Source of the DNA: Ilumatobacter fluminis
Lineage (GTDB): Bacteria > Actinomycetota > Acidimicrobiia > Acidimicrobiales > Ilumatobacteraceae
DNA: 64,000 bases
Assembly: GCF_004364865.1 (NCBI RefSeq)
Contig: NZ_SOAU01000001.1
Coordinates: 4,372,001 to 4,436,000 of the forward strand
Direction of reading: 5' to 3'
Within the stretch, counting starts at the first letter, position 1; each line of letters begins with the position of its first letter. Both the position numbers and the translations under genes were made by a program. Positions 1 through 64,000 of the stretch are shown piece after piece. The notes below the pieces were generated by a model. The model did no database searches. It saw only the letters and a list, made by a program, of their open reading frames with translations, and was not told the DNA's origin.

Positions 1-459
1 GTAGCCGGCGCCCCAGACCTCGAGCTCCGATTTCTCCGCCCACGGCAACGTGATGGTGGAACCCTTGTAGTCGACGCTGCGGCCGTTGGCGAGTTCGCGG
101 ATCACGTTGACGGCGTCGGTCATCGTGGCGAGCGTGGTCGGCTTGCCGTTGGTGACACGCACCGCCGAGTCGCCGCGACCGATGCCGCAGACGGTTCGGT
201 TGCCGTACATCTCGTTGAGCGTGGCGTACGTGGACGCGGTGACGGTCCAGTCTCGGGTGGCCGGGTTGGTGACCATCGGCCCGACGATCACGTTGCGCGT
301 CTCGGCGAGGATCTGGGAGTGGATGACGTACGGCTCCTCCCACAAGATGTGCGAATCGAACGTCCACACGTGTGAGAAGCCGAGGGCTTCGGCACGCTTG
401 GCCAGGTCGATCACCCGCCTCGCAGGCGGTGTGGTTTGGAGGACGATCCCGATGTCCAT
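1..459 (-). CDS. LLM-class F420-dependent oxidoreductase, 5' part (truncated by window edge)
   Basis: This is a luciferase-like (TIM-barrel) flavin/F420 oxidoreductase cut by the left window edge; 153 codons are present, reading from an ATG at 459 down to base 1. The N-terminus MDIGIVLQT, then GFSHVWTFDSH, EEPYVIHSQI, VGPMVTNPATRDW and CGIGRGDSAVRV, is the pattern I remember for the TIGR03842 (CPS_4043-like) family, which often lies near hydantoinase genes. The substrate is not established. A promoter with its -10 box six bases before the ATG (466-471) suggests a leaderless mRNA. The same promoter architecture precedes the nitrilase/dihydropyrimidinase operon of this window, so a role in ring-amide catabolism is inferred. 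The family call is fairly safe; the function is not. Confidence 0.85.
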   Translation of the reverse strand, partial: MDIGIVLQTTPPARRVIDLAKRAEALGFSHVWTFDSHILWEEPYVIHSQILAETRNVIVGPMVTNPATRDWTVTASTYATLNEMYGNRTVCGIGRGDSAVRVTNGKPTTLATMTDAVNVIRELANGRSVDYKGSTITLPWAEKSELEVWGAGY

Positions 460-465
460 GGAGCG

Positions 466-496
466 ACACTAGCGATCGTCTTGACAGGCCGTAAAG
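466..496 (-). promoter_or_regulatory. Promoter/operator of the F420 oxidoreductase, shared with the nitrilase operon
   Basis: Read on the minus strand this is CTTTACG, 3 nt, TGTCAA, 9 nt, TAGTGT, then 6 nt to the ATG at 459. TAGTGT is a good actinobacterial -10 box. TTTAC...GTCAA forms an imperfect palindrome of the type bound by TetR-like proteins. The elements and all spacings recur at 14799-14829. Confidence 0.6.
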
Positions 497-532
497 GAGA
501 CGGTGCCCTGTCACGCAGCGTTCACAAACCCG

Positions 533-615
533 GTCGGATGGGGTCAGACCCCAACCGACCAACGGACGCTGTGGCCAATGCGCTGCTCGTCGGTTGGGGT
601 CTGACCCCATCCGAC
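533..615. repeat. Intergenic palindrome, family B (27-bp arms)
   Basis: Two perfect 27-bp inverted arms lie at 533-559 and 589-615 with a 29-bp loop. The arm core is GGGGTCAGACCCC, so each arm is itself nearly palindromic. It follows the stop of the GNAT gene (minus strand, stop at 621) and may end that transcript. The same element occurs at 47699-47781. Confidence 0.9.
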
Positions 616-620
616 TGACA

Positions 621-1238
621 TCATCCGACGGCTGCGGGTTCGAGGGTGCGTGCCATGACGTGGGAATCGTCGAGCGTGTCGACGATGTCGAACCCGAGGG
701 AGCGGTAGAAACCGATCGCTCGCTCGTTGCGCTGGTCGACTTCGAGGTGCACCCCGTGCGCGCCTGCGTCGGCGAGCGCCTGCATCATCTGCGTCATGGC
801 GGCACGCCCCACGCCGCGGCCACGGCAACGTTCGAGGAGGTCGATGTGGAGGTGAGCCGGGAACCGCTCGACCAGTTCGTCGGCGACGGGGTACGGCGCA
901 TCGAACAGTTCCAGGATCTCGCGGTCGGCCGGAGTGAGCAACGCGGTGTCGACGACGTCGTACCTCCGTCGTAGCGGCGCGAACCAGTCGAGTTCGCGTT
1001 CGGCGAGGAACGTCGGCGTCGATGGCGTACCGAGGACGTAGCCGGCGATGCCGCGCTCGTCGACGACGGCGAACGACCTGCCCGACGCCAACTCGACGTA
1101 CGGCCCGACGAACACGTGACCGATCAGATCCGGGTCGCCGTGCTGAGCGGTCGCGTCGTCGCCACCGTCGCCGGTGACGAGCGCCACCCGGTAGAGCGCC
1201 GGCAGATCGGACGATGCTGCCGCCATCAGTTCGAACAT
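621..1238 (-). CDS. GNAT N-acetyltransferase related to the HAT-like domain of O-GlcNAcase
   Basis: This 205-residue protein has a GNAT fold. The acetyl-CoA loop CRGRGVGRAAM is near residues 148-158, and the C-terminal block has NERAIGFYRSLGF. The N-terminal half (FVGPYVEL, ERGIAGYVLGT, ELDWFAPLRRRY, then FPAHLHIDLL) matches, from memory, the acetyltransferase-like C-terminal domain of human O-GlcNAcase and its free-standing bacterial homologues. Unlike the human domain it keeps an intact RGxGxA acetyl-CoA loop, so it is probably catalytic. It is transcribed divergently from the GntR-kinase-SIS-GH84 operon. TAGGTT at 1245-1250 lies exactly six bases before the ATG, suggesting a leaderless transcript. 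The acceptor substrate is unknown; an amino sugar or glycoprotein-derived compound would fit the neighbours. Confidence 0.85.
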   Translation of the reverse strand: MFELMAAASSDLPALYRVALVTGDGGDDATAQHGDPDLIGHVFVGPYVELASGRSFAVVDERGIAGYVLGTPSTPTFLAERELDWFAPLRRRYDVVDTALLTPADREILELFDAPYPVADELVERFPAHLHIDLLERCRGRGVGRAAMTQMMQALADAGAHGVHLEVDQRNERAIGFYRSLGFDIVDTLDDSHVMARTLEPAAVG

Positions 1239-1350
1239 CTCAGAAACCTACTGTTCATAGACCAATTTGAAACGATCAGAATGCTGTGACCAGGTCTAAC
1301 GTGCTCCATTTTGCATGACGCGCTTGACCAATGTGGTACACAGTAATGCC
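1239..1350. promoter_or_regulatory. Divergent control region with GACCA/TGGTC half-sites
   Basis: The 112-bp gap between the GNAT and GntR starts holds GACCA half-sites at 1260-1264, 1288-1292 and 1326-1330. Two of these form small palindromes: GACCAGGTC at 1288-1296 and ACCA-atg-TGGT at 1327-1337. GntR/HutC proteins such as DasR bind sites built from TGGTC/GACCA halves, so these are probable operators for the adjacent regulator. The assignment is inferred from sequence only. Confidence 0.5.
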
Positions 1351-2091
1351 ATGACGAAGGCACCGTCGACCGACGGCAAGGCCGCACGAGCGGTCCTCCA
1401 ACTGCGAGAGCTGATCTCGCGCATGGCGGTCGGCGCGCGCATTCCGAGCGAGCGCGATCTCGCCGAGGAGTGGGGCGTCGCCCGGATGACCGCCCGCAAG
1501 GCGATCGAGGCACTCGCCCACGAAGGGCTGCTCGAGCGTCGACGCGGATCGGGCACCTTCGTGGCACCCCGCCCCCAGGCACGCATGGTCGGCCTCTCCG
1601 GATTCACGGCCGACATGCAGCGCGCCGGGCGCACCGCCCGGGCGGAGACGTTGTCGTTCGAAGAGGTCCCTGCCGACGCCACACTCGCCGCGTCGCTCGG
1701 CATCGCCGAGGGAGAATCGGTCGTCCGCTTCCGACGACTGCGCCTCGCCGACGACGTCCCGATGGCCGTCGAGACGACGTGCATCGCACGGTCGTCAGCG
1801 CCGTCGCTCGGTCCCGACGATCTGGACGGGTCCCTGATCGATCTCCTCGTCGAGCGGTTCGGTCGGCGGCCCGGTCAGGCGACCAGCACGATCCATGCCG
1901 TCGGGGCGCCCGCCGACATCGCCGACCATCTCGATGTCGACGAAGGGCACCCGTGTCTCCTCGTCGACATGCGGTACCTGGACGCGGGGAGGCGACCGCT
2001 CATGACGGCCGAGTGCCTCTACAGCGGCGATCGGTACCACCTCGACGTCACACTGACCGCGGGTGCGATCGACGACGGGACGTCCCGTTGA
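1351..2091 (+). CDS. GntR/HutC-family transcriptional regulator of the amino-sugar operon
   Basis: This 246-residue protein has an N-terminal winged helix (about 12-75, with IPSERDLAEEWGVARMTARKAIEAL and GSGTFVAP as the wing) and a UTRA ligand-binding domain (about 85-240). HutC-subfamily regulators such as DasR and NagR sense phosphorylated amino sugars. The downstream operon encodes a GlcNAc-type kinase and a GH84 hexosaminidase, so GlcNAc-6-P or a relative is the likely effector. An in-frame ATG also exists at 1315, but 1351 is preferred because the earlier codon lies inside the operator region and the domain begins soon after 1351. The stop overlaps the TTG start of the kinase. Confidence 0.88.
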   Translation: MTKAPSTDGKAARAVLQLRELISRMAVGARIPSERDLAEEWGVARMTARKAIEALAHEGLLERRRGSGTFVAPRPQARMVGLSGFTADMQRAGRTARAETLSFEEVPADATLAASLGIAEGESVVRFRRLRLADDVPMAVETTCIARSSAPSLGPDDLDGSLIDLLVERFGRRPGQATSTIHAVGAPADIADHLDVDEGHPCLLVDMRYLDAGRRPLMTAECLYSGDRYHLDVTLTAGAIDDGTSR

Positions 2092-3032
2092 CCCGCGCAG
2101 CGACGACGACCGACGCGATCGCGGTCGGCATCGACGGCGGCCAGTCGACGGTGCGCGCCCGGGCGACGGTCGACGGCGAGTGCCGCTCGGGCGAGGTCGA
2201 CGGGGTCGGCCACGACGCCGACGACCCGGTCGCCGCACTCGGTGTGGCCATCCGAGACCTCGTCGACGCGACGGTTCCGCCGGACGCAGCTGTCGGGGTC
2301 GTGGCCGGGCTCACGATGCTGCCGACGACGCAGGACGATCGAGCACGACTCGCGGCGCCGCTCCGCTCTGCTCGCGACGTCGAGTCGCTGTGCATCACGA
2401 GCGATGCCGTCACGACCCACGCCGGTGCGTTGACGGGACGCGCCGGCGTGGCGCTCGCGGTCGGAACCGGCGTGGCATGTCTGGCGCTCGACGAGCACGG
2501 GCAGGCGCACCGCCTCGACGGCGCCGGCTTCCTCATCGGCGACGAAGGTGGGGCGTTCTGGATCGGGAGTCGGGGCGTCCGAGCCGCATTGGCGGCGAAC
2601 GACGGGCGTGGGCCGACCACGACACTCCTCGACGCCGCTGCCGCCCGCTGGGCTGGCATCGACGACCTGGCCGACCGGATCCATCAGCACGAGCGCCCGG
2701 TCGCCACCCTCGCCGACTTCGCGACCGTCGTCCTCGATCATGCTGCCGACGGTGACGCCGTGGCGCTCGCCATCGCCGACGACGCAGCACGACGACTCGG
2801 CATCACGATCACGGCGGCGACGCGCATCAGCGGTACCGACGAGGTCGCGGTGACCGGTCGGTTGATGACCGGGCGCGACGACTACCTCGCCGTCGTGCGC
2901 CAGACCATCGAGCGAGAACGGCCCGGCCTGCGTCTCGACGTCGCCGCCGCCGACGCGTCACTCACCGGAGCGCTCGCCATCGCCGGGCGTGCGGGCCCCT
3001 ACGCACCCCTCATCGAACGGATCGACCCATGA
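2088..3032 (+). CDS. BadF/BadG-type ATPase, probable N-acetylglucosamine kinase
   Basis: This 314-residue protein belongs to the ASKHA fold. The phosphate-1 motif VGIDGGQST is at residues 13-21, LAVGTGVA is mid-protein, and GFLIGDEGGAFWIG matches the BadF/NagK family. It would phosphorylate GlcNAc or a similar sugar released by the GH84 enzyme. No ATG or GTG fits: the frame opens at a TTG (2088) overlapping the GntR stop, so translation is probably coupled. The stop overlaps the SIS gene in ATGA. The family call is good; the exact sugar is inferred from neighbours. Confidence 0.82.
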   Translation: MTRAATTTDAIAVGIDGGQSTVRARATVDGECRSGEVDGVGHDADDPVAALGVAIRDLVDATVPPDAAVGVVAGLTMLPTTQDDRARLAAPLRSARDVESLCITSDAVTTHAGALTGRAGVALAVGTGVACLALDEHGQAHRLDGAGFLIGDEGGAFWIGSRGVRAALAANDGRGPTTTLLDAAAARWAGIDDLADRIHQHERPVATLADFATVVLDHAADGDAVALAIADDAARRLGITITAATRISGTDEVAVTGRLMTGRDDYLAVVRQTIERERPGLRLDVAAADASLTGALAIAGRAGPYAPLIERIDP

Positions 3033-3772
3033 ACGACGACGGCCCGGCCTGGGCCTCCTACCTCGACCGAGCCGAGACGACGCTCGCCGACCTCGCGGCC
3101 TCGGAGGGTGACGCCATCGCGCGCGCCGGCGCCTTGATCGCGACCGCGATCGCCGATGGTCACCTCGTCCACGCGTTCGGAACCGGCCACTCGGGTCTGC
3201 TCGCCGCCGAGATGTTCTACCGGGCCGGTGGGCTCGCCGCCGTCAACCCGATCTTCCACGACGACCTGATGCTGCACCGATCGGCCAGCAAGAGCACCGA
3301 CGCCGAACGTGATCCCGATCGCGGCGCCCACGTGTTCGAGGCGAGCGGCATGTGTTCCGGCGACGTCCTCGTCGTGGCATCGAACTCGGGCGGCAATGCC
3401 GTCGTCGTCGACGTCGCCCGGCGAGCTGCGTCGGCCGGTGTGTCGGTCGTCGCCATCGTGTCCCGCAAACACACCGCCGCCGAGGGCGCCACCCGAGCGA
3501 CCGAGCAGTTGACGACGTACGCCGACGTCGTGATCGACAACCACGTCCCCGTCGGCGACGCCGCCGTGACGATCGGCGACGACATCCGGATGGGTCCGCT
3601 GTCGACGATCACCGGCGCCGCGATCGTCCATGCGATCGCGATCGCCGCCGCCGAGTGCGGTGCAGGCGCCGGCGCACCGCCCGATGTGTTCACGAGCAGC
3701 AACGTGGCCGGCGGCGACGAGGTCAACGCGCGGCTCATCGAACGTTTTCGGGGGCGGGTGAAGGCACTGTGA
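3029..3772 (+). CDS. SIS-domain protein (UPF0309-like), amino-sugar phosphate binding
   Basis: The protein has 247 residues and one SIS domain, with a sugar-phosphate loop at AFGTGHSGLLAAEMF (about 49-63) and a second serine-rich loop at VVASNSGGNAVV. UPF0309 proteins are predicted sugar-phosphate isomerases or regulators. It lacks the MurQ signatures I would expect of a MurNAc-6-P etherase. It overlaps the kinase upstream (ATGA) and the GH84 gene downstream (GTGA), so all three are translationally coupled. It may isomerise or deaminate the phosphorylated amino sugar, as no recognisable NagA or NagB lies nearby. That role is inferred. Confidence 0.75.
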   Translation: MNDDGPAWASYLDRAETTLADLAASEGDAIARAGALIATAIADGHLVHAFGTGHSGLLAAEMFYRAGGLAAVNPIFHDDLMLHRSASKSTDAERDPDRGAHVFEASGMCSGDVLVVASNSGGNAVVVDVARRAASAGVSVVAIVSRKHTAAEGATRATEQLTTYADVVIDNHVPVGDAAVTIGDDIRMGPLSTITGAAIVHAIAIAAAECGAGAGAPPDVFTSSNVAGGDEVNARLIERFRGRVKAL

Positions 3773-5367
3773 ACGCACCCCGCCGGTCCGGGCTCACGGT
3801 CGAACACGCCGACGAGTCGATGTCGCACGACGCCGTCGCCGGGGTGTTCGACCTGATCGGCGTGCCACACGACGAGATCGTCACCGTTCGCCGGGTCGGC
3901 GCCGCCGAGTTGCTGACCGATCGGCTCCCGACCGAGGAGTCGTACCGAGTCGTCCGAGACGACGACCGGTGGACGATCGACGCCGTCACGCTCCGCGGGG
4001 TGCGATGGGCCGCTCACGACATCGCCGACCGGCGGTGCCCCGACGGCGTCGTGACGCCGGGCTTCAACCGTCGGGGGGTGATCGAAGGGTTCTACGGCAC
4101 GCCGTGGACCCACGAAGAGCGTCTCGACATGATCCGGTTCGTCGCAAGCCGCCGGATGAACACGTTCATGTACGCGCCGAAGGACGATCCGTTCCTCCGC
4201 GCCCGCTGGCGCGAGCCGCACGAGGGTGAAGCGGCCGAGCGGCTGGCGGCCGCCATGGCCTGCGCAGCCGAGCACGGCGTCGACATGATCGTCGGCGTCT
4301 CCCCCGGATTGTCGATGCGCTACAGCTCGACCGCCGACCTCGCCTACCTCGTCGACAAGATCGAGCGTCTGCTCGACGCCGGCGCCACGACGATCGCCGT
4401 CCTCTTCGACGACATCCCGCCGCGGCTGCAGCACCCGGTCGACGTCGACCGGTTCACATCGCTGGCCGAGGCGCATCGCACCGTCGCCAATGCCGTCGCT
4501 CGACACGTGCGAGCGCGTGCCGGCACGACCCTCATCTGCCCGACCGAGTACCACGGTCGCGGCGACGAGCCGTACGCCACCGACCTCTGGCGGGGCCTCG
4601 ATCCGACGATCGAGGTGTTCTGGACGGGGCGTGCCATCTGTTCGCCGGAGATCACGACGGCGGAAGCCGTCACGTTCGCCCACTACGCCCACCGACCGCC
4701 GCTGTATTGGGACAACTACCCGGTCAACGACGTCGCGATGACCGACGAGATCCATCTGGCCGCGTTCGACCGGCGAGACGCCTCGCTCGGTGACCACTGC
4801 AACGGACTGCTCGCCAACGCGATGGAAGCCGCCGAGGCGTCGAAGATCTCGATCGCCACCATCGCCGACTACCTCTGGGACCCGCACGGATACGACAGCG
4901 CGGCCAGCTGGCAGCGGGCGATCGAGCTGGTCGCGGGCGGGGATCGACGGGACACCACGGCACTGGCCAGATTCTGCGACGCGGTTCGCGCCAGTTGCCT
5001 GTCCGACCCCGACCCGGTCGAGCTCGGCGAGGTGCTCTCGCACGCGCTCTTCGACGTCGAGTACGGCGACGCCGACCGGGCGGTCGCGTCGGTTCGATCT
5101 GCCGCAGCCGACATCCGCCGGGCCGCCGAGCGCCTCCGCTCCGACGACTTCGGCAACACCCGGCTCCGCGAACAGATCTGCCCGTGGGTCGACAAGTACG
5201 CGCTCGGCGCCGACGTCGTCGACGCCATCGCGACCGAGCTCGTCGCACCGACCGACCCCTCGGCGCTCGCCGGGCTGCTCGCCCGGTTCGTCGACGACCG
5301 GCACCGCGTCCTCGGCGACGTCGTCCCGATGACCGCCACCGACCTACTCCACCGCTCTCACCCATGA
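3769..5367 (+). CDS. GH84-family beta-N-acetylglucosaminidase (O-GlcNAcase/NagJ-like)
   Basis: This 532-residue hydrolase has the GH84 catalytic barrel at about 97-390. It opens with GVIEGFYGTPWTHEERLDM (103-121), has Lys at 138 in MYAPKDDP, and carries the Asp-Asp catalytic dyad in LFDDIP (Asp214-Asp215). The region NYPVND is also typical. GH84 enzymes cleave terminal beta-GlcNAc by substrate-assisted catalysis. The preceding domain (1-95) is short, and I see no signal peptide, so it probably acts in the cytoplasm on imported oligosaccharides. The GTG at 3769 overlaps the SIS stop; the same frame stays open upstream but lies inside the SIS gene. An acetyltransferase resembling the second half of eukaryotic O-GlcNAcase lies next to this operon. 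Confidence 0.92.
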   Translation: MNAPRRSGLTVEHADESMSHDAVAGVFDLIGVPHDEIVTVRRVGAAELLTDRLPTEESYRVVRDDDRWTIDAVTLRGVRWAAHDIADRRCPDGVVTPGFNRRGVIEGFYGTPWTHEERLDMIRFVASRRMNTFMYAPKDDPFLRARWREPHEGEAAERLAAAMACAAEHGVDMIVGVSPGLSMRYSSTADLAYLVDKIERLLDAGATTIAVLFDDIPPRLQHPVDVDRFTSLAEAHRTVANAVARHVRARAGTTLICPTEYHGRGDEPYATDLWRGLDPTIEVFWTGRAICSPEITTAEAVTFAHYAHRPPLYWDNYPVNDVAMTDEIHLAAFDRRDASLGDHCNGLLANAMEAAEASKISIATIADYLWDPHGYDSAASWQRAIELVAGGDRRDTTALARFCDAVRASCLSDPDPVELGEVLSHALFDVEYGDADRAVASVRSAAADIRRAAERLRSDDFGNTRLREQICPWVDKYALGADVVDAIATELVAPTDPSALAGLLARFVDDRHRVLGDVVPMTATDLLHRSHP

Positions 5368-5387
5368 GAACCAGAAAGGAAGACCGA

Positions 5388-6674
5388 ATGACTGCCATCC
5401 CTGCACCCGGTCGCACGACCAGAACCTCCACACGGCGCCTCGCAGCGGGCGGCGTGGCGCTCGCGTCGCTGCTGGCGCTCAGCGCCTGCGGCGGAGGGGA
5501 CGATGACGTCACCCTCCGCGTCGCCATGGGCTCGCCCGGCGAAGCCCAGATCGAGGTCTGGGAGGCTGCGGGCGCCGCCTTCGAGGAAGCGAACGATCAC
5601 GTCACCGTCGAGTTCAACTTCCAGGACGACGATCTGTACCAGACGATCGGCCTCCCGAACCTCCTGTCCGGCGACGACGCTCCCGACATCTACTTCGAGT
5701 GGGCGGGCGCACGACTCGTCCAGCGCCACGAGGAGGGCTACGCCGCCGACCTCACCGAAGCGCTCGACGGCGAGCTCGGCTCGCACTTCGAGGAAGGTGC
5801 GTTCAACGGCATGGTGATCGACGGTGAGACGGTGATGGTTCCCGGCAACGCCGACGTCACGACGGTCATGTGGTACAACGTCGACATCTTCGACGAGGTC
5901 GGCGTGTCCGTGCCGACCACGTGGGACGAGTTCATCGACGTCAGCACCCAGATCGCCGACGCCGGCTACACGCCGATCGCGCTCGGCAACAAGGATCTGT
6001 GGCCCGGCGGCAACTGGACGTCGCACATGTTCGAGCGGGTCGCCGGACCCGACGTGTACGACCAGGTGCTCAGCGGTGAGATGCCGCTCGACTCACCCGA
6101 GGTGGTGGCATCGCTCGAAGCCGTTCGAGAGCTCGCCGACGCCGGCGTCGTAAACGAGAGCGCCAACGCGATCGACGACAACGAGGGCGCCCAACTCTTC
6201 TTCCGTGGCGACGCCGCCATGCACCCGATCGGGAGCTGGCTCGTGTCGTGGGCCATCGAGGAAGCACCCGACCTGAACTTCGACTTCTTCAACCTCCCGG
6301 CGCTCGACGGAGCCGGCTCGCAGGACTCGGTGATCGCCGTGAGCACCGGCTACGTGGTCAACGAGAAGTCGGAGGTCAAGGAGACGGCGATCGACTTCCT
6401 CGCTCTGTTCTCGTCGCCCGAGTACACCTCGATGATGGTCGACGCCGGCGGCACCCCGCTCGCCACCGGTGCGCTCGACCGTGACGACATCGACCCGCGG
6501 TCGCTCGCCCTGATGGAGATGATGCAGTCGGCGTCCGCCGTCGTGCTGCCTCCCGACGTCGGTTACGACCTCGAGCTCGCCGACGCTCTGTACTCGGCGC
6601 AGGCCGAGGTGCTCGGCGGCGTGAGCTCGCCCGCCGACGCCGCGGCCACCGCAGCCGACAAGATGGGCGGCTGA
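5388..6674 (+). CDS. Sugar ABC transporter substrate-binding lipoprotein
   Basis: The 428-residue product is a family-1 extracellular solute-binding protein. Its signal peptide has an arginine-rich start, a hydrophobic stretch and lipobox LSAC with Cys34, followed by a GGGDDD linker. The mature part has the MalE/DasA-like fold (DAPDIYFEW near residue 100). The ATG at 5388 is chosen because AAAGGAAG lies just upstream at 5375-5382. Together with the two permeases it should import an oligosaccharide, most likely GlcNAc-containing given the GH84 and kinase genes. This is analogous to DasABC or NgcEFG of Streptomyces, which use a shared MsiK-type ATPase. Confidence 0.88.
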   Translation: MTAIPAPGRTTRTSTRRLAAGGVALASLLALSACGGGDDDVTLRVAMGSPGEAQIEVWEAAGAAFEEANDHVTVEFNFQDDDLYQTIGLPNLLSGDDAPDIYFEWAGARLVQRHEEGYAADLTEALDGELGSHFEEGAFNGMVIDGETVMVPGNADVTTVMWYNVDIFDEVGVSVPTTWDEFIDVSTQIADAGYTPIALGNKDLWPGGNWTSHMFERVAGPDVYDQVLSGEMPLDSPEVVASLEAVRELADAGVVNESANAIDDNEGAQLFFRGDAAMHPIGSWLVSWAIEEAPDLNFDFFNLPALDGAGSQDSVIAVSTGYVVNEKSEVKETAIDFLALFSSPEYTSMMVDAGGTPLATGALDRDDIDPRSLALMEMMQSASAVVLPPDVGYDLELADALYSAQAEVLGGVSSPADAAATAADKMGG

Positions 6675-6678
6675 CCCG

Positions 6679-7584
6679 ATGAGCGCCGGCTTCCGCTCGA
6701 TTCGGCCGTCGCGCCGGGCCACACCGTGGCTGTTCTTGCTGCCGGCGCTCATCGTCTACACGTTCGCGGTGCTGATCCCCATCATCGCGACGTTCGTGTT
6801 GAGCTTCTTCGAATGGGACGGCTTCGGCGACATCGTCCCCGTCGGGCTCGACAACTATCGGCGGGCCCTCGATGACGACATCTTCCGATCGTCGTTCGTC
6901 CACATCGCGATCTACATCGGACTGACGATCGTCGTCGAGGTCGGTGTCGGGTTGCTCCTCGCCGGGCTGGTGACCGCCCGGCGAGGGGCACCCGGCATCT
7001 ATCGAATCGCCTTCTTCGCACCCGTCATGCTGCCGCTGGTCGTCGTGGCGGTCGTCTGGAAGTTCATCTACAACCCCGACTTCGGGTTGCTGAACGCCGC
7101 GCTCGGGTTCGTCGGGCTCGACTCGGCACAGCAGGTCTGGCTCGGCGACACACGGTTCGCTCTGCTCGCGATCACCGTGGTGTCGGGCTGGGTCTTCTCC
7201 GGGTTCTACATGGCGATCTTCTATGCCGCGTTCCAACAACTCTCCGGGGAGATGATCGAGGCCGCGCGCCTCGACGGCGCCAACGAGTGGCAGATCTTCT
7301 GGCGGATCAAGGTGCCGAACATCCGCCACGTGACCCGCATCGCCGTGCTGCTCGCGATCACGGGCGGGTTCCAGGGGTTCGACCTCTTCTACGTGATGAC
7401 GAACGGTGGCCCTTACAACGCGACCGAGATCCCCACGACGTACCTGGTCCGGGTCGTGTTCCGGAACCAGGACGTCGGCTACGGCGCCGCTCAGGCCGTG
7501 CTGATCACCGGCACCGTTCTGGTGTTGATCGGTGCGCTCACCACGTGGCGCAAGCGGGCGACCCGCAAGGAGGCGCTCGCATGA
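6679..7584 (+). CDS. Sugar ABC transporter permease (MalF/DasB-like)
   Basis: This 301-residue membrane protein has about six transmembrane helices. The EAA loop, EAARLDGANEWQIFWRIKVP near residues 194-213, contacts the ATPase. It starts four bases after the binding-protein stop and overlaps the next permease by ATGA. It is one half of the channel for the presumed amino-sugar oligosaccharide. Confidence 0.92.
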   Translation: MSAGFRSIRPSRRATPWLFLLPALIVYTFAVLIPIIATFVLSFFEWDGFGDIVPVGLDNYRRALDDDIFRSSFVHIAIYIGLTIVVEVGVGLLLAGLVTARRGAPGIYRIAFFAPVMLPLVVVAVVWKFIYNPDFGLLNAALGFVGLDSAQQVWLGDTRFALLAITVVSGWVFSGFYMAIFYAAFQQLSGEMIEAARLDGANEWQIFWRIKVPNIRHVTRIAVLLAITGGFQGFDLFYVMTNGGPYNATEIPTTYLVRVVFRNQDVGYGAAQAVLITGTVLVLIGALTTWRKRATRKEALA

Positions 7585-8405
7585 ACACCGCCATCGCCAG
7601 CCGCTGGCTCTACCGCACGATCCTGCTCGCCCTCGGCGTCGTGTACGCGCTGCCGTTCGCGTGGATGGTTATGTCGAGCATGAAGACCAACCAACAGATC
7701 TTCGACTCGCCGCTGGCGCTGCCGTCGTCGATCGACTGGGGCGTCTGGGCCGAGGCCTGGAACACCGGCGGTCTGGGCAAGTACGCCCTCAACTCGGTGA
7801 TCGTCACGACCGTGTCGGTGCTCGCGATCCTCGTCTGCGCGTCGATGGCGGCGTTCGCGCTCACCTACTTCGACTTCAACGCGTCGAAGCTCCTGCTCGG
7901 CCTGTTCGCCGCCGGGCTCCTGCTCCCACTCCACAGCTACTTCATCGCACAGAACTACTTGTTCGAGGAGGTCGGCCTGAAGGGTGGCCGACTGTCGCTC
8001 ATGATCCCGTATGCGGCGATGGGTCTGCCGCTCGCCGTGTACCTCCTCCGGGTGTACTTGATGAGCATCCCGGCGGAGCTGTTCGAGGCGGCCCGCATCG
8101 ACGGAGCGAGCGACACGCGCATCTTCTGGCTCATCGTCGTGCCGCTCCTGAAGCCCGGGCTCGCGACCGTGGCGATCTTCTCCGCATTGAACGCCTGGAA
8201 CGAGTTCCTCCTGGCGTTGCTCTACGTCAGCGACGACGATCTGAAGACGATCCCGACCGGCCTACTCGCGTTCTCGAGCCGCTACGTGACCGACTATCAG
8301 CTGCTGTTCGCCGCCCTCACGATCGTCACCTTGCCGATGCTCGCCGTCTACGTCGCCTTCCACCGCCAGATCACCGCCGGCCTCACCGACGGCTCCCTCA
8401 AGTAA
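7581..8405 (+). CDS. Sugar ABC transporter permease (MalG/DasC-like)
   Basis: This 274-residue inner-membrane protein has six predicted helices and the EAA motif EAARIDGASDTRIFWLIVVP near residues 169-188. It pairs with the preceding permease through a 4-bp ATGA overlap. No ATP-binding subunit follows; the operon ends at a hairpin (8410-8433). As in Streptomyces, the ATPase is probably a shared MsiK-like protein encoded elsewhere. Confidence 0.92.
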   Translation: MNTAIASRWLYRTILLALGVVYALPFAWMVMSSMKTNQQIFDSPLALPSSIDWGVWAEAWNTGGLGKYALNSVIVTTVSVLAILVCASMAAFALTYFDFNASKLLLGLFAAGLLLPLHSYFIAQNYLFEEVGLKGGRLSLMIPYAAMGLPLAVYLLRVYLMSIPAELFEAARIDGASDTRIFWLIVVPLLKPGLATVAIFSALNAWNEFLLALLYVSDDDLKTIPTGLLAFSSRYVTDYQLLFAALTIVTLPMLAVYVAFHRQITAGLTDGSLK

Positions 8406-8409
8406 CCCG

Positions 8410-8433
8410 GTCGGATGACGGACCTCATCCGAC
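8410..8433 (+). terminator. Hairpin terminator of the amino-sugar operon
   Basis: A perfect 9-bp stem GTCGGATGA/TCATCCGAC with a 6-nt loop begins four bases after the last permease stop. There is no clear U-tract, which is common in high-GC actinobacteria. Confidence 0.65.
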
Positions 8434-8467
8434 GGATGTGTGGTCCGAGAGCGCGTACGGTGTGGCG

Positions 8468-9763
8468 ATGCCTGCTGATCCGAAGCGTGTGGTGGCCGAT
8501 CTGCTCGAACTGCGAGCGCTGACATCCGAGCCGGTCGAGGGTGGTGCACCCCAGACCGTGTGCGGTCGGCCGTCCGACGAACCGCCGCTCGGCAGCGCAC
8601 GATTGGCGTGGACCGAGCCGTGGATGCGCGCCCGTGAGTGGTTCGTGTCGACGTTCGACGGGATCCCGGTCGAGATCAACACCGACCCGGCCGGCAACCT
8701 CTGGGTCACCCTCCCCGGCGCCCGGCCCGATCGCGTCGTGGTGGGCAGCCATCTCGACTCGGTGCCGAACGGCGGCTGGCTCGACGGTGCGTTGGGCGTG
8801 TTGGCCGGCGCCGAGATCCTGCGCGGCCTGCACCGCGACGGTGTGGAACTGCCCGTCTCGTTCAGCGTGGTCGACTGGGCCGACGAAGAAGGCGCCCGCT
8901 TCGGTCGTTCGCTCTTCGGTTCGGGCGCCGTGTCGGGCACCCTCGACGTCGAGGCGGTCCGCAACCTGGTCGACAACGGCGGCCGACATCTCGGCGAGGT
9001 CGTCGCCGAGCACGGCGTCGAGTTGGAGACCGCACTCACCGCCGGCGACGCCGTGTCGTCGATCGTGTCGTCAGCCGAGTTGCACATCGAGCAGGGACCG
9101 CTGCTCGAAGCGGCCGACCTGGCGATCGCCGCGCTGCACGGCATCCTCGGTGTCGAGCGCCGACTGATCCGGTTGAAAGGTCAGGCGTGCCATGCCGGAG
9201 CCACACCGATCCCGATGCGCCGCGACCCGACGGTTGCCGCGTCGAGGATGGCGATCGAGATCCGTGAGCTCGGCCTGCAGCACGACGCGTTCACGACGGT
9301 CGGTGTGTGGCGGGTGCATCCGAGCGTGCCGACGGCGGTGAACTCGCGAACCGAGTTCTCGGTCGACATGCGTCACCTGTCGCGCGACACCCTCGACGCG
9401 TTGGTCACCGGGCTCGAGGAGTTGGTCGGCCGGATCGCCGGCGAGGAGAACGTGGAGGCCGAGATCGACGTGTTGTGGTCGATCGACCCGATCGCCTTCG
9501 AACCCGACCTGATCGAGTTCGCCGCCGACGCCGTCGAGACGCGCAGCGGCACGCGTCAGATCATGCCGTCGGGTCCGATGCACGACTCGGCCGAGATGGC
9601 GCTGGCCGGCATCCCGACCGTGATGATGTTCGTCCAGTCGCTGAACGGGCTGTCGCACACCCACATCGAGGACACCCGCGAGGACCACCTCGAACAAGCC
9701 GTCGCCGCCTTCGACGACCTCGTCCGCAAGATGATCCCCTGGAGCGCCGGTCGCGCCACCTGA
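8468..9763 (+). CDS. M20-family hydantoinase/carbamoylase amidase (N-carbamoyl amino acid hydrolase)
   Basis: This 431-residue metal-dependent amidase has the bimetal ligands in VVGSHLDSVPNGGWLDG (His95, Asp106) and WADEEGARFG (Glu140/141). SAELHIEQGP and the dimerisation domain with GQACHAGATPIPMRRDP are diagnostic of AmaB/HyuC-type carbamoylases and allantoate amidohydrolases. It would hydrolyse N-carbamoyl amino acids or N-carbamoyl-beta-alanine, the product of the dihydropyrimidinase in this window. TACGGT at 8456-8461 lies exactly six bases before the ATG, suggesting a leaderless mRNA. The exact ureido substrate cannot be read from sequence. Confidence 0.88.
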   Translation: MPADPKRVVADLLELRALTSEPVEGGAPQTVCGRPSDEPPLGSARLAWTEPWMRAREWFVSTFDGIPVEINTDPAGNLWVTLPGARPDRVVVGSHLDSVPNGGWLDGALGVLAGAEILRGLHRDGVELPVSFSVVDWADEEGARFGRSLFGSGAVSGTLDVEAVRNLVDNGGRHLGEVVAEHGVELETALTAGDAVSSIVSSAELHIEQGPLLEAADLAIAALHGILGVERRLIRLKGQACHAGATPIPMRRDPTVAASRMAIEIRELGLQHDAFTTVGVWRVHPSVPTAVNSRTEFSVDMRHLSRDTLDALVTGLEELVGRIAGEENVEAEIDVLWSIDPIAFEPDLIEFAADAVETRSGTRQIMPSGPMHDSAEMALAGIPTVMMFVQSLNGLSHTHIEDTREDHLEQAVAAFDDLVRKMIPWSAGRAT

Positions 9764-9846
9764 CCAGAAGGGGTCAGGCACCTTCTGGCAATCGACGTTC
9801 TGATCACCTCGGCCTGGTCCGCCAGAAGGTGCCTGACCCCTTCTGG
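9764..9846. repeat. Intergenic palindrome, family A (25-bp perfect arms)
   Basis: Perfect 25-bp arms lie at 9764-9788 and 9822-9846 with a 33-bp loop. Each arm starts CCAGAAGG and ends CCTTCTGG (or the reverse), so it can also fold on itself. It begins on the base after the M20 stop codon and lies between the convergent M20 and mmsA genes, where it can terminate both. Related copies are at 12408, 50999 and 63705. Confidence 0.92.
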
Positions 9847-9858
9847 TTCCACCGACTG

Positions 9859-11343
9859 TCAGCGGGTTTCGGGGAAACCCAGGTCAACGGTGCTGTGGGC
9901 GGGGTCGGGCCAGCGGCTCGTGACGACCTTTCCACGGGTGTAGAAGTTGATGCCTTCGGGGCCGTACATGTGGGTGTCGCCGAACAGGCTGGCCTTCCAC
10001 CCGCCGAAGCTGTAGTAGCTGACCGGGACGGGGATGGGCACGTTGATGCCGACCATGCCGACCTCGATGTCGAACTGGAACTCGCGGGCGGCGCCGCCGT
10101 CGCGGGTGAAGATCGCCGTGCCGTTCGCCCACGGGTTGGCGTTGATCATCTCGACGCCGTCCTCGTAGCCGTGCACGCGCACGACCGACAGCACCGGCCC
10201 GAAGATCTCGTCGTCGTAGCAGGCCATCCCGGGCTGCACGTTGTCGATCAACGACGGGTCGACGAAGAAGCCCGGATCGCCCTCGGGACGTCGGCCGTCG
10301 ACGACCACGGTTGCACCACCCTCGGCCGCGCCGGCGATGTAGCCGGCGACCTTGTCGCGGTGCTCGGCGGTGATGAGCGGACCCATCTCCGAATCGGGCT
10401 CGTTGCCAGCACCGACCTTCACGCTCGGGATGCGCTCCTGGATCTTGGCGACCAGATCGTCGGCGATCGAGTCGGCGGCGAGCACGACCGAGATCGCCAT
10501 GCAGCGCTCACCGGCCGAGCCGTACGCAGCGCCGATCGCAGCGTCGGCGGCCATGTCCAAGTCGGCATCCGCGAGGACCAGCATGTGGTTCTTCGCGCCA
10601 CCGAGCGCCTGCACCCGCTTGCCGTTCGCCGTGCCGGTCTCGTAGATGTACTTGGCGATCGGGGTCGACCCGACGAAGCTCACGGCCGCGACGTCGTCGT
10701 GCTCGAGCAGTCGGTCGACGGCGACCTTGTCGCCCTGCACCACGTTGAAACAGCCCGACGGCAGACCCGCCTGGGCGAGCAGCTCGGCGAGGAACAGCGA
10801 CACCGATGGATCCTTCTCCGACGGCTTCAGCACGAACGTGTTGCCGCACGCGAGCGCGTTGGCGAACATCCACATCGGGACCATCGCCGGGAAGTTGAAC
10901 GGGGTGATACCGGCCACCACACCGAGCGGCTGGCGGATCGAGTACACGTCGACACCCGACGACGCCTGCTCGCTGTAGCCGCCCTTCAACAGGTGCGGCA
11001 CACCACATGCGAACTCGATGTTCTCCAGACCACGAGCGACCTCACCCATCGCATCCGACAACACCTTGCCGTGCTCCGCGGTGAGCAGCGTCGCGATCTC
11101 CTTGCGGTTCGCGTCGACCAGTTCCCGCATCCGGAACATGACCTCGGCCCGCTTCGACAGACTCGTCGCACGCCACATCGGCGCAGCGGCTTTGGCCGAG
11201 GCGACTGCGGCGTCGACCTCGTCGACCGACGCCAGCGCCACCGTGCCCGACTGCTCACCCTTGGCCGGGTTGAACACCGGCGCGGTGCGTCCCGACGTGG
11301 ACGCCACCACCTTGCCGTCGATCCAGTGCTGAATGTCGTTCAT
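9859..11343 (-). CDS. mmsA: CoA-acylating methylmalonate/malonate-semialdehyde dehydrogenase
   Basis: This 494-residue aldehyde dehydrogenase has the MmsA/IolA pattern. GITPFNFPAMVPMWMF is near 145-160, and the catalytic Cys281 sits in GSAGERCMAIS instead of the Glu/Cys pair of NAD-aldehyde dehydrogenases that form acids. The enzyme turns methylmalonate or malonate semialdehyde into propionyl- or acetyl-CoA. In reductive pyrimidine breakdown it handles malonate semialdehyde made from beta-alanine, which fits the flanking dihydropyrimidinase and carbamoylases. It could also serve valine or inositol catabolism. TAGCGT at 11350-11355 is six bases before the ATG, again a leaderless arrangement. 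Confidence 0.92.
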   Translation of the reverse strand: MNDIQHWIDGKVVASTSGRTAPVFNPAKGEQSGTVALASVDEVDAAVASAKAAAPMWRATSLSKRAEVMFRMRELVDANRKEIATLLTAEHGKVLSDAMGEVARGLENIEFACGVPHLLKGGYSEQASSGVDVYSIRQPLGVVAGITPFNFPAMVPMWMFANALACGNTFVLKPSEKDPSVSLFLAELLAQAGLPSGCFNVVQGDKVAVDRLLEHDDVAAVSFVGSTPIAKYIYETGTANGKRVQALGGAKNHMLVLADADLDMAADAAIGAAYGSAGERCMAISVVLAADSIADDLVAKIQERIPSVKVGAGNEPDSEMGPLITAEHRDKVAGYIAGAAEGGATVVVDGRRPEGDPGFFVDPSLIDNVQPGMACYDDEIFGPVLSVVRVHGYEDGVEMINANPWANGTAIFTRDGGAAREFQFDIEVGMVGINVPIPVPVSYYSFGGWKASLFGDTHMYGPEGINFYTRGKVVTSRWPDPAHSTVDLGFPETR

Positions 11344-11426
11344 GCAGCAACGCTACAACCGGTTCGCGAGGGGTCGGATACGTTTCGTCGGTCCCACCCG
11401 AAACGACCCCGACCCCGTCTGGCAGC

Positions 11427-12407
11427 ATGGGCGCGATGCGGGTGAGCCGGGAGCAGATCGTCTCGTACCGCTTGCAGGTGAACCGGCTCGGACGACGCAC
11501 GGCGTTCGACGATGCCGGCCTGCGGGCGGCGTCGCACGCCGGGGTGCAGGACTCGATGCCGCGAGCCGCTGTGTTGTCGCTGCACGCACGGCTCGAGGGA
11601 GTTCGGCCCGACGTGCTCGACGACCCACGGCTCGAGCAGGTGTGGGGTCCGAAGTTCAGCGCCTACGTGGTGGCATCGGGCGATCGGGCGCCGTTCACAC
11701 TCGGCCGGCTGCCGCGTCGCGGTGCTCGGCGCGAGCGGGCGCTTCGGATGGCCGACGACCTCCGGCAGTTCCTCGACGGGCGGACGATGACGTACGCCGA
11801 GGCCGGTCGGGCGATGGGCGTCGATCCGAATGCGCTCCGCTACGGCACCTTGACCGGCACCATCGTCATCCGATGGGAGGGGTCGGGGCGCCCGACGGTG
11901 ACGAGCGTCGAGGCACCCGACGTCGACGAGGAAGATGCTCGGCACGAGCTCGCACGACGGTTCCTCCACGTGTTCGGGCCCGCGAAGGTGGACGACTTCG
12001 GGCAGTGGGCCGGCGTGAACGCGACCGAGGCACGAACGACGTTCGACGAACTCGCATCGGAGGTGGTGCCGGTCGAGACCCCGCTCGGCGACGCCGTGGT
12101 GCTCGCACGCGATGAGACGACGCTGGCGCACTCGACCGGCCGGCCCGAGGGCGTGCGGCTGCTGCCGAGCGGCGATGCGCTGTACCTGCTCTGGGGTTCG
12201 CAGCGGGAGTTGTTCGTCGCGGACGAGACGCGCCGGCCCGAACTCTGGACACCGCGGGTCTGGCCGGGCGCGCTCCTTGTCGACGGTGAGATCGCCGGCA
12301 CCTGGAGCCGCCGTGGTACGAAGGTGGCGGTCGATCCCTGGCGCACCCTGACCAGCGACGAACAGACGGCAATCGACGACGAGGTCGCCAACCTCCCGCT
12401 GCCCTAG
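11427..12407 (+). CDS. Winged-helix DNA-binding protein, AlkZ/YcaQ-like (HTH_42)
   Basis: The protein has 326 residues (323 if translation begins at the second ATG, 11436). It resembles the HTH_42 family, which includes the DNA glycosylases AlkZ and YcaQ, with a start REQIVSYRLQVNRL and later WGPKFSAYVV. In AlkZ and YcaQ the loop after the first helices carries a catalytic QxQ or QxD. Here the equivalent segment reads GVQDSMPRAA, giving Gln41-Asp42-Ser43, so the catalytic third position is altered. It may be a non-glycosylase member of this family, many of which are simply annotated as DNA-binding. It is divergent from mmsA and independent of its neighbours. Confidence 0.75.
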   Translation: MGAMRVSREQIVSYRLQVNRLGRRTAFDDAGLRAASHAGVQDSMPRAAVLSLHARLEGVRPDVLDDPRLEQVWGPKFSAYVVASGDRAPFTLGRLPRRGARRERALRMADDLRQFLDGRTMTYAEAGRAMGVDPNALRYGTLTGTIVIRWEGSGRPTVTSVEAPDVDEEDARHELARRFLHVFGPAKVDDFGQWAGVNATEARTTFDELASEVVPVETPLGDAVVLARDETTLAHSTGRPEGVRLLPSGDALYLLWGSQRELFVADETRRPELWTPRVWPGALLVDGEIAGTWSRRGTKVAVDPWRTLTSDEQTAIDDEVANLPLP

Positions 12408-12504
12408 CCAGATGGGGTCAGGCACCTTCCGGCGTTCGACCTCGTGATGACCCCGACCTGGCTGGCCAGAAGGTGCCTGACCCCATCTGGCGTGACCCCA
12501 TCTG
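12408..12504. repeat. Intergenic palindrome, family A, with an extra half-copy
   Basis: Arms of 25 bp lie at 12408-12432 and 12466-12490 with one mismatch. They start on the base after the TAG stop of the winged-helix gene. A further 12-bp partial copy (TGACCCCATCTG, 12493-12504) runs up to the stop codon of the convergent dihydropyrimidinase gene. Confidence 0.9.
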
Positions 12505-13920
12505 TCAGTGGAGGTACTGGCTGAGTCCTCGCTTGACGTATTGGCCGTGGCCGACCTTGCCGGTGAAGGTGTCGTTCTCCATGACGACCATGCCGCGGGC
12601 CATGACGGTGTCGACCTTGCCGTCGATCTCGAAGCCCTCCCACGCGGAGTGGTCCATGTTCATGTGGTGCTTGTCGTTGATACCGAGCTTGGTCTTCGTG
12701 TTCGGATCCCACACGACGATGTCGGCGTCCATGCCCGGGGCGATCGCGCCCTTCTTGTCGAGGCCGAACATGCGCGCCGGGGTGGTGCAGCACGTCTCGA
12801 CCCAGCGCTCGAGGGTGAGTTCGCCGGTGACGACACCCTGGTAGAGCAGCTCCATCCGGTGCTCGACGGAGCCGATCCCGTTCGGGATGGCCGAGAAGTT
12901 GCCGAGACCGAGTTCCTTCTGATCCTTCATGCAGAACGGGCAGTGGTCGGTCGAGACGATCGCCAGCTCGTTCATGCGCAGGCCCTTCCAGAGATCTTTC
13001 TGGTGGTGCTCGTGCTTGGTGCGCAGCGGGGTGGAACACACCCACTTGGCGCCTTCGAAGCCCGGCTGCATGAGGTGGTCCTCGAGCGAGAGGTACAGGT
13101 ACTGCGGGCACGTCTCGGCGAATACGTTCAGTCCGGCGTGCTGTGCGGCGGCGACCTCTTCGAGCGCTTCCGACGCCGACATGTGCACGATGTAGAGCGG
13201 CACGTTGCCGGCGACCTTCGAGAGTTCGATCGCCCGGTGCGTCGCCTCGCCCTCGAGCTCGGCCGGCCGGGTGAGCGAGTGGTACATCGGATCGGTCTCA
13301 CCGCGGGCGAGCGCCTGGGCGACGAGCACGTCGATCGCGATGCCGTTCTCGGCGTGCATCATGATCATGGCGCCGTTCTCGCCGGCCTTCTGCATGGCCC
13401 GCAGGATCTGGCCGTCGTCGGAGTAGAAGACGCCGGGGTACGCCATGAACAGCTTGAAGCTGGTGATGCCTTCGTTGTCGACGAGGTAGTCCATCGCCTT
13501 CAGCGAGTCGTCGTCGACGCCGCCGATGATCTGGTGGAAGGCGTAGTCGATCGCACAGTTGCCGGCGGCCTTCTCGTGCCAAGCGGCGAGGCCGTCCTGG
13601 ACGAGCTCGCCGGTCTTCTGGACGGCGAAGTCGACGATCGTGGTGATGCCGCCCCACGCCGCGGCGATGGTGCCGGTCTCGAACGTGTCGCTGGCGAAGG
13701 TGCCGCCGAAGGGCAGCTCCATGTGGGTGTGGGCGTCGATGCCACCCGGGATGACGTACTTGCCGGTGGCGTCGACGGTGCGGTCGGCGACGACGCCCAT
13801 CGACTCGGCCTGGCCGGGGGCGAGGATGGCGACGATTCGCTCACCGTCGACGAGGACGTCGCCGGCTTGGCGGCCGGTGGCCGACACGATCGTGCCGTTG
13901 GCGAACAGTGTGGTGGACAT
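12505..13920 (-). CDS. hydA: Dihydropyrimidinase / D-hydantoinase
   Basis: This 471-residue cyclic amidohydrolase has the binuclear-metal ligands in GGIDAHTHMELPFGG (His64, His66), the carboxylated lysine in TSFKLFMAYPG (Lys156), and MMHAENG (His189). It opens dihydrouracil, dihydrothymine or 5-substituted hydantoins to N-carbamoyl amino acids. AAGGAG lies seven bases before the ATG. It follows the nitrilase-family amidase by 29 bases on the same strand, so the two form one operon carrying two consecutive steps of reductive pyrimidine degradation. A pydA-like dihydropyrimidine dehydrogenase is not in the window. Confidence 0.93.
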   Translation of the reverse strand: MSTTLFANGTIVSATGRQAGDVLVDGERIVAILAPGQAESMGVVADRTVDATGKYVIPGGIDAHTHMELPFGGTFASDTFETGTIAAAWGGITTIVDFAVQKTGELVQDGLAAWHEKAAGNCAIDYAFHQIIGGVDDDSLKAMDYLVDNEGITSFKLFMAYPGVFYSDDGQILRAMQKAGENGAMIMMHAENGIAIDVLVAQALARGETDPMYHSLTRPAELEGEATHRAIELSKVAGNVPLYIVHMSASEALEEVAAAQHAGLNVFAETCPQYLYLSLEDHLMQPGFEGAKWVCSTPLRTKHEHHQKDLWKGLRMNELAIVSTDHCPFCMKDQKELGLGNFSAIPNGIGSVEHRMELLYQGVVTGELTLERWVETCCTTPARMFGLDKKGAIAPGMDADIVVWDPNTKTKLGINDKHHMNMDHSAWEGFEIDGKVDTVMARGMVVMENDTFTGKVGHGQYVKRGLSQYLH

Positions 13921-13949
13921 GTGGTGTCTCCTTGTCTCGGTCGCTGCGA

Positions 13950-14792
13950 TCAGTGGGCCGTGATCTCGTCGTAGGCCTCGGGACGGCGGTCGCGGTAGAA
14001 CTGCCAGCCGTGGCGGACCTCACGGATGAGGTCGAGGTCGAGGTCGCGCACGATCAGCTCGGGCTTGTACGCATCGCCGGGCTCGCCGACGAACTGGCCA
14101 CGCGGATCGACGAAGTAGCTCTGGCCGTAGAAGTCGTTCTCGCCGAGCGGTTCGATGCCGACCCGGTTGATCGCGCCGACGTAGTACATGTTCGCGACGG
14201 CGGCGGCGGGCTGCTCGAGCCGCCACAGGTACTCGCTGAGGCCGCGGTGCGTCGCCGACGGGTTGAAGACGATCTCGGCGCCGTTGAGACCGAGGATGCG
14301 CCAGCCTTCGGGGAAGTGGCGGTCGTAGCAGATGTACACGCCGACCTTGCCGACGGCGGTGTCGAAGATCGGATACCCCTCGGTGCCGGGCGTGAAGTAG
14401 AACTTCTCCCAGAAGCCCTTCACCTGCGGAATGTGCTGCTTGCGGTACTTGCCGAGGTACGTGCCGTCGGCGTCGATGACCGCAGCGGTGTTGTAGTAGT
14501 GGCCGGTGTTGACGGCTTCGTACATCGGCAGCACCATCACCATGCCGAGCTCTTTGGCGACGCTCATGAAGCGCTGCGTCGTGGGTCCGTCGGGGATGTA
14601 CTCGGTGTAGCTGTAGTACTCGGCGTCCTGCACCTGGCAGAAGTAGGGCCCGTAGAAGAGCTCCTGGAAGCAGATGATCTGAGCACCCTGGGCGGCGGCT
14701 TCACGAGCGGCCTCCTCGTGCTTGTCGATCATCGACTCCTTGTCGCCGGTCCAGTCGGTCTGCAGCAGGGCTGCCTTCACGATGTTCGCCAT
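13950..14792 (-). CDS. Nitrilase-superfamily amidase, probable beta-ureidopropionase / N-carbamoyl amidase
   Basis: The 280-residue enzyme has the complete nitrilase triad: Glu44 in CFQELFYGPYF, Lys118 in KYRKQHIP and Cys155 in VYICYDRHFPEGWR. These segments resemble N-carbamoylputrescine amidase and beta-ureidopropionase. Placed first in an operon with dihydropyrimidinase, it most likely hydrolyses N-carbamoyl-beta-alanine to beta-alanine, CO2 and ammonia. Its promoter (14799-14829) has a -10 box six bases before the ATG and matches the promoter of the F420 oxidoreductase at the left edge. An M20 carbamoylase nearby may do the same step on other substrates. Confidence 0.9.
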   Translation of the reverse strand: MANIVKAALLQTDWTGDKESMIDKHEEAAREAAAQGAQIICFQELFYGPYFCQVQDAEYYSYTEYIPDGPTTQRFMSVAKELGMVMVLPMYEAVNTGHYYNTAAVIDADGTYLGKYRKQHIPQVKGFWEKFYFTPGTEGYPIFDTAVGKVGVYICYDRHFPEGWRILGLNGAEIVFNPSATHRGLSEYLWRLEQPAAAVANMYYVGAINRVGIEPLGENDFYGQSYFVDPRGQFVGEPGDAYKPELIVRDLDLDLIREVRHGWQFYRDRRPEAYDEITAH

Positions 14793-14798
14793 GGGCCG

Positions 14799-14829
14799 AC
14801 AGTAGTGAGGCGGTTGACAACTCGTAAAG
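14799..14829 (-). promoter_or_regulatory. Promoter/operator of the nitrilase-dihydropyrimidinase operon
   Basis: On the minus strand the order is CTTTACG, 3 nt, TGTCAA, 9 nt, TACTGT, 6 nt, ATG. TTTACGAGTTGTCAA is an imperfect palindrome (TTnAC...GTnAA). All elements and spacings equal those at 466-496, while the spacer bases differ, which argues for selected function and not recent duplication. Confidence 0.65.
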
Positions 14830-14910
14830 GGTTGGGTCGCCGCGGCGCCCTCGTTTCACACCCCGTTCACAGCCGGACGGGTTCGGGCACCATCTCGTCG
14901 ACCCGATTCG

Positions 14911-15792
14911 TCAGTGCAGGAGGTCGATGGGTGGGGTGTAGTACCAGGCGCCGGCGGTGGGGGTCGAGTACTCGGTGATGCGGTCACGGATGCCGTCGAC
15001 GCCGGCCATCCGTTCGAGCATCGTCTGGACCCGTGCCCGGTCGGAACTGAAGGCGAGGAACATCAATCCGTTCACCCGAACACCGCCGAACGGGGCAGAG
15101 CGACGGAACACCTCGAGTTCGTCACCGTCGTCGTCCTCGATCACGACGCGTGCGATGTGGGCGCTCGGATGGTCGTCGAGATCGGGCAGCTCCTCGTTGT
15201 CGACGAGCGTCCGGCCGAAGACGAGCTCCTGATCGTGGGGCGACAGCTGCTCGAACCCGCTCAGGTCGTGCTCCCAGCGCTGCAGCAGGGCGACGCTGCC
15301 GTACGCACCCGGTTCGCCGTCGGGAACGACAGCGGCGCTGATCGCCTCGTCGATCGGCGGGTTCTCGGTGCCGTCCTCGAAACCGGTCAGGTCGAGGCTC
15401 GTCCGGTAGACGAACGGCTGCTCCTCGGCCGCCAGCTCGGCGACCCCCGCCAACGCCTCGACGGCCTGTCGTGCGACGACGAGCATCGCATCCTCCGACG
15501 CGCCGTGCAGCCAGATCCACAGGTCGTGCTGGTCGGCCGGCATCGTGTAGCCACCGTCGCCGACGATCGGTTCGAAGTCGGCCAGACCGGTCGGCACCTG
15601 GCCGGGCCAGAGCCGCTCGGTGAGCGAGGGCGCGAAACCGACCACGATGTTGGCGCCGGCGACGGTGCCGTTGCCGTCTCGGATCGCTCCGATGCAAGCC
15701 AGGAGCTCGGACGGCTCACCGGTGAGGTCGAACTGGAGGTGGTGATGCGCTTTCGTGCCGATCGCGAAGATGCCGGGTTGGGGGATCGCCAT
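14911..15792 (-). CDS. DyP-type heme peroxidase
   Basis: This 293-residue DyP peroxidase has the distal GxxDG motif GFEDGTENP (137-145), the proximal heme ligand His212 in DDHPSAHIARV, and VFRRSAPFG supplying the distal arginine. The length and the absence of a Tat signal suggest the YfeX-like, cytoplasmic class. The start is set at MAIPQPGIFAIG, the usual family N-terminus, although the frame is open further upstream. It is divergent from the putative selenate transporter and has no encapsulin gene beside it. Confidence 0.92.
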   Translation of the reverse strand: MAIPQPGIFAIGTKAHHHLQFDLTGEPSELLACIGAIRDGNGTVAGANIVVGFAPSLTERLWPGQVPTGLADFEPIVGDGGYTMPADQHDLWIWLHGASEDAMLVVARQAVEALAGVAELAAEEQPFVYRTSLDLTGFEDGTENPPIDEAISAAVVPDGEPGAYGSVALLQRWEHDLSGFEQLSPHDQELVFGRTLVDNEELPDLDDHPSAHIARVVIEDDDGDELEVFRRSAPFGGVRVNGLMFLAFSSDRARVQTMLERMAGVDGIRDRITEYSTPTAGAWYYTPPIDLLH

Positions 15793-15887
15793 ACCGAATA
15801 GATGTAGCCGAACCGCGCCCGACCCCTGAACCGCGAACGTTCGAGAAACGTGCCGCCGTCGCCTGAACCGGTGTGGGCGCCCCGGTG

Positions 15888-15925
15888 TACGGTCGCCGGA
15901 ACGCCGCGCCCAGCAGCGGTGTTCC
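15888..15925 (+). promoter_or_regulatory. Candidate promoter and 5' hairpin of the PhnCDE-like operon
   Basis: TACGGT (15888-15893) can serve as -10 box. A 10-bp stem (15898-15907 with 15916-15925, one G-U pair, 8-nt loop) would then lie at the very 5' end of the mRNA. It could stabilise the message or regulate it; I recognise no known riboswitch here. Confidence 0.4.
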
Positions 15926-15954
15926 CCCATTCAACCGACCCGACAGGAGACACC

Positions 15955-15981
15955 ATGTCGTTCCACGGAGGCCGGGCATGA
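15955..15981 (+). CDS. Eight-codon leader ORF overlapping the binding-protein start
   Basis: AGGAGA is followed after five bases by ATG and the frame MSFHGGRA ending in TGA, which overlaps the ATG of the solute-binding protein as ATGA. The spacing and coupling suggest a translated leader feeding ribosomes into the transporter gene. It has no Cys, so a sulfur-starvation attenuator is not obvious. Confidence 0.4.
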   Translation: MSFHGGRA

Positions 15982-17057
15982 ACGCCCGCACGACGCACGC
16001 CAGTTGGCGAGCAGACGAACCGTCCATCAACGAGACCAACCCCTCCGCTGCGACGTCATCTCGGCGCCGCACCCGGCGCTCCGTCGCCGCACTCGCCGTG
16101 CTCGCCCTCGGGCTCGCAGCCTGCGGCAGCGACGACGACGCCTCCGACGAACCGTCCGATGACACGACGTCCGACACCCCAGACACCTCGTCGACGGGCA
16201 CCGAGCCCACCCTTCCCACCACCGACGAACCGGCCGAGGGCGGCACCCTGCGCATCGGCGCCATCCCCGACCAGGACCCCGACGTCCTGCAACGCCAGTT
16301 CGGTCTCGTGACCGACCATCTCGAGGCCGAAACCGGCTTCGACGTCGAGTACGTCCCCGTCACCGACTACCAGGGCGCCGTCAGCGGCTTCGCCGTCGGC
16401 GACCTCGACCTCGTCTGGTTCGGCGGCCTCACCGGCGTGCAGGCCCGCCTCGAAGTCGACGGCGCACACGCCACCGTGCAGCGCGACATCGACGCCGAGT
16501 TCACCTCCGTGTTCATCGCCGGCGCCGACGTCGGCATCGAACCCTTCGACGACGTCGCCGGACTCTCGGCGGTCGCCGACCACTCACTCACCTTCGGTTC
16601 CGAGTCGTCGACCAGCGGCCGCCTGATGCCGCAGCACTTCCTGGCGGAGGCCGGTGTCGACGTCGAGTCCGACATCACGGGCGAAGTCGGCTTCTCCGGG
16701 TCGCACGACGCCACGATCGAGGTCGTCGAAGCCGGCTCGTACGAGGTCGGTGCCCTCAACTCGCAGGTGTGGGACGCCCGCGTCGAAGCCGGCGAGGTCG
16801 ACACCGACGCCGTCGTCGAGATCTTCCGCACGCCGACGTACTACGACTACCACTGGGTCGCCCACCCCTCCATCGACGAGCGATTCGGTGACGGCGCCAC
16901 CGACGACATCACCGCGGCGTTCCTCGCGCTGTCGATCGACGACCCGGCCGACGCCGAGATCCTCGAACTGTTCGGCGCCGGTGCGTTCATCGAGACGACC
17001 GACGAGAACTACGCGGCGATCGAAGCGGTCGCACGCGACATCGGCGCCATCCGCTGA
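15978..17057 (+). CDS. PhnD-like substrate-binding lipoprotein (putative selenate/oxyanion transporter)
   Basis: This 359-residue lipoprotein (lipobox LAAC, Cys49) has a long acidic Ser/Thr linker. Its mature domain begins LRIGAIPDQDPDVLQRQ and continues DYQGAVSGFAVGDLDLVWFGGLTG. That is the signature I recall for proteins annotated as putative selenate ABC binding proteins, a branch of the phosphonate PhnD family. The N-terminus before the hydrophobic core is unusually long (about 35 residues), but GGAGG at 15967-15971 supports the ATG at 15978. The substrate (selenate, phosphonate or another oxyanion) is not proven. Confidence 0.82.
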   Translation: MNARTTHASWRADEPSINETNPSAATSSRRRTRRSVAALAVLALGLAACGSDDDASDEPSDDTTSDTPDTSSTGTEPTLPTTDEPAEGGTLRIGAIPDQDPDVLQRQFGLVTDHLEAETGFDVEYVPVTDYQGAVSGFAVGDLDLVWFGGLTGVQARLEVDGAHATVQRDIDAEFTSVFIAGADVGIEPFDDVAGLSAVADHSLTFGSESSTSGRLMPQHFLAEAGVDVESDITGEVGFSGSHDATIEVVEAGSYEVGALNSQVWDARVEAGEVDTDAVVEIFRTPTYYDYHWVAHPSIDERFGDGATDDITAAFLALSIDDPADAEILELFGAGAFIETTDENYAAIEAVARDIGAIR

Positions 17058-17059
17058 TC

Positions 17060-17818
17060 GTGTCCACCCCGGCCGTTCGGCTGTCGGGGGTCGACGTCAC
17101 CTATCCGAACGGCACGCACGCGCTGGTCGGGGTCGACCTCACGATCGATGTCGGTGAACGGGTCGCGCTCGTCGGGCCGTCGGGCGGCGGCAAGTCGACA
17201 CTGCTCAACCTGTTGAGCGGGCGACTGCTGCTCGACGGCGCCGACGTGGCGGGCGAGGTCGGCGTGCTCGGCGCCGACCCCGGTGCGCTGCGCGGACGAA
17301 AGCGGCGGCGTCAGGCGGTGCGGGTCGGGACCGTCCGGCAGGGTCTCGACCTGGTCGGTCCACTGCGCGTCGTGCACAACGTGAACGCGGGTCGGCTCGG
17401 CACGTGGTCGGCGGTGCGCTCGTTGGTGTCGCTCGCGCGACCGGCCGAACGTGCCGAGGCAGCGAGCGCAGTCGAGCGGTTCGGGCTCGACCCGGCGCTC
17501 CTCGACGTGACGGTCGACGAACTGTCGGGCGGTCAACGACAGCGTGTCGCGGTCGCCCGCGTGTTCCGGCAGGCGCCTGAGCTGCTCCTCGCCGACGAGC
17601 CGATCGCCAGTCTCGATCCGGGCCTGAGCGAGCTCGTCCTGGAGATGGTCGTCGACCCGACGGCACCGTGGTCGACGTCGATCGTGAGCCTGCACCAGCC
17701 CGACTTCGCTCGGCGGTTCGCCACCCGCGTCGTCGGCGTGCGCGACGGCAGGGTCGCGTTCGACGTGCCGGTCGAACAGTTGACCGAGCGACACCTCGCC
17801 ACCGTCTACGAACGATGA
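17060..17818 (+). CDS. PhnC-like ABC transporter ATP-binding protein
   Basis: The protein has 252 residues with Walker A GPSGGGKST (39-47), signature LSGGQRQRVAVAR and Walker B ELLLADEPIASLD. The GTG start lies two bases after the binding-protein stop, and its stop overlaps the permease start (ATGA). It energises uptake with the flanking binding protein and fused permease. Confidence 0.9.
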   Translation: MSTPAVRLSGVDVTYPNGTHALVGVDLTIDVGERVALVGPSGGGKSTLLNLLSGRLLLDGADVAGEVGVLGADPGALRGRKRRRQAVRVGTVRQGLDLVGPLRVVHNVNAGRLGTWSAVRSLVSLARPAERAEAASAVERFGLDPALLDVTVDELSGGQRQRVAVARVFRQAPELLLADEPIASLDPGLSELVLEMVVDPTAPWSTSIVSLHQPDFARRFATRVVGVRDGRVAFDVPVEQLTERHLATVYER

Positions 17819-19404
17819 GGGCACCCGCCGTCGCTCGACCGGTCGTGCGTCGTCGAGGTTCCCCGACGCTGATCGGGCTCGGGGTGCTCGTCGCCTGGGC
17901 GGCGTGGCGGGCCACGACGAGTCGCGACGTGCTCAACACACGCGGCTGGTCGTCGTTCGCCGAGTTCTGGACGGCGGTGCTCGACCCCGACCTGAACGCC
18001 GACTTCCTCCGGCTCACGGGCGAGGCGATGCTGACGACCGCCTCGTACGCCGTGCTCGGCGCCGTCGCGAGCGTGGCGGTCGGCCTGGTCGGGGCGCCGC
18101 TGCTGGCGGACCGCCCGTGGGAGTCGGCGACCGGATCGAGGGCACTGTCGGCCTGCCGAACCGCGGCCCGATGGGTGGTTCGGGCACTCTTCGTCGTGCC
18201 GCGCGCCATCCACGAGATCATCTGGGCACTCCTGCTCGTGCAGGTGCTCGGTTTCGACCCGCTCGTCGCGGTGCTCGCGATCGCCTTCCAGTTCGGGGCG
18301 ATCACCGCGAAGGTGTATGCCGATCTTCTCGACGACGCCGACCCCGCCGCGTTCCGCTCGCTCCGGGCGGGCGGCGCCGGATGGTTCACCGCGATGGTCT
18401 ACGGCTTGGTGCCGATCGTGCGACGGGATCTGATCGGGTACGGCTTCTACCGCCTCGAGTGCGCGGTCCGGTCGGCCGCCGTGCTCGGCATCGTGGGGCT
18501 CGGCGGGCTCGGGAATCAGCTCGACCTGAGCTTCGAGTCGTTGCGGTACGACGAGATCTGGACGTTGATCGCTGCGCTGATGATCCTCTCGGGCCTGGCC
18601 GATCGATGGTCGACGGCGGTGCGCCACAGCGGATCCGACGTGGCGGTGCGGTCGTCGTGGATCGCGCTGCTCGTCCTCGTTCCCGTGTCGTGGTGGTACG
18701 TCGGGATCGACGTGTCGGCGCTGTGGTCGGAACGGACCCGACGCCTGTTCGGCGACCTCGTCGACGACATGCTCCCGCCACGGCTCGGTCCGGGCGGATG
18801 GTCGGAGCTGATCGAGGCGACGGTCGACACACTCGCCATGTCGGTCCTGGCGACGGTGATCGCCGTGACGGGTGGGTTGCTGGTGGCGACGGTCGCTGCA
18901 CGTCCGCACCGTCCCGACGACGGCGTGGTGCGACGCAGTGCCGGCTGGGTGGCCCGACTGGTGCTGTTGCTGTTCCGCGCCGTGCCGGCGCCGGTGTGGG
19001 CGTTCCTGGTGGTGCTCGTGATGTTCCCCGGCATCTGGCCCGGTGCCGTCGCGCTCGGCGTCTACAACACCGGCGTGTTGGGTCGCCTGTTCGCCGAGGT
19101 GTTCGACGACCACGACGACCGGGCACGCCGCCAGCTCGACACCGCCGGCGCCGGCCCGGTGGAGCAGTTCACGTACGGGGTGCTGCCGGTGTGCGCACCA
19201 CGGCTCGTGTCGTTGGCGGTGTACCGGTGGGAGGTCATCACCCGCGAGACCGTGGTGGTCGGCGTCGTCGGAGCCGCGGGACTGGGTCGGCTGATGCAGG
19301 AGCACCTGGTGGCGCGCGACTTCGCCGCCGTGACCGGCACGATCGGCGCCCTGATCGTGCTCGCCGTCGCCATCGACGCCATCGGCCGCCGCCTCCGCCC
19401 CTAA
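17815..19404 (+). CDS. Fused double PhnE-like ABC permease
   Basis: At 529 residues this is about twice the usual PhnE length. It contains two consecutive permease domains, each with an EAA-like loop: residues about 180-200 (DDADPAAFRSLRAGGAG) and 435-460 (DDHDDRARRQLDTAGAG). A single polypeptide thus forms the whole channel. Fused permeases are usual for the putative selenate systems I recall. The operon ends with TAA at 19404 just before a family C repeat. Confidence 0.85.
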   Translation: MRAPAVARPVVRRRGSPTLIGLGVLVAWAAWRATTSRDVLNTRGWSSFAEFWTAVLDPDLNADFLRLTGEAMLTTASYAVLGAVASVAVGLVGAPLLADRPWESATGSRALSACRTAARWVVRALFVVPRAIHEIIWALLLVQVLGFDPLVAVLAIAFQFGAITAKVYADLLDDADPAAFRSLRAGGAGWFTAMVYGLVPIVRRDLIGYGFYRLECAVRSAAVLGIVGLGGLGNQLDLSFESLRYDEIWTLIAALMILSGLADRWSTAVRHSGSDVAVRSSWIALLVLVPVSWWYVGIDVSALWSERTRRLFGDLVDDMLPPRLGPGGWSELIEATVDTLAMSVLATVIAVTGGLLVATVAARPHRPDDGVVRRSAGWVARLVLLLFRAVPAPVWAFLVVLVMFPGIWPGAVALGVYNTGVLGRLFAEVFDDHDDRARRQLDTAGAGPVEQFTYGVLPVCAPRLVSLAVYRWEVITRETVVVGVVGAAGLGRLMQEHLVARDFAAVTGTIGALIVLAVAIDAIGRRLRP

Positions 19405-19409
19405 CAAGC

Positions 19410-19606
19410 CCCGGGTCGGGTGTCGCACGGAACACCGAGGCGCACACCGAGGCGCACCACCACCGGGTCGGGTGTCGTACGGAACGGCGAGGCGCAGCCG
19501 AGGCGTTTCGGGAGATCACCCGACCCGGCGCGCACGTCATCACCGGAGTCGGGTGATCTCCGAAAACGTCGACTCCGTCGCCGTTCCCTCCGACACCCGA
19601 CCCGGT
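19410..19606. repeat. Long intergenic palindrome, family C, copy 1
   Basis: The element consists of outer arms CGGGTCGGGTGTCG.../...CGACACCCGACCCG and an inner pair CGTTTCGGGAGATCACCCG / CGGGTGATCTCCGAAAACG around a spacer. A degenerate extra copy of the left unit lies at 19410-19462. It begins six bases after the permease TAA. The three other copies (20904, 34441, 36723) have the same orientation. Confidence 0.88.
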
Positions 19607-19628
19607 TCCTCGTGGGAGGATGCTGTGC

Positions 19629-20900
19629 ATGGCGGGATTCGCGGAGCAGTTGGTGGCGGCACACGGGCGGTACGCGTCGAAGCGGCCGCGGTCGGCCGAA
19701 CTGCACGAGCGGGCGCGGACGGTGATGCCGGGCGGGTCGACCCGGTCGGTGCTCGACATGCAGCCGTTCCCGTTCCGGGTCGCGTCGGCACACGGCGCGC
19801 GCCTCACCGACGTCGACGGACACGAGTACGTCGACTTCCTCGGCGACTACTCCGCCGGGCTCCTCGGCCACGACCCCGGCCCGGTCGAGGCGGCCGTCAC
19901 CGACGCGCTGCGACACGGATGGAGCTACGGCGGCGTCCACACCGACGAGGTCCGCTTCGCCGAGGCGGTCGTCGAGCGCTTCCCGTCGATCGAACAGGTC
20001 CGGTTCACCAACTCCGGTACCGAGGCGAACCTGATGGCGATCCAACTCGCCCGCCACCACACCGGGCGCGACCGGGTCGTCGTGATGGACCGCGCCTACC
20101 ACGGTGGCCTGCTGTACTTCGGTCACGGCGGCGAAGCACTGCTGGCGCCGTTCGAGTTCGACCGGCTTCGCTACAACGACGTCGGCGGTGTGTCGGCGAT
20201 CGACGACGGTGTCGCTGCCGTGCTCGTCGAGCCGATGATGGGTGCCGCCGGGTGCATCGCCGCCGATCCCGTCTTCCTGCGTGCGCTCCGCGACCGGTGC
20301 GACGAGGTCGGGGCGCTGCTCGTGTTCGACGAGGTGATGACGTCGCGCATGAGCACCGGCGGTGCGCAACAGCGGCTCGGCATCACGCCCGACCTCACGA
20401 CACTCGGCAAGTACCTGGCCGGCGGGATGACGTTCGGTGCGTTCGGCGGCCGCGCCGACGTGATGGCAGCGTTCGATCCGGAACGAGGTGGGTCGATGAC
20501 CCACGGCGGCACGTTCAACAACAACGTCGTGACGATGGCGGCTGGCGCGGCGGCGATGCGCGAGCTGCTCGACGAGGCGACACTCGAGTCGCTGTTCGAG
20601 CGCGGTGAGCGCTTCCGCGCCGCTATCGCCGACGTGCTCGACGCCGCTCCCCTGCCGATGTGCGTGTCGGGGTACGGCTCGCTCCTGACGATCCACACCG
20701 TGCCCGGACCGGTGACGTCGCCGGACGATCTCGACGGGGGCGACGCAGCACTCAAGGAGTTGGTCGTCCACGGACTGATCGACCGGGGCTTCTACCTGGC
20801 GCCGCGCGGCTACATGGCCCTCTCGGCCGCCATCACCGACGACGACTGCACCGCGTTCGTCGCGGCCCTCTCCGCCTCCATCGACGCCATCGCTTCCTGA
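19629..20900 (+). CDS. Class-III PLP aminotransferase / glutamate-1-semialdehyde aminomutase-like
   Basis: This 423-residue fold-type I enzyme has FTNSGTEANLMAIQLAR (126-142), LLVFDEVMTSR and the PLP lysine Lys261 in TTLGKYLAGG. The family contains GSA aminomutase (HemL) and aspartate aminotransferase-family proteins of unknown substrate. The context is not heme-related, so a catabolic aminotransferase or aminomutase is more likely. GGGAGG at 19614-19619 sits nine bases before the chosen ATG; an in-frame ATG at 19620 overlaps this ribosome site and is rejected. It stands alone between two family C repeats. Confidence 0.85.
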   Translation: MAGFAEQLVAAHGRYASKRPRSAELHERARTVMPGGSTRSVLDMQPFPFRVASAHGARLTDVDGHEYVDFLGDYSAGLLGHDPGPVEAAVTDALRHGWSYGGVHTDEVRFAEAVVERFPSIEQVRFTNSGTEANLMAIQLARHHTGRDRVVVMDRAYHGGLLYFGHGGEALLAPFEFDRLRYNDVGGVSAIDDGVAAVLVEPMMGAAGCIAADPVFLRALRDRCDEVGALLVFDEVMTSRMSTGGAQQRLGITPDLTTLGKYLAGGMTFGAFGGRADVMAAFDPERGGSMTHGGTFNNNVVTMAAGAAAMRELLDEATLESLFERGERFRAAIADVLDAAPLPMCVSGYGSLLTIHTVPGPVTSPDDLDGGDAALKELVVHGLIDRGFYLAPRGYMALSAAITDDDCTAFVAALSASIDAIAS

Positions 20901-20903
20901 CCC

Positions 20904-21192
20904 CCGGGCCGGGTGTCGGACGGAACACCGAGGCGCAGCCCCAGCCGGGTCGGGTGTCGGACGGAACGGCGAGGCGCAGCCCCAGCCGGGTCGGGTGTCG
21001 GACGGAACGGCGAGGCGCAGCCCCAGCCGGGTCGGGTGTCGGACGGAACGGCGAGGCGCAGCCGAGGCGTTTCGGGAGATCACCCGACCCGGTTGCGCAC
21101 CGCGTTCACCGGAGTCGGGTGATCTCCGGAAACGTCGACTCCGTCGCCGTTCCCTCCGACACCCGACCCGGTTCCCTCCGACACCCGACCCG
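20904..21192. repeat. Family C palindrome, copy 2, with four tandem 41-bp units
   Basis: Four tandem copies of a 41-bp unit start at 20904, 20945, 20986 and 21027; the first has several changes and the last runs into the palindrome core. The right half ends with a duplicated CCTCCGACACCCGACCCG (to 21192). The element starts four bases after the aminotransferase stop and fills most of the 334-bp gap to yaaA. I see no gene here. Confidence 0.9.
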
Positions 21193-21234
21193 CTGAGGTC
21201 CCTGCCTCGGTTCGGGTGGCGGTAGAAAGGAAGG

Positions 21235-22020
21235 GTGCTGATCGTCGTTTCGCCCGCGAAGGCACTCGATTTCGAGTCGCCGCTCCCGACCCGCAAGTTC
21301 TCCGAGCCGGAGCAGCTCGACCGGACCCGGGAGTTGGTCTCGGTGATGCGCGACAAGACGCCCGACGACCTGTCGTCGATGATGGGCATCTCGGCCCAGC
21401 TCGGCGAGTTGAACTTCGAACGGTTCCAGGATTGGTCACCACCGTTCACGCCCGACAACGCCCGGCCGGCGGTGCTCGCCTTCAACGGCGACACCTACAT
21501 CGGACTCGACGCCCGCAGCACCTTCTCCGAGCGCGACTACACCCACGCCCAGAAGGTGCTCCGCATCCTGTCCGGCTTGCACGGCGTGCTGCGCCCGCTC
21601 GACCTGATCCAGCCATACCGGCTCGAGATGGGGTCGAAGGTCGACACCGATCGTGGCCGCACCCTCTACGACTTCTGGGGCGGCGACGTCACCGACCGCC
21701 TCAACGCCGACCTCGCCGCGTCACCCGGATCGAACGTCCTGGTGAACCTGGCGTCGAACGAGTACTTCTCGGTGGTGCAGCCCGACCGGGTCGACGGCAA
21801 GGTCGTCACGCCGCGGTTCGAGGACGCCAAGGGCGACGGTGAACACAAGGTGGTGAGCTTCTTCGCGAAGCGCGCTCGTGGCGCCATGGCGGGTTGGATC
21901 GTGCGCGAACGGATCAAGAGCGCGAAAGCTCTCGCCGAGTTCGACGAGCTCGGTTACCACTACGCAGCCGATCTCTCGACGCCGGACGAACCGGTGTTCC
22001 GCCGCCGCACCGACGCCTGA
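21235..22020 (+). CDS. yaaA: Peroxide-stress protein YaaA (DUF328)
   Basis: The 261-residue product starts MLIVVSPAKALDF, the hallmark of YaaA. It also has LSGLHGVLRPLDLIQPYRLEMG and NLASNEYFSVV, both strongly conserved. In E. coli YaaA lowers free iron during peroxide stress and binds DNA. The start is a GTG preceded by GAAAGGAAG. It is a single gene with no evident partner here. Confidence 0.95.
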   Translation: MLIVVSPAKALDFESPLPTRKFSEPEQLDRTRELVSVMRDKTPDDLSSMMGISAQLGELNFERFQDWSPPFTPDNARPAVLAFNGDTYIGLDARSTFSERDYTHAQKVLRILSGLHGVLRPLDLIQPYRLEMGSKVDTDRGRTLYDFWGGDVTDRLNADLAASPGSNVLVNLASNEYFSVVQPDRVDGKVVTPRFEDAKGDGEHKVVSFFAKRARGAMAGWIVRERIKSAKALAEFDELGYHYAADLSTPDEPVFRRRTDA

Positions 22021-22187
22021 TCGCTCGGCGTCGGGCGACGGCTGCCCGTCCCGGTTCCCGTGTGGCCGCTGGCAGTACGGTAGTGAGCACCGAGTATCTG
22101 CGACGACGCCAGCACTTCCTGACCGACCGGCGCTCGCCGCCGTCCGATTGCCTGGTTCGACGATCACCCGCAATACTCACGTTCTCG

Positions 22188-23021
22188 ATGCCTTCCGCCC
22201 AGAGCTACCCACCGACGACTGCGGTCGTCGAGGCGACCCGCCTCCTGTCGCTGCTCAACCGCTACTCGATCGAACTGACCGACGCGGTCGGCACGGTGCC
22301 GGGTGTGGACGAGCCCGGGAACGGCGAAACCTTGGCGTTGGTCGAGCTGTTCCGCAGCGGGCCGATCAGTTCGAACGACCTCGCCGAGCGGTCGGGGCTG
22401 TCGCGACGTGACACCAACCGGTTGGTGAAGACCCTCGACACGCACGGCCTGATCGAGCGGGTGCCGTCCGAATCGGATCGGCGTGTCTTGCTCGTCGGGC
22501 TGACGCCGGCGGGTCGCCGCCAGCGCACCAAGTTCGTGCGTTCGCTGACGACGTTCTTCGACCGCACGGCTGAGCTGGCCACCACGATCGTCGACGCCTT
22601 CGGCCTCGACGACGAGCCCGAGCTTCGGCCGGTCGGGGACTTGACCGACGCGCTCTCGGCAGCTGCGGCCGTCGCCGGCGCCGGCGTCGCGATCTCGGAC
22701 GCGCTCGACGACGGTGAAAGCTCGCCTCGGCGCCGTTCGGCCATGGCGTTGATCCTGATCGGGACGGGCGAGGTACAACGGCCGTCCGAACTCGCCGAAC
22801 GGCTCGGCTACACGAGCGGCGGCATGGCGCACGTGCTCGACGAGCTCGAGCGCAGCGGTTGGATCGAGCGACGGTACGGCACACTCCCCGACGACCGGCG
22901 TGCCTCGATCGTCTCGCTCACCGACGAGGGGAGCCGGTGGGTCGCGGCGTCGTGCACTGCGGTTCTGGAGTCGGCACCGGCGGTTGCTCCCGTCTTCGCT
23001 GCGCTCAGCGCTCGCGTCTGA
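22188..23021 (+). CDS. Double MarR-type winged-helix regulator
   Basis: This 277-residue protein carries two MarR-like DNA-binding units in one chain. The first (about 45-125) has SSNDLAERSGLSRRDTNRLV and a wing DRRVLLVGLTPAGR. The second (about 185-260) has RPSELAERLGYTSGGMAHVLDEL and DRRASIVSLTDEGSRW. MarR proteins normally dimerise to bring two such units together, so this chain may be a single-chain pseudo-dimer. A GTG at 22083 is in frame but sits beside a -10 box TACGGT (22076-22081), so the ATG at 22188 is used. No ribosome site is evident. The target is unknown. Confidence 0.75.
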   Translation: MPSAQSYPPTTAVVEATRLLSLLNRYSIELTDAVGTVPGVDEPGNGETLALVELFRSGPISSNDLAERSGLSRRDTNRLVKTLDTHGLIERVPSESDRRVLLVGLTPAGRRQRTKFVRSLTTFFDRTAELATTIVDAFGLDDEPELRPVGDLTDALSAAAAVAGAGVAISDALDDGESSPRRRSAMALILIGTGEVQRPSELAERLGYTSGGMAHVLDELERSGWIERRYGTLPDDRRASIVSLTDEGSRWVAASCTAVLESAPAVAPVFAALSARV

Positions 23022-23027
23022 CCGGCG

Positions 23028-23594
23028 TCAGCGGGGTGCGCCGAGCACCATCGTCCAGTAGGGCGTCCCGGTCGACGAGTAGGCGACGGCGACGCCGATG
23101 TGGACGAGCGAACCGTTGAGCATGTTGGCGCGGTGGCCGGGCGAACCGAGCCAGGCGTCGGTCACGCTCGAGGCGGTGCGCTGCCCGGCGGCGACGTTCT
23201 CGGCGATCGCGCTCCACGAGTAGCCGGACGCGTCGACGCGATTGGCCATCGTCGAGCCGTTCGAGCCGGTGTGCGACATCCGCTGGTGCGCCGCCTGGTC
23301 GTTCGAGTGCGCCTGCGCCGCTTGAACCAGTCGTGGATGCACGGTGAGCGGCGCGAGCCCGTACTGCGCGCGCACGGCGTTGGTGCGCTCGACCACGACC
23401 GTGGCGGGGTCCGCGGCGGGTTGTGAGGGCGGGGGCGGCGTCGCCGACACCTGGACCGAGCCGCCCCGCTCGGCATCGGTGCGCGCGCGAGCGACGAGTT
23501 CGGGAGGGCTGGCACCGCCCACGACGGACGTGGTGCCGATCAGGGTTGCGGCGGCCGCGCCGATGACGACCGGGATGACTCGGAGGGTTCGCAC
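23028..23594 (-). CDS. Secreted CAP/SCP-domain protein (YkwD-like)
   Basis: This 188-residue protein has a signal peptide (hydrophobic region about 5-25) and a proline-rich linker PPPPSQPAADP. The CAP domain at about 65-186 contains HSNDQAAHQRMSHTG and AWLGSPGHRANMLN. The function of bacterial CAP proteins is mostly unknown. The GTG start has AGAAAGG six bases upstream. It is convergent with the MarR gene, only six bases away. Confidence 0.88.
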   Translation of the reverse strand: MRTLRVIPVVIGAAAATLIGTTSVVGGASPPELVARARTDAERGGSVQVSATPPPPSQPAADPATVVVERTNAVRAQYGLAPLTVHPRLVQAAQAHSNDQAAHQRMSHTGSNGSTMANRVDASGYSWSAIAENVAAGQRTASSVTDAWLGSPGHRANMLNGSLVHIGVAVAYSSTGTPYWTMVLGAPR

Positions 23595-23691
23595 TGTGTG
23601 CCTTTCTGCCCGCTAGCAGATCGGCCCGCTCCACCCAGTTCTAGCGCCGGTCTCGCCGCCCGACACGGCACCGTCGCGTCGGTCCTGCGTA

Positions 23692-25521
23692 TCAGGGTCG
23701 CGGTTCACCCGTCCGGATGACGACGTCGTGTCGGAGGAGTTCGTCGCCCCGCCAGTCCATGGCGACGAGGGCGACCGCGACACCGTCGACGGCCGGCTCG
23801 ATCTCGACCATGCCGAAGTGGCCACCGCCGGTGATCGGGCCGAGGGTGTACGGGCCGCCCTTCGTGCTCCCCGGTCGGTCGAGTGCGGCGACGTGGAGCA
23901 GCGGGAAGCCCGCTCCGTCGGCGGTCGAGTAGTTCGTGTGGGTGCCGTCGTCGATCGCCACCATGTGGGCGTCGCCGGACACCATCACGAGGTTGTCGAT
24001 GCCGAGCGACGCGATGTGGTCGGCGATCATCCGACGTTCGGCGTCGTAGCCGGCCCAGGAGTCGGCACCGGGTTCGGCCGGATCGACCCACGGAACGGGG
24101 TTCGCCCAGACGACGAGATCGTGATCTCGGGCGCTGCGCTCGAGCTCGGCGAGAAGCCAGCGCCGTTGTTCGTCGCCGAGCATCGACTTGGTCGGCGTGT
24201 CGGGGTCGCTCTGCGGGTCGCGGGCCGAACGGGCGTCGGTCAGGACGACGCGGGTGGTGCCGATCGTGAACGCCTGGAAGATCGCCGAGTCGGGCCCGGC
24301 GAGGTCGTAGTGCGGCACGTACTCGCGGTACGCGACCATGGCCGACGCCCGGCCGGGCGCGTCGCGGTTCGAGTCGTTGGGGCCGTAGTCGTGGTCGTCC
24401 CAGACGTAGCCGATGGGGGTCGATCGGTACAGCGCCGCTTGGGCCGGTCGGGTCAGCTGGACGTCGAACACCTGGCGGTAGTCGTCGACGTCGTCGACGA
24501 ACACGTCGCCGTAGTGGAAGTCGCCGAGGCAGACGTACACATCGGGGTCGAGTTCTCGGATCGCGTCGAAGACCTGTCCGTTCGAGCCGGTGCGGGCGCA
24601 CGAGGTGAAGACGAGGCGCAACGGCTGGTCGTCGTCGGGGAACGTCCGGAACGAACCCGCACGGACGAGGTCGAGTTCACCGTCGACGGCGACGGCGTAG
24701 AAGTACGGCGTCGCCGGTTCGAGACCGTCGACTCGGAACTCGGCGACGCGGTCGTAGACGTCGGCGTACTCGAAGGTGCCGACCACGTCGGTGAGGTCGG
24801 CGTTGCGGGCGACGACCAGCTCGGCGTTGGTGAACGGTTGGGTCGGCCGGGCGCGAACGGTGCAACTGGTCGTCGTCATGGCACCGCACCACGCCCAGTC
24901 GAGTGGAGAGTCGGGGAGTTCGGCGAGGTCGCTCTCGGGATGGGTCGGCCCCCAGATCAGGTCGTAGACGTATCGCCCCAGTGCGGTGCCGGCGACCACG
25001 GCGGCGGCACCACCGGCGACCGTGAACAGGAACCGCCGGCGGTCGAGCGTCATCGCTTTCATCGGCGCAATGTCGTCGGTGTCGACGTCCCCATGGTCGT
25101 CGTCTGCCACTTCTCGGCCGCGTTCCGTCAGGCCGATCGACAGCCATGCGAGCACGGCGACTGAGATCGTGCCGATCAGGAAGACAGCCGACCAGGGAAC
25201 GAGTTGCTGCTGGGCGAACGGCACGAAGGTGGCGACGGCGAACAGCCCGACGACGCCGCCGGTCAGCGGCCAGCGCCAGCTCACTGCAGCACTGATCAGG
25301 AAGGCGATGAAGAAGACCGGGAGCACCCGGTCGTCGAACAGGGCACCGCCCGGCTGCACCTCGACGAAGGTCCGACCTCGTCCGACCAGCCCGACGATCG
25401 ACAGCGCAGCCACGTACGCGACCGTGCCGATCAGCAGCCAGCGCCGCAGGCGCGACGGCGCGCGTGGTTGCTCGGTATCGGTGTCGATGACCTCATGGTG
25501 CCACCGGACGCGTCGGCCCAA
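23692..25521 (-). CDS. PhoD-type alkaline phosphatase with N-terminal membrane domain
   Basis: The 609-residue protein has about three hydrophobic helices in residues 28-125, then RRRFLFTVAGGAAAVVAGTALG (about 160), which resembles a Tat-type segment buried in the chain. The PhoD N-terminal beta domain follows (DWAWCGAMTTTSCTVRA). The metallophosphatase core has FTSCARTGSNGQ, VCLGDFHYGD, YVWDDHDYGPNDSNRD and MVSGDAHMVAID. It should hydrolyse phosphodiesters or monoesters at the outer membrane face. The only start I find is TTG at 25521. A fusion of a membrane domain to PhoD is known but not the commonest form. Confidence 0.85.
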   Translation of the reverse strand: MGRRVRWHHEVIDTDTEQPRAPSRLRRWLLIGTVAYVAALSIVGLVGRGRTFVEVQPGGALFDDRVLPVFFIAFLISAAVSWRWPLTGGVVGLFAVATFVPFAQQQLVPWSAVFLIGTISVAVLAWLSIGLTERGREVADDDHGDVDTDDIAPMKAMTLDRRRFLFTVAGGAAAVVAGTALGRYVYDLIWGPTHPESDLAELPDSPLDWAWCGAMTTTSCTVRARPTQPFTNAELVVARNADLTDVVGTFEYADVYDRVAEFRVDGLEPATPYFYAVAVDGELDLVRAGSFRTFPDDDQPLRLVFTSCARTGSNGQVFDAIRELDPDVYVCLGDFHYGDVFVDDVDDYRQVFDVQLTRPAQAALYRSTPIGYVWDDHDYGPNDSNRDAPGRASAMVAYREYVPHYDLAGPDSAIFQAFTIGTTRVVLTDARSARDPQSDPDTPTKSMLGDEQRRWLLAELERSARDHDLVVWANPVPWVDPAEPGADSWAGYDAERRMIADHIASLGIDNLVMVSGDAHMVAIDDGTHTNYSTADGAGFPLLHVAALDRPGSTKGGPYTLGPITGGGHFGMVEIEPAVDGVAVALVAMDWRGDELLRHDVVIRTGEPRP

Positions 25522-25551
25522 ACGGCACGGCGACCGGCAGCGGGTTCGAGG

Positions 25552-26478
25552 TCAGGCGATCTGGATCACGCCGTAGCCGAGGAGTGTGCCGTCGCTGTTC
25601 TGCTCGAGGGTCAGCAGGTAGTCCTCATAACCCTCCGACGGGAAGACGTTGTCGTTCGCGATCGGCGTGTCCTGCACGCCGCGGTCGGCGTACTGCTCGT
25701 GGGTCGTGCAGATCTCGGTGGTGAACGCCTCCGGGAAGCCCCACTGCGAGATGACGCGGGACGTGCCGTCGGGATCGGTCACTGCGAAGTGGATGTGGAT
25801 CGTCCGGCCGGAGTACCAGCCGGGGAACACGGTGGCGAAGTTGACGCGACCGCTGGCATCGGTGGTGAGTTGTCCGCGGAAGTAGGTGCTCTGTTCGGCT
25901 TCGGCGTCGCCCGCGGTGCAGAAGTCGCCGGCGAAACGGTCGGCATCGTCGCTGCTGCTGGTGTCACCCGAGTAGATCCCTCGGACGTCGCAGTGCCACG
26001 CCTCGATCGTGTAGCCCTCGAGCGGGTTGCACTGCTCGTCGACGAGTCGGGCGCACAGCTGCATCGGGAGTCCGGTCTTGCCGAGCGAGATGTCCTCACC
26101 CGTGTCGGACTGGAAGTAGCAGGGCCCTTCCGTCGTGGCCGCCGTGAGTGCGACGGCGCACGTGGCGGCGGTGGCGAAGATCGAGTCGTCCGGGTAGTCG
26201 ACGGTGATCAAGTCGGTCCCACCCGACGCCCACGCCCCGGCGGTTGCCGTCGATGTCGTCCCGTCGACGCCGGCCGTCGTGCCGGTCGCGCTGTCGGCGT
26301 CGGCGTCCGTCGTGACGCTGGTCGACGAGGGGGCAGCGGTGCCGCTGGTACCGCCGACGGTGTTCGTGCCGGTGGACGAGGCGGCCCCGTCGCCACCGCA
26401 CGAGGCGAGGAAGGCAACCGCAGGAGCGGCCAGCAGGCCGGTCACGACGCTGCGTCGGGAGAGGGTCCGAGGTGTCAT
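25552..26478 (-). CDS. Secreted intradiol ring-cleavage dioxygenase-like lipoprotein
   Basis: The protein has 308 residues. Its N-terminus has twin arginines, a hydrophobic core and lipobox ASC (Cys27), followed by a long Ser/Thr-rich linker. The C-terminal half matches the intradiol dioxygenase fold: DVRGIYSGD, FATVFPGWYSGRTIHIHFAV gives the HxH iron ligands, and YSGR a tyrosine. Such exported paralogues of protocatechuate dioxygenase are common in actinobacteria, and their substrates are mostly unknown. TAGCAT eight bases before the ATG is a likely -10 box. Confidence 0.85.
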   Translation of the reverse strand: MTPRTLSRRSVVTGLLAAPAVAFLASCGGDGAASSTGTNTVGGTSGTAAPSSTSVTTDADADSATGTTAGVDGTTSTATAGAWASGGTDLITVDYPDDSIFATAATCAVALTAATTEGPCYFQSDTGEDISLGKTGLPMQLCARLVDEQCNPLEGYTIEAWHCDVRGIYSGDTSSSDDADRFAGDFCTAGDAEAEQSTYFRGQLTTDASGRVNFATVFPGWYSGRTIHIHFAVTDPDGTSRVISQWGFPEAFTTEICTTHEQYADRGVQDTPIANDNVFPSEGYEDYLLTLEQNSDGTLLGYGVIQIA

Positions 26479-26576
26479 GGACGCCGATGCTACGGACGCC
26501 TTCTCCGAACGGACCGTGACGAACCTCAGAGCTCGCCGTGAGTTCTCGCACGGGCCACGATGGGCCCGCCGACGAA

Positions 26577-27449
26577 TCAGCCCGGCGTGATCCGTCCGCC
26601 GGTGACGGCGATCGACTCACCGGTGATGTAGGTGGACTCGTCGGAGTCGAGGAAGACGTAGGCGGGCGCCAGTTCGGCCGGCTGCGCAGGACGGCCGAGC
26701 GGCGTGTCCTCGCCGAACCCGTCCACCTTCGCCGACGGCATGGTCGCCGGGATCAGCGGCGTCCACACCGGTCCCGGAGCCACGGCGTTCACGCGGATGC
26801 CTCGTTCGGCGAGTTCGGTCGACGCCGACTTCACGATGTTGGTGAGCGCCCCCTTCGTCGCCGCATAGTCGAGCAGCTCGGGGCTGGGCGACGTCGCCTG
26901 GATCGAGCTGGTCACGATGATCGACGCGCCCGGCTGCAGATGGTCGAGGGCTGCCTGCATCGTCCAGACCGTGTGGAACACGTTGGTCTCGAAGGTGCGC
27001 CGGAGCTGCTCCTCGGTGAGGTCGACGATCGACTCCAGCGCCATCTGGTACGCGGCGTTGCAGACGACGATGTCGACGCCGCCCAACTCGGCGACCGTGC
27101 GCTCGACCGCAGCGTGACAGGCGTCGCGAGAGCGCAGATCGGCCTCGATCGCGACTGCGGAACGGCCGGCGTCCCGGACCAGACCGGAGGTCGCATCGGC
27201 GTCGGCGCGCTCCTCGGGCAGGTACGTGAACGCGACGTCGGCACCCTCACGAGCGAACGCCAATGCGACGGCCCGACCGATCCCGGAGTCACCGCCGGTG
27301 ACGAGCGCGCGGCGGCCGTTCAGCCGATCGCTCCCTCGGTAGATCTCCTCGCCGTGGTCGGGAGTGGGATCGAGTTCGGTCGTCGATCCCGGATGTTCGA
27401 TCTGCTGGGCGTCGGGCACAGCGCCGTCTCGTGGGTCCGTCATCGTCAT
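26577..27449 (-). CDS. SDR-family oxidoreductase (YghA/glucose-dehydrogenase-like)
   Basis: This 290-residue Rossmann enzyme has the cofactor motif VTGGDSGIGRAVA, VCNAAYQ, the active Ser in VTSSIQA, and Tyr and Lys in LDYAATKGAL. The N-terminal extension with PDHGEEIYRGSDRLNGR is typical of YghA-like long SDRs, often linked to stress or envelope functions. The start is placed at MTMTDPRDG (27449), as the open frame further upstream has no SDR features. The substrate is unknown. Confidence 0.9.
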   Translation of the reverse strand: MTMTDPRDGAVPDAQQIEHPGSTTELDPTPDHGEEIYRGSDRLNGRRALVTGGDSGIGRAVALAFAREGADVAFTYLPEERADADATSGLVRDAGRSAVAIEADLRSRDACHAAVERTVAELGGVDIVVCNAAYQMALESIVDLTEEQLRRTFETNVFHTVWTMQAALDHLQPGASIIVTSSIQATSPSPELLDYAATKGALTNIVKSASTELAERGIRVNAVAPGPVWTPLIPATMPSAKVDGFGEDTPLGRPAQPAELAPAYVFLDSDESTYITGESIAVTGGRITPG

Positions 27450-27498
27450 GTCGTTCACGTACCCGCTCGCCGGAGCGGTAATCACCGGAGCCGGGTGT

Positions 27499-28638
27499 TC
27501 ACACTGGCGGGTGACGAGGCGCGCCGACCGCCAGGACGGCGATGTCGTCCTGGGCCGACAGGCTCTGGGCGGCAGCTTCATGCATGAGTTCGTCGATGGC
27601 GCCCATGGTGCGGTCGAGCGACGTCGACCCGACGAGTCGTTCGACCAAGTCGTCGTCGGACATACGCGGTCGGCGCGACTCGATGAGTCCGTCGGTGAAC
27701 AACACCAGGTGGTCGCCGGGTGAGAGCGGCACCTCGACGATCGGCGGCGTCACGAACTCGGGGATCATGCCGAGCAGGCGACCGTGACCGACGGGTCGGT
27801 CGACGGATCCGTCGGCGCGCACCACGACCGGTGCCGGGTGGCCGGCGTTGACGAACTGCACGTCGAGCCCGTCAGCGGCCTCCCGTCGTGAGACGTGGCC
27901 GAACACCGCCGAGCAGTACGCCGTTCCCGGCGTGGTCGTGAGGGCGTCGTGCAACCAGGCCAGCACGCGTGCCGGTCGTTGGAGGTGCAAGCCGGCGACT
28001 CGCAGCGTGTGCCGGGCGATGACCATCGTCGCCACGGCGTCGAGGTCGTGGCCGCAGACGTCGCCGATGAAGAAGCCGCAACGATCGTCGGACACTGCGA
28101 AGACGTCGACGAAGTCACCGCCGATGTCGAGCGGCGGGGTCACGGACGCGTAGCGGGTGGCGGCATCGACCCAGTCGACATGCAGCGCCGTCGTCGGCAG
28201 AGCGTGGTGTTGAAGCCGGTCGAGTGCCGCGGTCATGCGTTCGCGTTGTTCGAACTCCGTCGTCACGTCGAGGAACTGGGTCACGACGACGGTGTCGTCA
28301 CCGTCGGCGAAGAGGCGGCTGTCGATCGACAGCCACGTGTACGAGCCGTCGTCGACTCGAACACCCATCGTCGCGCCGACCACGTCGCGTCCCGACGCCA
28401 GCGCTCGCATGGCGGGATGGTCCTCGCCGGCGAGGGGACGACGTCGAGCGTCGACGGCCTCCCACCTCGGATCGAGCGACGTCACGCCGGTGAGTTCGTC
28501 GGCGGTCATCTTCAGTCGTCGGAGCGCGGACGCGTTGAAGTCGATGATCGATCCGTCGGCGGCTTGGACGACGACGCCTTCACGTTGGCGTTCGACGAGG
28601 GGCAGCGCGAGCCTCTCGAGCGGGCGGTCGGTGGTCAC
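27499..28638 (-). CDS. PAS-SpoIIE (PP2C-like) serine phosphatase
   Basis: The 379-residue protein has a PAS domain (about 15-125, with GVVVQAADGSIIDFNASALRR) and a SpoIIE/RsbU phosphatase domain (about 160-375). The latter shows LDIGGDFVDVF, GFFIGDVCGHDLDAVATM, VFTDGLIESR-like LVLFTDGLIES and SLSAQDDIAVLAVG. These phosphatases activate anti-anti-sigma factors in partner-switching stress pathways. No cognate kinase or STAS protein is adjacent. The GTG at 28638 is used because the longer frame would begin inside the palindrome at 28681-28721. Confidence 0.87.
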   Translation of the reverse strand: MTTDRPLERLALPLVERQREGVVVQAADGSIIDFNASALRRLKMTADELTGVTSLDPRWEAVDARRRPLAGEDHPAMRALASGRDVVGATMGVRVDDGSYTWLSIDSRLFADGDDTVVVTQFLDVTTEFEQRERMTAALDRLQHHALPTTALHVDWVDAATRYASVTPPLDIGGDFVDVFAVSDDRCGFFIGDVCGHDLDAVATMVIARHTLRVAGLHLQRPARVLAWLHDALTTTPGTAYCSAVFGHVSRREAADGLDVQFVNAGHPAPVVVRADGSVDRPVGHGRLLGMIPEFVTPPIVEVPLSPGDHLVLFTDGLIESRRPRMSDDDLVERLVGSTSLDRTMGAIDELMHEAAAQSLSAQDDIAVLAVGAPRHPPV

Positions 28639-28680
28639 GGTGACGCACAACCTAGGTCGACCCAACCCATCCGGGCGACT

Positions 28681-28721
28681 GCGTGAACAATTTGCGCACC
28701 TGGTGCGCAAGTTGTTCACGC
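28681..28721. terminator. 41-bp near-perfect palindrome after hmgA
   Basis: Twenty-base arms (28681-28700 and 28702-28721) around a single central base differ by one G-T pair; the cores are TTGCGCACC and GGTGCGCAA. It lies between the hmgA stop (28747) and the phosphatase start, both on the minus strand. A transcription terminator is most likely; a regulator-binding palindrome is possible. Confidence 0.6.
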
Positions 28722-28746
28722 CTTGGTGGGTTCTGGGACGTGAGGG

Positions 28747-29934
28747 TCAGCGGTTCCAGGAGGTCCAGTAGGTCTCGTCGGCGACGTGGCGGGCGGCGTC
28801 GGTGAGGCGGAGGGGGCGGAAGGTGTCGAGCATGACGGCGGTCTCGCCCGTGCGGTCCTGGTCGACGCTCGCCTCGAAGCTGCCGGGTTGCGGGCCGTGC
28901 ACGAAACCGGCCGGGTGGTACGAGATCGACCCGATACCGATGCCCGATCCGGCCCGGCTCATGAAGTTGCCGTCGCTGTAGAACAGCACCTCGTCGGAGT
29001 CGGTGTTGGCGTGGTGGTACGGCACCTTCACAGCATCGGGGTGGAAGTCGTAGAGGCGTGGCACGAACGAACACACCACGAACCCGGGCCCCTCGAACGT
29101 CTGGTGGACCGGCGGTGGCTGGTGCAGGCTGCCCACGATCGGTTCGAAGTCGGAGATGGCGAGCGCCCACGGGAAGAGCTGGCCGTCCCACCCGACGACG
29201 TCGAAGGGATGTTGGCGGTGGACGTGCCGGCTGAGGCCCGAGCGAGTGCGCACGACGACGGGCACGTCGTCGCCGTCTTCGAGCAGCGGTGCATCGGGTG
29301 CCCGCAGGTCGCGCTCGCAGAAGGGCGCGTGTTCGAGGAACTGTCCGGCCGACGACAGGTACTTGTGCGGTGGGGCGACGTGGCCGCTGCTCTCGATGAC
29401 GAGCAACTCGAGCCGCTCGCCGCTCGTCCAGCGATGGGTGGTCGATGCCGGGACGACCACGTAGTCGCCCGCGGCGACCTCGAGCCGGCCGAACACCGAC
29501 TCGAGCACTGCGTCGCCCTGTTGGACGTAGACGAGTTCGTCGCCCGTCGCGTTGCGGTACAGCGTGCTCGTCCCGCCGGACGTCGACGACCACGACAGCC
29601 GGACGTCGTCGTTCGCGAGCAGCAGGTGACGATCGAGTACCGGATCGGCACCCGCAGCCAGTTCGCCGGTCCGCAGATGGCGCGGCGTCAACGGGTGGTC
29701 GGGCGTCGCCACGGCGGCCGAGCCGCCGGACCCATCGGCCGCGTCGACCGACTCGACCGCCTCGATCGCCGACAGTGCCGAGGGCGAGTGCCGGTGGTAC
29801 AGCAGCGACGAGCGTGACGAGAAGCCCTCCTGCCCCATCAGCTCCTCGTGGAAGCGATGCCCGTCACCGTCGCGGAACACCGTGTGCCGCTTACGGGGAA
29901 CGTCACCGACGCGGTGGTAGTACGGCATGGTCAC
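28747..29934 (-). CDS. hmgA: Homogentisate 1,2-dioxygenase
   Basis: This 395-residue cupin enzyme cleaves homogentisate to maleylacetoacetate in tyrosine catabolism. Seen are YHRVGDVPRKRH at the N-terminus, RLELLVIESSGHV, FPWALAISDFEPIVG, YHHANTDSDEVLFYSDG and SISYHPAGFVHGPQPG; the last two supply His and Glu iron ligands. It is shorter than the about 440-residue mammalian and Pseudomonas enzymes but keeps the core. The ATG overlaps the fahA stop (ATGA). It is the last gene of hpd-fahA-hmgA. Confidence 0.93.
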   Translation of the reverse strand: MTMPYYHRVGDVPRKRHTVFRDGDGHRFHEELMGQEGFSSRSSLLYHRHSPSALSAIEAVESVDAADGSGGSAAVATPDHPLTPRHLRTGELAAGADPVLDRHLLLANDDVRLSWSSTSGGTSTLYRNATGDELVYVQQGDAVLESVFGRLEVAAGDYVVVPASTTHRWTSGERLELLVIESSGHVAPPHKYLSSAGQFLEHAPFCERDLRAPDAPLLEDGDDVPVVVRTRSGLSRHVHRQHPFDVVGWDGQLFPWALAISDFEPIVGSLHQPPPVHQTFEGPGFVVCSFVPRLYDFHPDAVKVPYHHANTDSDEVLFYSDGNFMSRAGSGIGIGSISYHPAGFVHGPQPGSFEASVDQDRTGETAVMLDTFRPLRLTDAARHVADETYWTSWNR

Positions 29935-31196
29935 TGGCCTCCGTGGGGTTGGTGGGGTGCGGGGTGGGGTTCGATGATGGTGCCGGCGACGGTGCCGAGC
30001 CCGATGCGTGTGGCCGGGTCGGCGCCGGCCCAGCCACGCAGTTCGACCCGATCCCCGTCGAGCAGGAAGGTGCGCTCGGTGCCGTCGGGGAGGGCGATCG
30101 GCCGGTCACCGTTGGCGGACAGTTCGATGAAGCTGCCTTCGGTGCCGGGGGTCGGGCCCGACACGGTTCCCGACGCGAACAGGTCGCCCGGCTCGGTCGA
30201 CGCGCCGTTCACCGTCAGATGGGCGAGCTGCTGCGCCGGCGTCCAGTACATGTCGGCGAAGCCGGTCGAGCTGAAACGGACCGGCGATTGGCCGGCAGCG
30301 CGCATCGCGGCCGAGTCGAGCCACACCTCGAGGTGCAGATCGAGGCCCCACGGCGCGTCGGTCGAGAGATACTCGGCGGGCGGCGGCTCCTGCTCGGGCG
30401 GCACGACCCGGAACGGTTCGAGCGCTTCGAACGAGACGAGCCAGGGAGACACCGAGGTCGCGAAGCTCTTTCCGAGGAACGGTCCGAGCGGTTGGTACTC
30501 GTACGCCTGGATGTCGCGCGCCGACCAGTCGTTGACGAGGCAGATGCCGTACAGGTGGTCGGCGGCAGCGCCGATGGGGATCGGCGCGCCGATCTCGTTG
30601 CCGACGCCGACGACGGTGCCGACCTCGAGTTCGATGTCGAGTCGTGTGCTCGGCCCCACCACGGGTTCGCCGTCGATCAGCCGATAGCCGACCGGTCGCC
30701 GGATCGGGGTGCCGTCGGCGACGAGCGTTCCGGTGCGGCCGTGGTAGCCGATCGGGACGCGCCGCCAGTGGGGCATGAGCGCGTCGCCGTCGGGTCGGAA
30801 CATGCGGCCGAGGTTCGTGGCGTGATGGATCGACGAGTAGAAGTCGACGTAGTCGGTCGGCGCGACCGGGACGCCCATCGTCAGCTCGGATCGGGCCACC
30901 ACGTGCTCGCGGTCGGTGGGGAGCCGGCCGTCGATCGCCTCGCGCACTCGGGCGCGTACCGCTCGCCACGTGTCGGGGCCTGCGGCGAGGTACCGGTTCA
31001 GGTTCGGGTCGGCGAACACACCCGGTTCGAGGTCGAGTCCGTCGAAGACACCGGCGTGGTGCATCCCGTCGAGGTCGATCGCATGATCGCCGATCGCCAC
31101 CCAGGCGCGCCGACGGTTGTCGCCAGGGTGCCCGACACCGAACGGCAGGTTGGTGACGGGGAACGGCGAACCGTCGGGAACGGGGACCGCCTCCAT
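29931..31196 (-). CDS. fahA: Fumarylacetoacetase
   Basis: The 421-residue hydrolase cleaves fumarylacetoacetate to fumarate and acetoacetate. The N-terminal SH3-like part holds LPFGVGHPG, and the catalytic part has YVDFYSSIHHATNLGRMFRP, LVNDWSARDIQAYEYQPLGPF and LGKSFATSVSPW, which include the metal Asp and active Lys. The start codon shares a base with the hpd stop (TGATG), indicating coupled translation. A maleylacetoacetate isomerase is not in the window. Confidence 0.95.
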   Translation of the reverse strand: MEAVPVPDGSPFPVTNLPFGVGHPGDNRRRAWVAIGDHAIDLDGMHHAGVFDGLDLEPGVFADPNLNRYLAAGPDTWRAVRARVREAIDGRLPTDREHVVARSELTMGVPVAPTDYVDFYSSIHHATNLGRMFRPDGDALMPHWRRVPIGYHGRTGTLVADGTPIRRPVGYRLIDGEPVVGPSTRLDIELEVGTVVGVGNEIGAPIPIGAAADHLYGICLVNDWSARDIQAYEYQPLGPFLGKSFATSVSPWLVSFEALEPFRVVPPEQEPPPAEYLSTDAPWGLDLHLEVWLDSAAMRAAGQSPVRFSSTGFADMYWTPAQQLAHLTVNGASTEPGDLFASGTVSGPTPGTEGSFIELSANGDRPIALPDGTERTFLLDGDRVELRGWAGADPATRIGLGTVAGTIIEPHPAPHQPHGGQ

Positions 31197-32314
31197 CAGA
31201 GGTTGCCGCGCCGCTCCTGCTCGCGCTCGATCGATTCGAAGAGCGCTTTGAAGTTGCCTTCGCCGAAGCCGCGAGCTCCGCCGCGCTGGATGATCTCGAC
31301 GAAGACCGTCGGTCGGTCGCTCACCGGCTCGGAGAAGAGCTGGAGCAGATGGCCGTCGGGTTCGTGATCGACGAGGATGCCGAGCCGGCGGATCTCGTCC
31401 CACGGCAGATCGAGGAAGCCGAGCCGTTCCGTGACGTCGTCGTAGTAGGCGTCGTTGGCTTCGAGGAAGCGCACCCCTCGTGCTCGCAGCGATCCGATCG
31501 ACTGGACGATGTCGCCGGTGCGGAAGGCGAGGTGCTGCACGCCCGGGCCGCGGTACGTGTCGATGTACTCCTGGATCTGGCTCTTGCGGCGCCCCTCGGC
31601 CGGTTCGTTGAGGGGCATCACGATGTTGTTCCCGTTCCACACGACGGTCGAGCGGAGCGCCGAGAACTCGGTGGCGATCTGCGACTCGTCGAAGTGGCGG
31701 AGCTGGGTGAAGCCCATGACCTCTTCGTAGAACGACACCCACTCGTCGAGGTGGTGTTCTTCGACGTTGCCGACGACGTGGTCGATGTCGACGAGGCCGA
31801 CCTCGGGACCGGCGGGCATCGGCGGCACGCCGTCGCGTTCGAACCCGGGGCAGTAGTAGCCGGCGTAGTCGCGGCGGTCGACGAAGGTGTGCTTCGTCTC
31901 GCCGTAGGTGGCGACCGACGACAGGCGCAGCACGCCGAAGTCGTCGCGCAGTTCATACGGCTCGTCGACGGGGCGGGCGCCACGGGCGATCGCCGCTTCG
32001 TAGGTGGCGGTGGCGTCGTCGACGACGAAGGCGAGATCGTGGGCGCCGTCGCCGTGCTGGCGGACGTGGTTCCAGATCGGTGACTCGGGGGTGAGGCCCG
32101 ACGTGACGACGAGGCGGATGTTGCCCTGCTCGAGCAGGTACGACGCACGGTCGGCGACGCCCGTCTCCGGTCCGGCGTACGCGGTGACGGTGAAGCCGAA
32201 CGAGCCCGACAGGAAACCCGCCATGGCCCGGGCGTTGCCGACCCAGAACTCGATCGAGTCCCAGCCGGTCAGGCGTGCGGCGGGTGTGGTGGCTGCAGGT
32301 GCGGTGTCGGTCAC
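31196..32314 (-). CDS. hpd: 4-hydroxyphenylpyruvate dioxygenase
   Basis: This 372-residue non-heme iron dioxygenase has two vicinal-oxygen-chelate domains. Ligands are visible in VGLVDIDHVVGNV (His), GVQHLAFRTGDI (His) and PTVFVEIIQRGG (Glu), and the C-terminal FGEGNFKALFESIE helix gates the active site. It makes homogentisate from hydroxyphenylpyruvate. The GTG at 32314 follows a strong GGGGGA ribosome site. It leads the tyrosine operon, divergent from an Lrp regulator. Confidence 0.96.
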   Translation of the reverse strand: MTDTAPAATTPAARLTGWDSIEFWVGNARAMAGFLSGSFGFTVTAYAGPETGVADRASYLLEQGNIRLVVTSGLTPESPIWNHVRQHGDGAHDLAFVVDDATATYEAAIARGARPVDEPYELRDDFGVLRLSSVATYGETKHTFVDRRDYAGYYCPGFERDGVPPMPAGPEVGLVDIDHVVGNVEEHHLDEWVSFYEEVMGFTQLRHFDESQIATEFSALRSTVVWNGNNIVMPLNEPAEGRRKSQIQEYIDTYRGPGVQHLAFRTGDIVQSIGSLRARGVRFLEANDAYYDDVTERLGFLDLPWDEIRRLGILVDHEPDGHLLQLFSEPVSDRPTVFVEIIQRGGARGFGEGNFKALFESIEREQERRGNL

Positions 32315-32330
32315 GATGTCCCCCTGGGTG

Positions 32331-32352
32331 GATCGGTTCGGTGATCGGTTCG
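32331..32352. promoter_or_regulatory. Direct repeat in the hpd/Lrp control region
   Basis: GATCGGTTCG occurs twice, at 32331-32340 and 32343-32352, with two bases between, so the repeat lies on one helical face roughly every 12 bp. It is 17 bases upstream of the hpd start and could be an operator for the divergent Lrp protein. Confidence 0.4.
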
Positions 32353-32392
32353 AACTCCCAGTCTCGGATCGGGCGATTGATCGGCGCAATAG

Positions 32393-32422
32393 TTCGACGA
32401 ATCTCTGTGCAGGTCGTACAGT
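32393..32422 (+). promoter_or_regulatory. Promoter of the Lrp regulator gene
   Basis: TTCGAC (32393-32398), 18 bases, TACAGT (32417-32422). The predicted transcript would start near 32430. TTCGACGAA at 32393-32401 is also a perfect 9-bp palindrome and may bind a regulator. Confidence 0.45.
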
Positions 32423-32455
32423 CGACAGCGAGTCGACATGGACGGAGTGGACAGA

Positions 32456-32914
32456 ATGATCGAACTCGACGACATCGACCGAGCGCTGCTCCGCATCCTG
32501 CGCGAGCAGCCGCGCACGCCGATCGCCGAGGTGGCGAGACTGGCGTCGGTCGCCCGCGGTACGGCGACCGCCCGCCTGGCGCGCATGGAAGAGGCCGGCG
32601 TGATCACCGGCTACGGACCCGACGTCGACGCGCGAGCGATCGGCTTCGGCGTGCTCGCCTTCGTCACGCTCGAGATCGCCCAGGGCCACGGCCCGTCGGT
32701 GGTCGACCATCTCGCCGCGATCTCCGAGGTGCTCGAGGTGCACGCGGTGACGGGACCGGGTGATCTGCTGTGCCGGATCGTCGCCCGGTCGAACGAACAT
32801 CTCGACGAGGTGCTGCAGGACGTGCTCTCGCTCCCGGGCGCCCGCCGCTCGGAGACCCACCTCGCCCTCGGCACCCGTTTCCACCGCACCGCTGCCGACC
32901 TCGCCATCCGCTGA
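32456..32914 (+). CDS. Lrp/AsnC-family regulator of tyrosine catabolism (probable)
   Basis: The product has 152 residues: winged helix (about 1-55, LDDIDRALLRILREQPRTPIAEVAR) and a RAM ligand-binding domain (about 65-150). It is divergent from hpd and is the natural candidate to control the operon in response to an aromatic amino acid or keto acid. An earlier in-frame ATG at 32438 exists, but GGAG lies eight bases before the ATG at 32456 and the Lrp domain begins there. The role is inferred from position. Confidence 0.85.
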   Translation: MIELDDIDRALLRILREQPRTPIAEVARLASVARGTATARLARMEEAGVITGYGPDVDARAIGFGVLAFVTLEIAQGHGPSVVDHLAAISEVLEVHAVTGPGDLLCRIVARSNEHLDEVLQDVLSLPGARRSETHLALGTRFHRTAADLAIR

Positions 32915-33020
32915 CGCCCCTGCCCTCCCCAGACCCCCGTTCATGTCGCGCTCAGTTCCGTCACCGGTACCTCAGACCGACATCAACATCCGGTAGGCGG
33001 TCGGTGGCGGGGTTCGTGGG

Positions 33021-34439
33021 ATGATCGCTCGGGTGCGGCAACCGAACATCGTGCTGATCAACTGCGACGACCTGGGGTACGGCGACCTCGGGTGCTACGG
33101 CTCGCAGCGCAACGACACCCCGACGCTCGACCGGCTCGCCGCCGAGGGGATGCGGTTCACCGACTTCTACATGGCGTCGCCGGTCTGCTCGCCGTCACGA
33201 GGAGCGATGCTCACCGGCTGCTACCCACCGCGCATCGGGTTCGGCTCGTTCGACGGGCTGCCGGTGCTGTTCCCCGGCCAGCGGCTCGGGCTCGACACCG
33301 GTGAGACGACGTTGGCGTCGATGCTGCGCGACGCCGGGTACGCGACGCAGCACGTCGGCAAGTGGCACTGCGGCGATCAGCCCGAGTTCCTGCCGACGCG
33401 GCACGGCTTCGACCACTCCTTCGGCATCCCGTACTCGAACGACATGGGCCGCCAGCACATGCCCGACGGCATGCCGAACTGGCCGGCCAAGCTCGCCGAG
33501 ATGGGGATCGCCATCGCCGACGAGTATCCGCCGCTGCCGCTCCTGCTCGACGACGAGGTGTTCGAGCAGCAGCCCGATCAGGCGTCGCTCACCGCCCGCT
33601 TCGCCGCCGAGTCGGTGCGGTTCATCCGGGCGAACCAGGACCGGCCCTTCTTCCTGTACCTGGCGCACATCTACGTGCACCTGCCGATCTACGTGCAGCA
33701 GCGGTTCGCCGATGCGTCGCACAACGGCGCGTACGGCGCTGCGGTGGCGAGCATCGATTGGACGACCGACGTGATCCTGACCGAGCTCCGCCGGTTGGGT
33801 CTCGACGAGGACACGATCGTGATCTTCACGAGCGACAACGGGTCGCGCGCTCGCGACGAGGGCGGGAGCAACGAACCGCTGCGCGGCGTGAAGGGCGAGA
33901 CGTGGGACGGTGGGTTGCGGGTGCCGTTCATCGTCCGGTGGCCGGGGCGCGTGCCGGCGGGCAGCGTGTGCTCGGCCGTGACGTCGGCGATCGACCTGCT
34001 GCCGACGTTCGCCTCGCTGGCTGGCGGCGCGTTGCCCGACCGCCCGATCGACGGGCACGACATCACCCCGCTGCTCGACGGCGCCGACGGCGACTCCGAT
34101 CGGGTGTTCGCGTACTACCGCGGGAACGCACTGGCGGCCGTGCGGCAGGGCCGATGGAAGCTGCACGTGGCTCGGGGCGACGAGTCGGTGGAGGAGCTGT
34201 ACGACCTGGTCGACGACGTCGGTGAGACGAACGATGTCTCCGGCGAGCAACCCGATGTGGTCGCGGCGTTGTCGGCGATCGCCGAGTCGATCCGGGCCGA
34301 CCTCGGCGACGACCGGTTGGGCGTCGACGGTCCGGGCCGTCGATCGGCGGGCGTGGTCGACGCCCCCTCACCGCTCACCACCTACGACCCCGGCCACCCC
34401 TACTTCGCCAACGAGTACGACCTCAGCGACCGAGGCTGA
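33021..34439 (+). CDS. Sulfatase (formylglycine-dependent arylsulfatase family)
   Basis: This 472-residue alkaline-phosphatase-fold hydrolase has the metal site NIVLINCDDLGYGDLGCYG and the maturation motif CSPSR (Cys56, Pro58, Arg60), where Cys becomes formylglycine. It also has HVGKWHCG and FTSDNGSR. It removes sulfate from an organic ester, perhaps a sulfated sugar. No signal peptide is seen. The formylglycine-generating enzyme is not nearby. Family C copy 3 begins one base after the stop. Confidence 0.93.
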   Translation: MIARVRQPNIVLINCDDLGYGDLGCYGSQRNDTPTLDRLAAEGMRFTDFYMASPVCSPSRGAMLTGCYPPRIGFGSFDGLPVLFPGQRLGLDTGETTLASMLRDAGYATQHVGKWHCGDQPEFLPTRHGFDHSFGIPYSNDMGRQHMPDGMPNWPAKLAEMGIAIADEYPPLPLLLDDEVFEQQPDQASLTARFAAESVRFIRANQDRPFFLYLAHIYVHLPIYVQQRFADASHNGAYGAAVASIDWTTDVILTELRRLGLDEDTIVIFTSDNGSRARDEGGSNEPLRGVKGETWDGGLRVPFIVRWPGRVPAGSVCSAVTSAIDLLPTFASLAGGALPDRPIDGHDITPLLDGADGDSDRVFAYYRGNALAAVRQGRWKLHVARGDESVEELYDLVDDVGETNDVSGEQPDVVAALSAIAESIRADLGDDRLGVDGPGRRSAGVVDAPSPLTTYDPGHPYFANEYDLSDRG

Positions 34440-34440
34440 C

Positions 34441-34700
34441 CCCGGGTCGGGTGTCGTACGGAACGCCGAGGCGCAGCCGAGGCGTTTCGGGAGATCACCC
34501 GACCCGGACGCGCACCCTGGTCACCGGAGTCGGGTGATCTCCGGAAACGTCGACTCCGTCGCCGTTCCCTCCGACACCCGACCCGATTCCTCTTCGTCGC
34601 CGTTCCCTCCGACATCGGACCCGGTTCGTCTCCGTCGCCGTTCCCTCCGACATCGGACCCGGTTCGTCTCCGTCATCGTTTCCGGCACCTGACCCGGTTC
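34441..34700. repeat. Family C palindrome, copy 3, with right-half tandem units
   Basis: The core palindrome is at 34441-34585. It is followed by three degenerate right-half units, two of them with CGTTCCCTCCGACATCGGACCC and the last with the altered GTTTCCGGCACCTGACCC, up to 34700. So this copy has expanded on its right side while copies 2 and 4 expanded on the left. The 284-bp gap between the sulfatase and 34724 is essentially all repeat. Confidence 0.88.
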
Positions 34701-34723
34701 GTCGTCGGCCGTTAGGGTGGGGT

Positions 34724-35095
34724 GTGGTGGGACGAGCGCTTCGGGCTCTGTTGGCCGTCGTGGCCGTGGCGTTGATGGCACTGCCTGCCTCCGATGCCTC
34801 CGCCCACACCGGACCGCGCTCGCCCGATGCGGCACTGACCGCCCACGACGGCACCGTCGTCGGCAACTCACAGCTCGAGTCGACCGTCGACCCGGCGGTG
34901 CTCCGATCCGGTTCCGACTCGGGCAACCGCCACGACGTCCGGACCCGCATGACGGCGTTCGTCACGCCCGAGACGGCCGGCGTCGCCGCCACCGCCTCGT
35001 GGTGGACCCGGATCGTCGATCGCACCGTCACACCGGCACGACACGGCGTCGACCGAGCCGCCGACGCCCGCGGCCCTCCCGCCCGAGACGGCTGA
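34724..35095 (+). CDS. Small secreted hypothetical protein
   Basis: The 123-residue product has a clear signal peptide (VGRALRALLAVVAVALMALPASDASAHT in two parts: Arg-rich start, hydrophobic core, ASA cleavage site near residue 27). The remainder is polar, without recognisable domain. TAGGGT at 34713-34718 is five bases before the GTG start at 34724 (eight before a second GTG at 34727), supporting a leaderless real gene. The function is unknown. Confidence 0.5.
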   Translation: MVGRALRALLAVVAVALMALPASDASAHTGPRSPDAALTAHDGTVVGNSQLESTVDPAVLRSGSDSGNRHDVRTRMTAFVTPETAGVAATASWWTRIVDRTVTPARHGVDRAADARGPPARDG

Positions 35096-35216
35096 CTCCC
35101 CGGCGCCCTGACGCCGCCTCCGGCCGCGCCCGAGCGGTCGACGTCTCATCCCGTGCGTGCGATGCCGCACGCGCCCGGCTCCGTGCCGGAACACCGGAAC
35201 CACGGGAGGTCCACCG

Positions 35217-35657
35217 GTGACATCCTCCATCTCCGAGCGCGTCGAACGACGCGCCGAACCATCCGACTTCTACGAACGGTGGGGTGCCCTCGTGATCGCG
35301 GTCTGCATCGCGATCGGGTTCGGGGTCGCCCTGCCCACCGGGCCGCCCACCGTCACCGTGACGGTGCACAACCCGACCGACTACCGCCTCTACGTCAAGG
35401 CGTCGACACCGACCGACGACACCCTCAGCTTCGTCGGCGTGGTCGGCCCCGACGGCACACTCGAATCCGGGGTGATCGACCGCGGCGGCGACTGGATCCT
35501 CCACCTCCGCACCCTCGGCTCACCGGCCGGGGAAATAGCCGTGACGCGATCCGAGTTGACCAGTGGGACCGTCCGCATCCCCGACTCGGTGACCGATGAC
35601 CTGCGGGCAGCGGGTGTGAAACCGATCGCCGCCGCACCGATACTCGCAAGCCCATGA
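35217..35657 (+). CDS. Hypothetical single-pass membrane protein
   Basis: This 146-residue protein has a short cytoplasmic start (SERVERRAEPSDFYERW), one transmembrane helix (about 25-45, ALVIAVCIAIGFGVALP) and an extracytoplasmic beta-rich part with VTVTVHNPTDYRLYV. A GTG start follows GGGAGG by six bases. It overlaps the next gene by ATGA, so it is probably co-expressed with the flippase-like protein. No family was recognised. Confidence 0.65.
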   Translation: MTSSISERVERRAEPSDFYERWGALVIAVCIAIGFGVALPTGPPTVTVTVHNPTDYRLYVKASTPTDDTLSFVGVVGPDGTLESGVIDRGGDWILHLRTLGSPAGEIAVTRSELTSGTVRIPDSVTDDLRAAGVKPIAAAPILASP

Positions 35658-36718
35658 CCACCCTCGACACCACGACCGACGACCGGGAGGTGGCCGCGCT
35701 CGACGAGCCGGCCGAACCGGCGTCGGGGCGGCGGCGCTGGCTGCGGCTGGCGCTGCGGGTCGTGGTGTGGCCGGCGGTGATCGCCGCGATCGTCGTGCCG
35801 CAGCTGCCCCGTTTCCGCGAAGCGTCGGTCGAGCTGCAGTCGATCAGCTGGGAGCGGCTGGTGTTCGGGTTCGTGCTCGTGCTCGCCTCGATCGCCTGCT
35901 ACTCGGGTCTGACGAGGACCGGGCTGGGCGCCGGCGACGACGTCCGGCACGGCACCGTGTTCCGGATCCAGCTGAGCACCCGGGCGTTGGCGAACGTGGT
36001 GCCGGGCGGGAATGCGACCGCGTCGGCGCTCGGGTTCCGGTTGCTCACGCGGGCCGGTGCCTCGAACACCGGCGCCGGCGTGGCGCTCGCCACCGCCGGG
36101 ATCGGTTCGGCGATCGTGCTGAACGTCGTGTTCTGGGCGGCGCTGATCATCGTCATCCCGACCCGAGGCGCCGACCGCCACCTCATCACGATCGCCGCGC
36201 TCGGCGGCATCGTGCTCGCACTGCTGTTGCTCGCGATCGCGGTCGTCGGCCTGGGCGGCGAGCGCGTGGCCGGACCGATCCGTCGTCTGGCGGCGAAGGT
36301 CGGGCTCGACCTGACGGCGCCGATGCGGGTCGTCGACAACGCACGTGGCCGGATCGGCGACCTGATCGCCGATCGTCGTCGGCTGGCTCGGATCGGCGGC
36401 TGGTCGATCGGACAGTGGACGTTCGACATGGCGGCGCTCTGGGTGTTCCTCAGCGCGTTCGACATCTCGCTGCACCCGCTGGTGCTGATCCTGTTGTTCG
36501 GCGCTGCCAACATCGCCGCGGCGGTACCGATCACGCCCGGCGGCATCGGGGTGGTCGAGGGCGTGTACATCGCGTCGCTCGTGCAGCTCGGGTTCACGCT
36601 CGAAGCGGCGACGTTCGGGATCGCGGCGTATCGCTTCGCCCAGTACGTCTTCCCCATCGGGGCCGGCGCCCTCAGCTACGCCACCCTCAAGGTCGGCCCC
36701 TGGCGCCTCGACCCCTGA
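35654..36718 (+). CDS. Flippase-like membrane protein (LPG-synthase transmembrane domain, UPF0104)
   Basis: This 354-residue integral membrane protein has about eight hydrophobic helices. NVVPGGNATASALGFRLL and AAVPITPGGIGVVEGVY are the family signatures. The domain is the flippase part of MprF but here lacks the lysyltransferase half. It may move a lipid or lipid-linked sugar. It is coupled to the small membrane protein upstream. Confidence 0.88.
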   Translation: MTTLDTTTDDREVAALDEPAEPASGRRRWLRLALRVVVWPAVIAAIVVPQLPRFREASVELQSISWERLVFGFVLVLASIACYSGLTRTGLGAGDDVRHGTVFRIQLSTRALANVVPGGNATASALGFRLLTRAGASNTGAGVALATAGIGSAIVLNVVFWAALIIVIPTRGADRHLITIAALGGIVLALLLLAIAVVGLGGERVAGPIRRLAAKVGLDLTAPMRVVDNARGRIGDLIADRRRLARIGGWSIGQWTFDMAALWVFLSAFDISLHPLVLILLFGAANIAAAVPITPGGIGVVEGVYIASLVQLGFTLEAATFGIAAYRFAQYVFPIGAGALSYATLKVGPWRLDP

Positions 36719-36722
36719 CCCA

Positions 36723-36962
36723 CCAGGTCGGGTGTCGTACGGAACACCGAGGCCCACACCAACCGGGTCGGGTGTCGTACGGAACACCGAGGCGCACACC
36801 AACCGGGTCGGGTGTCGTACGGAACACCGAGGCGCAGCCGAGGCGTTTCGGGAGATCACCCGACCCGATCGCACCCACGTCACCGGAGTCGGGTGATCTC
36901 CGGAAACGTCGACTCCGTCGCCGTTCCCTCCGACACCCGACCCGCGTCCGACACCTGACCCG
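36723..36962. repeat. Family C palindrome, copy 4, with three tandem 40-bp units
   Basis: Left units start near 36723, 36763 and 36803 with a period of 40 bp, the last running into the palindrome core (36803-36945). A short extra right end follows to 36962. It lies five bases after the flippase stop and is convergent with the gene at 36880-37359, whose reading frame ends inside it. Confidence 0.88.
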
Positions 36963-37359
36963 GGTCGTCGTGGTGGTCGGGTGGGACGGCGGTGGCTCGG
37001 GCTTCGGGGGAGAACAGGCGCTCCTTCGACCACAGCCGGAGTGGGGCGCCCCGGCTACAGCGCTGGTCGGCGAGCAACTCTTCCACCGACGTCGCACCGA
37101 CGGCGGCGACCGCTTCGACGTAGTAGCGGGTCAGGGTCTCGTGGTACCCCGACGTCGGCGTGTTCGCGACGCCCGTCACCTCGTTGTACGACCGGATCGC
37201 GTCGCGCAACGAATCGACCGTGGAGTCGACGTCGCCGTCGTGCTCGTCGAGGTCGACCCAGCACGCAATCAGGTGGGCCTCGTGGGTCCATTCCGGCTTC
37301 GGGAGGGTGCGGTCGAGCAGGCGCTCGTGCAACCGGCGGGCGTCGGGGGTGATGCTCAT
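36880..37359 (-). CDS. Conserved hypothetical protein with repeat-encoded C-terminus
   Basis: The frame encodes 159 residues. Residues 1 to about 130 form a helical unknown domain (HERLLDRTLPKPEWTHEAHLIACWV, given as family-like signature in two blocks: PEWTHEAHL and GYHETLTRYYVEAV). I believe it is a conserved protein of unknown function. Residues after about 130 (GRVSEGTATESTFPEITRLR) are encoded by family C repeat copy 4, so the original stop was probably lost or displaced when the repeat arrived. It is divergent from the Lrp gene at 37420. Confidence 0.7.
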   Translation of the reverse strand: MSITPDARRLHERLLDRTLPKPEWTHEAHLIACWVDLDEHDGDVDSTVDSLRDAIRSYNEVTGVANTPTSGYHETLTRYYVEAVAAVGATSVEELLADQRCSRGAPLRLWSKERLFSPEARATAVPPDHHDDPGQVSDAGRVSEGTATESTFPEITRLR

Positions 37360-37419
37360 GAGCGACCATCCTGACAGGAGGATGGACGGCCGGGATCCGG
37401 TTCTGACACCATCTCACGT

Positions 37420-37884
37420 ATGTCGACCGAAGAAATCCCAGCGCTCGATGCGATCGACCGGCAGATCCTCAGGACGCTCGCCGACGACGGTCGGATTTCG
37501 GTGACTCGGCTCGCCGCCGACGTCGCTTTGTCGTCGAGCGCGACGTCGGACCGCCTGCGGCGCTTGGAGGCGTCGGGGGCGATCGAGGGCTACCGCGCCG
37601 TGCTCGCGCCGAGCGTGCTCGCCCGACCGATCGACGCCGTAGTGGGCGTGCGTGCGGCGTCGGGCACCGACCGCGACGACCTGGAGGCGTGGATCTGTGA
37701 TCAGCCGGCGGTCGTCGAGGCCGTGCACCTCACCGGCCCGCACGACTACCTGCTCCGCCTCCGCTGCCGGTCGACCGCCGAACTCGACGCACTCCTGATG
37801 TCGATGAAACGAGTCGGCGGCATCGCCGACACCGAGACCCGCGTCGTCCTTCGCTCGCTCCCCGTCCGCCCCGCCACCGTCTGA
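37420..37884 (+). CDS. Lrp/AsnC-family transcriptional regulator
   Basis: The 154-residue protein has a winged helix (LDAIDRQILRTLADDGRISVTRLA, about 9-60) and a RAM domain (about 68-150). It lies divergently 60 bases from the hypothetical gene and is convergent with the histidine kinase. The effector and targets are unknown. Confidence 0.9.
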   Translation: MSTEEIPALDAIDRQILRTLADDGRISVTRLAADVALSSSATSDRLRRLEASGAIEGYRAVLAPSVLARPIDAVVGVRAASGTDRDDLEAWICDQPAVVEAVHLTGPHDYLLRLRCRSTAELDALLMSMKRVGGIADTETRVVLRSLPVRPATV

Positions 37885-37889
37885 CGGAT

Positions 37890-39275
37890 CTAGCGCAGGC
37901 GGGTGAAGCGGATGGTGAAGGTGGTGCCTTGGCCGGGCGCGGACTCGACGTCGATGGTGCCTCCGTGGTCGGCGACGATCGCCGACACGATCGACAGGCC
38001 GAGGCCGCTGTTGCCGCGGGCTCGAGCGCGGCCCTTGTCGGCGCGGTAGAAGCGGTCGAACACGTGGGCCGCCGTCTCGGCGTCCATGCCGGGGCCCTCG
38101 TCGCTCACCCGCACCCACGCCGACCCGTCGTCGGCACCCACGCTCACCTCGACCGGTGTCCCGGCGGGTGTGTGGTGCACCGTGTTGGCGAGCACGTTGA
38201 TGACGATCTGGCGCAGCGCGTCACGGTCACCGTCGACCACCGCGACACCGGTGTCGCCGACCCGGTCGACGAGTGCGGCGTCGGGGTGAGCGGCCCGGTG
38301 GTCGGCAGCAGCCTCGGCGACGATGACGGCGAGGTCGACCGGGCCACGCGACGCCGTGCGTCGCTCGTCGAGCCGGGCGAGCGCCAGCAGGTCGTCGACC
38401 ATGCGGCCGAGCCGCGCCGCCTCCCCGTTGATGCGGGTCATCTGGGTCTGCACCTCGTCGGCTTCGGTGGCGGCGCCGCTGAGGTACAGCTCGGAGTAGC
38501 CGCTGATCGAGGTGAGCGGGGTGCGCAGCTCGTGCGAGGCGTCGGCGACGAACTGGCGCAGCCGCTCTTCGGCCAACTCCTTCTCCTCGAACGACGTCTC
38601 GATCCGGTCGAGCATCGAGTTCAGCGATTCGGCGAGCTCGTCGAGGAGCGGGTCGCCGACCTCGGTGGGGACCCGTCGCTCGAGATGGCCGTCGGCGATC
38701 GCACCGGCCGTCTCGACCATTGCGTTGTACGGCCGCATGCTGGCCCGCAGCAGCAACCAGAAGATGACGCCGAGCGTCGCGAACACCAGCAGCAGCGCGA
38801 AGAACAGGGCCTGTGCCAGTGCGCGCAGTGCGGACTGCATCGCGTCGAGCGGTTGTGCAACGGCCAGGTACGAGCCGTCGGGCAGCTCGGTCGAGATCAC
38901 CCGGTATTGGAGGTCGCCCTCCACCGCGTCGGCGTGGAACGGCTCGCCGACTCGGGCGACGATCGCGCTGGCCGACACGTCGGGCAGTGGCAGCGGGTCG
39001 GTCGAGGTGCCTGCGGTCACCACGAACGTCGGGGTTCGACCGTCGAGGACCACGATCGCCCGTTCGCTGAACTCGATGTCGAGGTCGGCTGCCTCCTCGG
39101 GCGTGATGCCGGTGGTCTCGAGGAACGTCGCCGTGGTCTCGACGGAGTTCTTCAGGTCGTCGTCGACGGCGGCGATGAGGCGATCGCGCACGACGAACAG
39201 GGTCGCTGCGGCGGCAATCACGAACACGACGAACAGGACCCCGAAGATGAGCGCGATGGCGCGACGTCGGGTCAC
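37890..39275 (-). CDS. Sensor histidine kinase (HAMP, HisKA, HATPase)
   Basis: This 461-residue kinase has two transmembrane helices (about 7-29 and 155-176) bordering a sensor domain, a HAMP linker, HisKA with the phosphoacceptor His248 in ADASHELRTPL, and the ATPase boxes NVLANTVHHTP, DEGPGMD and GNSGLGLSIV. The layout matches MprB/TrcS-type kinases of actinobacteria. The GTG start overlaps the response regulator stop. Signals sensed are unknown. Confidence 0.93.
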   Translation of the reverse strand: MTRRRAIALIFGVLFVVFVIAAAATLFVVRDRLIAAVDDDLKNSVETTATFLETTGITPEEAADLDIEFSERAIVVLDGRTPTFVVTAGTSTDPLPLPDVSASAIVARVGEPFHADAVEGDLQYRVISTELPDGSYLAVAQPLDAMQSALRALAQALFFALLLVFATLGVIFWLLLRASMRPYNAMVETAGAIADGHLERRVPTEVGDPLLDELAESLNSMLDRIETSFEEKELAEERLRQFVADASHELRTPLTSISGYSELYLSGAATEADEVQTQMTRINGEAARLGRMVDDLLALARLDERRTASRGPVDLAVIVAEAAADHRAAHPDAALVDRVGDTGVAVVDGDRDALRQIVINVLANTVHHTPAGTPVEVSVGADDGSAWVRVSDEGPGMDAETAAHVFDRFYRADKGRARARGNSGLGLSIVSAIVADHGGTIDVESAPGQGTTFTIRFTRLR

Positions 39276-39976
39276 GACTCGTCTCGTAGCGTGTAGCCGA
39301 CACCCCGCACGGTCTGGATGAGCTTCGGTTCGACGGCGTCGACCTTCTTGCGGAGGTAGGAGATGTACGTCTCGACCGAGCTCGCGTCGCCACCGAAGTC
39401 GTACTGCCAGACGTGTTCGAGGATCTGCTGTTTCGACACGACGCGATCGGCGTTCAGCAGCAGGTAGCGGAGCAGCTTGAACTCGGTCGGCGACAAGTCG
39501 AGCGGCTCACCGTGGCGGCTGACCTGATGGCGGTCGTCGTCCATGACGAGGTCGGCGTACCGGTGCTGTGTCGTCGTCGCGCCGCCGGCGGACGTGCGCT
39601 TGAGCACGGCGCGGATGCGGGCGACGACCTCCTCCAACCCGAACGGCTTGGTGATGTAGTCGTCGGCGCCGGTCGTGAACCCGCTGAGGAGGTCGTCCTT
39701 GCCGTCGCGGGCAGTGAGGAAGATCACGGGCGTTTCGTCGTGGTCGGCTCGGAGCCGGCGGCAGACCTCGAAGCCGTCGAGGTCGGGCATCGTGACGTCG
39801 AGCAGGATCAGGGCCGGGCCGAAATCGCCGACAGAGCGCAACGCCTCGAAGCCCGAAGCGGCCGTGGCGACCTCGAACTGCTGGAACCGCAGCGAGGTCG
39901 CGAGCAAATCGCGGATGTACTCCTCGTCGTCGACGACGAGGATGCGGGTGCTGGTGGTCGTCGGCTCCTCGGGCAC
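39272..39976 (-). CDS. OmpR-family response regulator
   Basis: The protein has 234 residues: receiver domain (about 11-125, Asp60 phosphorylated in LILLDVTMPD, Lys in ITKPFG) and a winged-helix effector (about 140-232) with LSPTEFKLLRYLLLNADRVV and YLRKKVD. The GTG at 39976 (with PEEP start) gives the usual length; the longer frame upstream has no domain. It is co-transcribed with the kinase by GTGA overlap. Possible targets are the divergent CapA-like gene and the MMPL gene, each with candidate sites. Confidence 0.93.
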   Translation of the reverse strand: MPEEPTTTSTRILVVDDEEYIRDLLATSLRFQQFEVATAASGFEALRSVGDFGPALILLDVTMPDLDGFEVCRRLRADHDETPVIFLTARDGKDDLLSGFTTGADDYITKPFGLEEVVARIRAVLKRTSAGGATTTQHRYADLVMDDDRHQVSRHGEPLDLSPTEFKLLRYLLLNADRVVSKQQILEHVWQYDFGGDASSVETYISYLRKKVDAVEPKLIQTVRGVGYTLRDES

Positions 39977-39999
39977 CCGAACATCCAACCACGCCGACC

Positions 40000-40029
40000 C
40001 CGTCGTGACAGGTGCGGCGGTCACGACGG
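40000..40029. promoter_or_regulatory. Inverted repeat between response regulator and CapA-like gene
   Basis: CCGTCGTGAC and GTCACGACGG form a perfect 10-bp inverted repeat with a 10-base spacer in the 81-bp divergent gap. The centre-to-centre distance of 20 bp suits a dimeric DNA-binding protein. Confidence 0.45.
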
Positions 40030-40057
40030 CGTTCGCGGCCGGCACTACCGTGGCGTC

Positions 40058-41224
40058 ATGGGGAAGCGGGGCGCGGGCGCGGCCGTCGCGTGTGCGTTGA
40101 CGGTCGGGGCGATCGCGTCTGCCGTCGCGTCGGCAACGACGGGGCCCGGTCCGGTCGCCTCGGGCTCCCGGGTCGCCGAACGGGCCGCGGGTCCGGCACG
40201 CCGGGTGTCGGTGATCGCCGGCGGCGACATCCTCACCGAGTCGCGAGTCCGAACCGTGGCTGCCGCCCACGGCGCAGCGACCGGCGCTCGGTTCGATTTC
40301 GACCCGCTGTTCGCGCCGGTCCGCCCACTGATCGAGTCGGCCGACGTCGCGATCTGCCACATGGAACTGCCGATCGGAGCCGCCGGCGGCAGCTACGGCA
40401 ACCACGGGCGGTCTCCGTACGGCGGCAACCTGCTCGTCGCTCCCTACGAGATCGCCGCCGCGGCGCGGTCGGTCGGGTTCGACCGGTGCTCGACGGCGTC
40501 GAACCACGCGTACGACGTCGGAGCCGGTGGCGTCGCGTCGACGTTCGAGGCGCTCGCTGCCAGCGGGGTCGGCAGCGCGGGCACGGCCCGATCGGTCGCC
40601 GAGGCCGGGCCGGTCCACTTCACGGTCGACGGCATCCGCATGGCCCACGTCTCGTTCACGACCGGGTCGAACACGGTGTCGCCTGCGGAGCGGTGGCGGC
40701 TGAACCTGTCACGCGATCCGTCGGTGATCGCCGGGCAGGTGGCACGGGCTCGGGCCGACGGCGCCGAGATCGTCCTGCTCAGCCTGCACGTGACGCACGA
40801 GATGCTGCCCGCACCGATCGCCGCCGACCATTCCCTGGTAGCGACAGTCGTGCAGGCCGTCGAGGTCGACGCAGTGTTCGTGCACGGTCCGCATGTCGTG
40901 CAGCCGTTCGGGTTCGTCGGCCGGACGCCGGTGTGGTGGAGTCTCGGCAACTTCGTGTCGGAGATGGGCGGTCCGACGGCCGCTGGTCGGTACGTCGATC
41001 CACGGACCGGTGACGGTCTCCTCGCCGTCGTCGAGTTCGTCGACATGGGCGGCGGCGACTTCTACGTCGACGCACGTTCGATCGCGATCTGCAACGAGTA
41101 CGCGGCACGGACCGTTCGAGCGGCGACGGTCGAACTCGCCCGGCCCGATCTCCCGGCGGGGTTGCGGGCGGAGATGCAGGCCTGCCTTGCGCGCACGCGC
41201 GTGGTCGTCCCCGACGTCGGCTGA
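40058..41224 (+). CDS. CapA-like metallophosphatase, secreted
   Basis: This 388-residue protein has an N-terminal hydrophobic segment (about 8-30) and a CapA/PgsA calcineurin-like domain. VIAGGDILTES, ICHMELPIG, CSTASNHAYDVG, LLSLHVTHEM and VHGPHVVQPF supply the metal ligands. Family members act in capsule or poly-gamma-glutamate export, or as phosphoesterases. TACCGT at 40046-40051 is exactly six bases before the ATG, pointing to a leaderless mRNA. It has no cap gene neighbours. Confidence 0.85.
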   Translation: MGKRGAGAAVACALTVGAIASAVASATTGPGPVASGSRVAERAAGPARRVSVIAGGDILTESRVRTVAAAHGAATGARFDFDPLFAPVRPLIESADVAICHMELPIGAAGGSYGNHGRSPYGGNLLVAPYEIAAAARSVGFDRCSTASNHAYDVGAGGVASTFEALAASGVGSAGTARSVAEAGPVHFTVDGIRMAHVSFTTGSNTVSPAERWRLNLSRDPSVIAGQVARARADGAEIVLLSLHVTHEMLPAPIAADHSLVATVVQAVEVDAVFVHGPHVVQPFGFVGRTPVWWSLGNFVSEMGGPTAAGRYVDPRTGDGLLAVVEFVDMGGGDFYVDARSIAICNEYAARTVRAATVELARPDLPAGLRAEMQACLARTRVVVPDVG

Positions 41225-41290
41225 CGTCGTCTGACCTCGGCGTCGCACTCCGGCGAGCCCACGGCGATTTCCAGAACCGTTCATGGGTTC

Positions 41291-41308
41291 TCTCAGGGTT
41301 TTCCAAGG
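41291..41308 (+). promoter_or_regulatory. Imperfect direct repeat before the MMPL gene
   Basis: TCTCAGGG and TTCCAAGG are separated by TT, giving a 10-bp period. It resembles the loosely conserved 8-2-8 boxes recalled for MprA-type response regulators, one of which lies two genes upstream. This is weak evidence. Confidence 0.3.
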
Positions 41309-41366
41309 TTCGGGGATTCAGATGGCCGACGCCACCCAAACCCCCCAACGCGAACTGGAGTTGCGC

Positions 41367-43595
41367 ATGTCCACCTTCCTCTACCGGCTCGGGAAGTTCT
41401 CGGTCCGGAATCGACGCCTCGTGCTGATCGGCTGGCTGCTCGCCTTCGTGGCGATCGCCGTCGGCTCGGTCGCCGCGGGCGGCGAGACGTCCGACGAGTT
41501 CACGATTCCGGGCACCGAGTCGCAGCAGGCGTTCGACCTGCTCGACGAGCGCTTCCCCTCACAGTCGGGCACGTCGGGCCAGATCGTGTTCGCCACGGAA
41601 GACGGTTCGCAGCTGATCGACTCGCAGGACGCCGTCGCCGACACCCTCGCCGAGGCGGCGGAGCTCGACGGGGTCATCTTCGTCAGCGATCCGTTCACGT
41701 CGGGCGCCGTGTCGCAGGACGGCACGATCGGTTACGCCACCGTGCGCTACGACCTCGAGACACCCGAGGTGGGCATCGAAGGGGTCGAGCATCTGATCGA
41801 GACCGGCGCGATCGGTGAGTCGCAGGGGCTCCAGGTGGAGTTCGGCGGCGAGGTCGTGTCGGGGAACCCCGAGCAGCACCCACCCACGTCGGAGATCATC
41901 GGTCTCGGCGTGGCCGTGGTCGTCCTGTTGTTCGCGTTCGGTTCGGTGCTCGCCATGGGCTTGCCGCTCGTCACGGCACTGCTCGGCCTCGGCATCGGCC
42001 TGACCGGCATCACCTTGATGTCGGCGTTCATGGATCTGTCGTCGACCGCTCCGACGCTCGCCACGATGATCGGCCTCGCCGTGGGCATCGACTACGCGTT
42101 GTTCATCGTCACGCGGCATCGCCAGGGCCTGACCGAGGGCCTGTCGGTCGAGGAAGCTGCCGCTCGCGCCAACGCGACCGCCGGTTCGGCCGTCGTGTTC
42201 GCCGGCGGCACCGTCGTCATCGCCATCTCGGGCCTCGCCGTCGTCGGCATCCCGTTCCTGACGGTCATGGGCTTCGCCACCGCCGCCGTCGTCATGATCG
42301 CCGTGCTCGTCGCGGTCTCCCTACTGCCCGCCCTGCTCGGCTTCTGCGGCACGAAGATCGACCGCTGGAAGGCGCCGTTCACCAAGACCCGCACCAGCGA
42401 GGTCGATCACGCCACGTTCGGCGCCCGTTGGGCCCGCAAGGTGACGGCCCGGCCGGGCCTGTGGTTGACCGGTGCGCTGGCGTTCATGCTGTTGCTCGCC
42501 GCACCGATGCTCGACATGCGACTCGGTATGCCCGACGCCGGCACCCGACCGGAGGACACGACCGAGCATCAGGCGTACGACCTGCTCGCCGAGGGCTTCG
42601 GCCCCGGTTTCAACGGCCCGCTCACCGTGGTCGTGGACGCCGCCAGGTCGGACGACCCGCAAGCCGTCGTGGCCACCTACTCGGACGCGATCGCAGCGAC
42701 CGATGGTGTCGTGGCCGTGACGCCGCCGTCGTTCAACGAGGCCGGCGACACCGCCGTGCTGTCGGCGATCCCGAGCACCGGCCCGGCCGACGCCGCGACC
42801 GAAGACCTCGTGGACAGTCTCCGTTCGGACGTGTTTCCGGAGATCGCCGAGTCGACCGACACGTCGATCGCCCTGACCGGGTCGACCGCCGCGATGATCG
42901 ACGTGTCGCAGAAGATGAGCGACGCCCTGCCGACGTTCATGCTCGTCGTGCTCGGCCTGACGTTCCTGTTGCTGCTCGTGGCGTTCCGTTCGCTGCTCGT
43001 GCCGCTCAAGGCGTCGCTGGCGATCCTGCTGTCGATCGTGTCGAGCTTCGGCGTGGTCGTGGCGGTGTTCCAGTGGGGTTGGATGCAGGAGCTGATCGGG
43101 CTCGACACGACGGTGCCGATCATCAGCTTCATGCCGATCATGCTGTTCGCCATCCTCTTCGGCCTGTCGATGGACTACGAGGTGTTCATCATGAGTCGCA
43201 TCCGTGAGGAGTACAGCAAGACGGGTGACCCGAAGGAGAGCGTGATCGCCGGTCTGACGTCGTCGGCCCGGGTGATCACGGCTGCCGCCCTCATCATGAT
43301 CTCGGTCTTCGGGGCGTTCGTGCTCGGCGACGATCCGATCATCAAGATGTTCGGTGTCGGCCTCGCGGTCGCCGTGTTCCTCGACGCCACGATCGTCCGC
43401 ATGATCATCGTCCCGGCGGCGATGACCCTGCTCGACAAGGCGGCCTGGTGGCTGCCGGGTTGGCTCGACCGGATCGTGCCGAACGTCGACATCGAAGGCG
43501 AACGCCTGATGCATCAGCTCGAGGCCGACGCCGCTGCCGACCAGACCGGCGACGACGACGAACCCACCGAGGACCGCGAACCCGCCCTCGTCTGA
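41367..43595 (+). CDS. MMPL/RND-family membrane transporter
   Basis: This 742-residue transporter has about 12 transmembrane helices in two halves, each with a large outer loop. IGLAVGIDYALFIVTRHR (about 235-250) and LFGLSMDYEVFIMSRIREEY (about 600-620) are the paired RND motifs carrying the proton-relay Asp. It probably exports a lipid, siderophore or drug. The ATG at 41367 follows GGAG by eight bases and begins MSTFLYRLGKFSVRNRR, the usual family start. Confidence 0.92.
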   Translation: MSTFLYRLGKFSVRNRRLVLIGWLLAFVAIAVGSVAAGGETSDEFTIPGTESQQAFDLLDERFPSQSGTSGQIVFATEDGSQLIDSQDAVADTLAEAAELDGVIFVSDPFTSGAVSQDGTIGYATVRYDLETPEVGIEGVEHLIETGAIGESQGLQVEFGGEVVSGNPEQHPPTSEIIGLGVAVVVLLFAFGSVLAMGLPLVTALLGLGIGLTGITLMSAFMDLSSTAPTLATMIGLAVGIDYALFIVTRHRQGLTEGLSVEEAAARANATAGSAVVFAGGTVVIAISGLAVVGIPFLTVMGFATAAVVMIAVLVAVSLLPALLGFCGTKIDRWKAPFTKTRTSEVDHATFGARWARKVTARPGLWLTGALAFMLLLAAPMLDMRLGMPDAGTRPEDTTEHQAYDLLAEGFGPGFNGPLTVVVDAARSDDPQAVVATYSDAIAATDGVVAVTPPSFNEAGDTAVLSAIPSTGPADAATEDLVDSLRSDVFPEIAESTDTSIALTGSTAAMIDVSQKMSDALPTFMLVVLGLTFLLLLVAFRSLLVPLKASLAILLSIVSSFGVVVAVFQWGWMQELIGLDTTVPIISFMPIMLFAILFGLSMDYEVFIMSRIREEYSKTGDPKESVIAGLTSSARVITAAALIMISVFGAFVLGDDPIIKMFGVGLAVAVFLDATIVRMIIVPAAMTLLDKAAWWLPGWLDRIVPNVDIEGERLMHQLEADAAADQTGDDDEPTEDREPALV

Positions 43596-43614
43596 GTCGA
43601 AGCAACCGCAACCA

Positions 43615-43686
43615 CCCCGGGTCAGGTGCCACAGGTGACGACTCGCCCCCAGGGCGAGGCGTTACCGACGGTCACCTGACCCGGGG
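43615..43686. repeat. Intergenic palindrome, family D, copy 1
   Basis: Perfect 14-bp outer arms CCCCGGGTCAGGTG / CACCTGACCCGGGG (43615-43628, 43673-43686) enclose an inner CTCGCC...GGCGAG hairpin. It lies 20 bases after the MMPL stop and should act as a terminator. Confidence 0.85.
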
Positions 43687-43769
43687 CACTGGGCGGCGTG
43701 CCGCCACCTCGTTCCGCCGGTTCACGCACGGTCCGGTTCGAGGACGGGTGCGGCGGGTACTGACCGTTC

Positions 43770-44009
43770 ATGAGTGTCATCGCCTGGATCGTCGTCGTTG
43801 CCGCCGTGCTGGCGGTCGTCGGGTTCGTCGTGTGGTTCGTGACGGCCCGCAAGTTCCCGGAGCAGGCCGCTTCTCACGGCACCGACCGTCCGTTCGAGGA
43901 CGAGTCCGGACGTGGCGAGCAGCCCGGCGAGGTGCGGGAGCGACCCGCCGGCCCGGGCGCCGAGTCGCAGCGGCCCGACGGCCGAGGCACCCTCCGCCCC
44001 GGCCCCTGA
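43770..44009 (+). CDS. Small single-pass membrane protein
   Basis: The 79-residue product has one transmembrane helix (about 4-27, AWIVVVAAVLAVVGFVVWFV) and a charged, disordered tail rich in Glu, Gly and Pro. The ATG and position between a repeat and a convergent gene support a real small gene. The function is unknown. Confidence 0.6.
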   Translation: MSVIAWIVVVAAVLAVVGFVVWFVTARKFPEQAASHGTDRPFEDESGRGEQPGEVRERPAGPGAESQRPDGRGTLRPGP

Positions 44010-44015
44010 GTCGGC

Positions 44016-45128
44016 TCACCGCATCGCGTCGACGGCCGCCCGCATCCGGGCGTTGTCGGCGACGAGGGAGTGCACCCGCTGTCGCCGGTCGGCCGGGAGT
44101 GGCTCGGCGGCTGCGTCGCGGTTGCCGTCGGTCCCCTGCTGGCTGTCGACGTCGTAGGCGCGCAGTGCCCGCTCGCGATTGCTCGGGCTGTCGTGTCCGA
44201 GCACCTGCAGCAAGCGGGCGACGGTCGCTTCCCGATCGTGGTTGATGTCGCGATAGCTGAACGGATGGAACGGGACACCGGTCGCTGCGGCCGCCTGGTA
44301 CGCCTCGATCCGCATCGCCCACAATGCTGCGAGTGCGGTTTCCATCGGCGTCGCCGGATCGACGGGGTCGCAGATGTCGGCGACGACGCCGGGCGGCGCG
44401 CCGGCCGACAGGATGTGCCAGAGGAAGTCACGCATCGCCGTCGACCCCTCGCCGACGTCGGCACCTTGCTTCTGTCCGAAGCGGTAGCCGGAGTCGACCC
44501 AACCCTCGACGTCGCGGTAGAGGAAGAGCGACGTGCTGTCGGGCGTTGCGGTGACGAAGTCGGCCGCGTCGAACAGCGCTTCACTCCGGTACTTGAGGAC
44601 ACACGTCGTGTCGGGACGGGGGTCGACCGGTCGGAACGACCACCTGGTGGCGACGCGCAGCATCTCCTGCATCCGTCGGGTGCCGTACTCGTCGCGCCGG
44701 ACGACGAGCTGCGCGATCGCGTCGGGTTCGGACAGTGACCACACCCCGTCCAGTTCGGCGAAGATCCGGCTCGCAAGCGTGGAGCCGCACCGCCCGGTGC
44801 TGAAGAGGTGAACGAGTGTCGCGGGCCGCGGGAGGTCGTCGGCGAGGCGCGCGAGATCGTCGAGGGGGAGGACGACGGCGTCGGTCGCGTGGTCGAATTG
44901 GGCGACGAATGCGAACGGTTGGGCGGTGAGGTCGAGTCCGTCGGGGAGCCGGACGAGCATCGCCCGGTCGTGATCGGGGTCGATCGTGTACAGCGTCCAC
45001 GCCGGGTCGCGCACGAGTTCGTCGGCGGCGACCGGTTTCCCCTCCCCGAGCTGGAAGTGGTCGAACCGCGCCGGATCGACCTCGAACGGCCGGTCACGAC
45101 CGACGATCGGTTGCCCTACGAACCCCAT
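44016..45128 (-). CDS. Sulfotransferase-like P-loop protein
   Basis: This 370-residue protein has a P-loop of the sulfotransferase type, LVHLFSTGRCGSTLASRI (about 106-122), where PAPS phosphate would bind. LFLYRDVEGWVDSGYRFGQ resembles the 3'-phosphate motif. It matches the sulfotransferase-3-like fold only in these parts, so the donor and acceptor are not known. The start is set at MGFVGQPIVGRD (45128). It stands alone between two groups of family D palindromes. Confidence 0.65.
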   Translation of the reverse strand: MGFVGQPIVGRDRPFEVDPARFDHFQLGEGKPVAADELVRDPAWTLYTIDPDHDRAMLVRLPDGLDLTAQPFAFVAQFDHATDAVVLPLDDLARLADDLPRPATLVHLFSTGRCGSTLASRIFAELDGVWSLSEPDAIAQLVVRRDEYGTRRMQEMLRVATRWSFRPVDPRPDTTCVLKYRSEALFDAADFVTATPDSTSLFLYRDVEGWVDSGYRFGQKQGADVGEGSTAMRDFLWHILSAGAPPGVVADICDPVDPATPMETALAALWAMRIEAYQAAAATGVPFHPFSYRDINHDREATVARLLQVLGHDSPSNRERALRAYDVDSQQGTDGNRDAAAEPLPADRRQRVHSLVADNARMRAAVDAMR

Positions 45129-45190
45129 GGCCACGCCACCGTAGACGCCCGGCCCGGACCGACGCGCCGGATTCGCCCGACGCGGCAACG

Positions 45191-45336
45191 CGGGTCAGGC
45201 GTCACCGGCGGTCACCTGACTCCGGGGTCCTCGGGTTGACCGAGCAGCTCGAGCGCTCGGATTCGCGCACCCACCCCGGGTCAGGTGATCGACGGTAACG
45301 GCTCGTTCCTCGCCGTCACCTCCGACACCTGACCCG
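45191..45336. repeat. Family D palindromes, copies 2 and 3
   Basis: Copy 2 (45191-45226) is degenerate, with CGGGTCAGGCG paired to CACCTGACTCCGGGG. Copy 3 has left arm CCCCGGGTCAGGTG at 45274-45287 and right arm CACCTGACCCG at 45326-45336, with an inner GACGGTAACGG/CCGTCACCTC-like segment. Together they fill the gap between the divergent sulfotransferase start and the E1 gene stop. I see no gene in 45129-45345. Confidence 0.75.
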
Positions 45337-45345
45337 ATGGCGCGG

Positions 45346-47676
45346 TCACCATTCGGCGAGGTCGTGGTCGCCGATGGCGATGAGGGCGGCGTTGACGATG
45401 CTGCCGGCGGAGATGCCGGTGGCGTCGTGGAGGTCGGCGATGGTGCCCGACTCGCCGAACCGGTCGACGCCCAAGGCGTACTGCGGCACGCCGAGCGCCG
45501 ACCCGATCCACGCCAGGCTGTGACTTGCCGCGTCGTGCACGCTGACGATGGGTCGGCGCCGCTCGGCCGGCGGCACCAGTCGGTGCAGCTGGCTCGGTAC
45601 GCGCACCACCCGCGCCGATCGAACGGTCTCGGCGTAGGCGGCGCGCCAGCTGCGGTAGACGCGGTCGGGGCTCGTCAGGTGCACGACGGTGGCGGCCACC
45701 CCCTCCGAGTCGAGTTCGTCGGCAGCGGCCAGTGCCTCGGGTGCCATCGCTCCGGTGGTCACGATGGTGACGCCGGGACGATCGTCGGCGGCCACGTCGC
45801 GCAACCGGTACCCGCCGGCGATGACGAGCTTGCGCAGCACCTCGTCGCCGTAGCGCTCGAGCGCTTCGGCGAACGGTGCCTGGTCGAGCGGACGGGTCGA
45901 GAGCCGGAGATAGGTACTCTCGCCGTCGGGTCGGGCGAGTGCGTCGATCGCGTCGCACAGCAGCCAATCGACCTCGGTCGCGTAGGCGGGCTCCGCGTAG
46001 TGCAGGCCGGGCAGTTCGGCGCCCACCGACGCCGTGATCGTCGACTGGTGTGCGCCACCTTCCGGTGCGAGCGTCACGCCGGACGGTGTGCCGGTCACGA
46101 TGAAGCGAGACGCGTTGTAGAGGCCGTAGACGAAGGCATCGAGGCCGCGCAGCACGAACGGGTCGTAGACGGTGCCGATCGGGAAGAGCTGCTCGTCGTG
46201 GTGGTCGTGGCTCAGCCCGAGCTGGCCGAGCAGCATGAACAGGTTCATCTCGCTGATGCCGAGTTCGATGTGGCGACCGGTGGGTGCCGGTGCCCACTTG
46301 AGGAGTCGGTCGGCGCCGCCGTGATCGTCGCGTTCGACGTGGGAGTACACGCCGGTCTTGTTGATCCAGCCACCGAGGTTCGTCGAGATCGAGACGTCGG
46401 GTGCGGTGGTGACGATGCGTTCACCGAGACCCCCGACGTCGGCGAGCGAGGCGAGCACGCGCCCGAACGCCTCCTGTGTCGAGACCGTTCCGTTCGTCAC
46501 GGCCGGCCGCGCCGACTCCGGCACGGCGGGCCGGGCGCGCGGCACGGGTGCCGGGTTGTTGATGTCGCTGCCGACCGAGGCGCAGAGCCTGCCGGGGGCG
46601 GAGTCGGGCGCGAACCGATCCCACTCGTTCGACTCGTCGAGCCCCATGTCGGAGCGCACGGCGTCGATCTGGTCGGACGACAGCAGCGCAGCGTGGTTGA
46701 GCGGGTCGCCGGCGATCGGCAGGCCGTACCCCTTGATCGTGTAGGCGAACACGACCGACGGCTGGTTCGGGTGACGGTCGCACTCGGCGAACGTGTCGAG
46801 CAGGAGGGAGAGGTCGTGGCCGCCGAGATCGGTGACGAGTGTCTTGAGTGCAGCGTCGTCGTGGCGTTCGGCGAGGCGTTGCACGGCACCATCGGCGTTC
46901 GCCAGGAACTTCGTGCGCAGGGCGTCGCCGTCGAGCGCGAACAGCGACTGGTATGCCTCGTTCGACATCGCGTCGATGTGGTCGCGCAGCGCTTCGCCGT
47001 CGGGTCCGGCGAACGCGTCCTGGAGCCGTTTGCCGTACTTGGCCTCGGCGACGTGCCAACCGGCATCGGCGAAGAAGTGCTTGAGGCGCGTGGCGGCGAT
47101 GTCGGGGATGACGCGGTCGAGACTCTGGCGGTTGAGGTCGACCACCATCGTGAAGTTGCCGAGTCCTTGGGTGGCCGGATCGGCGATGGCTTCCCAGACG
47201 TTCCCCTCGTCGAGTTCGGCGTCGCCGACGAGCGCGATGAAGCGGGCGTCGGGGCGTTCACCGAAGTGGTCGTCGACGTAGCGGCGGGTGAGGGCGGAGA
47301 ACAGCGGGGCGACGGCGCCGAGTCCGACGGAGCCGGTCGAGAAGTCGGAGACGTCGGGGTCTTTCGTGCGGGACGGGTAGGCCTGCAGCCCACCGCGCTG
47401 GCGGAGGGTGGTGAGGTACGAGCGGTCGAGTTCGCCGGTCAGGTACTTGATCGCGTGGTAGACGGGCGAGGCGTGCGGCTTGACGGCGACCTTGTCGGCG
47501 CCGCCGATGTGCCCGAACCAGAGCGCGGTCATGATCGACACCATCGAGGCGCACGACGCCTGGTGGCCGCCGACCTTGATGTCGCTCTCACCCCGCCGAT
47601 TGGCGGCGTCGACGATCCGGGTCGCGAGCCACAGCACCCGCCGCTCGACCTCCTGCAACGTCTCGATGTCGTTCAC
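45346..47676 (-). CDS. AceE-like 2-oxoacid dehydrogenase E1 (transketolase-type), probably for 2-oxobutyrate
   Basis: This 776-residue single-chain thiamine-diphosphate enzyme has GGHQAS (36-41), HASPVYHAIKYLTG, the ThDP/Mg motif GDAELDEGN (151-159) with VVDLNRQSLD, and a transketolase-type pyrimidine domain with ELGISEMNLFMLLGQLG near 505. It is shorter than AceE (about 890). It lies beside ACC deaminase, whose product is 2-oxobutyrate. In Pseudomonas a similar E1 (MdeB) is linked to 2-oxobutyrate formation, so oxidation of 2-oxobutyrate to propionyl-CoA is the inferred role. E2 and E3 partners are not in the window. Confidence 0.78.
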   Translation of the reverse strand: MNDIETLQEVERRVLWLATRIVDAANRRGESDIKVGGHQASCASMVSIMTALWFGHIGGADKVAVKPHASPVYHAIKYLTGELDRSYLTTLRQRGGLQAYPSRTKDPDVSDFSTGSVGLGAVAPLFSALTRRYVDDHFGERPDARFIALVGDAELDEGNVWEAIADPATQGLGNFTMVVDLNRQSLDRVIPDIAATRLKHFFADAGWHVAEAKYGKRLQDAFAGPDGEALRDHIDAMSNEAYQSLFALDGDALRTKFLANADGAVQRLAERHDDAALKTLVTDLGGHDLSLLLDTFAECDRHPNQPSVVFAYTIKGYGLPIAGDPLNHAALLSSDQIDAVRSDMGLDESNEWDRFAPDSAPGRLCASVGSDINNPAPVPRARPAVPESARPAVTNGTVSTQEAFGRVLASLADVGGLGERIVTTAPDVSISTNLGGWINKTGVYSHVERDDHGGADRLLKWAPAPTGRHIELGISEMNLFMLLGQLGLSHDHHDEQLFPIGTVYDPFVLRGLDAFVYGLYNASRFIVTGTPSGVTLAPEGGAHQSTITASVGAELPGLHYAEPAYATEVDWLLCDAIDALARPDGESTYLRLSTRPLDQAPFAEALERYGDEVLRKLVIAGGYRLRDVAADDRPGVTIVTTGAMAPEALAAADELDSEGVAATVVHLTSPDRVYRSWRAAYAETVRSARVVRVPSQLHRLVPPAERRRPIVSVHDAASHSLAWIGSALGVPQYALGVDRFGESGTIADLHDATGISAGSIVNAALIAIGDHDLAEW

Positions 47677-47698
47677 GTTCCCCTCCTGCTCACGCTCC

Positions 47699-47781
47699 GT
47701 CGGTTGGGGTCAGACCCCAACCGACTGGTCTTGCTCGACACGAACCTGCCCCAGGTCGGTTGGGGTCTGACCCCAACCGAC
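47699..47781. repeat. Intergenic palindrome, family B, copy 2
   Basis: Arms at 47699-47725 and 47755-47781 are inverted copies, and each arm is itself a perfect 27-bp palindrome (CGGTTGGGGTC around one base). It sits between the GntR stop and the E1 start, so the E1 gene probably has its own promoter. Confidence 0.92.
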
Positions 47782-47791
47782 TGGTGCGACA

Positions 47792-48400
47792 TCAGCCGAC
47801 CTCCAGGGACGCGACCAGGGTACGTTCCGCTCGCTCGAGATGGATGTGCAGGAGGCCGAGCGCCGCAGGCGCATCCCGCCGTCGGCATGCGTCGAGCAGG
47901 CGAGTGTGTTCGTCGTCGGAGTCGTCGGCGCCGCCGAGCGCGTCGGTGTAGAGCACGACGTACGGGGCGACCGCGGCGTGGAGGATCTCGACCATGGCCA
48001 GGCCTCGCCGCCAGTCGGCGGCCCGGTACAGCGCGCGGTGGAACCGCCAGTTGGTGTCGGCGGTGCCGGCGTCGTCGACCAGCGCCTGCTCGGCTTCGGC
48101 GAGGTCGACCAGTGACAGCCGGTCGACGGCACGTTCGAGGAGCTGCGGTTCGAGTGCCCGACGGAGCGCGTAGTTCTCGACGGCGTCGGCGACGGTGAGC
48201 CGGGGGACGAACGCGCCCCGGTTGGTCTCGAACCGCAAGAGGCCCAGTGCGGCGAGCCGTTGGAGGGCCTCGCGGACGGGGATCTTGCTGACGCCGAGGC
48301 GGTCGGCGACCTCGTCTTGTCCGAGGCGGAGACCGGGCGCGAGTTCGCCGCGCAGGAGTTCGCCCATGAGTTCGTGTTGCACGCGGTCGACGGTTGACAT
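47792..48400 (-). CDS. GntR/FCD-family regulator of the ACC deaminase locus
   Basis: The 202-residue protein has a winged helix (about 1-70, [29 protein letters not shown]) and an FCD ligand domain (about 80-195) with metal-type residues in [13 protein letters not shown] and [15 protein letters not shown] regulators sense carboxylates. It is divergent from acdS, with a palindromic GTATAC operator centred in the gap. The frame is open upstream of 48400 but overlaps acdS and is rejected. Confidence 0.9.
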
Positions 48401-48408
48401 CGAGTGTG

Positions 48409-48420
48409 ATCGTATACGAT
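48409..48420. promoter_or_regulatory. GntR (FadR-type) operator between regulator and acdS
   Basis: ATCGTATACGAT is a perfect 12-bp palindrome with the GTATAC core typical of FCD-subfamily GntR operators. It lies 9 bases before the regulator start and 39 before acdS, so the regulator may control both directions. Confidence 0.7.
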
Positions 48421-48458
48421 TATGGGATCCCCCGCCACTTCGAATCGGAGAACCCACC

Positions 48459-49505
48459 ATGACGAGCCTCGACGACTTCCGCCGCGAACCGCTGCTGTTC
48501 GGCCCCTCCCCCGTCCACCCCCTGCCGCGCCTGTCGGAGGCACTCGGCGGCCAGGTCGAGATCTGGGCCAAGCGCGAGGACTGCAACTCGGGCATCGCGT
48601 TCGGGGGCAACAAGGTCCGCAAACTCGAGTACCTCGTTGCCGACGCGATCGACACGGGCTGCGACACCCTCGTGTCGATCGGTGGTATCCAGTCGAACCA
48701 CACCCGCCAGGTCACCGGTGTGGCCTGCAAGCTCGGCCTGAAGGCCGTGACGGTGCAGGAGGGGTGGGTCGACTACAACGACATGTGTTACGACCGGGTC
48801 GGCAACATCCAGCTCACTCGCATCATGGGTGGCGACCCGCGCATCGACCCTGCCGGCTTCGACATCGGCTACCGCGATTCGTGGACCCGGGCACTCGACT
48901 CGGTTCGCGAGTCGGGCGGCACGCCCTACGCGATCCCGGCCGGTGCCTCCGACCATCCGCTCGGCGGGCTCGGCTTCGCGAACTGGGCGCGCGAGGTCGC
49001 CGCCCAAGAAGTCGAGCACGACACGTTCTTCGACACCGTCGTCGTCTGCACCGTGACGGGCTCGACGCACGCCGGCATGATCGCCGGCTTCGCGCTCGAA
49101 GACCGTGACGATCGGCGCGTGATCGGCATCGACGCATCGGGAACACTCGAACAAACCATCGACCAGGTGACCCGCATCGCCACGCAGACCGCCGACCGGA
49201 TCGGCGTCGGCCGTTCACTGCGCGACGACGAGATCACCGTCGTGCCCGGCTACGAGGGTCCGGCCTACGGCGTGCCCGACCGAGGCACCGTGGAGGCGAT
49301 CCAGCTGGTCGCCCGCACCGAGGGCGTGCTGACCGACCCCGTGTACGAGGGCAAGTCGATGGCGGGCCTCATCGGGATGATCCGATCCGGAGAGATCGAA
49401 CCGGGATCACGGGTGCTGTACGCCCACCTCGGCGGCCAGCCCGCACTCCCCGCCTACGCCGGATTCCCCGGTCTCGGTGCCCCCGAACGCGAACTCTCGC
49501 ACTGA
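48459..49505 (+). CDS. acdS: 1-aminocyclopropane-1-carboxylate deaminase
   Basis: This 348-residue fold-type II PLP enzyme has the Schiff-base lysine in [11 protein letters not shown] (Lys52), [12 protein letters not shown] (Ser79) and [19 protein letters not shown] carries Tyr296-Glu297, and YAHLGG has Leu324. Those Glu and Leu residues are what separate true ACC deaminases from D-cysteine desulfhydrase, which has Thr at both places. It converts ACC to 2-oxobutyrate and ammonia. CGGAG lies eight bases before the ATG. Confidence 0.93.
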
Positions 49506-49630
49506 CCCCATCCGTCCTCCGGACGGCTCCGAATCCCTGGCATGACCACCCGTCGTGCCGCCGTCGACCCCGTGAGGCGCACCCGCCCACGCGGCCTCGG
49601 CGGCGCGCGGGTGGCCTCCGGAGCGGGCCG

Positions 49631-50305
49631 ATGAACGCTCAGGTCCTGCGTCACCCGAATTGGGGATATGCCGTGGCAGATGACGGACGTGCGACGATGG
49701 GAGACGTGCCACGTCTCCGCCTGCTCCGGTCATCCGAACCGGACGACCCGAAAACTGCGGCCGTCGAGGCGCTCCGCGGCGCCGGCCGCGGCGACGAGCA
49801 GGCCTTCGCCCGCTTCTACGATCTCGTCTCGCCGACGGTGTTCGGCACCGTGTTGCGGGTCGTGCGCAATCGCTCCTTCGCCGAGGAGATCACCCAGGAA
49901 GTGTTCGTCGAACTGTGGCGTCAGGCCCCCCGCTACGACCCCGACCGGGGCTCGCCCACCACCTGGGCGGCGACGATCGCCCATCGACGGGCGGTCGACC
50001 GAGTGCGCTCGGAAGAGTCGTCGCGCGCCCGCGACGACCGCCACGCCCGCGACACGCCGGCCGACCGCGACGTCGTCGCCGACACCGTGACCGACGAGGC
50101 AGCCGCCGAGTACGACCGCGATCGTGTGACGAGAGCGCTCGGCCAGCTGACCGAGGTGCAGCGAGAGGCCGTGACGCTCGCGTACTACGGCGGGCACACG
50201 TATCGTGAAGTCGCGACCCTGCTCGACACGCCCGAGGGCACGGTCAAGACGCGAATACGTGACGGACTCATCAAGCTCCGCGACTACCTGGAGGTGACGG
50301 CATGA
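49631..50305 (+). CDS. ECF RNA polymerase sigma factor (SigK-like)
   Basis: The 224-residue sigma factor has region 2 (about 45-115, AEEITQEVFVELWRQAPRYDP) and region 4 (about 155-218, LTEVQREAVTLAYYGGHTYREVATLLDTPEGTVKTRI in two blocks). GGAG lies seven bases before the ATG at 49631; a start at 49697 is also possible as the conserved part begins later. It is cotranscribed with its anti-sigma factor by ATGA overlap. The group SigK/RskA responds to envelope or redox signals. Confidence 0.9.
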   Translation: MNAQVLRHPNWGYAVADDGRATMGDVPRLRLLRSSEPDDPKTAAVEALRGAGRGDEQAFARFYDLVSPTVFGTVLRVVRNRSFAEEITQEVFVELWRQAPRYDPDRGSPTTWAATIAHRRAVDRVRSEESSRARDDRHARDTPADRDVVADTVTDEAAAEYDRDRVTRALGQLTEVQREAVTLAYYGGHTYREVATLLDTPEGTVKTRIRDGLIKLRDYLEVTA

Positions 50306-50994
50306 CGAACGACGTTCATCATCTCGCCGCCGCCTACGCGCTCGACGCCCTCGATGCCGACGAGCGCGCCATGTTCGAGACGCACCTCGAGGGCTGCGAG
50401 GCCTGCCGGGCCGACGTCGCCGACTTCGCCGGTGTCGCCGGCGAGCTCGCCACGGCGACCGCTGCGACCCCGCCATCGGGCCTCCGTGATGCCGTCCTGT
50501 CCGACATCGCCCAGACCCGCCAGGAGCGACCGGCGGTTCGCCAACTCGACCAGGCGCGGCGCCAACGATCCGGCGTCCTGCTGGCTGTCGCTGCGGCGGT
50601 CATCGGGCTGATCGCCGGCGCGGCGATCGTGCTGTCGGTGATCGACCGCAGTTCCGACGCCGACGTCGTGCTCAGCGCACCCGACGCGATCACGACCCCG
50701 CTCGAGGGCACCGACGGTTCGGTGCGTGTCGTCTGGTCGACCGAGCTCGGCCAGGCGGTCCTGCTCGGCGACGGGCTGGCCGACCCGGGCGACGGTCGGG
50801 AGTACGAGTTGTGGGCGATCGTCGAGGACGGTCCGCTCCCGGCCGGGTTGTTCACTCCCGACGACGGCAGTGTCGAGTCGGTGTTCGATCTCGATCCGGA
50901 CGCCACCTCGCCCGCCGCGTGGGGCATCACGAACGAGCCCGAGGGCGGATCCCCCGCCCCCACCGGCGACATCTTGTACTTCGCCGAAGTCTGA
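50302..50994 (+). CDS. Anti-sigma factor (RskA family, zinc-binding)
   Basis: This 230-residue single-pass protein has the ZAS motif HLEGCEAC (His28, Cys32, Cys35), one transmembrane helix (about 94-116) and an extracytoplasmic RskA domain (about 125-228). It would hold the sigma factor at the membrane until cleaved or released. Family A palindrome copy 3 follows directly. Confidence 0.9.
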   Translation: MTNDVHHLAAAYALDALDADERAMFETHLEGCEACRADVADFAGVAGELATATAATPPSGLRDAVLSDIAQTRQERPAVRQLDQARRQRSGVLLAVAAAVIGLIAGAAIVLSVIDRSSDADVVLSAPDAITTPLEGTDGSVRVVWSTELGQAVLLGDGLADPGDGREYELWAIVEDGPLPAGLFTPDDGSVESVFDLDPDATSPAAWGITNEPEGGSPAPTGDILYFAEV

Positions 50995-50998
50995 GGCT

Positions 50999-51079
50999 CA
51001 GAAGGGGTCAGGCACCTTCTGGCCAACCAGGTCGAGCCGACGCCAGGTCGCCTGCCAGAAGGTGCCTGACCCCTTCTGG
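50999..51079. repeat. Intergenic palindrome, family A, copy 3
   Basis: Arms at 50999-51022 and 51055-51079 match perfectly over 24 bp. The element starts four bases after the anti-sigma stop. The sequence is nearly identical to copy 1 at 9764-9846, but the loops differ entirely. Confidence 0.92.
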
Positions 51080-51130
51080 TTCGAAACGATCGGTGGGTTG
51101 AGGCTCGCCACCAGTGGGAACGGTCGACGA

Positions 51131-52141
51131 GTGTTCGACTCGTTGCCGGTTGCTGTCCTCGTGCTCGTCGTCGGTGGCGTCGTCCTGCTCACGGCCGGGG
51201 TGAAGTTCACCAAGGTGGTCGACGAACTGGCCGACCGGACGCACCTCGGTGAGGCGCTCGCCGGCGCCGTCCTGCTCGGAGCTGCGACGTCGATGCCCGG
51301 CCTCATCACCACCATCACCGGCGCTGCCGAGGGTGACGCCGGGTTCGCCCTGAGCAATGCGCTGGGTGGGATCGCTGCGCAGACGACGTTCCTCGTACTC
51401 GCCGACCTCATCTACCGACGCACCAACCTCGAGCACGCCGCGGCCTCGCTCCCCAACATCTTGCAGGCTGCGATCCTGATCGCGCTGGTGGGCGTGGTGC
51501 TGCTGGCGACCGTCGGGCCCGATGTCGAATGGTTCGGCATCAGCCCCGCCACACCGGCGCTCGTGTTGGTGTACGTCTACGGCCTCGGGCTGGTTCGCCG
51601 GGCGCGCGAGTCGCCCATGTGGAACCCGCACCCGACCGACGAGACGGTCGAGGACGAGCCCGAACTCGACGACGGCGGCGCGTCGCTGTCGAGCCTGTGG
51701 ACCTGGTTCGCCGGCTTGGCGGCCGTCGTCGCGGTCGTGGGATACGCGATCGGTCAGAGCGGCCTGACGATCGCCCGCGAGTCGGGACTGTCGGGCTCGG
51801 TCGTCGGCGCCTTGTTCACGAGCGTGGTGACGAGCCTGCCCGAGCTGGTCACCGTGTTGACCGCTGTGCGGATCGGCGCACTGACACTCGGCGTGTCGAA
51901 CATCGTGGGCGGCAACACCTTCGACGTGTTGTTCGTCGCCGCGGCCGACATCGCGTTCCGCGGCGGCTCGGTGTACCGGGCTGCCGATCAGCAGGCGTTG
52001 TTCGTGATGGCCCTCACCGTGGTGCTGACCGCCATGCTGATCGCCGGTCTCCTCACCCGCGAACGACGCGGGATCGGCTTCGAAGGCGTCGCCATCCTCG
52101 GCACCTACGGCATCGGCGTCGCCGCCCTCGTCACCATGTGA
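51131..52141 (+). CDS. CaCA-family cation antiporter (Na+/Ca2+ exchanger-like)
   Basis: This 336-residue membrane protein has about ten helices and the two inverted alpha-repeats: GAATSMPGLITTITGA (about 55-70) and TSVVTSLPELVTVLTAV (about 233-249), followed by NIVGGNTFDVLF. The first repeat has Gly-Leu in place of the usual Glu (SMPGL versus SLPEL), so one ion-binding Glu is missing and the ion specificity may differ. The GTG at 51131 begins at the first helix. A TTG upstream is possible. Confidence 0.82.
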   Translation: MFDSLPVAVLVLVVGGVVLLTAGVKFTKVVDELADRTHLGEALAGAVLLGAATSMPGLITTITGAAEGDAGFALSNALGGIAAQTTFLVLADLIYRRTNLEHAAASLPNILQAAILIALVGVVLLATVGPDVEWFGISPATPALVLVYVYGLGLVRRARESPMWNPHPTDETVEDEPELDDGGASLSSLWTWFAGLAAVVAVVGYAIGQSGLTIARESGLSGSVVGALFTSVVTSLPELVTVLTAVRIGALTLGVSNIVGGNTFDVLFVAAADIAFRGGSVYRAADQQALFVMALTVVLTAMLIAGLLTRERRGIGFEGVAILGTYGIGVAALVTM

Positions 52142-52190
52142 CGACGCTCGGCCGACCACGGATGGTGGCAACTGGTACGTTCGCCTGGCG

Positions 52191-52946
52191 ATGGTGGACG
52201 AAGCAGGGCCGGGGCGCACCGAGCGGGTGTCGCGGCGGATCGAGAGCCGGTTCTTCGACGAGACGTCGCCAAGCCTCGATCGATTCGGGTCGCTGCTCGC
52301 CCTCACGGTCGCCTCGGTCGTGGCGCTCTCGCTCATCGACGTCCACGCGATCGAGAACACCCTCGCCCGCGGCATCTTCTCGATCATCTTGTCGACCGTG
52401 ACGGGGATCACCCTCGTGCTCGGGTTCCGTTCCGCCGGCGTTGCGCGCCGGGGCCGCCGGATCGCCGAGGCGATGGTCGTGCTCGCCTTCGTCACGAGCG
52501 TGATCAGCCTCGCGCTCGAACAGGCCGGCAAGCTCGAGGCCTCGGCCTGGCAACCCGACCGGCCGTCGCCGTTGTGGGTGCTGATCGCGGTGATCACCCC
52601 GTTCGCGGTCATCCACCGGCTGATCGCACACCGGACCGTGACGGTGCGGACCCTCGCCGGAGCGATCGCCGCCTACCTCCTGATCGCGATCGCCTTCTGC
52701 TACCTCTACCTGTACGTCGACGCGTTGACCGACGACAGCTTCTTCGCCCAAGAGCGGACGATCGCATCGTGGGAGTTCATGTACTTCAGCCTGGTGACGA
52801 TCACCACGCTCGGCTACGGCGACCTGTCGCCCGACAACCCGGTCGGGGGCCTGCTCGCGACATCGGAGGCGGTGCTCGGCCAGGTGTACCTCGTCACGTT
52901 CGTCGCCATGGTCGTCGGCCTCCTGATCCAGCAACGCGACGACTGA
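52191..52946 (+). CDS. Potassium channel-family protein
   Basis: The 251-residue protein has five to six helices and a pore loop with selectivity filter TTLGYGD (205-211) followed by the last helix. It lacks a cytoplasmic RCK domain, as the chain ends at QQRDD. TACGTT at 52176-52181 is a good -10 box. Confidence 0.9.
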   Translation: MVDEAGPGRTERVSRRIESRFFDETSPSLDRFGSLLALTVASVVALSLIDVHAIENTLARGIFSIILSTVTGITLVLGFRSAGVARRGRRIAEAMVVLAFVTSVISLALEQAGKLEASAWQPDRPSPLWVLIAVITPFAVIHRLIAHRTVTVRTLAGAIAAYLLIAIAFCYLYLYVDALTDDSFFAQERTIASWEFMYFSLVTITTLGYGDLSPDNPVGGLLATSEAVLGQVYLVTFVAMVVGLLIQQRDD

Positions 52947-53067
52947 ACCTCCCGGAACGAAACGCCGTCGGTGTTCGGGCGAGCACCGACTGTCTCGGCG
53001 CCGTCCCGAACTGCACTAGGTTGCTGGGCGGGGAGCGGTTTCGGCCGCAGGTACAGGGGAGGTCGTC

Positions 53068-53814
53068 ATGACCGAGACCGCAGTGGCATCGAGTGTCGCG
53101 GCGAGAGCCGTCGACGCTCGCAAGACGTACGGGGAAGGTGACGCGGCGGTCCACGCACTCGCCGGGGTCACGGTCGATTTCCCTGCACAGGAGTTCACGG
53201 CGATCATGGGCCCGTCGGGTTCGGGGAAGAGCACACTCATGCAGTGCGTGGCCGGCCTCGACCGGCTCACGTCCGGCCAGGCGTTCATCGGCGACACCGA
53301 GCTGTCGACACTCTCGAAGACCGACCTCACGCTGCTGCGCCGCGACCGATTGGGTTTCATCTTCCAGCAGTACAACCTCATCCCGACGTTGACGGCCGAG
53401 GAGAACATCCTCTTGCCGCTCACCCTCGCCGGCGAGGATCCCGACCGTGAGTGGTTCGACCAGATCGTCCGCACGGTGAACCTGACCGACCGACTCGGCA
53501 ACCTGCCGAGCCAGCTGTCGGGCGGCCAGCAGCAACGGGTCGCGGTGGCCCGTGCACTCGTGCCGAGGCCCGACATCGTGTTCGCCGACGAGCCGACCGG
53601 AGCCCTCGACTCCCGCACCGGCATCGAGATCCTGTCGTTCATGAGACGGGCGGTCGACGAGACCGGGCAGACGATCGTGATGGTCACCCACGATCCACAC
53701 GCTGCGTCGTACTCGAACAACGTGTTGTTCCTGGCCGACGGACAGATCATCGACTCGATGGCCGACCCCACGACCGATCGGGTGCTCGACCGAATGAAGC
53801 GGTTCGAGGCCTGA
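53068..53814 (+). CDS. MacB/LolD-type ABC transporter ATPase
   Basis: The 248-residue ATPase has Walker A MGPSGSGKST (47-56), the LolD-type Q-loop FIFQQYNLIPTLTAEEN, signature LSGGQQQRVAVAR and Walker B IVFADEPTGALD. It starts one operon with the FtsX-like permease one base downstream. A -10 box TAGGTT (53017-53022) and GGGGAGG before the ATG are visible. Confidence 0.95.
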   Translation: MTETAVASSVAARAVDARKTYGEGDAAVHALAGVTVDFPAQEFTAIMGPSGSGKSTLMQCVAGLDRLTSGQAFIGDTELSTLSKTDLTLLRRDRLGFIFQQYNLIPTLTAEENILLPLTLAGEDPDREWFDQIVRTVNLTDRLGNLPSQLSGGQQQRVAVARALVPRPDIVFADEPTGALDSRTGIEILSFMRRAVDETGQTIVMVTHDPHAASYSNNVLFLADGQIIDSMADPTTDRVLDRMKRFEA

Positions 53815-53815
53815 C

Positions 53816-56335
53816 GTGTTCAAGCTCGCGATCCGCGGCGTTCAGATGAACGTCGGCCGGTACATCGCCACCCTGGTGGCGATCATGACCGGTGTCGCGT
53901 TCTTCGCCGCCTCCGGCTTCCTCGCCGACCGGGTGATCGACGCGCTCGAGGGCAACGCTCGAGATCAGTACGCCGGCGTCGACGCCGCGGTCATCGCCGA
54001 CGAGGACGCTGCCTCGTCCGGTTCCGAGTTCGCTGCCAAGTTCCGCGTGTCGGCCGATGTCGCCGACGAGATCGGGGCCCTGCCCGAGGTCACCGCCGTG
54101 GCCGGGCACCTGACCGGAGCCGTCGCGTTCCTCGCGGACGACGGCACCACGTTCGCGGACGGCGCGACCGGCCGGACGTGGGTCGCGGACGACGAACTGA
54201 ACCCCACTGACATCGTCGAGGGAGCCGCACCGACGGCAGCCGGCGAGGTCGTCGTCGACCAGGGCCTCGCCGACGACGAGAACCTGGGTGTCGGCGACAG
54301 CGCGACCCTGCTGACCCTGGCCGGCCCCGAGGACGTGACGATCGTCGGCATCACGAAGTTCGGGGACAACGATGCACAAGACGGCGGCGGCACCGTCTCG
54401 ATGACCGACGACGACGCCTTCGTCTGGCTCAACTCGGGCCAAGAAGAGTTCGACGACATCTTCGTGCGCGGCGACGGCAGCCAAGACGAGCTGGTCGCTG
54501 CGATCGAGCCGCTCGTGCCGCCCGGCATGGTCGTGCAGAACGGCGACGATTTCGTCGACGACCAAGTGAGTGCCGCTGGTTCGATCGGGCGCATCCTCAA
54601 GCAGGCACTGCAGGTGTTCTCACTGATCGCACTGTTCGTCGGCGGGTTCGTCATCGTCAACACCTTCACCGTGATCGTCGCCCAACGGATGCGCGAGCTC
54701 GCCGTCCTCTCGGCGATCGGTGCCACGCCGAAGCAGCTCAAGCGATCGCTTCGGTGGGAAGGCATCTTGATCGGACTGATCGGCTCGATCCTGGGCGTCG
54801 CCGTCGGCTTCGGGCTGACGTTCCTCCTCGTGTTCGTGATCTCGCAGCTCGGGATCGACCTGCCCGGCAGCGGGCTCCGGGTGACGCCGTCGGTCGTGAG
54901 CCAGGGCATCGTGCTCGGCACCCTGATCACGTTCCTGTCGGTGATGCGCCCGGCGCGCAAGGCCGCTGCCGTCGAACCGATCGAGGCGTTGCGCGAGTCG
55001 GCGGTGGAGTCGAACACGCTCACTCGCAACCGCATCGTCCTGGTGGCCGTCCTCGTCGGCGGTGGTGCCGCCGCGCTCGTGGCGGCACCCTCGGCAGCGC
55101 TGCTCGGGCTCGGCGCGATCGCGTTCTTCGTCGGCGTGATCCTCGCCGGGCCGGTGATTGCGCTCGGTGCCAGTCGGTTGTTCCGGCCGCTGATGGGGCG
55201 CCTGGGTCTGGAGGGACGGCTCGCCGCCGACAACATCGGACGCAACCCGCAGCGCACTGCCACCACGGCGAACGCCTTGTTGATCGGTGTCTTTCTCGTG
55301 ACGCTCGTGACGGTCTCGGGTACCAGCCTCAAAGACTTCGCGGTCGACCAGATCGATCAGCTCGCGTCGGCCGACTTCACGATGAGTAGCGCCGGGGGCA
55401 CGGTCGACGATCAACTGGTGGCCGACCTCGAGGCGATCGACGACGTCGAGCAAGTGGTGCCGTTCCGGACCGAGACGGTCGGACAGGCGAACGACGACAG
55501 CGGCGTACCGCTGTCGTTGTCGACGGGTGATCTGGTCGCGCTCTCGGAGGTGGCGAACGTCGAGGTGGAGGAGGGCACCGAGATCGCCGACCTCGGCACT
55601 GGTGAGGTGTTGGTGGTCGACATCGGGGAGGACACCCCGGCGATCGGCAGCACGGTCACCTACGTCGACAGCGCCGGCGATTCGGCCGACTTCACGGTCG
55701 CCGGGATGATCGCCGGCAGCATCGACTCGTTGACGCTCGGCAATCTGACGACGCAGGAGTCGTTCGATGCCTTCGTCGGCGACACCGCTCCGACGGCCGC
55801 CTTCATCGATGCGGCCGACTCCACGCAGTCCGACGTCAAAGAGGAGATCGAGGCGATCACCGACCTCCGACCCGACATCACGCTGTCGGCCGGCAACCTG
55901 CTCAGCCAGCTCGTCGGACAGATCTTCGACTTCATGATCAACGCCGTCAACGGACTGCTGCTGATGAGCGTGGTGGTCGCACTGATCGGCATCGTCAACA
56001 CGATGTCGCTGTCGATCATCGAGCGGCGCCGCGAACTCGGGCTGCTGCGGATCGTCGGCATGGTCGATCGGCGTGTGCGGCGAATGGTCCGCATCGAGTC
56101 GGTGCTGATCGCATCGGTCGGCACGGTGAGTGGCGTGGTCATGGGGGCCTTCATGGGCTTCTCGCTCGTGTTCGCCATCAACCGCTTCTCGTCGGCCGAC
56201 ATCGGGGTCGACTTCGCTCCGCTGCAGCTGGTGATCGTGCTCGTCGCCGGCGTGATCCTCGGGTACTTGGCGGCGCTGATCCCGGCGTCACGGTCGACCA
56301 AGCCCGAGGTACTCGATGCGATCCAGGTCACCTGA
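53816..56335 (+). CDS. FtsX/MacB-type ABC permease
   Basis: This 839-residue permease has an N-terminal helix, a periplasmic MacB-PCD domain, and two FtsX domains each with three or four helices (about 265-395 and 700-835). This is the long double form typical of Gram-positive bacteria, acting as a mechanotransmission exporter or lipoprotein-releasing system. The GTG start is one base after the ATPase stop. The substrate is unknown. Confidence 0.92.
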   Translation: MFKLAIRGVQMNVGRYIATLVAIMTGVAFFAASGFLADRVIDALEGNARDQYAGVDAAVIADEDAASSGSEFAAKFRVSADVADEIGALPEVTAVAGHLTGAVAFLADDGTTFADGATGRTWVADDELNPTDIVEGAAPTAAGEVVVDQGLADDENLGVGDSATLLTLAGPEDVTIVGITKFGDNDAQDGGGTVSMTDDDAFVWLNSGQEEFDDIFVRGDGSQDELVAAIEPLVPPGMVVQNGDDFVDDQVSAAGSIGRILKQALQVFSLIALFVGGFVIVNTFTVIVAQRMRELAVLSAIGATPKQLKRSLRWEGILIGLIGSILGVAVGFGLTFLLVFVISQLGIDLPGSGLRVTPSVVSQGIVLGTLITFLSVMRPARKAAAVEPIEALRESAVESNTLTRNRIVLVAVLVGGGAAALVAAPSAALLGLGAIAFFVGVILAGPVIALGASRLFRPLMGRLGLEGRLAADNIGRNPQRTATTANALLIGVFLVTLVTVSGTSLKDFAVDQIDQLASADFTMSSAGGTVDDQLVADLEAIDDVEQVVPFRTETVGQANDDSGVPLSLSTGDLVALSEVANVEVEEGTEIADLGTGEVLVVDIGEDTPAIGSTVTYVDSAGDSADFTVAGMIAGSIDSLTLGNLTTQESFDAFVGDTAPTAAFIDAADSTQSDVKEEIEAITDLRPDITLSAGNLLSQLVGQIFDFMINAVNGLLLMSVVVALIGIVNTMSLSIIERRRELGLLRIVGMVDRRVRRMVRIESVLIASVGTVSGVVMGAFMGFSLVFAINRFSSADIGVDFAPLQLVIVLVAGVILGYLAALIPASRSTKPEVLDAIQVT

Positions 56336-56384
56336 CGGGCAGGCTCGGACGGGGTCCGGGCGCCGACTACGTTGAGCCCAGGGG

Positions 56385-57470
56385 ATGGCCACGGAACCGA
56401 CGACCGATCAGCCCGCCGACGGGCCGGCTGCCGCGACGGGGTCGATGACCGCGCTCGGCACGATCGCCCAGTGGGTCGACTCGGTGCTGCCGGCCGAACC
56501 GACCGCCGACGCTCGCGACGCGATCGACGAGTTGATCCCGACAGGCGACGGACAGCGCGAGTACGTGTTCCGCTTCAGCGCACTGATCTGCTTGAGCGCG
56601 TGGATCGCCTCGTTCGGGCTGCTCGCCGACTCAGGAGCGGTGGTGATCGGCGCAATGCTCGTCGCGCCGCTCATGACGCCGATCATGGGCGCCGCCGCAG
56701 CGGTCGTCACCGCCGACAACCGTCGTCTGCTCCGGGCGATGATCATCATCGCCCTCGGCACCACGCTCGCGATCGCCGTCGGATGGGCGACGAGCCTGAT
56801 CGCCGGCGGCAGCGTGATCGACGTTCGGGCGCTGCCCGGCGAGATCCGGGGCCGAACGTTCCCGGGCCTGCTCGACCTCGGCGTGGCGATCTCGGCCGGC
56901 GCCGCAGCGGGGTACATCCAGCCCAGACGTTCGGCGATCGCTGCGCTGCCGGGCGTCGGCATCGCCGTGGCGTTGGTGCCGCCGCTGGCGACGGTCGGGA
57001 TCACGGCCGAGCTCGGGCTCGGCGAGGAATCGCGCAACGCGTTCCTGCTGTATCTCACGAACCTGGCGGCGATCATCTTCGCGGCCGGGCTCGTGCTGCT
57101 GCTCAGCGGGTTCCGGCCACATCAGCGTCACGGCCGCGGCGCCCTCCGCAAGCGGCTGTTCGTGACGACGCTGGCCGTGCTCGTGGTCGCCATCCCGCTG
57201 TTCCGCCACACGCGGTCGGTCATCCGCGACCTGCGTCTCGAGAGCGCCGTCGTCCAATCGGTCGAGGTGTGGGATCCCGACGCCCGCATCGTCGAGATCC
57301 GCGCCGACATCGCCGGTGACGAGGCGGACATCGAGTTGGTGATCGTGAGTCAGGGCGAAGCCGAACCGGCCTGGGCGCTCGCCGAGCTGATCCGAGACCG
57401 CTTCGATGGACCGGTCGCGTTGTCGGTGCTGTACCAAGGCGACGAACACTTCGTGGTGAACGCTCGATGA
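56385..57470 (+). CDS. DUF389-family membrane protein
   Basis: This 361-residue protein has about six helices. ADSGAVVIGAMLVAPLMTPIMG and IQPRRSAIAALPGVGIAVALVPPLATVG are DUF389 hallmarks. The function is unknown. TACGTT at 56368-56373 and AGGGG before the ATG support expression. It overlaps the next gene by ATGA. Confidence 0.88.
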   Translation: MATEPTTDQPADGPAAATGSMTALGTIAQWVDSVLPAEPTADARDAIDELIPTGDGQREYVFRFSALICLSAWIASFGLLADSGAVVIGAMLVAPLMTPIMGAAAAVVTADNRRLLRAMIIIALGTTLAIAVGWATSLIAGGSVIDVRALPGEIRGRTFPGLLDLGVAISAGAAAGYIQPRRSAIAALPGVGIAVALVPPLATVGITAELGLGEESRNAFLLYLTNLAAIIFAAGLVLLLSGFRPHQRHGRGALRKRLFVTTLAVLVVAIPLFRHTRSVIRDLRLESAVVQSVEVWDPDARIVEIRADIAGDEADIELVIVSQGEAEPAWALAELIRDRFDGPVALSVLYQGDEHFVVNAR

Positions 57471-58876
57471 CGCGACGCGGACGACGCTGGACCCTGCTCG
57501 TCGTTGCGCTGACGGCCTCGACGCTCCTGCTGTGGCAGTGCACGTCGGCGTTCGATGCCGAACCGGACACGGAGGCCATCGGCGTGTTCGGTCCGTGGCT
57601 GAACGAGGACGCCGACGCGTTCGCGGCGGTGCTCACCGACTTCACCGAACGCACCGGGATCGACGTGAACTACACCGGCAGCAGCGATTTCGACAGCGAC
57701 CTGCGGCAACGGGTGACTCGCGGCCTCGACATGCCGGACGTGGCGGTGATCCCCCAGCCCGGTCTGATCGCCGAGCTGTTCGTTCGCGGCCAGATCGTGC
57801 CGCTGTCCGAACCGACGATCGTCGAGATCGTCGAGAACTACCCGTTCTCGACGGAGGAGATCTCCGTCGACGGCACAGCGTTCCTGGCCCCCTACCGGAC
57901 GAACGTGAAGTCGCTGGTGTGGTATCGGCCCGACGTGTTCGCGGACAACGGCTGGACGGTCCCCGACACGCTCGACGGGCTCCACGAGCTGGTCGACGAG
58001 ATCCAGACGACCGACATCGCACCGTGGTGCTTCTCGATCGAGTCGGGCGCGAGCACGGGCTGGGCCGTGTCCGACTGGATCGAGGATCTGCTGCTGCGTC
58101 GTGCGGGCCCCGACGTGTACGAGCAGTGGATGCTGTCGCAGCTGCCCTTCACCGACGACGCCGTCGCCGCCGCCGTCGACGAGTTCGACGACCTCGTGCT
58201 CGCTCCCGGACGAACCGTCGGAGGCGCCCAGCGGGTGTTGGGCGAATCGGTCGAGGACGCGTCCGGACCCATGTTCGACACCGAACCGGGGTGTGCCCTG
58301 TACCGGCAGGCCAACTTCGCGACCGCCTGGTTCCCCGACGACGTCGTCGCCGGTGACCAGGTCGACTTCTTCGTGTTGCCCGGCGTCGAGGGGGATCCTC
58401 CGCTGCTGCGTGGTGGCGGCGGCCTCATCCAGTTCAGCGACCGTGCCGAGGTGAACGACCTGATGACCTTCCTGGCCAGCGTCGACGGAGCCCGGGCGTG
58501 GCTCGAACGAGGCGGCTACCTGAGCGGACGCGACACGCTCACGGTCGACGACCATGCCGAAGAAGACCGTCCGTTCGCACAGCTCCTGCTCGACGCAGAG
58601 GTGCAACGCTTCGACGCGTCCGACACCTTTCAGTCGGAGCTGCGCGACACCTGGCTCTCGTCGCTCACGGCGCTGATCACCGAAACGGGCCGCCTCGACG
58701 GCATCGCCGGGTTGGACGACCTGCTGGTCGAGGTCGACGAGGTGCGCCGGGAGGTCGTCGATCAGGTGGCGATCGCAGCCGCTGCACGGGCCGACGAGCT
58801 CGAAACGGGTTCGGGTACCGACACGGCTACCACGAACACGGACACCACGGACAACACGGAGGAGGAAGCACCATGA
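57467..58876 (+). CDS. Orphan solute-binding protein (family 1), possible lipoprotein
   Basis: The 469-residue product has an N-terminal hydrophobic segment ending LLWQC (Cys25, an atypical lipobox). A MalE-like binding domain follows (DMPDVAVIPQPGLIAELF, VWYRPDVFADNGWTVPDT) and then a Thr-rich acidic tail. No permease or ATPase is adjacent. Instead it is sandwiched by ATGA overlaps between DUF389 and PPK2. The tail TATTNTDTTDNTEEEAP is unusual for a binding protein. It may be a sensor or work with a distant transporter. Confidence 0.85.
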   Translation: MTRRGRRWTLLVVALTASTLLLWQCTSAFDAEPDTEAIGVFGPWLNEDADAFAAVLTDFTERTGIDVNYTGSSDFDSDLRQRVTRGLDMPDVAVIPQPGLIAELFVRGQIVPLSEPTIVEIVENYPFSTEEISVDGTAFLAPYRTNVKSLVWYRPDVFADNGWTVPDTLDGLHELVDEIQTTDIAPWCFSIESGASTGWAVSDWIEDLLLRRAGPDVYEQWMLSQLPFTDDAVAAAVDEFDDLVLAPGRTVGGAQRVLGESVEDASGPMFDTEPGCALYRQANFATAWFPDDVVAGDQVDFFVLPGVEGDPPLLRGGGGLIQFSDRAEVNDLMTFLASVDGARAWLERGGYLSGRDTLTVDDHAEEDRPFAQLLLDAEVQRFDASDTFQSELRDTWLSSLTALITETGRLDGIAGLDDLLVEVDEVRREVVDQVAIAAAARADELETGSGTDTATTNTDTTDNTEEEAP

Positions 58877-59724
58877 GTCACGAATTCGACGACGGGCACA
58901 CCATCGGCGACCTCGGCACACCGGCGGGGGCGAAGCACTACGACGCCGACGGTCATCTGAAGCGCCACTACTACGAGAAGGAGCTGCGGCGTCTCCAGAC
59001 CGAGCTCGTGAAGCTGCAGTACTGGGTGCAACACGCCGGCCTCCGTGTGCTCATCATCTTCGAAGGGCGCGGCTCGGCCGGCAAGGGCGGTGTGATCAAA
59101 CGGATCAACGAACGCACGAGCCCGCGCATCGTCCGCACGGTGGCACTCCCCAAGCCGACCGAACGGGAACAGACGCAGTGGTACTTCCAGCGATACGTGC
59201 CGCACCTGCCGTCGGGCGGCGAGATCGTCCTGTTCGATCGGAGCTGGTACAACCGCTCGAACGTCGAGTGGGTGATGGGGTTCTGCACCGAGGAGCAACA
59301 CCAGGAGTTCTTGCGCACGTGTCCGTCGTTCGAACGGATGCTCGTGCGGTCGGGGATCGTCCTGCTGAAGTACTGGTTCTCGATCAGCTACGGCGAACAG
59401 GAGCGCCGTTTCAACGCCCGCAACGAAGAGCCGATCAAGCGCTGGAAGCTGTCCGACATGGACCTCGAGGAGCACCGCCACTACGTGCGCTACTCGATGG
59501 CGAAGGACACCACCTTCCAACACACCGACATCAAGCAGGCGCCCTGGTTCGTCGTGCCGTCCGACGACAAGCGGCGAGCCCGGCTCAACTGCATCAGCCA
59601 CATCTTGGATTCGATCCCGTACGACGACATCGTTCCCGACCCGGTCGAGATCCCCGAGCGGCTGAACCCGCCGTACATCCGTCCGCCGATGGGCGAACAG
59701 ACCTTCGTTCCGCAGCGCTACTGA
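58873..59724 (+). CDS. ppk2: Polyphosphate kinase 2
   Basis: This 283-residue PPK2 has Walker A FEGRGSAGKGG (63-73), Walker B LFDRSWYNRS (120-129) and the lid segment ERRFNARNEEPIKRWKLSDMD. One-domain class I members phosphorylate nucleoside diphosphates with polyphosphate. GGAGG lies before the ATG, which overlaps the binding-protein stop. Its coupling to DUF389 and a binding protein is unexplained. Confidence 0.95.
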   Translation: MSHEFDDGHTIGDLGTPAGAKHYDADGHLKRHYYEKELRRLQTELVKLQYWVQHAGLRVLIIFEGRGSAGKGGVIKRINERTSPRIVRTVALPKPTEREQTQWYFQRYVPHLPSGGEIVLFDRSWYNRSNVEWVMGFCTEEQHQEFLRTCPSFERMLVRSGIVLLKYWFSISYGEQERRFNARNEEPIKRWKLSDMDLEEHRHYVRYSMAKDTTFQHTDIKQAPWFVVPSDDKRRARLNCISHILDSIPYDDIVPDPVEIPERLNPPYIRPPMGEQTFVPQRY

Positions 59725-59734
59725 ACCCGATGCG

Positions 59735-60337
59735 ATGACCGACGACGAGAGCGACGGCGGGGCGTCGGTGCCGGGTCCCGACGAGACCGAGCTCGTCGGA
59801 CCGGGTCGGTATCCGTTGCGGATCCAACCGGCGGCGGCGATCATGCCGGGCGAGGCCGACGCCCGGCGGCTGCTCCGGCTGTGGTTCGTCCGGAAATCGT
59901 TCTATTGGATCTTCTTCTCGGGTTGGACCGTGGGCTCACTGGTCGCGGCAAGTCGACACGAGCAGCCCGAGTTCGATGTCCAGAACAGTCTCACGGCGGC
60001 CTGGTTCCTGGTGTTCCTCGCACTGGCGCTTCGCTTCGTCGCCAACTGGATCGCACTCGGCCTCGCCTTCCCACTCGCCCTCGCGCACGAGCCGAACCTG
60101 TCACCGCGGACCAACGTCGGTAGCGGTATCGGCAAGTTCTTCGACCGGCTCCACATCGCTCGCGCGTTTCGATCGCTGCGCTGGACGCACCACGTCCGTC
60201 AGGTCGCCCAACGCCGCCTCGGACGACGCGGTCGGCAACTCGGCAAGCTCGATCCGATCTTCGACGTCGTCAACATCGCGACCGGCGTCCTGGCGTTCGT
60301 GGCCTTGTTCTACGCCGTCTCCCGCGTGAGCACCTGA
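59735..60337 (+). CDS. Hypothetical membrane protein
   Basis: The 200-residue protein has about three hydrophobic helices (residues 55-72, 87-118 and 178-196) and a basic loop RQVAQRRLGRRGRQLGK. It starts ten bases after ppk2 and is probably the last gene of DUF389-SBP-ppk2. I do not recognise a family. Confidence 0.65.
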   Translation: MTDDESDGGASVPGPDETELVGPGRYPLRIQPAAAIMPGEADARRLLRLWFVRKSFYWIFFSGWTVGSLVAASRHEQPEFDVQNSLTAAWFLVFLALALRFVANWIALGLAFPLALAHEPNLSPRTNVGSGIGKFFDRLHIARAFRSLRWTHHVRQVAQRRLGRRGRQLGKLDPIFDVVNIATGVLAFVALFYAVSRVST

Positions 60338-60364
60338 CGGCGTCGAACGGCCGCCCGGTGCGTG

Positions 60365-60393
60365 TTGCTTCCGGGTTCGGCGTGCCGTAGATT
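60365..60393 (+). promoter_or_regulatory. Promoter of the riboswitch-controlled P-type ATPase
   Basis: TTGCTT (60365-60370), a 17-base spacer and TAGATT (60388-60393) give an almost ideal sigma-A-type promoter. Transcription would start near 60400, immediately before the riboswitch P1 helix. Confidence 0.7.
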
Positions 60394-60402
60394 GCCGCGC
60401 AA

Positions 60403-60491
60403 CTGAAGGGGAGTATCCCTCGAGGCCGATCGTCAGGACGCTCCGCACGGAGCCGGTCGGGCCAGCCCAGCCAGGGCGGAGAGACCTTCAG
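60403..60491 (+). ncRNA. yybP-ykoY manganese riboswitch
   Basis: P1 is formed by CTGAAGG (60403-60409) and CCTTCAG (60485-60491). The conserved metal-site segments of this class are present: GGGGAGTA just inside the 5' strand and GGAGAGACC just before the 3' strand, with hairpin arms between. The class senses Mn2+ and typically precedes MntP or P-type ATPases. TTCAGCG (60487-60493), which includes the P1 3' strand, can instead pair with CGCTGAA (60509-60515) that overlaps the ribosome site GAAAGGA. Metal binding should therefore free the ribosome site and turn expression on. Confidence 0.82.
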
Positions 60492-60526
60492 CGCAACGAC
60501 ACACCGTTCGCTGAAAGGAACCCACG

Positions 60527-63325
60527 ATGTCACCACGACCTCCCCGGTCGGCCTCACCGTCGAGCACCTCGCTCGCAGCCCCGGCCGACCCGCCACGACC
60601 CGCCGACGCGTCGGCGCCGTGGCACCGCCTCACCGCGGTGGAGACACTCACGGCCCTCGGTTCCTCGACCGACGGGCTCGACCCGGACGAAGCCGAGCGT
60701 CGCCGTGCCGAGCACGGCCCGAACCAACTGGAGGAGCGAGGCGGCACGTCGCCGTGGCGCCTCGTGTGGGAACAGCTCTCGGCCGTGATGGTGCTGATCC
60801 TGATCGGCGCCGCTCTGTTGTCGTTGGTGCTCGGCAAGTACCTGGAGGCCGGGGCGATCGGCGCGATCGTGATCCTGTTCGCGGTGCTCGGCTTCGTCCA
60901 GGAGTACCGCGCCGAGCAGGCGATCGCCGCATTGCGCCGGATGACCGTGCCGGTCGTGCGGGTGGTTCGAGGCGGCTCGCCGCGCGACCTTGCGTCGGTC
61001 GACCTCGTCCCCGGCGACGTGGTGGTGCTCGAAGCGGGCAGCGTCGTCCCGGCCGACCTCCGGCTGATCGAGTTCGCGAACCTGCGTGTGCAGGAGGCGG
61101 CGTTGACGGGCGAGTCGGACCCCGTCGACAAGCGGACCGATCCGGGCGACCGCGACGACGTGCCGCTCGGCGATCGTCGGTCGATGGCCTACTCGGGTAC
61201 CCAGGTCACGTACGGGCGTGGCGTCGGCGTGGTCGTCGCAACGGGGATGGCGACCGAACTCGGCACGATCGCGTCGCTGCTGCAGGAGGTCGCTCCCGAG
61301 CGCACCCCATTGCAGGACCGGCTCGACCGGATCGGAAAGCAGCTGGCGCTGGCCGGCTTGATCGTCGCTGCGCTGGTGGTGGCGATGGGCGCGGCGGCGG
61401 GCGAGTCGGTCACGAACCTCGTGCTGACGGCGATCAGCGTGGCGGTGGCGGTGATCCCCGAGGGTCTGCCGGCCGTCGTCACGTTCACGCTGGCGGTGGG
61501 CGCTCAGCGGATGCTGCGGCGCGAGGCGCTCATCCGGAAGCTGCCGGCGGTCGAGACGCTCGGTTCGGTGACCGTGATCTGTACCGACAAGACCGGCACG
61601 CTGACGCAGAACGTGATGACGGTGACGGTGGTCGATGTCGGCGGTCAACGGGTGGCGATGGGCGAGGGCGGTCCCGACCGCTCGACGCTGCCGCAGGGCG
61701 CCGACTCGGCATTGCTGCTCACCTTGCTCGCGGGATCGCTGTGCAACGACACGTCGATCGATCGGGATGCGTTCGGCAACCCGGTCCTGCTCGGTGACCC
61801 GACGGAGACGGCCTTCGTCGCCGCGGCGCTCGCGCTCGGTGTCGACGTGGAGGAGATCCGCCGGCGAGTGCCGCGGGTCGCCGAGTTCCCGTTCGACTCG
61901 GAGCGGAAGCGGATGAGCACCGTGCACGATCCGCTGCTCAGCACGGTGCTCGAACTGACCGGTTTGCCGCAGGATGCCCCGCTCGTGTTCGCGAAGGGGT
62001 CGGTCGACGGGCTGCTGGAACGCTCGACCGGCGCGTTCGACGGCGGACGGCTGGTCGATCTCGACGAGGCGGTGCGGACTCGCATCACCACGGCCGACGA
62101 CCGACTCGCGAGCGACGGCATGCGCGTGCTCGGGGTCGCCTATCGCCGCTTGCCCGAGGAAGTCGACCTCGCCGATGTCGAGGCCGTCGAGGGCGACCTC
62201 GTGTTCGTCGGTCTGGTCGGGATGATCGACCCGCCGCGCGACGAGGTCCGCGACGCGGTTGCAACGTGTCGTGCGGCCGGGATCCGACCGGTGATGATCA
62301 CCGGTGACCATCCACTGACGGCGCGGGCGATCGCCCGCGACCTCGGGATCAGTGACGGAGAGCGGGCGTTGACCGGGCCCGAACTCGACCGGCTGACCGC
62401 CGACCAGTTCGCCGCCGCCGTCGGCGTCGTTCCGGTGTTCGCCCGGGTGTCGCCCGAGCACAAGCTGCGGATCGTCGAGCAGTTGCAGTCGCAGGGCCAG
62501 GTCGTCGCGATGACCGGCGATGGCGTGAACGATGCTCCGGCGCTGAAGCGGGCCGACATCGGCGTGGCGATGGGGATCACGGGCACCGACGTCTCGAAAG
62601 AGGCGGCCGAGATGGTGCTGCGCGACGACAACTTCGCGACGATCGTCGCCGCCGTCGAGGAAGGACGGGTGATCTACGACAACCTGCGACGTTTCGTCGC
62701 GTTCGCGGTCGCCGGCAACCTCGGCAAGATCATCGTGATGCTCGGCTGGCCGGTGCCGTTCCTGCTTGCCGGCGGCGAGTTCGAAACGGCGATCGCCTTG
62801 CTGCCGCTGCAGCTGTTGTGGCTGAACCTGATGACCGACGGTCTGCTCGGCTTCGCGATGGGGGTCGAGCCGGCGGCACCGGGCGTCATGCAACGGCCGC
62901 CGCATCGTCCGGGGGCGGGCCTGTGGTCGGGCGGTGCGGGCTGGCGTACGGCATGGATCGGTTCGGTGATCGGTGTCGTCTCGCTCGGCGTCGGCTTCGC
63001 GTACCACGCCGCCGACCGGGTCGAGTGGCAGACGATGGTGTTCACGACCCTGGCGTTCATGCAGATCTTCCAGGCGATCGGTGCCCGGTCGGAGCGCGAG
63101 TCGTTGCGGGCGATCGGCCTGACCTCGAACCGGGTCATGGTCGGCGTCGTCGGGGCGGTCGCCGCCCTGCAGCTCGCTGCGATCTACACCCCGCTCCGCA
63201 CCTTCCTCGATCTCGAGCCGCTCTCGACGTTCGACCTCGCGGTGCCGGTCTCCCTGGGCGCTGCGCTGCTGGTCGTCATCGAGACGACGAAGCGGTTCGC
63301 CCGCCGTGGCCAGGCTCCGGGCTGA
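60527..63325 (+). CDS. P-type cation ATPase (P2A-like), probable Mn2+ (or Ca2+) exporter
   Basis: This 932-residue pump has actuator TGES (194-197), PEGLP in M4 (311-315), the phosphorylated DKTGTLT (354-360), [12 protein letters not shown] in the hinge and NLMTDG in M6. It has about ten helices and an N-terminal cation-ATPase domain. P2A pumps move Ca2+ or Mn2+. Control by a yybP-ykoY riboswitch argues that Mn2+ efflux is the main role, as for Lactococcus YoaB. Its TGA stop directly abuts the TCA stop of the convergent next gene in the palindrome TGATCA. Confidence 0.93.
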
Positions 63326-63658
63326 TCAGGCCTTGCGGAGGCGCTTCAGTTCGTCCTTCTCGCGGAGGCGCTTGCGGCGACGGTGACGCCACGCCCAACC
63401 GATCGACTCGGTGACGACGACGGTCGCACCGATCGCGATGAGGAGCAGGAGGACGAGCGGCAGCGTGCCGTCCATCCACAAGAAGTTGATCTCGACGTCC
63501 TGGGTGTTCTGCGCGGCGGCGATCACGGCCAGGGCGACGATGACGACGACAGCGCCGCCCGCCCACATCACCCCGGTGCCGCGATAGTCCCGCACCGGTT
63601 CGGCCTCGGTGCGGTCGGTCGGCGTCGTGTCGGTCGGCATGTCGTCAGGCGCTCGCAT
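63326..63658 (-). CDS. LapA-like (DUF1049) small membrane protein
   Basis: This 110-residue protein has two transmembrane helices: MWAGGAVVVIVALAVIAAAQN and PLVLLLLIAIGATVVVTESIG. NTQDVEINFLW between them is the LapA/DUF1049 signature. The tail is basic (RRRKRLREKDELKRLRKA). A second start at 63640 would give 104 residues. No spacer separates its stop from the ATPase stop. Confidence 0.75.
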   Translation of the reverse strand: MRAPDDMPTDTTPTDRTEAEPVRDYRGTGVMWAGGAVVVIVALAVIAAAQNTQDVEINFLWMDGTLPLVLLLLIAIGATVVVTESIGWAWRHRRRKRLREKDELKRLRKA

Positions 63659-63704
63659 GTCCAGGCATACCCACTTCCTCGCGACAAGACACACCTGCTG
63701 CCTC

Positions 63705-63791
63705 GAACAGAAGGGGTCAGGCACCTTCCGTTCAGCAAGCTCGGATCTGAGCTGGCTTGCGGGAACGGAAGGTGCCTGACCCCTTCTGTTC
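63705..63791. repeat. Intergenic palindrome, family A, copy 4 (29-bp perfect arms)
   Basis: Arms at 63705-63733 and 63763-63791 are perfect over 29 bp, and the loop itself contains GCAAGC...GCTTGC. The right arm includes two bases of the stop codon of the F420 oxidoreductase gene (63790-63792). Confidence 0.93.
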
Positions 63792-64000
63792 AGCGGAGGG
63801 CGCGGGCGATGGCTCCCCAGCGGTTGACGGCGGCGGGGTCGCGGGCGATCGACTCGGCGGCGAGGTACGGGACGATGCGAGCGGCGATGCCGTCGTACCG
63901 TTCGCGCAACCGGTCGGCGAGTTCGTCCCACGGAGCGGGGATCGCGAAGTGGTCGAGCACCTCGTCGGTGACGAGTGCCGACAGGGCATCCATGTCACCG
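63790..64000 (-). CDS. LLM-class F420-dependent oxidoreductase, C-terminal part (truncated by window edge)
   Basis: About 69 codons of the C-terminus are visible, reading in from base 64000: GDMDALSALVTDEVLDHFAI, then PWDELADRLRERYDGIAARIVPYLA. This is the usual ending of luciferase-like F420 oxidoreductases, perhaps the TIGR03617 group. An internal ATG at 63993 is not taken as the start because the family is about 300 residues or more. The stop lies in a family A palindrome. Confidence 0.75.
   Translation of the reverse strand, partial: GDMDALSALVTDEVLDHFAIPAPWDELADRLRERYDGIAARIVPYLAAESIARDPAAVNRWGAIARALR

Follow-up and report, generated by a model that had tools for sequence, protein, structure and literature searches.

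Family C palindromes of Ilumatobacter fluminis: REPIN-like repeats probably tied to a Y1 HUH transposase

The family C palindromes of Ilumatobacter fluminis are very probably non-autonomous REPIN-like repeats tied to a Y1 HUH transposase of the RAYT/TIRYT type, without a GTAG foot. They are assigned to this kind because their sister family, R, is homologous to them and bounds a Y1_Tnp gene, and because two further palindrome families, A and B, of the window (the whole 64-kb stretch of DNA analysed) match palindromes that bound transposase genes. C and R share one architecture, and we infer that the transposase mobilises them.

Within the window, family C comprises four palindromes of about 140 bp (paired-arm cores of 139-141 bp, Table 1). 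An earlier note on this DNA had described four palindromes pointing the same way, each behind a plus-strand gene. All of them are present in the same orientation, the longer arm (63 nt) lying to the left, and each starts 4-8 bases past the stop codon of the plus-strand gene before it. These genes encode a transport permease, a class-III aminotransferase, a sulfatase and an LPG-synthase-TM protein, respectively. The inner arm GAGATCACCCGAC has 8 exact matches within the window; when up to two mismatches were allowed, 14 matches were found against 5.5 expected, a number reached in 0/100 shuffles. Structure prediction, which the note had called for, gave copy 3 a fold energy of -100.8 kcal/mol compared with -64.6 in shuffles (z -8.4). 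The left-hand expansions reported in copies 2 and 4 were recovered by TRF (period 41, 3.9 copies; period 40, 3.0 copies), as was the right-hand expansion of copy 3 (period 38, 4.1 copies). However, expansion is not limited to one side per copy, since copies 2 and 4 each carry one short right half-unit as well (22 and 18 bp), and copy 1, besides its palindrome, has an additional half-unit on the left, 52 bp upstream. No tRNA or tmRNA was found in the window. The opinion that the repeats belong to no named family stands as far as Rfam is concerned (0 matches in the window above the curated gathering thresholds), but the kind is a known one: REP-like sequences paired in inverted orientation and linked to a Y1 HUH transposase.

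Table 1. Positions of family C and family R features (window coordinates unless a genome contig is given)
Feature	Position	Strand
Copy 1, paired-arm core	19465-19603	
Copy 1, extra half-unit and linker (52 bp)	19413..19464	+
Copy 1, long arm T1, 63-nt stem-loop	19465..19527	+
Copy 1, spacer, 17 nt	19528..19544	no strand
Copy 1, short arm T2, 59-nt stem-loop, inverted	19545..19603	-
Copy 2, paired-arm core	21029-21169	
Copy 2, three extra left half-units of 41 bp each, the outermost with one core mismatch	20906..21028	+
Copy 2, long arm T1	21029..21091	+
Copy 2, spacer, 19 nt	21092..21110	no strand
Copy 2, short arm T2, inverted	21111..21169	-
Copy 2, single short right half-unit (22 bp)	21170..21191	-
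Copy 3, paired-arm core	34444-34584	
Copy 3, long arm T1	34444..34506	+
Copy 3, spacer, 19 nt	34507..34525	no strand
Copy 3, short arm T2, inverted	34526..34584	-
Copy 3, degenerate right array, period ~38, three extra half-units (2x GGGTCCGATGTCG, 1x GGGTCAGGTGCCG)	34585..34697	-
Copy 4, paired-arm core	36805-36943	
Copy 4, two extra left half-units of 40 bp each	36725..36804	+
Copy 4, long arm T1	36805..36867	+
Copy 4, spacer, 17 nt	36868..36884	no strand
Copy 4, short arm T2, inverted	36885..36943	-
Copy 4, single short right half-unit (18 bp), R type (GGGTCAGGTGTCG)	36944..36961	-
R arm, 65 nt (R units also bound the transposase gene)	43619..43683	+
R arm, 59 nt	45277..45335	-
R unit bounding the Y1_Tnp gene	G000:C1:4551956-4552020	+
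R unit bounding the Y1_Tnp gene	G000:C1:4552871-4552935	-

Genome-wide, GAGATCACCCGAC occurs 42+43 times, and its reversed control 0 times. A covariance-model search identified at least 150 arm units, with 105 of type C and 45 of the sister type R among those listed. This census is a lower bound, many second arms of R that are visible by eye being missed. One base (column 6) distinguishes the two types, and mixed C/R marks were present in 6 of the 150 arms. In 32/32 C pairs, the element consists of two stem-loop arms of unequal length (63 and 59 nt) in inverted orientation, and 38 of the 41 close pairs face inward. The end-to-end alignment of 28 C and 4 R arms has 22 invariant columns. In the arm structure described here 98.8% of cells pair compared with 93.9% in shuffles, and cells changed on both sides number 24 versus 7.5. 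Compensatory changes maintain the stems. At 131 of 144 outermost junctions a C precedes GGGTC, and neither GTAG nor GTGG was found in the six bases before GGGTC in any of the 150 arms. The spacer motif GGTGCGCG is present in 6/6 R pairs, exact in 10/32 C pairs and with one mismatch in 9 further C pairs; exact likeness between C and R spacers is partial. Whole pairs are dispersed over unrelated loci: the R pairs at the distant loci 70109 and 4033159 share 97% identity over 196 bp, and their flanks are unrelated. Visual inspection of 15 C elements and their flanks showed no target-site duplication. The orientation of the elements is biased between replichores in the 37 intact pairs (p 6.5e-4). 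This bias is suggestive only: it weakened when 71 elements were included (p 0.017) and disappeared among the 34 of them that were scored by spacer alone (p 1.0), adjacent copies do not count as independent, and the test was made after the pattern had been noticed.

Family R, whose arms are homologous to those of C and likewise form half-arm arrays, leads to the transposase. A single Y1_Tnp gene was found in this genome (G000); it is bounded on both sides by R units, and half-arm arrays lie outside both of them. The gene is located about 116 kb outside the window, so that the link is invisible from the window itself. Its protein matches PF01797 (E 3.8e-7) and, at 53 bits and thus below the cut-off of 80, the NCBIfam model NF047646 'REP-associated tyrosine transposase' (E 2.4e-14). 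With Pfam at E up to 1, three proteins gave Y1_Tnp and no HTH, a search in which a diverged domain could be missed. A search of solved structures returned no Y1 relative, the best match being named CAP REPEAT (E 0.001). Elsewhere in the genus, a palindrome bounding a transposase gene in the sister genome G003 has exactly the sequence of an arm of family A from the window, and one bounding such a gene in G002 is one base off an arm of family B. Inverted repeats or palindromes were readable at 10 of 11 transposase loci of the genus (L065 was left out). No transposase gene bounded by C was found: a scan of 41 transposase loci (11 of the genus and 30 from a family search in which 22/150 genomes matched, some covering one gene twice) did not turn up the C core GGGTCGGGTG except in the larger locus L064, which holds a C pair that stands apart from the transposase gene at a distance of about 2 kb. 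Owing to interruption by runs of N, some but not all of the loci were also read by eye. The sister genomes G002 and G003, both of which carry C, are fragmented and 81% and 79% complete. Since the scanned loci hold no C-bounded gene, the enzyme of C is missing, unseen or that of R.

Among known systems, the TIR families of TIRYT genes (TIRtrons, PMC3733652; subclass 2.1 in PMC6006769) are similar in that a Y1 HUH transposase is bounded by non-GTAG inverted repeats, as by R here, and the TIRs are common to families and occur as dimers or clusters. The TIR motif GGGGWSAS given there is fitted by GGGGTCAG at the 3' flank of our gene and by window families A and B, whereas C reads GGGTCGGG and does not fit; the 5' flank of the gene reads CGGGTCAG. 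Other differences are the half-arm arrays, the unequal bulged arms and the lack of a Pfam HTH match (E up to 1) where subclass 2.1 has a C-terminal HTH (PMC6006769). The host also differs, belonging to Acidimicrobiia/Actinomycetota, a phylum not named in the main text of PMC3733652 or PMC6006769 ('actinobacteria' occurs 0 times in either). REPIN/BIME elements (PMC3116915) share the inverted pair as spreading unit, the intergenic position, hairpin formation, tandem clusters and a genomic transposase; in contrast, C/R arms are 59-65 nt long without the GTAG foot and are unequal in 32/32 C pairs, and the arrays consist of half-arms rather than whole pairs. The REPIN trait of a RAYT flanked by its own repeat was seen for R (G000), A (G003) and B (G002) but not found for C in the loci scanned. 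Enterobacterial and other REP heterodimers (PMC3733652) likewise have two unlike arms per pair, conserved spacers and a position behind genes; their arms, however, are short GTAG arms unrelated in sequence to C. IS200/IS605 elements (IS608; PMC6006769) share the Y1 HUH enzyme family, hairpin ends and no noticed target duplication, whereas here a single-copy gene is far outnumbered by non-autonomous copies. Our searches found no literature on REP transposases in Streptomyces and none that appeared related to repeats or palindromes in Ilumatobacter.

The earlier proposal that units are added to the element on either side was borne out, as between 1 and 3 additional half-units were detected on 45 of 144 outer arms and the numbers at the same site vary between related genomes; degenerate arrays, that of copy 3 among them, escape the detector. 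The linkers of one array are 83% alike, those of different loci 35%, and array growth is therefore local. This likeness would be expected from plain slippage or unequal exchange in which the transposase has no role, an explanation that we give almost an even chance. It also agrees with the place where half-units cease to resemble their parent arm: among the 64 that belong to the four main arm classes, 48 do so near the hairpin tip (positions 26-35), odd classes being left out. However, a C precedes GGGTC at 68 of 72 internal junctions, as it does at element edges, and similar arrays flank the transposase gene, both of which speak for an involvement of the enzyme. A derivation of linkers from the upstream flank (mean likeness 0.46 versus 0.37 shuffled, 0/2000 as high) was not adopted, the signal coming mostly from arrays shortened by the detector.

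At shared intergenic gaps, sister genomes often hold the other family, swapped arms or arrays of different length, and the units therefore change in place. Two sister genomes contribute 24 C clusters; in 8 of these, both flanks map to one G000 element locus. Three loci were removed from this list: L094, whose flanks both map to one side of a G000 element, and L092 and L111, where each flank matches a different G000 element. It is somewhat unlikely that these apparent changes represent independent insertions into the same small gaps instead of conversion or strand transfer. Gaps suitable for insertion behind stop codons are few and the flanks directly beside the units are non-identical at shared sites, as such insertions would predict, but eight clusters fell on element loci when the G000 stretches compared made up only about 0.26 Mb (5%) of 4.78 Mb, and both mixed C/R arms and an R59+C59 composite (L115) exist. 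No literature was found on gene conversion of REPs at orthologous sites.

It is unlikely that selection keeps the palindromes chiefly as transcription terminators or mRNA 3'-end stabilisers and that their spread is incidental: their stems are highly stable and covarying, all four window copies begin just behind stop codons, and convergent gaps are preferred to divergent ones (29 versus 7, with 42 co-directional, among the 78 of 109 clusters with both flanks called), but a scan for T-run-type terminators found no T-run after the stem in any copy (2 terminator-like sites in 19300-37100, both outside the copies, versus 3.8 expected), the sister genome G002 has no element at the places of copies 3 and 4, long-arm orientation is independent of gene direction (20 co-directional cases, p 0.67), and REPs of other phyla are likewise found mainly downstream of genes.

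We return to a transposase-tied repeat and propose how it might work. An arm is a bulged stem-loop that as a rule starts at the junction between C and GGGTC, and one element is two unequal arms in inverted order with a short spacer between them. The present transposase, or a related one since lost, may recognise the arms as single-stranded hairpins, cut next to GGGTC and rejoin the strands. New elements would settle next to stop codons, which are sites that tolerate them, while older copies would be overwritten or lengthened; slippage or gene conversion at the tip of the hairpin would assist in this. If neighbouring genes are affected through mRNA 3'-end stability, this would be secondary. A stronger version, which we regard as quite improbable, makes the transposase an in-place editor that prefers existing copies, cuts between C and GGGTC and rejoins single strands, so that conserved intergenic sites stay occupied, the family, arm order and half-arm number at each of them are rewritten, and the arrays are leftovers of the reaction.

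The spread of REP-type repeats has mostly been inferred and seldom watched. Our results suggest that the palindrome families A, B, C and R of one 64-kb window represent one type of system. The genome combines one transposase gene and its cognate repeats with a sister family without a known one and with half-arm arrays whose break points are readable. Since sister genomes carry other versions at the same sites, it can be tested whether such repeats jump to new sites or rewrite old ones.

The four palindromes of the earlier note are present in the window where it had placed them, and they belong to a family (family C) found throughout the I. fluminis genome. Genome-wide, GAGATCACCCGAC, the inner arm, has 42 forward and 43 reverse occurrences, compared with 0 and 0 for the reversed control. 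A covariance model (R1) detects at least 150 arms; among the 150 listed, column 6, the one base that tells family C from its sister family R, marks 105 as C and 45 as R, and six carry mixed marks. At E 1e-4, matches numbered at least 130 in this genome, 81 in Ilumatobacter sp. HKST-UBA13 and 59 in Acidimicrobiaceae bacterium NAT239, both members of the genus, and 2 in genome G007 (41 genomes tried, stricter filters). In the collection of named genomes, 35 stretches contain the exact C core, a count from which records of the window's own genome were possibly left out; 24 are from HKST-UBA13 and NAT239, and the 11 single ones from other taxa are probably chance matches. Where both flanking genes were called (78 of 109 clusters), 42 pairs were co-directional, 29 convergent and 7 divergent, by a gene-strand caller trained on the same window and correct for 56 of 61 test segments. 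Under a slightly different clustering, 53 of 112 C and R clusters lie within 0.5 Mb of dnaA (4679819, about 4.68 Mb; genome positions here and below refer to G000:C1, the single 4,775,416-bp contig, of which the window is 4372001-4436000), about twice the density expected (23.5).

Each element consists of two arms, inverted relative to each other: a 63-nt arm (T1), usually containing GAGGCGCAGCCGAGGCG, and a 59-nt arm (T2), usually containing GACGGAGTCGACG. A single arm is a bulged stem-loop whose outer stem is GGGTCGGGTG/CACCCGACCC and whose inner stem is built around GGAACG/CGTTTC. The arms were unequal in 37 of 38 inward pairs, including all 32 pure C pairs; the sole equal-arm pair is an R pair at 121318. 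Outward order was seen in three close pairs (2796177-2796323, 3336388-3336525 and 4584426-4584566), the last being an R arm adjoining a C pair. The spacers of C elements measure 13-27 nt, those of the six R pairs 52-53 nt. Their core, GGTGCGCG, is exact in all six R spacers; among 32 C spacers it is exact in 10, has one mismatch in 9 and differs at two to four places in 13. R arms are distinguished by GGGTCAGGTG/CACCTGACCC and GGTGACG/CGTTACC, substitutions that preserve pairing at 6-60 (GC to AU) and 18-47 (GU to UA); T1 and T2 differ in the same pair-preserving way at 16-49 (GC to CG). In a covariation test in which R was represented by four arms only, 98.8% of cells paired (93.9 shuffled) and both sides had changed in 24 cells (7.5 shuffled), whereas pairs with two-sided changes (4 vs 2.2, reached by 46 of 500 shuffles) and further pair types (10 vs 8.7, reached by 106 of 500) were not exceptional. 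Three shortened C elements (104461, 2782167 and 3156053) keep T2 and the spacer, end directly after CCGGGTC and look as if cut at this motif. CCGGGTC is similarly found at the copy 3 junction in NAT239.

Of 144 outer arms, 45 are accompanied by extra tandem half-arms lying outside them (half-units): 24 have one, 15 two and 6 three. The detector used for this count reaches 320 bases, requires chained units to be spaced by 18-60, and overlooks the outermost unit of copy 2 as well as degenerate arrays like the one in copy 3. Likeness to the parent arm stops near the hairpin tip (positions 26-35) in 48 of the 64 half-units that belong to the main arm classes. The linkers are locus-specific: 27 comparisons within arrays gave a likeness of 0.83, and 990 between loci gave 0.35. 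About 10 arrays mix C-type and R-type half-units. The base before GGGTC is C at 131 of 144 outermost junctions and at 68 of 72 internal ones; this C may belong to the element and not to the target.

The link to a transposase comes through family R. The only Y1_Tnp match in the genome, an open frame at 4552035-4552892, lies between two R arms in inverted order; beyond the 5' arm there are two half-arm repeats of 36 bp, and beyond the 3' arm three of 32 bp. The HxH (NHYH) and YxxxNP motifs are readable in its protein, which matches the NCBIfam REP-associated tyrosine transposase model at 2.4e-14, under the model cut-off. Across the genus there are 11 Y1_Tnp matches in 8 of 10 genomes. At 10 of the 11 loci, all but L065, a reading by eye showed palindromes or inverted repeats on the two sides, not all of them perfect. 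No C-bounded transposase gene was found in the transposase loci scanned; the C pair at 4554777 is separate, about 2 kb past the I. fluminis gene. Two further palindrome families of the window have counterparts beside transposase genes in sister genomes. One family A arm is identical to an arm of the palindromes bounding a transposase gene of HKST-UBA13, and the family A core occurs 69+72 times in I. fluminis at no more than one mismatch (reversed control 0), mostly in pairs about 55 bp apart among the matches listed. One family B arm is one base apart from an arm of the palindromes bounding the NAT239 transposase gene, a copy with an internal TAG. No transposase gene bounded by A or B palindromes was found in I. 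fluminis.

Positions of palindromes in the window, and element states at sites shared with sister genomes
Feature	Position	I. fluminis	Relative
Family C, copy 1	19465-19603		
Family C, copy 2	21029-21169		
Family C, copy 3	34444-34584		
Family C, copy 4	36805-36943		
Family A (GGGGTCAGGCACCTTC)	9763-9847, 12407-12491, 50999-51078, 63705-63791		
Family B (GGGGTCAGACCCC)	533-615, 47699-47781		
Shared site	2796 kb	R	C
Shared site	4033 kb	R	C
Shared site	2661 kb	R	C
Shared site	3910 kb	pair scored R+C	lone C arm
Shared site	4602 kb	R/C mosaic arm	C pair
Shared site	4774 kb	R pair	R59+C59 composite
Shared site	1542 kb	C	C, arrays differ
Shared site	605 kb	C	C, arms swapped

Comparison of sites points to both spread and change in place. 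Two R pairs with unrelated flanks, at 70109 and 4033159, share 97.4% identity over 196 bp. At the places of copies 1 and 3, HKST-UBA13 has R units. NAT239 has no element at the place of copy 3, but it also lacks about 1.07 kb of I. fluminis sequence there (window 34442-35512), so this would not count as a strictly empty site; copy 4 (36723-36961) is also absent from that genome. In HKST-UBA13 (C296; L185, L111), copy 4 corresponds to a C pair with its arms in swapped order and one extra left half-unit; the right neighbour is the same and the left one maps to window 40052-41148, and therefore a rearrangement had one end at the element. Both flanks fell on one I. fluminis element locus for 8 of 24 C clusters of the two sister genomes (6 of 12 and 2 of 12), with about 0.26 Mb of I. 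fluminis stretches (5% of the genome) compared; since the relatives were selected for having a C core, these counts do not give the direction of change. Among the other clusters, 16 in all, neither flank matched the stretches compared for 10, and only one flank did for 3; the last three (L092, L094 and L111) have flanks that map elsewhere than to one single site. At 1608047-1609334 (L036, L220), about 1.2 kb separates two C arms where NAT239 has a single C arm, a difference that may reflect gene loss or gain via exchange between copies.

The orientation of the elements may differ between replichores. Of the intact pairs, 2 of 17 on the right replichore and 14 of 20 on the left one have their long arm on the left (37 pairs, p 6.5e-4, for a pattern noticed prior to testing); the terminus position was assumed, and the result is the same for 1.7 to 2.5 Mb. 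With elements scored by spacer included, p was 0.017 over 71, and in the 34 spacer-scored elements alone it was 1.0. Among 20 co-directional cases, the side of the long arm was unrelated to gene direction (p 0.67). IS608-like enzymes are reported to target one strand of the replication fork for insertion, and the bias would be compatible with, although it does not prove, insertion of this kind.

Our literature searches found no published account of family C, and its comparison with RAYT, TIRYT and REPIN systems draws on the articles PMC3733652, PMC6006769, PMC8266576 and PMC3116915. REPIN-like working is better supported than strict REPIN membership, which is weaker because the GTAG foot, a REPIN feature, is absent from family C, an HTH domain was not found in the transposase protein, and neither was a transposase of C's own. 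Family C is a new palindrome family within a known class, the RAYT/TIRYT-associated inverted pairs, and what is unusual in it are its arms, its half-arm arrays and its rewriting at conserved sites.
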